Source of the DNA: Acidobacteriota bacterium
GTDB lineage: Bacteria > Acidobacteriota > Terriglobia > Terriglobales > Acidobacteriaceae
Reading direction: 5' to 3'
Assembly (NCBI GenBank): GCA_019236695.1
Contig: JAFAIN010000124.1
Span: forward strand, 1 to 33,517
Length of the DNA stretch: 33,517 bases
Part shown: positions 1 through 33,517 of the stretch, piece after piece
How the letters are laid out: every line of letters begins with the position of its first letter
Numbering within the stretch: the stretch's first letter is position 1
Translations under genes and position numbers: made by a program
The notes under the pieces: generated by a model
Database searches by the model: none
What the model saw: only the letters and a program-made list of their open reading frames with translations
Told to the model about the DNA's origin: nothing

Positions 1-231
1 GTAGGTTGGCCGATACGGCCGCGGATGGTGCGGATACACCGGGCGCGTACCCACCGGCCGGAAACTCCCGAACCCAACCCCGCCGCGATTGCTGGAGTGA
101 GCCGCGACAGCAGCGTGGGGGGTTCCGCCGCCGTGCACGGAAGCGCCTGAGGAATGCGCCGCGCGCTGCGCCGGCAGAGGCGCAGAAATTACCAATGCAG
201 CGAACGCCGCCAGGAAGAGAAAGCGCCGCAT
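1..231 (-). CDS. N-terminal part of a secreted or membrane-anchored protein, truncated by the window edge
   Basis: Reverse-strand reading from ATG at 231: MRRFLFLAAFAALVISAPLPAQRAAHSSGASVHGGGTPHAAVAAHSSNRGGVGFGSFRPVGTRPVYPHHPRPYRPTY, open to the edge. It has a signal-peptide-like N-terminus. It is absent from the supplied ORF track because it has no stop in the window. Confidence 0.6.
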   Translation of the reverse strand, partial: MRRFLFLAAFAALVISAPLPAQRAAHSSGASVHGGGTPHAAVAAHSSNRGGVGFGSFRPVGTRPVYPHHPRPYRPTY

Positions 232-271
232 GTGGGAATTCTACTCCTAGCCGCGGCAGCGCGGCTCCGGA

Positions 272-309
272 CAATTCGGCAATTCGGCAATTCCGCAGTT
301 CGGCAATGG
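272..309. repeat. Octamer array, CAATTCSG family, copy 1
   Basis: CAATTCGG CAATTCGG CAATTCCG CAGTTCGG CAATGG, 2 bp beyond the Fis-type gene stop (312). Confidence 0.65.
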
Positions 310-311
310 AT

Positions 312-590
312 TTATCTTGCCGCCTTTTTTTCAAATACCTGCGGCCGGGCTGCTCGCGGCGGGCGCCGCGCCCCGTTGCGGATTACGCGGATATCGAGCT
401 TCAGCTCGGTAATGGTCCGGCTGAGAGTGTTGCGGTGCATGCCGAGTTCGCGCGCGGCCTTGCACTGGTTGCCGTTGTTTTCCTGGAGCACCGTCTGGAC
501 AAAGCGTTTCTTGAATTCGCGCACTGCCTCGGAGTAAAGGATGCCGCTGCGATACATCTGCATGACGAGTGCTTCCAATTGGTCTTTCAC
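312..590 (-). CDS. Fis-family helix-turn-helix protein
   Basis: 92 aa containing FVQTVLQENNGNQCKAARELGMHRNTLSRTITEL, a Fis-type HTH. Confidence 0.85.
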   Translation of the reverse strand: MKDQLEALVMQMYRSGILYSEAVREFKKRFVQTVLQENNGNQCKAARELGMHRNTLSRTITELKLDIRVIRNGARRPPRAARPQVFEKKAAR

Positions 591-650
591 CCGCGCCTCC
601 CTTTCGTCGTCTCCAACTGCCTTTCATCCCGGCCGCGCCACGCAATGTAT

Positions 651-1172
651 CTAATGCTGTTCTTCAAACCGGTGCAGGGCTGCGATGCCGGCGCGAAACT
701 GCTGCCGCACCGCGCTGGGCGCCAGCCACATCGCGCCGCGCCCTACAACCAGAAAGTAGGGCGCAAGCTGGGAATTCGTAAGCAGCGGTGTGTTTGGCTG
801 GAAAGCCGTAAGGCCAAGCAGCACCACCACCACTACCAGGCCGCCGCGAACCAGGCCGAATGCGCCGCCCAGCAACCGGTCAGCCCATCGCAATCCCGCC
901 GTCTTTGCGCCCCAGTGCGCGATCTTTCCCGCGACTCCCGCCAGAAACGCGACCCCAAAAAATATCAGCAGAAAAGCCGCAAGATCGGCCAGCCATGGCC
1001 GGTTGACATATGGCGCAATGCGCCCCGAAACCCGGCCATACATCCATGCCGCCAGCACGTAACCAGCGACTACTCCTGCCACGCTCAACGCTTCCCGCAA
1101 GAATCCCTGCGCCATGGCGGCAAGGATCGAAAGAACCATTACCGCAATAATGATGTAATCGACGGCATTCAA
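651..1172 (-). CDS. cvpA: CvpA family membrane protein
   Basis: LNAVDYIIIAVMVLSILAAMAQGFLREALSVAGVVAGYVLA...; hydrophobic helices typical of CvpA; lies beside purC. Start taken as TTG at 1172, since the longer ORF overlaps purC. Confidence 0.75.
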   Translation of the reverse strand: MNAVDYIIIAVMVLSILAAMAQGFLREALSVAGVVAGYVLAAWMYGRVSGRIAPYVNRPWLADLAAFLLIFFGVAFLAGVAGKIAHWGAKTAGLRWADRLLGGAFGLVRGGLVVVVVLLGLTAFQPNTPLLTNSQLAPYFLVVGRGAMWLAPSAVRQQFRAGIAALHRFEEQH

Positions 1173-1183
1173 ACCTGTGCCAG

Positions 1184-2101
1184 TTATGAGTGCGCAGGCA
1201 GGTCTTTTCCCGTAAGCCTGCGATACGCCTCGATGTACTTTTCGCTCGTCTTTTGCGCCACTTCCCCGGGCAGCGCCGGCGCTGGTGGCTGCTTGTTCCA
1301 ATGAACCTGCTCGAGATAGTCGCGGACGTACTGCTTGTCGAACGACTCCTGCGCGCGCCCTGGTGCGTAACTCTGCGCCGGCCAGAATCGCGAGGAATCA
1401 GGCGTTAGCACTTCATCCGCCAGCACCAGGCCCTTTGCGGTCCAGCCAAATTCAAACTTGGTATCGGCAATGATGATGCCGCGCTCCAGCGCATACTCGG
1501 CGGCTCGCGTATATACGCGGAGGCTCAAATCGCGCAGGCGCTCGCTTTCCTCGCGCCCGGCCCGCTGCACCATTTCCGAAAATGAAATGTTTTCGTCATG
1601 CCCGCTGGCAGCTTTTGTGGCGGGCGTAAAAATCGGCTCGGGCAGCCTGTCGGATTCCCGCAGCCCGGCCGGCAGCGCGATGCCGCATACGCTTCCGCTC
1701 TGCTGATATTCCTTCCATGCGGAGCCCGAAATGTAGCCGCGGACCACGCACTCAATCGGAACCATCTCGGCGCGCGCCACCAGCATGGAACGGCCCGCCA
1801 GTTCAGCACGGTGCACCTGCAAAGACTCGGGATACCGATCCATGCTGGCCGTAATCATGTGGTTCTCGACAATCTCTTTCAGGAAATCGAACCAGAACAC
1901 CGAAAGCTGCGTGAGTACCCGGCCTTTTTCAGGAATTCCGGTGGGCAGCACATAGTCGAACGCCGAAATGCGGTCGGTGGCGATGAACAGCAGGCGATCG
2001 TTATCCACCCGATAAATGTCCCGTACCTTCCCGCTGGCCCACATCTCGAGCTCGGAAAAATCGCTTTGCAGCAGAACTGGCTGAATAATCTCGGCGCTCA
2101 T
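1184..2101 (-). CDS. purC: Phosphoribosylaminoimidazolesuccinocarboxamide synthase
   Basis: 305 aa; GKVRDIYRVDNDRLLFIATDRISAFDYVLPTGIPEKGRVLTQLSVFWF and ECVVRGYISGSAWKEY are SAICAR synthetase motifs. Confidence 0.95.
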   Translation of the reverse strand: MSAEIIQPVLLQSDFSELEMWASGKVRDIYRVDNDRLLFIATDRISAFDYVLPTGIPEKGRVLTQLSVFWFDFLKEIVENHMITASMDRYPESLQVHRAELAGRSMLVARAEMVPIECVVRGYISGSAWKEYQQSGSVCGIALPAGLRESDRLPEPIFTPATKAASGHDENISFSEMVQRAGREESERLRDLSLRVYTRAAEYALERGIIIADTKFEFGWTAKGLVLADEVLTPDSSRFWPAQSYAPGRAQESFDKQYVRDYLEQVHWNKQPPAPALPGEVAQKTSEKYIEAYRRLTGKDLPAHS

Positions 2102-2280
2102 AAATGGGAAATGACGACGAAGAACAGTCGCGTAATTCTAGCCTGCTCGGCGGATTTGTCAACGCGCCGGTAGCCGCAAAACATCAGGCCAGAAGCATTG
2201 TGGAAAACTGCATTAGAGAAATGTCAAGCGCCAAAATGCCCATGCGCGGGCGCCGAAGAACCCCGAGGTTGCTCTTCCAC

Positions 2281-2316
2281 AAATTCCGCAATTCGGCAAT
2301 TCCGCAGTTCCGCACT
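2281..2316. repeat. Octamer array, CAATTCSG family, copy 2
   Basis: AAATTCCG CAATTCGG CAATTCCG CAGTTCCG CACT, 8 bp beyond the smc stop (2325). Confidence 0.65.
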
Positions 2317-2324
2317 CCCTTACT

Positions 2325-5300
2325 TCACGCGCTCTGCGCTTCCGCCCCGAAGCGCACCGATACGACCTTCGAGACGCCGGGCTCCTGCATGGTCACTCCG
2401 TACATCACCGGCGCGGCGCTCATGGTGCGCTTGCTGTGGGTGATGAGCACGAACTGCGTGTGGAAGCTCATTTCGCGCACCAGGTCTACAAAACGCGCCA
2501 CATTGGCTTCATCGAGCGGGGCATCCACCTCGTCGAGAATGCAGAACGGGCTGGGCTGGTATTGGAAGATGCCAACCAGCAATGAAAGCGCCGTAAGCGC
2601 TTTCTCGCCGCCGGAGAGCAGCAGCACGTTCTGCAGCTTCTTGCCGGGAGGCGACGCCACAATATCGATGCCGCTCTCGGCGCCGCCGCTGCCATCATCG
2701 CTGAGCCGCATGAAGGCGTTTCCGCCGCCGAACAGCTTGGCGAACGCGCGCTGGAAATTTTCGTTGATGCGGGCAAAGGCCTCCTGGAATTTCTGGCGCG
2801 AAACGGTTTCGATTTCGGCGATGGTGCTTTCCGTGTTCTGAATGGAAGCGAGCAGGTCCTTGCGCTGCTCATCCAGAAACTCATGCCGCTTAAACACTTC
2901 GTTGTATTCCTCCAGCGCCATCATGTTCACCGGCCCCATCGCATCGAGCCGGGATCGCATTTCCCTGCAGACGTTTTCTTCCCCGAGCAACGCCTCGCCC
3001 GCGAGCGGGGGCACAGCCAGCGTGGCCACCAGTTCTCCGGCCGGCACGCCCAACTCCTGCACCGATGTTTCGCCCAGATGCTGGAGGTCGGATTCGAGGC
3101 GGGCGCGAGCGCTGGCCAGTTCCGCGCGGCGATCACGAACGGCATCGAGCTGACCCCGCGCATCCTTCAACCCGGCATCGAGCGCAGCCAGGCGCTGCCG
3201 CAGTTCATCGGATTCCGCCTTCAGGGCAAGCGCCCCTGCTTCCAGTCCGGAGCGTTCCGCCGCAAGCTCAACCGCGCGCTGCGCGAGCTGTGCGTTCTGC
3301 TGCACGCGTTCCGCATGCTCGGCGAGAGCAGCCGCAAGCTGGCGTTCGAGCTCCGCCAGCCGGGCGTGCGACTCGGCAGCCGAAGCATCGAGCCGTTGAA
3401 CGGTGGCGGCGGCAGCTTTGCGCCGCTCCTCCGCGGTGGCAAGCTGCACTCGCATCTCCGCCGCACTATGGCCGGAAGCTTCGCGCGCCGCCGCCAGCGC
3501 CGTAAGCTGTTCCTGGGCTTCGGCAAGCGCTTTTTCCACCCGCATGCGTTCCTGCTCCACGCTCACCAGCGCCGCTTCGCTCTCGCTGATGCGTTCGAGA
3601 AGCGATTCGCGCTCCGCGCGGAGACGGTCAAGTTCCGCCATAAAGGTTTCAATCCGCGTGGTGGCGCGGGAAATCTCATGGTCGAGTTGCTTCAATGTGT
3701 GGCCCGAGGTCATGGCCTGGCGATCTGCCTCGCGCTTTTCGGCTTCGAGTTTTTCCAGGCGCTGCGACAACTCAGCAATGTCGCGGGCCAGCCTTCCGAC
3801 GGTCGCTTCCTGCTCGCGTAATGCTTTCTCGAGCTGGTCAACCTGCCTCATCAGGTCGCGCAGCTCGCGCTTCATCGAAAGCGGCCCTTCCGCGCGCTGG
3901 CGGCCTCCCGTCACGGTTACGTTATGGAAGCATTCGCCCGAGGGAGCCAGGAAGAAAGAGTCAGGGCTGTCGAGCGCCAGCTCGCGGGCAATGGCTGCGT
4001 CAGGCGCAATGTAGCCGTCGCGCAGCTTGGGCAGGATGACTTCCAACGATTTGCCAAAGCCATCGAGCACCCGCAGGCATCGGGACACCGGCACAACGCA
4101 GTCGCCTGCCGGCTGTTGCCGCGCGTTTTCATCCAGCGCAAAAGAAAAACGCGCCTGGCTGTCGCTGGGATGCACAAGGAACGTGGCCCGCCCATCGACA
4201 TCGGTGCGCAACACCTGCAGACCCTGGTCGGCTGCATCCCACGATTTCACGACGATGTAATTCAGCTCATCGCGCAGAAAATCTTCCACCACGCTTTCGT
4301 ACTGCTGATCGACGTCAAGGAAATCGGCCAGCACTCCCACCGGCGCCATTCCGCCCTGCAGTGCGTTGGAACGAAACAGGCGGCGCACCGATTCAGTGGA
4401 GTAGCCGTGCTCGGCAATCAGCGCTTCCAATGAAGCCCGCCGGCCAAGAGCGGAGGCATACTCGGCGCGCAACTGGTCGAGCCGCTGCTTGGCCTGGGAT
4501 TCGGCCTGGCGGCGCGCCACGGTGGCCTGGCGCGTGGAAGTGATTTCCTGCTCGAGCGAGTTCACGCGGTGCGAAGCGCTCTCAAACTCCAGCGCAATCT
4601 GCCCCCAGCGGCCGCCGAACATCTCCACTTCGTGCTGCGCCGATGCTTTCTCCTGCTGGACGCGTGCGCCTTCTCGCCCGAGCGCGGCAGCGCGTTCTTC
4701 GGCCTGCGTCATCTGGTTGCGGATTTCGGAGGCGCTGCTGACCATCCGCAGCAACTCGGCCCGCCGCCGCTCCTGCTCGGCTTCCGCCTGCTGCAGCCGC
4801 AGTCCGGCTTCTGAAGCTGCCAGTTGCAGCGCCTGCGCCTGCGCGTGAGTGCGCGCCACTTCGGCGGCGGCAGATTCCAGTTCTGCCTGGCGCTCGGCGC
4901 GCTCCACGGCCATGGCCGCGTGCTGCGCCCGGCTTTGCTCGAGCTGGCCGTTTAGCCCCGCATGGCGGGCGTCGAGTTCGGCGCAGCGCTCTTCATTGTG
5001 CGCGCGCGTTCCGGCGCAGCGATCCAGTTCGCGGGCCACCGCGTTCAGGCGCTCGGCCGCGGCGCGCGATTCTTCTTCCACAGCGTAACCGCGCTCCGTG
5101 CATGCCCGCTGCGCGGCCTCGAGTTCCTGCACCGATTCGCCGCGCAGCCGAACTTCATCGCCCAGTTCGCCCAGTGTGCCATCGAGCGCGCCGGCTTCAC
5201 CCGTCATGGCCGAATACTTCCCCGCCAGAACGTTCCTGAGCTTTTCCCGCAGTTCTTCTCGAACCCGCGCGTAGCGCTCGGCCTTCGAGGCCTGGCGCTT

Positions 5301-6227
5301 CAGCGAGTTCATTTGCCGGGTGACTTCGTCAAAAATATCATTCACCCGCGCCAGGTTGAGCCGGGCCTGCTCCAGCCGCGCTTCCGCCAGCCGTTTTTTG
5401 GTTTTGAATTTCGTAATGCCCGCGGCTTCCTCAATGATGGCGCGGCGGTCATAGGGCTTGCTGCTCAGGATTTGCCCAATCCTTCCCTGCTCGATGATGG
5501 CATAGGACTCTGGTCCCAGACCGGTCCCCATGAACAGCTCCTGAATGTCGCGCAGCCGGCACAGCTTGCCGTTCAGCAGATATTCGGATTCGCCCGACCG
5601 AAACAAGCGCCGCGTAACCCGGATCTCGCCCGCTCGTAGAGCCGGGCGCTTCAGCATGCGGCGCCTGATCTTCAGGACAACCTGCGGCCCGGCAGGCTGC
5701 TCACCTATGTGGTCAATCTCAGGATGGGTACTCGCATGTTCCTGAGCGTCGGGCCCAGCTCCAGGCCCGGCTTCGCGCCCGGCGTCAGGCGCAGCAGGAT
5801 CCGGTTCGAGCGGGCGTACCTCTTCTATATAGCGTTCCGCCTCGGCGCTGGATTCAGCACGCACCGCCGCTTCATCCCAGTCGTCAACCGCACTCCCCGG
5901 CAGCTCATCCGAAATCTCAATCTCGGGCGCGGCATTAGCGTCGGCGCCGTCATAAACATCGGGATCGATCAGGCTGAGCGTTACCTCGGCCATACCGGTG
6001 GGCTTGCGATCCCGCGTCCCCGAAAAGATAACGTCATCCATCCGCGAGCCGCGCAGCGATTTGGCCGACTGCTCCCCCAGGACCCAGGAGATGGCGTCGG
6101 AGATGTTCGATTTGCCACAGCCGTTCGGGCCCACGATGGCGGCAATGCCGTCGCCATGGAACTGCAGTTCGGTGCGGTCGCAGAATGACTTGAACCCAAG
6201 GATTTGCAGCTTCTTAAGTTTGAGCAA
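2325..6227 (-). CDS. smc: Chromosome segregation protein SMC
   Basis: 1300 aa; Walker A GPNGCGKSN, ABC signature LLSGGEKALTALSLL, Walker B CILDEVDAPLDEANV, long coiled coils and a central hinge. Confidence 0.95.
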   Translation of the reverse strand: MLKLKKLQILGFKSFCDRTELQFHGDGIAAIVGPNGCGKSNISDAISWVLGEQSAKSLRGSRMDDVIFSGTRDRKPTGMAEVTLSLIDPDVYDGADANAAPEIEISDELPGSAVDDWDEAAVRAESSAEAERYIEEVRPLEPDPAAPDAGREAGPGAGPDAQEHASTHPEIDHIGEQPAGPQVVLKIRRRMLKRPALRAGEIRVTRRLFRSGESEYLLNGKLCRLRDIQELFMGTGLGPESYAIIEQGRIGQILSSKPYDRRAIIEEAAGITKFKTKKRLAEARLEQARLNLARVNDIFDEVTRQMNSLKRQASKAERYARVREELREKLRNVLAGKYSAMTGEAGALDGTLGELGDEVRLRGESVQELEAAQRACTERGYAVEEESRAAAERLNAVARELDRCAGTRAHNEERCAELDARHAGLNGQLEQSRAQHAAMAVERAERQAELESAAAEVARTHAQAQALQLAASEAGLRLQQAEAEQERRRAELLRMVSSASEIRNQMTQAEERAAALGREGARVQQEKASAQHEVEMFGGRWGQIALEFESASHRVNSLEQEITSTRQATVARRQAESQAKQRLDQLRAEYASALGRRASLEALIAEHGYSTESVRRLFRSNALQGGMAPVGVLADFLDVDQQYESVVEDFLRDELNYIVVKSWDAADQGLQVLRTDVDGRATFLVHPSDSQARFSFALDENARQQPAGDCVVPVSRCLRVLDGFGKSLEVILPKLRDGYIAPDAAIARELALDSPDSFFLAPSGECFHNVTVTGGRQRAEGPLSMKRELRDLMRQVDQLEKALREQEATVGRLARDIAELSQRLEKLEAEKREADRQAMTSGHTLKQLDHEISRATTRIETFMAELDRLRAERESLLERISESEAALVSVEQERMRVEKALAEAQEQLTALAAAREASGHSAAEMRVQLATAEERRKAAAATVQRLDASAAESHARLAELERQLAAALAEHAERVQQNAQLAQRAVELAAERSGLEAGALALKAESDELRQRLAALDAGLKDARGQLDAVRDRRAELASARARLESDLQHLGETSVQELGVPAGELVATLAVPPLAGEALLGEENVCREMRSRLDAMGPVNMMALEEYNEVFKRHEFLDEQRKDLLASIQNTESTIAEIETVSRQKFQEAFARINENFQRAFAKLFGGGNAFMRLSDDGSGGAESGIDIVASPPGKKLQNVLLLSGGEKALTALSLLVGIFQYQPSPFCILDEVDAPLDEANVARFVDLVREMSFHTQFVLITHSKRTMSAAPVMYGVTMQEPGVSKVVSVRFGAEAQSA

Positions 6228-6662
6228 AACCTGCTCCTTCTCCGCGGTCCCGGCCGCGAACCAGAACCGTTATTGATCGGTGAGCTTCCTCAAGGCGAAT
6301 CACCCCAAAACGCGGGAAAAACTGCACAAAAACTGCCACAGAGCACGGCTGGGGGGGCTCCGGCTCGGCTGCAATTGCGTCAACTGTAGCGGCGAAAGCC
6401 GTCCCGGTCAATGGCTGTGCATACTCTATAATGTGGCTGGTCCAGCAGCACCCAACATATTGTGGCGCAAATGTGGAAATCCGCGCATAAACCCGGAAGG
6501 GTTAATAAAGGAGGAAGGGAGAAGCGCGAGAGCAGGATCATGGTAGCTCTGACGGGAAGCGAGACGCAATGGAATTTGCGCAACCCGTGGCGACATTTAT
6601 TGTGCGGTCAGGATTCCCAGCAGAGGCATGTGCACTCTACTGTTGCGAACGGGAAACTGTCG

Positions 6663-6851
6663 TCACCCGATCTCCGGAATTCCCAAACCCCGACAAACCT
6701 TTCGTGCAAGAGTATTTGGAATCTCAATATGACGGGGAATCGCTTCCACCGCGCCTGTCGCCGGGTTCATCCATAAAGAATGCGAGGCGCCTTCGCGTTT
6801 CAGGACGCAACCATGCCTGCGGAGGTGCTGCAGCAGGCTGCTGCGCTTCAT
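6663..6851 (-). CDS. hicA: HicA family toxin (mRNA interferase)
   Basis: 62 aa; KRSSLLQHLRRHGCVLKREGASHSLWMNPATG...VPRH-like IPRHIEIPNTLARKVCRGLGI; overlaps hicB by 4 bp. Confidence 0.85.
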   Translation of the reverse strand: MKRSSLLQHLRRHGCVLKREGASHSLWMNPATGAVEAIPRHIEIPNTLARKVCRGLGIPEIG

Positions 6852-7063
6852 TGCACGACTACCGTGTCACGCTCAGCATCCGGCGGCACCGCGCGCATGC
6901 CCTCTTCCCGGCGGTCTGACAAAATCAGGGAGATCGCACCGGCCAGGTTTTCCCGGGCCTCGTCCTTGGTTCTGCCCTGGCCGTTTGCTCCCGGGATTTC
7001 TGGGCAGTACGCGATGTACCACTCCTCATCGCGCTCGAAAATGGCGGTGAACTCATTGCGCAT
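6848..7063 (-). CDS. hicB: HicB family antitoxin
   Basis: 71 aa; FTAIFERDEEWYIAYCPEIPGANGQGRTKDEARENLAGAISLIL, HicB fold, directly upstream of hicA. Confidence 0.87.
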   Translation of the reverse strand: MRNEFTAIFERDEEWYIAYCPEIPGANGQGRTKDEARENLAGAISLILSDRREEGMRAVPPDAERDTVVVQ

Positions 7064-7427
7064 GCCTCAGCATACGACGGTGGCTGCCGGCAATACCACT
7101 TTTTCACTCTCAATGCGCTGCCTTCTAGCTCCGCCCGCCACTGTTCTCCACTGCTAGCGGCAGGGTTCTATTAGGGCGGATCAGCCCAGGGAATGCAGAA
7201 CCCCTTGCAAGGACCGGTTTGCCCGGGCAAGCTCCCTAAAACGGGAAAGCCGGAAATTTCTCTTCGCTGTTCTGCACATATTGCTGCAGGGCAAATCAGG
7301 TAACGGCGCCGGAACTCTCAGCCTGCGCTCGGGGGCAATACTCTACGGAGAGAATGCCCCGCCAACCGTGAACTTCCGGCAGGGGGTTTCCTTAGTGGTT
7401 GGCCGAGTCGGTTGTTAGACTTGCATC

Positions 7428-7904
7428 GTGGCAGCTGCCAAACACCCGCGCGGCGCTTCATTGCCGATCCGCGACTCCCGGCCGGCTGATTTCGAGCGGC
7501 TCTGGCGGATCGACCAGGCATGTTTTGACGATCGGTTAGCATACTCGCGGGCCGAGTTCGAGTACTACCTCGGCTTGCCGAATGCATTCGCGCTTGTAGC
7601 CGAGCAGGCTGGAGCCATTGTTGGGTTTGTTGTGGCGCGGCCTGTGCCGCGGCGCAGGACCGGGCACATCATCACCATCGACGTTCTGGCAGAATCGCGG
7701 CGGTTGGGCGCCGGCTCGGAGCTGCTGCGCATAGCCGAAGACCGCCTGCGCATCGCGGGCTGCGCACGCGTCATACTAGAGACGCCGGTCAGCAATCTCG
7801 GCGCGATTGCGTTTTATCACCGCCACGCCTATGCAGTCCTGCGCACGCTGCGCGGCTATTACGCCGATGGGCTTGACGGGCTCGAAATGGAAAAAAAGCT
7901 CTAA
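7428..7904 (+). CDS. GNAT family N-acetyltransferase, RimI-like
   Basis: 158 aa from a GTG start; IDVLAESRRLGAGSELLRIAEDRLRIAGCARVILETPVSNLGAIAFYHRHAYAVLRTLRGYY is a GNAT acetyl-CoA-binding region. Confidence 0.82.
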   Translation: MAAAKHPRGASLPIRDSRPADFERLWRIDQACFDDRLAYSRAEFEYYLGLPNAFALVAEQAGAIVGFVVARPVPRRRTGHIITIDVLAESRRLGAGSELLRIAEDRLRIAGCARVILETPVSNLGAIAFYHRHAYAVLRTLRGYYADGLDGLEMEKKL

Positions 7905-7933
7905 GCCAGTGGCGTTCCGGCTTAGAGCTTTTT
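7893..7933 (+). terminator. Intrinsic terminator, possibly bidirectional
   Basis: Perfect 15-bp inverted repeat aaaaagctctaagcc / ggcttagagcttttt with an 11-nt loop and T-rich end. Confidence 0.85.
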
Positions 7934-7953
7934 GTATATCGCCTGCGGCTCCC

Positions 7954-8196
7954 TCACGCAGCGTTCCGCTTGCGCTCCTTACGATCGTCCCCGCCCTCCT
8001 TGTCGTGGCCCTGCAGGTCACGCTTCAGGTCCTTCCCGGCTTCACGAAGATTGCCGAGCATCTGCTGCCCTTTGCCTTCGAGCTGCTTGCCTGCTCCTTT
8101 CGCCTGGTCTTCCGGATTATCGGTCCACTCGCCGGCCTGCCGCTGCACGCGGCCCATCAGATCTTTGCCCTTGCCTTTCAACTGGTCCTTATTCAT
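7954..8196 (-). CDS. CsbD family stress-response protein
   Basis: MNKDQLKGKGKDLMGRVQRQAGEWTDNPEDQAKGAGKQLEGKGQQMLGNLREAGKDLKRD; Shine-Dalgarno GGAGGGG before ATG at 8196. Confidence 0.85.
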   Translation of the reverse strand: MNKDQLKGKGKDLMGRVQRQAGEWTDNPEDQAKGAGKQLEGKGQQMLGNLREAGKDLKRDLQGHDKEGGDDRKERKRNAA

Positions 8197-8254
8197 CTTT
8201 CCCCTCCATAATGGTTTTTCCGAATCGCTAATCGTTGTTATGGTGCACCGCAGG

Positions 8255-8407
8255 TCAGACCGTTCGCGTGCGCCCTCCAATGAGTTGAAAAATCAGCGCG
8301 ATCACAGCCAGCACCAGCAGGATGTGGATAAAGCCCCCTAGCGTGTAGCTGCTGACTACACCAAGCAGCCATAACACCAAAAGGACAATAAAGAGGGTCC
8401 ACAGCAT
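8255..8407 (-). CDS. Small two-helix membrane protein (lmo0937-like)
   Basis: MLWTLFIVLLVLWLLGVVSSYTLGGFIHILLVLAVIALIFQLIGGRTRTV, 50 aa. Confidence 0.75.
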   Translation of the reverse strand: MLWTLFIVLLVLWLLGVVSSYTLGGFIHILLVLAVIALIFQLIGGRTRTV

Positions 8408-8564
8408 CGCGGCCTCCCATAGCTCTTTTTCAGCTTGATTGCTTACCAACTTGGGTGCGGCCAGCGCGCGGGGAGGTTGCTAAGAATCGAAAGCTCCCGC
8501 TGCTGAATAGCTTGGGAGGATTCCGTTCACCGCACAGACATGTAGACCCGGCGGAAATTCAAAG

Positions 8565-8599
8565 CTGAGAATTGAGGACTGAGGCCGAGAGCTGGGTCT
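8565..8599. repeat. Heptamer array, CTGAGNN family
   Basis: CTGAGAA TTGAGGA CTGAGGC CGAGAGC TGGGTCT, between the small membrane protein gene and lon. Confidence 0.45.
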
Positions 8600-8845
8600 T
8601 CCCTGGCTCCGTCACCTAGGCACAAAAACCCGACATAAAAAACCAACGTTACGTTATCTACGAGCGTCAAACTGCCGCAATTCGCTTGTGCTTGCACAGC
8701 CCTTGCGAGGTAAAATCCTGCGGTTTTATTAACGTGCGGAGAAATTCATGCGGCCCAAAGAAGTGCGGATTCCGACCCGCTCGCATCCCTGTTCACAAGC
8801 TGCATCTTAATGGTTTCACAGGCATCTAACAGTCATTACCGAAGA

Positions 8846-8891
8846 ATTGAGTATCTAGCGCTCAGGTTCAATTGAGTGTGATACGCTCAGG
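8846..8891 (+). promoter_or_regulatory. Two tandem HAIR-like inverted repeats (candidate HspR operators) upstream of lon
   Basis: ATTGAGT-atctagc-GCTCAGG at 8846-8866 and ATTGAGT-gtgatac-GCTCAGG at 8871-8891, compared with the HAIR consensus CTTGAGT-N7-ACTCAAG. Confidence 0.6.
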
Positions 8892-8897
8892 AGCGAG

Positions 8898-11327
8898 ATG
8901 GCAGAGCAAACTTCAGCAGTCCAGAGTTCCGCAGAGGCGCAGGGCAAGACTCTGCCCGTGCTGCCGGTGCGTGATACGGTGCTGTTCCCGCATGCAGTGC
9001 TTCCGCTGACGGTAGGTCGCGAGAGTTCGGTACAGCTCATCAACTCCCTCGGGGAGGATAAGACCATTATCGTGGTGGCGCAGCGCGAAGCGCGCGTTGA
9101 TACGCCGCAACCCACCGATCTGTTCACTGTCGGCACGCTGGCCACCGTTCATAAAGTGGTCAAGATGCCGAACCAGAGCCTGTTCGTTTTTGCCGAAGGT
9201 ATCGAGCGCGTGAGCATGCGTGAGTACACGCAGCTTCAGCCCTTCATGCGCGCCACCGTCGAGAGCATTCCCGAACCGCTGAGCGCCGCCACACCGGAAG
9301 TAGAAGCGCTGCAGCGGAACGTGTTGACGCTTTTCCAGCAGATTGTTTCGGGTTCGCCGACGCTCAGCGACGAACTGGCAACGGTGGCCTCGAATATCGA
9401 AGACGCGGGCCGGCTGGTGGATTTCGTGGCCAGTTCCCTGCCCTCGCTTTCCACGCGCGACAAGCAGGAGATCCTCGAAACCTCAGACATCAAGGTGCGC
9501 CTGGAGCGCATTCATCAGCACCTGGCGAAAGAAGTCGAGGTGCAGCAGCTTCGTAACAAGATCCAGAGCGAAGTGCAGGATCGGGTGCAGCAGACGCAGC
9601 GCGAATACTATTTGCGCGAGCAGATGAAGGCGATTCAGAAGGAACTGGGCGAAGCCGATGAAGGCCAGAAAGACGTCGAGGAACTGCGGCAAAAAATCGA
9701 AGGCGCCGGCATGCCGGAAGAGGTTAAGAAAGAAGCGCTGAAGGAGTTGAACCGGCTGCAGCGCATGTCACCCATGGCGGCCGACTATTCGGTTACGCGC
9801 AACTACATTGAGTGGCTGGCGGTGCTGCCCTGGGCAAAATCGAGCGGCGGGGAAGTGGACATTCCCAAAGCCAAGGAGATTCTCGACGCCGATCACTATG
9901 ACCTGGAAAAAGTAAAGGATCGCATTCTCGACTACCTCAGCGTTCGCCGCCTCAAGCCTGACATGAAAGGCCCCATCCTGTGCTTTGTCGGCCCGCCGGG
10001 CGTGGGCAAGACGTCGCTGGGAAAGAGCATTGCGCGGGCGCTGGGCCGGAAATTCGTGCGCCTGTCGCTGGGCGGCGTGCACGACGAAGCTGAAATCCGC
10101 GGCCACCGGCGCACCTACATTGGCGCTCTTCCCGGCCAGATTATCCAGGGTATCCGCCGGGCTGAAACCAACGATCCGGTTTTCATGCTCGATGAAATCG
10201 ATAAAGTAGGGCGCGACTTCCGCGGCGACCCGGCTGCGGCCCTGCTGGAAGCGCTCGATCCCGAGCAGAATTCGACCTTCCGCGACAATTACCTGGATGT
10301 GGCTTTCGATCTTTCGAAGGTGCTGTTCATCACCACCGCCAACATGCTCGATCCCGTGCCCGAGCCGCTGCGCGATCGCATGGAGATCATTGATCTGCAG
10401 GGTTATACGGAGGATGAAAAGGTGCACATTGCGTTCCGCTACCTCATTCCTCGGCAGACTCAGGAAAACGGCGTGAGCCCCGACCAGATCGAGTTGCCGG
10501 AAGAGAGCGTCCGCTACGTCATCCGGCATTACACGCGGGAGGCGGGCGTGCGCAACCTGGAGCGCAACATCGGCACCATTTGCCGCAAGCAGGCTCGCCG
10601 CATCGCCGAAGGCAAGACCGATAAGCTGGTGGTCACGCGCGAGGTGGTGCAGGAATTCCTGGGTGGCATCAAGATCCGGGTGGATACGGAAATTGCCGAG
10701 CGCACCCAGCGCCCGGGAGTGGCCGTAGGGCTGGCGTGGACGCCGGCGGGCGGCGATATCCTGTTCATTGAAGCCAACCGCATGAAGGGCAAGGGTGGAT
10801 TCAAGGTAACCGGCCAGGTGAAAGAAGTGATGCACGAATCCATGGAGGCCGCTCTGACCTGGGTACGCTCGAATGCCGCGCGATTCGGCATCTCCGACGA
10901 GGTTTTCCAGCAGAGCGACATCCACGTCCACGTTCCCGCGGGCGCCATCCCCAAAGACGGCCCTTCAGCCGGAATCACCATTGCCACCGCGCTGATCTCG
11001 CTGCTCACCGACCGGCCGGTGAAGCCGCTGCTGGCCATGACTGGCGAGATTACGCTGAGCGGGCACGTGCTTCCCATCGGCGGCGTGAAAGAAAAATTCC
11101 TCGCCGCCAAACGGGCCAACGTGAAAGACGTAATTCTGCCGGCCGACAACAAGATGAATGTGGATGAGGATCTCACGCCCGAGCAGCTCGAGGGCATCAG
11201 CATCCATTACGTTCGCCACGTGGATGAAGTCATCGCTCAGGCTCTGCCGTCTGACACACAGGAAGAGCGGCAGGACGAAGCAGTGCGCGAACAGGTCATC
11301 GCCGCCGATCCCGTAGCCGCCGCCTGA
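8898..11327 (+). CDS. lon: ATP-dependent endopeptidase La
   Basis: 809 aa; Walker [16 protein letters not shown], sensor and AAA+ motifs, protease motif [19 protein letters not shown]. Confidence 0.97.
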
Positions 11328-11352
11328 GTCGAGAATCTGCTTGAATGGGCCT

Positions 11353-11384
11353 TTCTCCGTGCCTCTGCGCCTCCGCTGTGAGCC
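11353..11384. repeat. Octamer array, CTCCGYGN family, copy A
   Basis: TCTCCGTG CCTCTGCG CCTCCGCT GTGAGCCA, 25 bp after the lon stop. Confidence 0.6.
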
Positions 11385-11476
11385 AGGGTTCACGGTTACT
11401 CCGCGATTACTTCGCATTACCACAAAAGTACTACTGAGTGCTTGGTCCTGCAGCGCGCCCGCGCTACAGTGCAGTC

Positions 11477-11740
11477 ATGAACTCGCGGGCAGGAAAGGCT
11501 CTGGCGGAAACTCAAGTCATCCCTTTGAGGGAAGCAGTGCTCTGTGTGGACTGCGAGATGGTGAGCAACAGTACCCAGGGCCACTGCCTCGCCTGCGGGA
11601 GTCATGCATTAATGAATATTGCGGCCGCGCTGGGCGGCCGCTTGCGCGATGCGTCGCAACCCGACGCCGAGTCCATGGGACAGAGGCAGGGTGCCCGCAT
11701 TTTTACGATCAGGAGGTGCGAGCAGATCCTTCGCGATTGA
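11477..11740 (+). CDS. Small zinc-ribbon protein
   Basis: MNSRAGKALAETQVIPLREAVLCVDCEMVSNSTQGHCLACGSHALMNIAAALGGRL; CxxC...CxxC pair. Confidence 0.65.
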   Translation: MNSRAGKALAETQVIPLREAVLCVDCEMVSNSTQGHCLACGSHALMNIAAALGGRLRDASQPDAESMGQRQGARIFTIRRCEQILRD

Positions 11741-11814
11741 ATTCAATTCTCATGCTCACAATTTGCAACTGCCGCAGGCTCAGCACGACCGAACCTGGCG
11801 CTGAATCTGGCGGC

Positions 11815-11904
11815 AAAGGCTGGCCCGCAGTCGGAACTTTGGGGATGGACACCCGTTTTCGATTCCTGTGCTCCCGGCAGAGCACCGCGGCCAGCCTTTT
11901 TTTT
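11815..11904 (+). ncRNA. Candidate structured RNA or elaborate intrinsic terminator
   Basis: Outer stem aaaggctggcc (11815-11825) / ggccagccttt (11889-11899), inner hairpin gtgctc-ccggca-gagcac (11868-11885), T8 at 11897-11904. Confidence 0.5.
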
Positions 11905-11915
11905 CACTCCTGCCC

Positions 11916-12479
11916 CTAAGCGGCTTTGCGCCCGCGGCTTTCGCCGAACAACGCAATCATTTCCCGGTTGAATGCCGGAATGTCGTCCGGCTTGCGGCTG
12001 CTCACCCAATTCCCATCACGCACTACTTCCCGATCCACCCAGTGCGCCCCGGCGTTCTTCAGGTCATCCTGGATGGTGTGATAGCTGGTCATGGTCCGGC
12101 CCCGCGTCAATCCTGCAGAAACAAGCAGCCACGGCCCATGGCAGATGACGGCAATGGGCTTGCGTGAGCGATCAATGGCGCGCGCGAACTCCTGCGCTTT
12201 TTCCTCCATGCGCAGCGCATCGGCATTCATCGCCCCTCCGGGCAGCAGCAGAGCGTCAAAATCCTCCGGGCTGGCATCTTCGAGCGCCACATCCACCTCG
12301 AACTCGTCCGCTTTCCTGTCATGCTTTACGCCCTGGACTTTGCCCGTATGCGGCGCAATCAGCACGGTTACGGCGCCGGCATCGTCCAGCGCCTTGCGTG
12401 GTTCCGTCATCTCCGCCTGCTCGAAGAGGTCCGTGCAGAGGATCGCAACCCGCATGCCCTCAAGATCGTTTTTCGCCAT
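11916..12479 (-). CDS. DJ-1/PfpI family protein (type 1 glutamine amidotransferase-like)
   Basis: 187 aa; LEGMRVAILCTDLFEQAEMTEPRKALDDAG and PIAVICHGPWLLVSAGLTRGRTMTSY. Confidence 0.92.
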   Translation of the reverse strand: MAKNDLEGMRVAILCTDLFEQAEMTEPRKALDDAGAVTVLIAPHTGKVQGVKHDRKADEFEVDVALEDASPEDFDALLLPGGAMNADALRMEEKAQEFARAIDRSRKPIAVICHGPWLLVSAGLTRGRTMTSYHTIQDDLKNAGAHWVDREVVRDGNWVSSRKPDDIPAFNREMIALFGESRGRKAA

Positions 12480-12550
12480 TGCATTCTCCTGAAATCAGAT
12501 TCGGGTGTTCGGATGATGCCACACGTTCGACGGATGGCTCGCCTTCGGAG

Positions 12551-12585
12551 CTCTCAGCCCTCGGCTCTCAGCTTTCAGCCGCCGG
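12551..12585. repeat. Heptamer array, CTNTCAG family
   Basis: CTCTCAG CCCTCGG CTCTCAG CTTTCAG CCGCCGG, in 7-bp phase. Confidence 0.55.
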
Positions 12586-12620
12586 ATGAATGAAACGCCC
12601 GTTCCATCCCCGACGCAGCA

Positions 12621-12686
12621 TGGCTGTATAGCTGAATGGCTCGTCGAGCACGGAGCCCCCGATCCAGCCATGCAGCTATTCAGCTA
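12621..12686. repeat. Pair of opposed octamer arrays, TRGCTGNA family
   Basis: TGGCTGTA TAGCTGAA TGGCTCGT (12621-12644) opposed by TCCAGCCA TGCAGCTA TTCAGCTA (12663-12686), the reverse complement of TAGCTGAA TAGCTGCA TGGCTGGA. Confidence 0.55.
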
Positions 12687-12737
12687 CCTGGGGAGGGTGT
12701 CATCCCGAGCGCAGCGAGGGATCTGCATTTCGTCCGG

Positions 12738-12765
12738 CTGAGAGCTTAGAGCTGACCGCTGAAAG
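12738..12765. repeat. Heptamer array, CTNTCAG family, opposite orientation
   Basis: CTGAGAG CTTAGAG CTGACCG CTGAAAG, 5 bp beyond the M16 protease stop at 12771. Confidence 0.55.
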
Positions 12766-12770
12766 CTCGT

Positions 12771-14048
12771 TCAGCACGCCAGTTGCTCGCGCGAGATCTT
12801 CAACCCGCTCAGGTTGCCGAGCACCGTGACGGCGATCAACTCCGGGCGGAAGAACTCCTGCGCGAGCTGGTGCAGGTCTTCGACGGTGACTTCTTCGATG
12901 CGATCGATCAGTTCGTCGAGCGAGAAAAAGCGGTCGAAGTACATCTCCTGCCGCGCCAGGTTCGACATGCGGGCGGTGGAGGATTCCAGGCTCAGCATCA
13001 GGCTGCCCTTCAACTGATCCTTGGCGCGGCGCAACTCTTCTTCGGGAACCGGGGCACGCTTCAACTCCGCAAACTCCCGGACAATTGACTGCACCACCTT
13101 CTCGGCCGATTGCCGCGAAGTGCCGGCATAAATGGAGAGGCAGCCGGTATCGCGATAAGGGTTCAGGTCGCTGAAAATGGCATAAACCAGGCCCTGGCGC
13201 TCGCGAATATTTTGAAACAACCGCGAGCTCATCCCGCCACCCAAAAGCGTATTCAGGATATACGAGCTGTATCGCCGTTCGTGCCCGATGGGAAGCGCCG
13301 GCACACCCACGCAGATCTGCACCTGTTCCAGCGACTTCTTGTTGCGCATCACGATTCGCGAAGCAACTTTGGGCGGCACCTCGTGAAAGCCGTTCCTGGG
13401 GCCGGGAAGCTGCTGAAAACGCTCGCGCGTCACGTTCACGAACTCGGCATGGTTGAGGTTGCCGGCAGCGCAAACAATCAGGTCAGCCGCCTTGAACCTG
13501 CGGTTGTAAACATCCAGCAGCACATCGCGCTCGAACCGCCTCACCGTCTCTTTGGTGCCCAGGATCGGCTTCCCCAGCGGGTGATCCTTCCAGAAATTCT
13601 GGGCGAAGATCTCATGAACGAGGTAATCGGGATTGTCCTCGTCCATCTTGATTTCTTCCAGAATCACCCCGCGCTCGCGCGCAATGTCTTCGGGAGCAAA
13701 TACCGGGTTTAGAACCAGGTCGGCCAGCACATCCATTGCGATGGGGACATGCTCATCCAGCACCTTTACGTTGAAGCAGATGCATTCTTTGGCAGTGAAC
13801 GCATCCATGTTGCCGCCAATGCTGTCAATTTGGCGTGCAATGTCTTCCGCGGTCCGGCTGCTGGTTCCCTTGAACACCATGTGCTCGAGGAAATGCGAGA
13901 TGCCGTTCACTTCGGCATCCTCATGCCGCGACCCTGTCTTGATCCAGATCCCGATCGAAACCGAGCGGATGTGCTGCATTTCCTCGCTCAGGATCGTGAG
14001 CCCGTTAGGGAGCACTTCGCGTTGAATGTTGCGCGTTTCCTGCACCAT
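12771..14048 (-). CDS. M16 family zinc peptidase (processing-protease-like)
   Basis: 425 aa; HFLEHMVFKGT (HxxEH) and ARERGVILEEIKM. Confidence 0.94.
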   Translation of the reverse strand: MVQETRNIQREVLPNGLTILSEEMQHIRSVSIGIWIKTGSRHEDAEVNGISHFLEHMVFKGTSSRTAEDIARQIDSIGGNMDAFTAKECICFNVKVLDEHVPIAMDVLADLVLNPVFAPEDIARERGVILEEIKMDEDNPDYLVHEIFAQNFWKDHPLGKPILGTKETVRRFERDVLLDVYNRRFKAADLIVCAAGNLNHAEFVNVTRERFQQLPGPRNGFHEVPPKVASRIVMRNKKSLEQVQICVGVPALPIGHERRYSSYILNTLLGGGMSSRLFQNIRERQGLVYAIFSDLNPYRDTGCLSIYAGTSRQSAEKVVQSIVREFAELKRAPVPEEELRRAKDQLKGSLMLSLESSTARMSNLARQEMYFDRFFSLDELIDRIEEVTVEDLHQLAQEFFRPELIAVTVLGNLSGLKISREQLAC

Positions 14049-14248
14049 GGGATTGTTCTTCTCGCGACTGCAACCGGCTCCCGCAGTGATTCTGCCCTAT
14101 CGCAATCCTGGCCTCGTTAAATCGCCAGGCCGGGCGCCTGCGTGAGCTTAAAGATTATCAGGATTGCGGGCCGGTTCGTGACTGGCTGCCCGATATGGCG
14201 GCCTGGCAGCCTTTGCCGACAGCTATAATCCGAACAGCTATTGGATGC

Positions 14249-15385
14249 ATGTCACAGCCTCTACAATTCAGCCTTTTAAGCCTTGATTTACAAGAACTTA
14301 CAGGTGTTGTGAAGAAACTGGGCGAACCCCTCTACCGCGCCCGCCAACTCCTTGAAGCGGTGTACTCCCAGCGTATTGACCGAATTGATGCCATTACGAC
14401 TCTCCCCAAGGCCTTTCGCGAGCGGCTCAGCATGGAGGGCTTCGAGCTCAGCCACCCTTCCCTGCAGCACAGGTTTACCTCGGCGGATGGCACCATTCGC
14501 TACCTGTTTGCATTTCCTGATGGCCAGACGGTCGAAACGGTGTGGATGCCGGAAGGCGATGGCGGTGAGGCCGGCGAGATGGTGGACGCGAACGGCGCCG
14601 GGAATGGGCGGCGCGAGTTCACACGGGCTACGATTTGTATCTCCAGCCAGGCGGGATGTGCCGTGAATTGCCGGTTTTGCATGACAGCTCTACTGGGTGT
14701 ACAGCGCAACCTCACCCCGGGGGAAATTGTTGGGCAGGTGCTGGCGGTGCTGAATGAACGCCGGGTAGCTATTGATTCCGAGCGCATCAACCTGGTCTTC
14801 ATGGGCCAGGGAGAACCGTTCCTGAATTACGACAATTTCATGAAGGCGGCGCGGCTGCTTGCCGGGCCGGCCCGCATTCCCGAGTCACGGATGACGGTAT
14901 CGACGGCTGGGATCGTGCCCCGCATTTATGACTTCGGCCGGGAACCGCTGCGGCCGCATCTCGCCATCTCGCTGAACGCTTCCAACGATGAGCAGCGTTC
15001 CGCCATCATGCCGCTCAATCGCAAATGGAACCTCCAAGCGCTGCTCGCAGCCGCCCGGGCATTTCCATTGCGTGAACGGGAGCGCCTTACGTTCGAGTAT
15101 GTGCTGCTTGCCGAAACCAACGATTCGCCCGAAGACGCCCGCGCGCTGGCCCGCCTAATCCGCGGCATCCGGGCAAAGGTGAACTTGATTGCGCTGAATC
15201 CCGGGCCGGAAATTCCCTTCGGCACGCCGGCAGACGAGCGCGTCCACCAATTTCAGCAGATTCTGATCCATGGCGGCGTCCCGACGTTCATCCGCCGCCC
15301 TCGCGGTCGCGACATCTTCGCCGCCTGCGGCCAACTGAAGCGCACCGTCGAAACCGATAGTTCCAGCCTCGTTTCGCTCCCCTGA
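14249..15385 (+). CDS. rlmN: 23S rRNA (adenine(2503)-C(2))-methyltransferase RlmN
   Basis: Radical SAM motif in ATICISSQAGCAVNCRFCMTALLGVQRNLTPGEIVGQV; C-terminal RRPRGRDIFAACGQL with the catalytic Cys; start MSQPLQFSLLSLDLQEL. Confidence 0.93.
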   Translation: MSQPLQFSLLSLDLQELTGVVKKLGEPLYRARQLLEAVYSQRIDRIDAITTLPKAFRERLSMEGFELSHPSLQHRFTSADGTIRYLFAFPDGQTVETVWMPEGDGGEAGEMVDANGAGNGRREFTRATICISSQAGCAVNCRFCMTALLGVQRNLTPGEIVGQVLAVLNERRVAIDSERINLVFMGQGEPFLNYDNFMKAARLLAGPARIPESRMTVSTAGIVPRIYDFGREPLRPHLAISLNASNDEQRSAIMPLNRKWNLQALLAAARAFPLRERERLTFEYVLLAETNDSPEDARALARLIRGIRAKVNLIALNPGPEIPFGTPADERVHQFQQILIHGGVPTFIRRPRGRDIFAACGQLKRTVETDSSSLVSLP

Positions 15386-15386
15386 G

Positions 15387-15418
15387 CGCTCCGTGCCTCC
15401 GTGTCTCCGCTGTGAATT
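15387..15418. repeat. Octamer array, CTCCGYGN family, copy B
   Basis: CGCTCCGTG CCTCCGTG TCTCCGCT GTGAATT, directly after the rlmN stop (15385). Confidence 0.6.
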
Positions 15419-15424
15419 CGGCGC

Positions 15425-15748
15425 CTAGAACTCGCCGGCCTCTTCCAGCATCTGCTGCATCTCGCCTTCAGCTTTGGCGTTGCCTTCCGCCCTGGCAGCC
15501 GCAATGCCCTTCTCGAGGTGCTGCTTTGCTTCTTCCAGGCGCCCCAGCCGCAGCAGCAACTGCGCTGACATCTGGTAGCCGGCAGTGTAGGCGGGATTCT
15601 GCTCCAGTAGTTTTGCGAACTGCTCCAGCGCTTCGCCGTTCCTGCCCTGGTTTGCGTATTCCAGCGCCAGGCCGTAGCGGACAAAGGCTTCGGCGGGATG
15701 TTCCTCCACCATCTGCAGGAGCATTTCGAGGCGTGAGGTTGGGTTCAC
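15425..15748 (-). CDS. Tetratricopeptide repeat protein
   Basis: 107 aa; AFVRYGLALEYANQGRNGEALEQFAKLLEQNPAYTAGYQMSAQLLLRLGRLEEAKQHLEKGIAAA. Confidence 0.8.
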   Translation of the reverse strand: MNPTSRLEMLLQMVEEHPAEAFVRYGLALEYANQGRNGEALEQFAKLLEQNPAYTAGYQMSAQLLLRLGRLEEAKQHLEKGIAAARAEGNAKAEGEMQQMLEEAGEF

Positions 15749-16131
15749 TTGTAGATGCTGTACTGGCCCTGGGGTGGCTTCAGCCTCACGGTGATTTCGC
15801 GCGCCGGCTCACTTAAATCATAATCGTCGCCGTAGGTCTGCATGCCGGTGGCAATCACCTGCACTCTAACTTTGCCGTAAGGCACGGCGGGAGCAGACGC
15901 CTTGCCGTCCCCGTCGGTCTTGAGTTCAATGCCTTCGTGCAGTTGCCGGCCTTTGGAATCCACCCCGTGCAGCACTACGCTGGCGTGCTTTATGGGCTTT
16001 CCGTTTGCGTCCTTCAGCACCACGAAGCTAAGTTCGCAAAACCTTTTATCGCCGGCAAACGTGCCCAACGACGCAGCCAGCACAAACAACAGAACCGCCG
16101 GCAAGGCGCGAGCTGCTTTATTCATAATCAA
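15745..16131 (-). CDS. Secreted carboxypeptidase-regulatory-like domain protein
   Basis: 128 aa; signal peptide then VVLKDANGKPIKHASVVLHGVDSKGRQ...KTDGDGKASAPAVPYGKVRVQVIA; overlaps the start of the TPR gene by 4 bp. Confidence 0.65.
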   Translation of the reverse strand: MIMNKAARALPAVLLFVLAASLGTFAGDKRFCELSFVVLKDANGKPIKHASVVLHGVDSKGRQLHEGIELKTDGDGKASAPAVPYGKVRVQVIATGMQTYGDDYDLSEPAREITVRLKPPQGQYSIYK

Positions 16132-16207
16132 GGGCCTCTGCCGGTATTTTAATCGCTGCCGGCAAGTTCCGGCGAAACCGGCCCCCGCGCCTCAATATAA
16201 TCGAGCC

Positions 16208-16843
16208 GTGGACGCAAGCAGGCATACTCAGGACGCGGTCATCAGGATCGCAGAGGCCGACTTCCCCACCCGCTGGGGAAGATTCCGTATCTTTGGATTT
16301 CAAAGCTCCGAAGCCGATGAAGAAGCCGTGGCGCTGGTCATGGGTGACGTGCACACTTCACCGCCCCTGGTCCGCATCCACTCACAATGCCTCACCGGCG
16401 ACGTATTCGGCTCGCTGCGCTGCGATTGCCGGCAGCAGCTTGAAATGGCGCTCGCGGCCATTGCCGCAGCCGGCGCCGGCATATTGATTTATGAGCAGCA
16501 GGAAGGGCGGGGCATTGGCCTCATGCCCAAGCTGCAGGCCTACGAGTTGCAGGACCAGGGACTCGATACGGTCGAAGCCAACGAACGCCTGGGCTTCAAG
16601 GCCGATCTGCGCGACTACGCCATGCCCGCCGCCATTCTCAACTCCTTCGGAGTCCATGCCGTGCGCCTCCTCTCCAACAACCCCGAAAAAGTTCAGGCGC
16701 TCGAACATGCCGGAATCCGCGTCACCGAGCGGGTGCCGTGTGAAGTGGAGCCGCATGCTGGCGTTGAGCACTACCTGCGAACCAAGCAGGACAAACTAGG
16801 GCACATCTTCGGCAGCCAGAAAGCAAGCGGCGGGGGAAAGTAA
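16208..16843 (+). CDS. ribA: GTP cyclohydrolase II
   Basis: GTG start; HSQCLTGDVFGSLRCDCRQQLEMAL, YEQQEGRGIGLMPKLQAYELQDQGLDTVEAN, LRDYAMPAAILNSFGV, RLLSNNPEKV. Confidence 0.93.
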   Translation: MDASRHTQDAVIRIAEADFPTRWGRFRIFGFQSSEADEEAVALVMGDVHTSPPLVRIHSQCLTGDVFGSLRCDCRQQLEMALAAIAAAGAGILIYEQQEGRGIGLMPKLQAYELQDQGLDTVEANERLGFKADLRDYAMPAAILNSFGVHAVRLLSNNPEKVQALEHAGIRVTERVPCEVEPHAGVEHYLRTKQDKLGHIFGSQKASGGGK

Positions 16844-16874
16844 GCGCACTCTCTGACGGCTCAACGGCAAGAGA

Positions 16875-16908
16875 AACGGGGAACCTTCAAAGCCTGCGGT
16901 TCCCCGTT
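16875..16908. terminator. Hairpin between convergent ribA and the phosphoesterase gene
   Basis: Perfect 11-bp inverted repeat aacggggaacc / ggttccccgtt, 12-nt loop. Confidence 0.65.
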
Positions 16909-16934
16909 AATCCGCTTACTGCTCAGTTCGGGCG

Positions 16935-18911
16935 TTACCGGTCGCGGTCGTGGCCGAAATCGAACATGTCGAACAGGTCGCCGATTGCCGGGCTGTTCAA
17001 CGGCACATAGGGGTTGCTCTTCGCCGAAACGGGATTGGGGAAATTGTCGCGGCTGCGCGCCGTCAGCGGCTTCAGGCCCCAGTTCCGCTCGATGAACTTC
17101 AGAATCGAAACATGGTCGGTGTAGGTGTGGTTCACGTGCCCGCCACGGGTGTAGTTCGACACCACGATGAGCGGGATTCGCGGGCCGTCGCCGAAGAAAT
17201 CGAGCGGCTGTATGTAGCCGGAATCGTAGAAACCGCCGCCTTCGTCAAACGTGAGGATCAACGCGGTGCTTTCCATCAGCTCGGAGTTTGACTTCAGCAG
17301 GTCAACAATCATCTTCGCCATGCCTTCAAACAAATCCACCTTGGAAGACGCCGGGTGTCCGTCGAGCAATCCATCCGGCTTTACGAACGACACCGCCGGC
17401 AACATGCCGGCCTTGATCGCGGCATAAAGATCGGTCGCGTCCTTGATGTGCGCGGCGCGCTGTTGCGCGTCACCCATGATGGAGCTGGCGTAGGATTCGA
17501 AGTTGCAGATGTTGCAATACGCGGCGCCCACCTGCACCAGCGGATTCTTGCTGGTTGGGTTGTGCTGCAGCGCGATTGCGGCGTTGTAAGCCCCGCCGTA
17601 GTACGCCCAGGAAATGCCTTTCTCGTTCAGCGCGTCGCCCAGGGTACGCGTGCTGGAGGGCGGAAGTGATCCGCCGCCCGCGATGCCGGCGGTATCAAGA
17701 GTTCCATCGGGAAGGAAGCCGGGCGAATCGTTGTTGATCATGTAGAAGTGCCCGGGCTCGCAGCGCGGGCTGGGGTCGTAGGGAAGCGATTCAAGGTAGC
17801 GCAATACCGGCGCTACGCCCGGCTGCGAGCGGTTGCCGCACTCGGTGAAATTGCCGTCGAAGTTCAGGTCAACCGTGTAAACGTCGTTCGTTCCTTTCAG
17901 CGGGTTGGGGTTGGCGATGTGCGAAGGCGGCTTGGTGGCGTTTCCATGTCCGTCGCTCCACCAGATCGCATCGCCCGTCCCCAGCATGATGTGGTTGGCT
18001 GCGGTTCCTCCCATCACCGATTGGTGGAAGTTGTCGCTCATGCTGTATTCCCGCGCCAGCCCGGCCAGCACCGGCACATCGCCTTGCTGCACGTTGTAAA
18101 ACGCCATGGAGTTGCCGCCGCCGTTGTCGTCAATCGCGCCGCCGCTGGCCGGATCCGGCTGGTTCGTGTAGTTCGTGATCACGAACGGATACAGGTCGCT
18201 GAGGCAGCCGGATGGGTTCTCGGGGGTAGCGTTGCGAAGGCTGCAATCCGATTGCTGCCACATCTCATACAGGCGGTGCGTGGTGTCGCCCGTGTAGGAG
18301 TCATAGGGTAACTTGGCGCCGCGCAGCGGGAACGGCCCGTTGGGCAGGTTGTTGGCGTTGGCTACGCGAGTATCGGTGTCGGGCAGAACAAACGTTTGCG
18401 AAAAGGCGCTGGCGGCGCCTGTGGTCAGCAGGTTCAGGTCGGCGGGTTCCAGCGACGGTTCCACAGCGCCCAGCAGCGCCGCCGGCGTGCCGGGAGGGAA
18501 AATCGGCGATGTGGGGGAATAGTTCAGCGTGGGCGCGGGCAGAACTGCATAGGGCGCTTTCTCGTCTTTATCGAGGCTGATGAAGAACCTGCTCTTGAAG
18601 GGCTTTACGGCCCGGTATTGCGCCGCCTTCGAGAAGTTCGGTCCAGGGGAGCCGTCGGCGAAGATGATGCCCTTGGAGAGCAGGTTGGAGACGGTTTCAC
18701 CTCTCGGCGGCACATAGGCGGCGAACAGGTGATCGAATGTGCGGTTCTCGCCGATCAGAACGATGACGTGCTTGATAGGCGTGGCCGTGCCACGTTCCCC
18801 GTCACGGTCGGAAATGGCGAAGGCGTTCAGGTTGTTGGATAGCAGCACGGCCAGCGCCACCAGTGTGAGCGCGCGACGCCGCGGGCTGGGCAGCTTTACA
18901 GGACGGTACAT
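16935..18911 (-). CDS. Phosphoesterase family protein (phospholipase C / acid phosphatase-like)
   Basis: KHVIVLIGENRTFDHLFAAYVPP, AALILTFDEGGGFYDSGYIQP, RIPLIVVSNYTRGGHVNHTYTDHVSILKFIERNWGL; start MYRPVKLPSPRR at 18911 preceded by GGAGGAAGA. Confidence 0.85.
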   Translation of the reverse strand: MYRPVKLPSPRRRALTLVALAVLLSNNLNAFAISDRDGERGTATPIKHVIVLIGENRTFDHLFAAYVPPRGETVSNLLSKGIIFADGSPGPNFSKAAQYRAVKPFKSRFFISLDKDEKAPYAVLPAPTLNYSPTSPIFPPGTPAALLGAVEPSLEPADLNLLTTGAASAFSQTFVLPDTDTRVANANNLPNGPFPLRGAKLPYDSYTGDTTHRLYEMWQQSDCSLRNATPENPSGCLSDLYPFVITNYTNQPDPASGGAIDDNGGGNSMAFYNVQQGDVPVLAGLAREYSMSDNFHQSVMGGTAANHIMLGTGDAIWWSDGHGNATKPPSHIANPNPLKGTNDVYTVDLNFDGNFTECGNRSQPGVAPVLRYLESLPYDPSPRCEPGHFYMINNDSPGFLPDGTLDTAGIAGGGSLPPSSTRTLGDALNEKGISWAYYGGAYNAAIALQHNPTSKNPLVQVGAAYCNICNFESYASSIMGDAQQRAAHIKDATDLYAAIKAGMLPAVSFVKPDGLLDGHPASSKVDLFEGMAKMIVDLLKSNSELMESTALILTFDEGGGFYDSGYIQPLDFFGDGPRIPLIVVSNYTRGGHVNHTYTDHVSILKFIERNWGLKPLTARSRDNFPNPVSAKSNPYVPLNSPAIGDLFDMFDFGHDRDR

Positions 18912-19110
18912 TCTTCCTCCATTGCCTCTCAGACTTCTGCGAGTCCGGGGCAAGCCGAAGTGTAGGGAGGCCGTATTGCTCGGCGGTTAAGGGCCGTTAA
19001 ATGCAAAATGAAAAAATGCGGGCAGGGCTGTGGTAATCGGAAACTACGGCAATTTCATGCGCGAGCGATTGAACTCAACTGCAGAAGGCGGGCAGACAGA
19101 ATCCTCAAAG

Positions 19111-19200
19111 TTCAACAGAATTTAACAGCGCGGAAAAAGCAGCCTGCAAGAGTTCAACTTGAACCACTTGAAATCAACAGAATCCAACAGGTTTCAACAG
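19111..19200. repeat. Clustered (T)TCAACAG motifs with 10-bp phasing
   Basis: ttcaacagaa tttaacagcg (19111-19130) and aaatcaacag aatccaacag gtttcaacag (19171-19200); near-palindrome gttcaacttgaac at 19152-19164. Confidence 0.55.
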
Positions 19201-19280
19201 GGGCTTGAATCCGGTTGGGGTCCAGGGGGTCGGAGGGATCATTACTCCCATACTGCTTCCAGTTATCGGCAAGTCCCACA

Positions 19281-20147
19281 TCACACTCCCAGCAACCGGC
19301 TAAGCTTCGCCCGCTGCTTCACGGGCAGCCTGCGCAGGGCGATTCGCGCCAGCGCCACATATAGACCCTGCGCGTCGGGCATCGAGCGCAGCGCTTCCAG
19401 ATGGCGCGCTACCGTCGCCACATCTCCGCGCTGCAGCGGACCCGTAAACGCACTCGCGGCGCCATGCCGCCTGTAATTCGCAATTGTTTGGTCCACCAGC
19501 GGCAAAATGGCTTCCCGTGCCGCTCGGGCACGGAGCCCTGCGCTGCGCGCAATCTCTTCTCCGGCGGCGAGTTCTGCCACCAGCAGCGGCGAAGCGAATA
19601 CCGCCCAGGCATGGTAAAGGGCTTTTCGGTCGGGGTTTATGCGCAGCATGCGAGCTTTCAGATCGCCGATAATCTGCCGCGCCAGCCGCACCGCCGCGTC
19701 ATCTCCCTCCACTCCAAACCACACGTCGCGGAAGTCCCGGCGTGAACTGCCGGCAAACGTCATCAGCGGATGCACTGACGCCACCCTCACCCCGGCTGCG
19801 CGCAGCGGGCTGAGAGCTTCACTCAGAAGCGCGCCGCTGGAATGGAAGGCGTAGTTCGCCGTTGAGCCCGAAGCAGCCAGTGCGTCAGCCACAGATGCGA
19901 TTCCGTCATCGCGCACGCAAATCCAAAGCAGTTCCGCGGTGACTGACTCTCCCAAAACGCACAGTTGCGCGCCAAGCCTGCGGGCCAGGAATCGCCCTTT
20001 TCTCAACGACGCCGGCCGATCGCGCACCACCACGTTCATTACGCGATAGCCCGCCCCAACCAGGGCCGGTCCGAGCGCCGTTGCCAGGCTGCCTGCCCCG
20101 GCCAGCGCAATCGATGGCCGGTTACGCCTGTTTGCCGCGAAGGCCAT
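19281..20147 (-). CDS. Rossmann-like and DUF2520 domain protein
   Basis: 288 aa; PSIALAGAGSLATALGPALVGAGYRV and VRVASVHPLMTFAGSSRRDFRDVWFGVEGDDAA. Confidence 0.85.
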   Translation of the reverse strand: MAFAANRRNRPSIALAGAGSLATALGPALVGAGYRVMNVVVRDRPASLRKGRFLARRLGAQLCVLGESVTAELLWICVRDDGIASVADALAASGSTANYAFHSSGALLSEALSPLRAAGVRVASVHPLMTFAGSSRRDFRDVWFGVEGDDAAVRLARQIIGDLKARMLRINPDRKALYHAWAVFASPLLVAELAAGEEIARSAGLRARAAREAILPLVDQTIANYRRHGAASAFTGPLQRGDVATVARHLEALRSMPDAQGLYVALARIALRRLPVKQRAKLSRLLGV

Positions 20148-20175
20148 AAACCTATTTCATACGTATATTGAATTC

Positions 20176-20724
20176 ATGGCAAAGAATCGTGCCCGGGTGG
20201 TTTCCGGCCGCGTAGTGTATCGCGGGCCGGTTTTTTACGTCACCTCCGAGCAGGTGCGCGAGCCGCACGGAGTTACGGCCCGCCGCGACATCATCCGCCA
20301 TCCGGGTTCGGTGGTCGTCATGCCGGTGGACGAGTCAACCGCCGGCACTCGCATTCTGCTGGCACGCCAATATCGATACGCGGCCGGCCGGCCGCTGTGG
20401 GAATTCCCCGCAGGCCGCATCGATCCCGGCGAATCCGCTCTCGCCGGCGGCCGGCGCGAACTGCTTGAAGAAACCGGCTACACCGCCCGGCACTGGAAGT
20501 TGGCGCTAAAGTTCTGGGTGAGCCCGGGTTTTCTCGATGAAACCATGGCCCTCTATCTCGCCACCGGCCTGCACAAAGGGCAGGCACAGCCCGAAGAAGA
20601 CGAGTTCATCGCCAAGCGCTTCTTCCCGATCGACTCAGCCGTAAGAATGGTTGAGAACGGCCAGATTCTCGATGCAAAAACCATCGCCGGCATTTTGTGG
20701 CTCGCCAGATTGAGAACGAAATAG
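20176..20724 (+). CDS. NUDIX hydrolase (ADP-ribose pyrophosphatase-like)
   Basis: 182 aa; Nudix box GRIDPGESALAGGRRELLEETGY. Confidence 0.92.
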   Translation: MAKNRARVVSGRVVYRGPVFYVTSEQVREPHGVTARRDIIRHPGSVVVMPVDESTAGTRILLARQYRYAAGRPLWEFPAGRIDPGESALAGGRRELLEETGYTARHWKLALKFWVSPGFLDETMALYLATGLHKGQAQPEEDEFIAKRFFPIDSAVRMVENGQILDAKTIAGILWLARLRTK

Positions 20725-20807
20725 CGGCCTTCGGCCGCCTGTGCACCCCAGCAGGCCAAAACCGGGCCCGCCGGGGACCCCGCCTGTCCGGCCGAGGGCG
20801 GCCGGAC
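20724..20807. repeat. GC-rich hairpin cluster between convergent genes
   Basis: gcggcc-ttc-ggccgc (20724-20738) and gtccggcc-gagggc-ggccggac (20786-20807). Confidence 0.5.
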
Positions 20808-20824
20808 CCACGCAGTTCCGTTCT

Positions 20825-20856
20825 GCTCCGCGCCTCCGCGTCTCCGCGGTGAAAAC
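20825..20856. repeat. Octamer array, CTCCGYGN family, copy C
   Basis: GCTCCGCG CCTCCGCG TCTCCGCG GTGAAAAC, 13 bp before the M24 stop at 20870. Confidence 0.6.
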
Positions 20857-20869
20857 CCATCTGACGGGG

Positions 20870-22174
20870 TTAGCCGAAGGGCTGCTCCAGGCTGGGGCTT
20901 TGCGGCGTAAACAGCTTCGCGCCATCCTCGGTGATGTGCATGTCATCTTCCAGGCGAACACCGAACTCGCCGCGAATGTAAACTCCCGGCTCATCACTGA
21001 AACACATATTCGGCTCCAGCTTGAGGGTGTTGCCTCTCACCAGGTATGGCCATTCGTGGCCATCCATACCGATGCCATGCCCGAGGCGGTGCGAGAAGTA
21101 GCGATAATCAGGGCCATAGCCCGCTTCGACGATCACCTTGCGCGCCGCCGCGTCCACCGACTGCGCCTCCGCTCCCGGCCTCGCCGCGGCGAGCGCGGCG
21201 GCCTGCGCGCGATGCACGATATCGAACACCGTCTTCATCTTGTCAGCCGGCTGCCCCAGGACGAATGTGCGGGTAATATCCGATTGGTATCCGTCAACCG
21301 AGCAGCCGTCGTCCACCATGATGATGGTGCCCTCGCGGATGAGTTGCGGCTGGGCCGAGCCGTGCGGCAGCGCGGTAAACTCGCCAACTTGAACGCTGGC
21401 AAATCCGTTGAACCCTACACGCCGGTAAGCCGCGCTGATCAGGGCGCCGGCATCATTCTGCGACATGCCCGGCTGCAACGCCTTGTAAACCGCTTCATAT
21501 ACCTTGAGCGTCGCCTGGTTCGCAATGGTCATGAGTTCCAGTTCGTGCGCGGTCTTGATGCGGCGGCAGCCCGCGGTTATGGGAGTGGCGCTTTCGAGTT
21601 TCAGCGTCGGCGCCGCATGCGCCACGCCCTCGCGAAACACGTCAGGGGTGCGCTCCTCGATGCCCAGGATGCCGGCCGCGATCCCGCGTGCGCGCAGGCC
21701 GCGCGCGACCAGCGAGTATGGGTTGTCGTCTTCATGCCAGGTAAGCACCTCGGCATTGCCCAGCGGCCCCAGGTTGAGCTGTTCCCGCGCGCGATCTTCC
21801 TCGAATGAAGGGCACACGGCGAACGCCTGCCCCTTCTTCGGAATCACAACTGCAAACACCCTCTCGCTATTGCCCCATCCCACGTTTGTGAAATAGCGGA
21901 GTGACGTTCCGCCCGCGAGGAAGATGGCATCCATCCGGCTTTGCGCCATCAGTTGCTGTGCTCTATCGATTCGCGCTCCCCGCTCGTCGGTGGTGATGGG
22001 GTGCACCTCATCCTTCATCGAGGCGAGGGCCGCAATCGAAGCAGGGGTCTGGCGGTTTGACGATGGCGGCTGCCGCATCCCCTCGTCCTGCGCTTCCAGT
22101 TGCGGTACCCGGCGCAGCAGCATTGCCCCGGCGCCGGCCGCGCCCACACCCAGAAACCATCTCCGGTTCAGCAT
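20870..22174 (-). CDS. M24 family metallopeptidase (Xaa-Pro peptidase-like) with N-terminal export-like signal
   Basis: MLNRRWFLGVGAAGAGAML; metal-ligand motifs VDDGCSVDGYQSDITRTF, HRLGHGIGMDGHEWPYL, EPGVYIRGEFGVRLEDDM. Confidence 0.9.
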   Translation of the reverse strand: MLNRRWFLGVGAAGAGAMLLRRVPQLEAQDEGMRQPPSSNRQTPASIAALASMKDEVHPITTDERGARIDRAQQLMAQSRMDAIFLAGGTSLRYFTNVGWGNSERVFAVVIPKKGQAFAVCPSFEEDRAREQLNLGPLGNAEVLTWHEDDNPYSLVARGLRARGIAAGILGIEERTPDVFREGVAHAAPTLKLESATPITAGCRRIKTAHELELMTIANQATLKVYEAVYKALQPGMSQNDAGALISAAYRRVGFNGFASVQVGEFTALPHGSAQPQLIREGTIIMVDDGCSVDGYQSDITRTFVLGQPADKMKTVFDIVHRAQAAALAAARPGAEAQSVDAAARKVIVEAGYGPDYRYFSHRLGHGIGMDGHEWPYLVRGNTLKLEPNMCFSDEPGVYIRGEFGVRLEDDMHITEDGAKLFTPQSPSLEQPFG

Positions 22175-22395
22175 GATTGCTCCTTGGAATAGCCGACAAA
22201 TGTATGTGTTTTTGCCGGGCCTTACAACCGGGGCGGCGCAATCCGCCCCTTTCATCTGCCGGGGAAGACGCCAATCATAAAATCCGCCAGTATTCCACCA
22301 GGGAGCGCAACCCGCGGGTTTATGCTGAATTCCCTCCCCCGGCGCGAAAATTCGGGCTGGAATTCACTTCAAACTGACCTAAAATCAATGCTCAG

Positions 22396-25341
22396 ATGGC
22401 CCCCCCTGACAACCGATCGGGCAAGCCTGACCCGTCCGATGCCGCGACATTTATTGGTGCAGCGGTAGGCGCAGCTTCGTCTTCTGCCGGCGACACCAGC
22501 GCCGCGGGAGCCGCCATGACAATGGTCCCGGTGTCGCGCACTCCAACCCTTCTGGGGACAGTGCTTGGAGGCCGCTATCGCATCCTGAATATCCTCGGTC
22601 AGGGCGGCATGGGCGCGGTGTACAAGGCCGAAGATGTAAAGCTCAACCGCCTGGTCGCGATCAAGGTCATTCGCCGGGAATTGGCCAACGACCGCTCCAT
22701 CATGGAGCGGTTCACCCAGGAACTCGTGCTGTCGCGCGAGGTCACGCACCAGAATGTTGTTCGCCTCTTCGACATTGGCGAGGCCGATGGGATCGATTTC
22801 ATCACCATGGAGTTTGTGGAAGGCGAGGACCTGCGCAGCCTGCTGCAGCGCAGCGGCAAGCTCCCTCCCGCAGAAGCAGCCGGTATCGTTGCCCAGATCT
22901 GCGCGGGGCTGCAGGCGGCCCATGCCAAGGGCATCATTCATCGTGACCTGAAGCCGGGCAACATAATGCGCGAGGCTTCCGGCCGGGTTGTGGTCATGGA
23001 TTTCGGGCTCGCCCGCACGCTCGGCGGCGATGGCATGACGCAATCCGGCGCGCTGATCGGCACGTTCGAGTACATGTCGCCCGAGCAGTCGCGTTCGGAA
23101 CATATTGACGCGCGTTCCGATCTCTACACCGTCGGCCTGATCTTTTACGAGTTGCTCACCGGTGTAAGCCCGTATCAGGCTGACAGTGCAATTGCGAGCC
23201 TGCTGATGCGCTCGCAGCAGCGCGCCAAGCCGCCCACCTCGCATGACGCCTCCATTCCGCCCGGCATCAGTGCGATCTGCGAGCGCTGCCTCGAAATTGA
23301 CCCGGCGAGCCGCTATCAAAGCGCCGCCGATCTTATCGCCGACCTTGAGAACTGGAAGTCACCGGGCGGAGCGCGCAGCCAGGTCCCATGGCGTGTAAGC
23401 GCTGCCGCGCGGCGATGGAAGGCGCAGTTCAAACAGGGGCAGGTTCCATGGCGGCCGGTGGCGCTGGCCATCGTAGTTGCGGTGGCCGCCACCGCCGGCG
23501 CTTTCTTCCTGGCAAGATCGGGCTCTTCCCGCGCCGGCCCCCATGCTCCCATGAGCGTGCTGGTGGCCGACTTCACCAACCATACCGGCGACCCTGTGTT
23601 CGACAACACGCTTGAGCCCATGCTCAACGTGGCGCTCGAGGGTGCGTCATTCATCAACGCGTACGACCGCAGCCAGGCAAGGAAGCTGGCGGCTAAGCTT
23701 CCCTATCCTTCCGACAAGCTCGACGAAGTATCATCGCGGCTGATCGCGGTCAGCCAGGGCATCAGCACCGTGATTACGGGAGAGCTTGACCATGAGGGCG
23801 AAGGCTACAGCATCTCCCTTAGGGCGCGCGATCCTGCGAGCGGCAGGATTCTTGCCAAAGCAGAAGCCAGCGCCACGAACAAAGAAGGCGTTCTCAGCGC
23901 CATCCCCCGGCTGGCGGCGCCAATCCGCAAGGCGCTGGGCGACGCCACCCCTCCTTCCGTGCAGCTCGAAAGCGTTGCCGGAGGCTTCACCGCGGCTTCG
24001 CTCGAAGCCGTTCACGAGGACGCGATTGGAGTAGATGAGGAGTTTGCCGGCAAGTTCGGCGATGCGTTCAACTCCTTCCAGAAAGCCTCCCAGTTGGATC
24101 CCAATTTTGCCCGCGCCTACACCGGCATGGCGGCCATGGCGCTTGACCTGGGCCGAAAGGAAGATGCAGCCAATTACATGAAGCAGGCCATGGCGCACAT
24201 TGACCGGATGACCGAACGTGAGCGCTATCGCGATCGTGGCCTGTACTACCTGACTTCAGGCGACTGGCAGAAATGCGTGGATGAATATACGCAGCTCGTC
24301 TCGCGCTACCCTGCGGACCGCGTAGGACAGAATAATCTGGCAACCTGCTACACCCAGTTACGCAATGCTCCCAAAGCGTTGGAAGCCGCTGCCCGGGCGG
24401 TGGAGATCGTTCCCAAAGGGGCAGGCCAGCGCGAAAACCTCTCATTTATCAGTTCGTTTGCCGGCGATTTTGCCGCTGGCGAGCGTGAATCCCGCGCCGC
24501 GCTCTCCATCACCCCGGAGTTCCAGGGCTATCTTGCCCTGGCCGAAGCACAACTGGGCCAGGGGCATGCCGGCGATGCTGCCGCAGCCTACGAACAATTG
24601 AAAGCGTATGGCGCAATCGGAGCTTCGACCGCCTCTGCTGGATTGGCCGATCTCGCCGCGTACCAGGGGCGCTACGAAGAGGCTGCTCGCCTGCTGCAGC
24701 AGGGCGCCGAAGCCGATTTCGCTGCCAAGCTGAAGGAGAATGGCGCCAGAAAGCTCGCTTCCCTTGCTGCAGTGGAACTCTGGCGAGGGCACAAAACCGA
24801 AAGCCTGGCCGCTGCAGGCAAGGCTTTGGCCGGCAGCCAGGCTGTTTCGATCAGGCTTCTGGCGGGCCTGGCGTATGCCGATGCCGGCGACTCTTCAACA
24901 GCCGAAAAAATAGCGGGGACCCTCTCCTCTGAGTTGAGCTCCGAGCCGCAAGCCTACGGCAAAATCATTGCTGGAGTGGCTGCCCTCAAGCGAGGCGACG
25001 CCCAGGCAGCGGTAAAGAACATCAGCGATGCAAACGCCCTGCTCGATACGTGGATTGGGCGCTTCGAACTCGCCCGGGCTTACATTGAAGCCCGCGCCTT
25101 CCCTGAAGCTGACAGCGAATTGGATCGGTGCGCCAAACGCCGCGGCGAAGCCATTGAGTTGTTCATGGATAACGTGCCCACCTATGCCTGGTTCCCGCCC
25201 GTGTATTACGATCAGGGCCGCGTGCGCGAGGGCATGAAGAGTGAAGGTTTTGCCGATTTCTATCGCAGCTATCTCGCCATTCGAGGCCAGGCCGCGGAAG
25301 ATCCTCTCACCGCGGATATCCGCCACCGCATCGGGCAGTAA
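22396..25341 (+). CDS. Transmembrane serine/threonine protein kinase with TPR region
   Basis: 981 aa; GQGGMGAVYKAEDVKLNRLVAIKVI, HRDLKPGNIM, DFGLAR, GTFEYMSPEQ; TM WRPVALAIVVAVAATAGAFFLA; TPR-like repeats after it. Confidence 0.93.
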   Translation: MAPPDNRSGKPDPSDAATFIGAAVGAASSSAGDTSAAGAAMTMVPVSRTPTLLGTVLGGRYRILNILGQGGMGAVYKAEDVKLNRLVAIKVIRRELANDRSIMERFTQELVLSREVTHQNVVRLFDIGEADGIDFITMEFVEGEDLRSLLQRSGKLPPAEAAGIVAQICAGLQAAHAKGIIHRDLKPGNIMREASGRVVVMDFGLARTLGGDGMTQSGALIGTFEYMSPEQSRSEHIDARSDLYTVGLIFYELLTGVSPYQADSAIASLLMRSQQRAKPPTSHDASIPPGISAICERCLEIDPASRYQSAADLIADLENWKSPGGARSQVPWRVSAAARRWKAQFKQGQVPWRPVALAIVVAVAATAGAFFLARSGSSRAGPHAPMSVLVADFTNHTGDPVFDNTLEPMLNVALEGASFINAYDRSQARKLAAKLPYPSDKLDEVSSRLIAVSQGISTVITGELDHEGEGYSISLRARDPASGRILAKAEASATNKEGVLSAIPRLAAPIRKALGDATPPSVQLESVAGGFTAASLEAVHEDAIGVDEEFAGKFGDAFNSFQKASQLDPNFARAYTGMAAMALDLGRKEDAANYMKQAMAHIDRMTERERYRDRGLYYLTSGDWQKCVDEYTQLVSRYPADRVGQNNLATCYTQLRNAPKALEAAARAVEIVPKGAGQRENLSFISSFAGDFAAGERESRAALSITPEFQGYLALAEAQLGQGHAGDAAAAYEQLKAYGAIGASTASAGLADLAAYQGRYEEAARLLQQGAEADFAAKLKENGARKLASLAAVELWRGHKTESLAAAGKALAGSQAVSIRLLAGLAYADAGDSSTAEKIAGTLSSELSSEPQAYGKIIAGVAALKRGDAQAAVKNISDANALLDTWIGRFELARAYIEARAFPEADSELDRCAKRRGEAIELFMDNVPTYAWFPPVYYDQGRVREGMKSEGFADFYRSYLAIRGQAAEDPLTADIRHRIGQ

Positions 25342-25461
25342 AGACCGCGCACGTGCCGGTACTCAACTGAGTGGGAACCACAAATCCGTTTTGGCCGCAA
25401 TACTCTGAATCCGACCTGCCAGAAAATGCCATGATTCGGACTTGTCCGGCAGTTCTGCATT

Positions 25462-26427
25462 TCACTCCATCGTGATGACTACCTTCCCCTGGTGATTCGC
25501 CGCGCCGAAGTGTCGAAATGCCTCGCGCGCATCGCTCAGCTTGTAGGGGCCATCGATAACAGGCATTAGCTTTCCGGCTTCAAAGCACTGGCTCAGGTAG
25601 GCTAGGTCCCGGTTCTGTCTCAGAAGGATCACGCGGACTTTCTTGGTTGTGGTTTGCCGAATCCACCAGCCGAAGATCACGAACTGGAGCAGCAGTCGTG
25701 ACCGGTCTCCACCCACGGTCGCGTATGTTCCGCCGGGATTGAGTGAGCGCACGCACTGGAAGGGCGGGTGCGCGGCTTTTGTATCGACGATCAGGTCATA
25801 GCGCCGGCCATTTTTGGTGAAGTCTTGCGTTCGGTAGTCGATGACATGATCAAAACCGATGGTGCGCATCATCTCGAGCTTCCGCGCGCTGTCAACTCCG
25901 GTGACTTCAACGTCTTGCAACTTGGCGAGCTGGACGGCGATTGTGCCCACGCCGCCACCCGCCCCATTGATCAGGATTTTCTGGCCCGGTTTCAGCGGTC
26001 CATTCGCGAAGAGAGCTTGCACGGCGAGCTGCCCGGCTTGCGGCAGCGCGGCTGCCTGGCCGAATGTCATTCCAGCCGGCTTCCTTGCCAATGCGCGTTC
26101 GGGAGCACACACATACTCCGCAAATCCGCCCCACCCACCAGACCCGAAGCGAGACAAATCCCCATAAACCTCGTCTCCGAGTGCGAGGCGCTGAACCCCG
26201 CTGCCCAACGCGGCAACTCGTCCCGCAACGTCGGAACCGAGAATCCGCACCCGTGGTGCGCGGCCGAGCGGAAGCATGGGGCGCTGGAGCAGTCCCCAAT
26301 CCCAATCGTTGATGGAGGCGGCATGCACGCGCACCAGGACCTCGCGTTCCTTTGGAACGGGTGCTTCGATCTCCCTGACTTCGAGTACGTCGGGCGGGCC
26401 ATATCGGTCGCGAATCAGCGCTTTCAT
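25462..26427 (-). CDS. NAD(P)-dependent zinc-type alcohol dehydrogenase / quinone oxidoreductase family protein
   Basis: 321 aa; RYGPPDVLEVREIEAPVPKEREVLVRVHAASIN and ILINGAGGGVGTIAVQLAKLQDVEVTGV. Confidence 0.9.
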   Translation of the reverse strand: MKALIRDRYGPPDVLEVREIEAPVPKEREVLVRVHAASINDWDWGLLQRPMLPLGRAPRVRILGSDVAGRVAALGSGVQRLALGDEVYGDLSRFGSGGWGGFAEYVCAPERALARKPAGMTFGQAAALPQAGQLAVQALFANGPLKPGQKILINGAGGGVGTIAVQLAKLQDVEVTGVDSARKLEMMRTIGFDHVIDYRTQDFTKNGRRYDLIVDTKAAHPPFQCVRSLNPGGTYATVGGDRSRLLLQFVIFGWWIRQTTTKKVRVILLRQNRDLAYLSQCFEAGKLMPVIDGPYKLSDAREAFRHFGAANHQGKVVITME

Positions 26428-26574
26428 TCGTCCTTCGCGCGCTCGTCACCTGTCGCAGAGAACAATAAACCTTCGGCAGCCACTTGACCGATTGCGGCAA
26501 ACTGCCTCTCGACTTGACAACAAGGCGTGAGGCCCGCCGCGGAGGACGACTAACCTTATTGTGGCCGGCCGTAC

Positions 26575-26676
26575 GTGCTCCCGGATTCTTCGCCCGCGGC
26601 CGCGTGGGTGGACCGCCACTCCAGGTGGAAGGTCATTCTGAGCGCGCCATGGCGGGCGAAGAATCTGGGAGCGCAC
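26575..26676. mobile_element. Candidate MITE/REPIN-like element
   Basis: Left arm gtgctcccggattcttcgcccgc (26575-26597), right arm gcgggcgaagaatctgggagcgcac (26652-26676); 14 bp perfect, extended pairing with one mismatch and a 2-bp insertion. No ORF. Confidence 0.5.
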
Positions 26677-26739
26677 TCGCCTTGCGCGGAGGGTAGTCTT
26701 CCTCTGCCGCGCATGTGTCCAACCGAAGGTGAAGGTTTT

Positions 26740-26797
26740 GGCTCTCAGCCTATTCCGATTTCCCACTTACTCAACTTCCCAATTACTCAATTCCCTC
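26740..26797. repeat. Octamer array, CAAYTNCY-like, abutting the crp-like gene stop
   Basis: GGCTCTCA GCCTATTC CGATTTCC CACTTACT CAACTTCC CAATTACT CAATTCCC in 8-bp phase. Confidence 0.55.
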
Positions 26798-27514
26798 CTA
26801 CACTGCCAGTTCCTGCAGCGCCTCCAGGTCGCGAACCACCAACGTTGCTCCCTTTACTTCCAATATCCGGTCGCGTTTCATCTCGCTGAGCACGCGCGTC
26901 ACCGTTTCGCGAGTGGTGCCGATCATCTCGGCCATCTGCTGATGCGTGAAGCCGGTGGTGATTTTCAGCTCGGATTTCAAAGCCGAGCGATTTTGCCCTG
27001 ACCATGAGAGCAGCAGGCTGGCGAACTTGCTGGCCGTGGAAGGCGCCAGCGCCAGCGACCTGATTTCCTGGCACGCTGCGTGGAATTCGGCGCTGAGCGC
27101 CCGGGCCACCTGCATGCTGAGCTCCGGGCTCTTCTTCAGCAGCCGGGTGAAGTCCTCGCGGCTGATGAATCGCGTCAGGCATGGCGACATGGCTTCGACC
27201 GTCGCCTGATGTGGCGTTCCGCCCACCACCGAACTCAGGCCAATGACTTCACCCGGCCGCGCGATCCGAATGATCACCGTCTTGCCTTCGCGCGACGTGC
27301 TCGAAAGCTTCACCTGGCCGGAGCAAATGACGGCAACGCCCCTCGCCGCCTGCCCTTCCACAGCCAGTACCGAACCTTGCGGGTAGGCCATAGAGTGGCT
27401 CACGGAACCGAGTTCCTGCTTCAATTGCGCAGAAACGTCGCAGAAAAAACCTCCCTTGCGCAGCGGGCAATCCTGGCAATCATCGACAACCGGCAATCCA
27501 TAAGGTGAGTTCAT
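26798..27514 (-). CDS. Crp/Fnr family transcriptional regulator with N-terminal cysteine cluster
   Basis: 238 aa; DDCQDCPLRKGGFFCD, cyclic-nucleotide-binding-like domain, HTH THQQMAEMIGTTRETVTRVLSEM. Confidence 0.92.
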   Translation of the reverse strand: MNSPYGLPVVDDCQDCPLRKGGFFCDVSAQLKQELGSVSHSMAYPQGSVLAVEGQAARGVAVICSGQVKLSSTSREGKTVIIRIARPGEVIGLSSVVGGTPHQATVEAMSPCLTRFISREDFTRLLKKSPELSMQVARALSAEFHAACQEIRSLALAPSTASKFASLLLSWSGQNRSALKSELKITTGFTHQQMAEMIGTTRETVTRVLSEMKRDRILEVKGATLVVRDLEALQELAV

Positions 27515-27521
27515 TGGTTCC

Positions 27522-27818
27522 TCAATATCGAATTTCTCCGCAAGCCTCGGCCGCGAAGTATTTGGTCAGTGGCCCATCCGCCACGAACTCGGCGTTGCTA
27601 TCCCGGTGAATGCAGTGAAGAAGCTTCCGCCCCGGCGCATCCACAAAAGTAAGATCGCAAACATCCACCGTAACTTTCTTTGAATCCAGTAACCCCACGA
27701 CCCCTGTCCAGGCGCGCTCCAGTTCAGCTACAGATGGACCTGCCAATCTTCCTTCCAGCTTCAACATCAGCGATGCCGGCGTCATAGCGGTCGTGATCTT
27801 CAGCGTTGTGGTCGTCAT
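27522..27818 (-). CDS. STAS domain protein (anti-anti-sigma-like)
   Basis: 98 aa; ASLMLKLEGRLAGPSVAELERAWTGVVGLLDSKKVTVDVCDLTFVDAPGRKLLHCIHR. Confidence 0.8.
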   Translation of the reverse strand: MTTTTLKITTAMTPASLMLKLEGRLAGPSVAELERAWTGVVGLLDSKKVTVDVCDLTFVDAPGRKLLHCIHRDSNAEFVADGPLTKYFAAEACGEIRY

Positions 27819-27993
27819 TTACTTCCGGCTTTCCGGCGAAACGACTGAGGCGCGGAGGAATCAAATGCAACAGCCACTTACTCCATTGCCGAAGCGCTTA
27901 GCCGTGCATCTCCCAAAGTGATCCGGCTCCGCGCCTCAATCGGTCCGCGATTACTTCGCCGCTTACGTCAGGGGGTGATACACACATCCCTGG

Positions 27994-28010
27994 AGCACGC
28001 ACTACGCCAA
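27994..28010 (-). promoter_or_regulatory. Candidate sigma54 -24/-12 promoter upstream of the STAS gene
   Basis: Reverse strand TTGGCGTAGTGCGTGCT; 9 of 12 defined positions match TGGCACR-N4-TTGCW, with GG-N10-GC spacing kept. Confidence 0.4.
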
Positions 28011-28136
28011 AGGTGTGAAGATCGTGGCATTGACTTAAGTGACTTATTTTGAGGGGAATGAGATGAGGGCGGAAAGTGTTCCGGTACCGTGACGAATTTT
28101 CGGGACGACGGAGGAGACGATATTTCGCCTCGACGA

Positions 28137-29966
<1,830 letters not shown>

Positions 29967-30035
29967 CTCCTATAGGTTAAAGGATGGCCCCAAATGATTG
30001 GTTACTCTGTATGGCCGGCTTCCGGATTCGCGGCG

Positions 30036-32753
30036 CTATTCAGACCGCAGGGCAGCCATGGGCTCAATTCGCGAGGCACGAAGCGCCGGGATCCAGGATG
30101 CTGAAATCGCCACCACGGCAATGATGACGAGCGCCAGCGCGATCAGCATCGGATTGGCTGTCCGTACTCCAAACAACATGCTCCTGACCATGCGGGAAGC
30201 GCCCAGGGCCGCCGGGATGCCGATCACAAGTCCGGCAGCGGTCATCAGCAGCGCCTGGCCCATGACCATGCGCAACACATCGCCATGGCGTGCCCCCAGC
30301 GCCATTCGCACTCCGATTTCGTGGGTGCGGCGCGCCACCGAGTATGCCATGACGCCGTAGATGCCGATCGATGCCAGCAGCAGAGCCAGCGCGCTGAAAA
30401 ACGATGAGAGGCCCGCAATCAGCCTTTCCTGGCGTAAGGAATTCGCCACCTGCTCCGCCAGCGGCGTGAACTGCAGAGAGATCTGCGGATCCAGGCTGTG
30501 TGCCGCGGCAAGAATCTCCCGCTCCAGCGCGGCCGGGGAGCCGAAAAAGCGCACCTCGTAATCACCGAGCGCGTGCTGTTCTCCGGAAAACGGATTCTGC
30601 GCGAGCGGAATGTAAATCGTGGGCGGCACGTCATCGCGCAGCCGCCGGTATTTGGCATCCTGCGCCACGCCCACGATCAGCACTGACCGTGTGTGCTCCA
30701 TCACGTTTTCCTGGTAGGAGCGGCCAATGGCGCTGCCGCCGGGGAACAACCTTCGCGCCGCCGTCTGGCTCACGATCGCTACCGGAGCCGAGTTCCCGGT
30801 GTCTGACTCTTTGAAATTACGGCCGGCGATGACCGGCGTCCCCAGGGTTTCGAAGTAGCCGGAAGTCACCAGGTTAAGGTATGCCCGCATTCGCCTGGCC
30901 GTTGCCTCACCCCCTGAGTGGCCCCCCGCAACCGAATCACCGGGCATGACGTCCCATTGCCAGGTTGTCCCGCTGATCGGCGTGACCACCGATCGGCTCG
31001 CCGATCGCACCCCGGGAAGTGCCTGCAATTGCTCCAGAAACTCGTTTGCAAGCTGGTCCCGCTGCGGGTTCGTTGGCCGCAGGCTGGCGATGTCATGCTG
31101 GATCAGGAGCACGCCGTCTTTATTGAATCCAAGTTTCTGGGTAAGCAAGTCGCGGAAGCTGGTTACGAAGAGCTCGGCCCCAAACAACAACAGGATCGAG
31201 AGCGCCACCTGCGCCGCGATCAGGATGCGCGTGGCCTCCCAGCGGCCGTGGCCTTCGCCCGACCGTGCGCTCTCCTTGAGCCTGGCCTGCGGCGCGCACT
31301 TTGCCGCTCGCAAGGCGGGCACCAGCCCAAACAGGATGGTTGCGCCCGCCGTTATGGCGAATATGAACGCAATTACTCGCAGATCGGGTGCCAGGTTCAG
31401 GTAATGCGGCGCCCGCGGGGAAGAAACCGAGCGCACCAGCAATCGGCCTCCCCACCACGCCAGCAGGGCGCCGAGGGATGCGCCCAGCAGTGCCAGGAGC
31501 AGGCTTTCGGTCAGCACTTGCCGCGCCAGCCGCGCCTGGCCTGCTCCGAGCGCCGCCCGCACCGCGAATTCATGCCGGCGGGCTCTCCCCTTCGCCAGCA
31601 GCAGGTTGGCAACATTGGCGCACGCGATCAGAAGCACCAGGGCGACCATGACGCACATCAGGATCAATGCGCGCCGGTAAGAAAACCTGAGGCTGGAAAC
31701 ACCATTCGCCACCGGAGCACAATCCAGCGCCATCTTTAGCCAGTCCTCGCGTTCCACACCAAAGCCGGTGTCTGGCGGCATGGCGCCGGCATCGATCGAG
31801 CGGGCCAGCGACGTCAATCGTGCCCGCGCCTGCTCCACCGAAACCCCCGGCTTCAGGCGGCCAATCACGGCAAACTCCCAGTCCATCGGCTGGTCAAGCG
31901 CGGGCCGCTCCGGATGCAGGATTCTTTCTGTCTCCAGCGGCACAATCACGTCAAAGTCGTCGCCTACGTCAGTGCCGAAAAAACCCGGGGGCATGACGCC
32001 AATGATCCGAAACGCGCTCTTGTGCAGCATGAGCCGGCGAGACGCCACTGCCGGATCGCGGCCGAACTCCCTCTGCCAGAAGCCATAACCGAGCACCGCC
32101 ACCGGGGTAGCGCCCCGCTGGTCATCCAGTTCTCCAAAAACGCGGCCCAGGACAGGCGAAACCCCAAGGGTCGAGAAATACTGGCCGCTGGCCATGATGG
32201 TGCGAGCCAATCGCTTCTCGCCGCCTGTCCCCAGGTCGTAGTCGGCCTGCTGGTAGGCGAAGGCGCCGCCGAATACGTCTGCCTGTTGCCTGATCTGTTG
32301 CCACAGAGCATATGTGAAGAGCGGGTAATCGTTTTTCTGGTTCAGCAGCACCAGGCGCTCCGGCTCCGCTACCGGAAGGCTTTTGAGCATCAGCGCGTTC
32401 ATCACCGCAAATATGGCGGCGTTTGCGCCTATGCCCAGCGCCAGGGTGGCTACCGCGACCGCCATGAACGCGGGCGCCCGCCGCAATTGCCGCAGGCCAT
32501 AGCCAACGTCCTGACGCAGCGATTCAAGCCAGGCCATGCCTCGAGCATCGCGGCACTCCTCGGCCACCAGTGCTACTCCGCCGAGAGAACGCAGCGCGGC
32601 CTGCCGGGCCGATTCCGCATCCATGCCCGCCGCGATGTTTTCCTCGATCTGCTGCTGGAGATGGAATGCGAGCTCGGATGCCAGGTCATGCTCGACGGCC
32701 TCGCGCCGCAACAGTGTCCGGAGCCGCAGGCGGAACTTCTGAAACCAGCGCAT
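30036..32753 (-). CDS. MacB/FtsX-type ABC permease (long acidobacterial-type permease)
   Basis: N-terminal FRLRLRTLLRREAVEHDLASELAFHLQQQIEENIAAGMDAESARQAALRSLGG, two FtsX-like permease blocks; ATG 32753 with GGAGGAG upstream. Confidence 0.9.
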   Translation of the reverse strand: MRWFQKFRLRLRTLLRREAVEHDLASELAFHLQQQIEENIAAGMDAESARQAALRSLGGVALVAEECRDARGMAWLESLRQDVGYGLRQLRRAPAFMAVAVATLALGIGANAAIFAVMNALMLKSLPVAEPERLVLLNQKNDYPLFTYALWQQIRQQADVFGGAFAYQQADYDLGTGGEKRLARTIMASGQYFSTLGVSPVLGRVFGELDDQRGATPVAVLGYGFWQREFGRDPAVASRRLMLHKSAFRIIGVMPPGFFGTDVGDDFDVIVPLETERILHPERPALDQPMDWEFAVIGRLKPGVSVEQARARLTSLARSIDAGAMPPDTGFGVEREDWLKMALDCAPVANGVSSLRFSYRRALILMCVMVALVLLIACANVANLLLAKGRARRHEFAVRAALGAGQARLARQVLTESLLLALLGASLGALLAWWGGRLLVRSVSSPRAPHYLNLAPDLRVIAFIFAITAGATILFGLVPALRAAKCAPQARLKESARSGEGHGRWEATRILIAAQVALSILLLFGAELFVTSFRDLLTQKLGFNKDGVLLIQHDIASLRPTNPQRDQLANEFLEQLQALPGVRSASRSVVTPISGTTWQWDVMPGDSVAGGHSGGEATARRMRAYLNLVTSGYFETLGTPVIAGRNFKESDTGNSAPVAIVSQTAARRLFPGGSAIGRSYQENVMEHTRSVLIVGVAQDAKYRRLRDDVPPTIYIPLAQNPFSGEQHALGDYEVRFFGSPAALEREILAAAHSLDPQISLQFTPLAEQVANSLRQERLIAGLSSFFSALALLLASIGIYGVMAYSVARRTHEIGVRMALGARHGDVLRMVMGQALLMTAAGLVIGIPAALGASRMVRSMLFGVRTANPMLIALALVIIAVVAISASWIPALRASRIEPMAALRSE

Positions 32754-32783
32754 CGCTGCTCCTCCCACCTTGGTTCCTCCCGC

Positions 32784-33131
32784 TCAGGCCTTCTGCAATA
32801 CCAGGTCGATTGCCGCCGAAAGGCGCTCCCACTGCTGCTGTTCGCGCTCCAGTTGCGCGCGGCCGGCCCGCGTGAGGCGGTAAAGCTTTGCCCGCCGGCC
32901 GCCATCCGTCTCCCCCCACCGGGCGGCAATCCAGCCCTGCTGCTCCAGCCGGTGCAGTGCCGGATACAGCGAGCCCTGCTGCACTTGCAGAACTTCGCGC
33001 GAAACCTGCTCAATCCGCTTGGCGATGCCCCAGCCATGCTTCGGGCCCAACGCCAGCGTGCGCAGAATCAAAACATCCAACGTGCCCTGTACCAATTCGC
33101 TGGGCTTTCCCACCGTGAATACCCCGATCAT
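32784..33131 (-). CDS. PadR family transcriptional regulator
   Basis: 115 aa; ELVQGTLDVLILRTLALGPKHGWGIAKRIEQVSREVLQVQQGSLYPALHRLEQQGWI. Confidence 0.93.
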   Translation of the reverse strand: MIGVFTVGKPSELVQGTLDVLILRTLALGPKHGWGIAKRIEQVSREVLQVQQGSLYPALHRLEQQGWIAARWGETDGGRRAKLYRLTRAGRAQLEREQQQWERLSAAIDLVLQKA

Positions 33132-33158
33132 CTACAATAGACGTACACTATTGTAGAT
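33130..33158. promoter_or_regulatory. Candidate PadR operator overlapping the padR start codon
   Basis: Perfect inverted repeat ATCTACAATAG-acgtaca-CTATTGTAGAT. Confidence 0.6.
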
Positions 33159-33261
33159 CGTCAACAATACGCCCCGAAACGTTTTTTTGCCCAGCCGGCC
33201 GGGCCTGAAGCCGCCGAGGATGAAAATGGGTTGGGCAGCCGCGGGAGCGCCGGCTCGCGCG

Positions 33262-33517
33262 CTACTCTCGCGCAGCCGCTTCTTCTTCCACCCAGAAGCG
33301 GTGGCCGGTGCGGCGGATGAACACATCTTCCAGGGTAGGCTTGCTGATGGAGACGCTGCGTATCTGGCCGGGAAACGCCTCCACGACTTCGGTCACAAAA
33401 CGGTGGCCGTTTTCGCGCTCGATTCGGACAGTGTTGTCGAGCACTGCAGCCTGCTCGTGGAAACGCCGCCTGATGTTTTCGGCGAGCGCTGGCGCCGAAG
33501 CGGCATCATTCGGCTCG
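33262..33517 (-). CDS. C-terminal part of an ABC transporter ATP-binding protein, truncated by the window edge
   Basis: Open to the edge: EPNDAASAPALAENIRRRFHEQAAVLDNTVRIERENGHRFVTEVVEAFPGQIRSVSISKPTLEDVFIRRTGHRFWVEEEAAARE; PTLEDVFIRRTGH is typical of DrrA/NatA-type ATPases. Confidence 0.8.
   Translation of the reverse strand, partial: EPNDAASAPALAENIRRRFHEQAAVLDNTVRIERENGHRFVTEVVEAFPGQIRSVSISKPTLEDVFIRRTGHRFWVEEEAAARE

Follow-up and report, generated by a model that had tools for sequence, protein, structure and literature searches.

Arrays between the genes of the window

The window, that is, the whole 33,517-nt stretch of DNA analysed here, carries short, degenerate tandem arrays of 7- or 8-bp units (coordinates refer to the plus strand). 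Each array was scored against 200 shuffles of its own 400-bp surroundings, and the number of shuffles reaching the observed score is given in brackets. Two solo 8-bp arrays with the unit CAATTCSG, a family with 139 pattern matches in the genome, are located at 272-309 (0/200), 3 bp past the stop codon of the minus-strand gene 312-590, and at 2281-2316 (0/200), 9 bp past the stop codon of the minus-strand gene 2325-6227. The 8-bp unit CTCCGYGN, whose family is dispersed (48 pattern matches), forms a weak solo array at 11353-11384 (14/200; not significant alone) and solo arrays in convergent gaps at 15387-15418 (1/200; a gap of 39 bp) and 20825-20856 (0/200; 14 bp from a stop codon). A weak solo 7-bp array of CTGAGNN lies at 8565-8599 (3/200). 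At 26740-26797, an irregular 8-bp array of CAAYTNCY, found as period 16, abuts the stop codon of the minus-strand gene 26798-27514, and its portion 26760-26797 is weak alone at period 8 (29/200).

The other arrays make up a miniature inverted pair. Its left arm, with the 7-bp unit AGCTSTC, occupies 12548-12581, and its right arm, with GCTGAGA units, occupies 12735-12768 beside the stop codon of a minus-strand gene at 12771. These 34-nt arms are 82% complementary, and the whole element (12545-12771) folds well (z = -3.4). Nested inside it is a second inverted pair at 12615-12686, built from the 8-bp units TRGCTGNA and CAGCTATN, with arms at 12615-12641 and 12653-12686. No gene of the S23 family (PF05635, 23S_rRNA_IVP) was found within the window, and an Rfam search of the window returned no match.

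The earlier note on this DNA had listed ten arrays, all of which are present; with 12621-12686 split, for nine of the resulting eleven no more than 3 of 200 shuffles attained the observed score. Its count of seven arrays close to stop codons also holds: by home-made gene calls, whose caller misses short genes, S23 included, seven of the ten are no more than 26 bp away from a stop. It had described 12551-12585 and 12738-12765 as separate arrays and 12621-12686 as a single one. These sequences are all there, but the former two are the arms of one inverted pair and the latter is itself an inverted pair.

Distribution of arrays across the genome

The source assembly is fragmented (3.64 Mb in 363 contigs, 88% complete). 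A sample of 0.90 Mb (contigs C1-C86), including 156 kb of intergenic DNA, was scanned with a simple autocorrelation score at a cut-off of at least 10, with five dinucleotide shuffles as controls. This intergenic DNA contains 59 period-7 arrays versus 2.4 in shuffled sequence and 125 period-8 arrays versus 1.4; this excess and the 3'-end bias described below go against both outcomes that the earlier note had named as refuting. Because periods 5, 6, 9, 10, 11 and 13 yielded only 2 to 11 intergenic arrays each at the same cut-off, and coding DNA holds about 3 arrays per equal number of bases for periods 7 and 8, the period preference is specific. Extrapolated to the whole genome, this would amount to several hundred arrays. 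Roughly a dozen unit families are found repeatedly; AATTCGGC, AAAGTGCG, ACGGAGNC and AGCTGAN are the largest. The idea of a common process behind a single format and many unit families is borne out, although the accompanying denial of a dispersed element needs correction, since every one of the unit families occurs scattered over the genome (139 matches of one CAATTCNG pattern).

Array density is 2.9 per kb in convergent gaps, 1.6 in tandem gaps and 0.8 in divergent gaps; in tandem gaps, 40 of 98 arrays lie within 25 bp past the upstream stop codon versus 19 expected under random placement, which confirms the suggested bias toward gene 3' ends. Neighbouring arrays with the same unit form 49 inverted pairs versus 10 direct ones. 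Altogether, 83 of 208 arrays belong to inverted pairs and the rest are solo, with approximately 60% of arrays in the genome having no inverted partner within 600 bp. Pair spacers mostly measure 2-160 bp, while others span about 280-590 bp, and two long spacers that were read each hold a short ORF for a four-helix-bundle protein of the S23 family. A literature search by repeat sequence returned unrelated papers only.

S23 genes enclosed by arrays

The source genome has four PF05635 genes, and all four lie between inverted 7- or 8-bp arrays, with four different units. The family is present in 75 of 149 genomes of the phylum. In a set of 125 S23 loci with flanks, taken from plasmids and from the best-scoring matches in the phylum, 7-9-bp arrays bound the gene on both sides in 115 cases and on at least one side in 123. 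The two arrays are inverted and nearly always equal in period (86 loci are 7/7 and 21 are 8/8), and the unit differs from element to element. An inverted complement of at least 16 was reached by 112 of the 125 S23 loci versus 2 of 575 ordinary genes of the source genome, neither of the two being an S23 gene.

This enclosure is general. A protein search using the Xanthomonas S23 of known structure (XCC0516 alone) as query provided 80 named loci, 77 of them testable, of which 61, from 17 phyla, have arrays on both sides and 75 on at least one side. Before this search, Xanthomonas S23 genes had been predicted to be flanked by GGGAATC, a heptamer reported to be highly enriched in Xanthomonas without a link to any gene (PMC4692102), and GGGAATC is indeed the S23-flanking unit in three Xanthomonas species and in Luteimonas. 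Individual loci vary: one (L149) has very long, near-perfect arrays; a genome with many CAATTCSG arrays (G019) nevertheless has two S23 genes bearing other units; and the S23 of a genome of the same genus (G001) is without arrays. In annotated loci, S23 separates the pairs cas6/cas4 and Cmr2/Cmr3 as well as ribonucleotide reductase subunits, and it also occurs among transfer genes. The annotated plasmid S23 loci, like the arrays of the window, are situated between protein genes and not inside a 23S rRNA gene.

Filled and empty insertion sites

Comparisons of filled and empty sites come from Nostocales plasmids and from genus g67, an Acidobacteriota-like genus of the window's phylum. On the plasmids, the array-S23-array block of about 430 bp is a precise insertion. 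The S23 element of T. variabilis plasmid C is absent from a plasmid of approximately 97% identity, where the empty site reads AAAGTAATTAA|CAAATAATTATG; the filled site contains the entire block with GTAATWAA on each side, which looks like a target duplication of 8 bp with a single mismatch. Similarly, the element of Nostoc ATCC 53789 is absent from a plasmid of approximately 93% identity, with an apparent target duplication of 5-7 bp (RTTCTA). A third plasmid site exists as filled, empty (with local sequence loss) and S23-less remnant alleles. An S23-less derivative inserts as well. Many Nostoc plasmids carry dispersed copies of a 184-bp sequence that has the ends of an S23 element, including the same left array; one allele precisely lacks it, and the target duplication at this site is ambiguous. 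In genus g67, congeners lack the S23 element L138 in the orthologous gap, which in one of them (G151) measures 21 bp. A blind test for duplicated flanks across 165 elements revealed no excess of target-site duplication. Since the empty plasmid alleles carry neither an array nor seed units, the arrays enter with the element.

Correspondence between units and S23 proteins

The unit tracks the S23 protein, with unit similarity amounting to 0.82 for S23 pairs of at least 80% identity, 0.70 at 60-80%, 0.56 at 50-60% and about 0.48 below. Within the source genome, its own S23 units have a mean of 16 matches among orphan arrays versus 1.3 for the S23 units of other genomes; one of the four own units, AAAGTGCG, has 39-59 such matches, and another has none. 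Array-rich genomes are S23 genomes: ten S23-rich genomes contained 47 arrays in about 200 kb and ten S23-less genomes contained 0 in 184 kb, in a comparison that represented each genome by a single stretch no longer than 20 kb, with 20 of the 47 arrays from one genome and four of the S23-less genomes from one genus.

The arrays of the window fit this correspondence to different degrees. The paired heptamer family shows similarities of 0.76-0.85 to S23-flanking arrays: the unit at 12548-12581 is the same as that of S23 element L113 of the same genome (0.76), and the right arm at 12735-12768 reaches 0.81 with the array of this element. The CAATTCSG and CAAYTNCY units are moderately similar (0.69-0.76). 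The closest S23-flanking unit to the array at 272-309 is that of another S23 element of the genome, L115, to which the array at 2281-2316 has a similarity of 0.76, and the array at 26740-26797 has a similarity of 0.71 to that of S23 element L379 in a relative. TRGCTGNA is weakly similar (0.66-0.72). For CTCCGYG, no S23 carrying such arrays was found among the S23 loci sampled (similarity at most 0.57).

Array length is also characteristic. S23-flanking arrays have a mode of 30 nt when the unit is a 7-mer and of 33-35 nt when it is an 8-mer, which equals four units plus about 2 nt, or five copies of the unit core, and orphan arrays are similar (medians of 32 and 34 nt, respectively). Both solved S23 entries contain five chains each, and S23 is described as a toroidal homopentamer in work cited in PMC4990558. 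The period labels cluster on the S23 tree but switch 16 times, and a strict fixation of period by S23 subfamily was rejected on this ground.

Proposed explanation and its alternatives

Taken as a whole, the arrays most probably stem from S23 mobile elements, either as their inverted termini, as miniature derivatives or as solo relics. For the window arrays themselves, an origin from such elements is likewise quite likely, as judged from their family, format and size and from the genome-wide association. The full element would span about 500 bp and consist of an array, the S23 gene and the reverse-complement array, each element having its own unit, mostly 7 or 8 bp and rarely 6 or 9 bp long. 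Each subunit of the S23 ring would contact one unit core, so that the array would be bound through about five of them, and the ring would mark element ends both in cis and in trans. We tentatively infer the reading of one unit per pentamer subunit, because the array length of five cores matches the five-chain ring; if so, the period would be a property of the ring, which would set it, and the unit sequence would be free to drift with the cognate protein. A protein reading the period, as the earlier note had raised, is a good guess. The bias toward 3' ends would then most likely be a survivor bias, an insertion being harmless behind a stop codon but not inside a promoter or gene.

Two of the alternatives concern the origin or retention of the arrays. 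Replication slippage would create 7-8-bp arrays in place, the DNA footprint of the polymerase favouring this slip length, a hypothesis quoted in PMC4692102. The strong period preference in intergenic DNA, the very long near-perfect arrays at L149 and the variation in unit number, which also occurs between Coxiella strains within an S23 element (PMC4990558), are all in its favour, and slippage may add or remove units afterwards. As the origin of the arrays, however, slippage is highly improbable, because at filled and empty sites the arrays arrive inside a mobile element and the empty sites lack a seed array; the dispersal of one unit over many sites, the 49:10 ratio of inverted to direct pairs, the enclosure of S23 genes and the lack of arrays in the S23-less genomes sampled also speak against it. 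Retention of arrays as 3'-end or terminator elements, with paired-array hairpins ending or protecting transcripts, at times bidirectionally between convergent genes, is very unlikely as well, even though it would agree with the enrichment at 3' ends and in convergent gaps and with the stable fold of the pair at 12545-12771. Most arrays are solo, the S23-less genomes sampled are without them, insertion bias accounts for their position, and intrinsic terminators (a G+C-rich stem followed by a T run) show no excess in the window between 11000 and 27000 (12 versus 16.2 in shuffled sequence). A function at 3' ends as the origin is contradicted by the same arrival within mobile elements, but termination could be a secondary use.

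A different question is whether S23 itself moves the elements. A trans-acting transposase, for example of the Y1/RAYT type, could do so with S23 as an accessory or passenger, which we consider rather unlikely. Y1_Tnp occurs in 11 of 11 S23-rich genomes (2-14 copies) versus 6 of 10 S23-less ones, S23 is without a known nuclease, and the anatomy resembles REPIN-RAYT. On the other hand, Y1_Tnp is found in S23-less genomes too, the target duplications at two sites are unlike Y1 chemistry, and the unit sequence changes from one element to another in step with S23; an exclusive partnership with Y1 transposase was rejected, as the enzyme is correlated with S23-rich genomes without being exclusive to them. 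RVT_1 is missing from 5 of 11 S23-rich genomes, so a reverse transcriptase is not obligatory, and a diversity-generating retroelement (with S23 as Avd partner) was rejected on the same evidence. With regard to S23 mobile elements in general, we are evenly divided on a broader proposal: that they constitute a class of mobile DNA in most bacterial phyla, without a recognised transposase, whose ends, tandem arrays of arbitrary 7-8-bp units, are read one unit per subunit by pentameric S23 that mobilises S23-less miniatures in trans, and that they are a main source of heptamer and octamer repeats, with 23S rRNA intervening sequences as one case.

Implications

Reports of heptamer repeats in bacterial genomes go back decades. 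In a survey of 7,006 prokaryotic genomes, heptamers ranked first in abundance among intergenic tandem repeats and offered "no clear clue" to their function (PMC6344855); S23 elements would supply their source. S23, in turn, is a widespread protein with unassigned function and solved pentamer structures, and the link would merge both questions into one testable system offering a gene, its cognate ends and natural empty sites. It makes a strict prediction, namely that a unit swap would change specificity and that array length would equal five cores. The S23 genes found within CRISPR-cas loci were earlier interpreted as linked to CRISPR (PMC3936711); they may instead have come in by insertion and not be accessory immunity genes.

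Comparison with known systems

As judged against the open-access literature searched, the link between S23 and heptamer arrays seems new: none of the few papers found there that mention the S23 family connects it with heptamer arrays generally. The earlier statement that no named family exists is partly wrong, as such repeats had already been described. The STRR of cyanobacteria and the GGGAATC/GGGGATT heptamers of Xanthomonas and Nostoc (PMC4692102) are likewise intergenic, degenerate and near stop codons, and Nostocales plasmid S23 genes carry heptamers; those reports, however, dealt with repeats only, proposing G-quadruplexes or slippage and connecting no gene with them. The TAACTGA heptamers of Beggiatoaceae are also dispersed and intergenic; a mobile element as well as a protein binding the repeat were considered in that report, which drew no link to S23 (PMC4679880).

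The 23S rRNA intervening sequences (IVS) of Leptospira and Coxiella share with the present elements an S23 ORF inside inverted repeats and a size of about 430-500 bp. The S23p IVS has been called a selfish element, its mobility was proposed long ago, and in Coxiella tandem GACAGAT heptamers lie just upstream of S23p (PMC4990558). Unlike the IVS, the annotated loci here are outside rRNA, they end in 7/8-bp tandem arrays whose unit changes from one element to the next, and miniature and solo derivatives are dispersed. In REPIN/REP-RAYT systems, too, the cognate repeat surrounds its gene and is found elsewhere, in trans, as dispersed inverted pairs and as decayed singlets, and the source genome displays the corresponding trait, with 49 inverted pairs and singlets of arrays dispersed in it. 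The differences are that S23 replaces the Y1 transposase (the enclosed gene is PF05635, and the two Y1_Tnp copies of the source genome are not enclosed in the loci read), that tandem arrays replace REP palindromes and that very many units are possible. With these differences, S23 systems are best read as working like RAYT-REPIN systems.

Array period and length

The period of the arrays flanking S23 (PF05635, 23S_rRNA_IVP) in the proposed mobile S23 elements can change, since elements with 6-bp arrays (locus L182) and 9-bp arrays (loci L136, L289, L322, and L373) exist alongside those built of 7- or 8-bp units. Array length also varies: the AAAAGCT/AAAAGCC arrays adjoining S23 in Pseudanabaena (L149, 1875-1996 and 2357-2463) are nearly perfect and >100 nt long, suggesting that recent unit expansion has added to the usual five-core size (4 units plus ~2 nt).

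Within the stretches read, period-7/8 intergenic arrays are apparently nearly absent from the S23-less genomes G041, G043, G046, and G065 and from genus g33, which provide clean comparison genomes. In the intergenic DNA of the window's own genome (contigs C1-C86), arrays of period 20, a multiple of neither 7 nor 8, also exceed shuffled expectation (18 vs 1.0), as, mildly, do those of period 4 (11 vs 1.2).

Separately, the window carries an imperfect palindrome, TGTCATCCCGAGCGCAGCGAGGGATCTGC, at 12697-12725. The genome has sequences resembling it between genes elsewhere, for example at L083 and L100, and together they possibly constitute a separate REP-like family.

S23 elements within CRISPR-cas operons

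On cyanobacterial plasmids (L149, L152, and L156), S23 elements lie inside CRISPR-cas operons, in cas6/cas4 and Cmr2/Cmr3 contexts, which suggests that the IVP (PF05635-family) genes reported at cas loci represent insertions rather than components with a CRISPR function.
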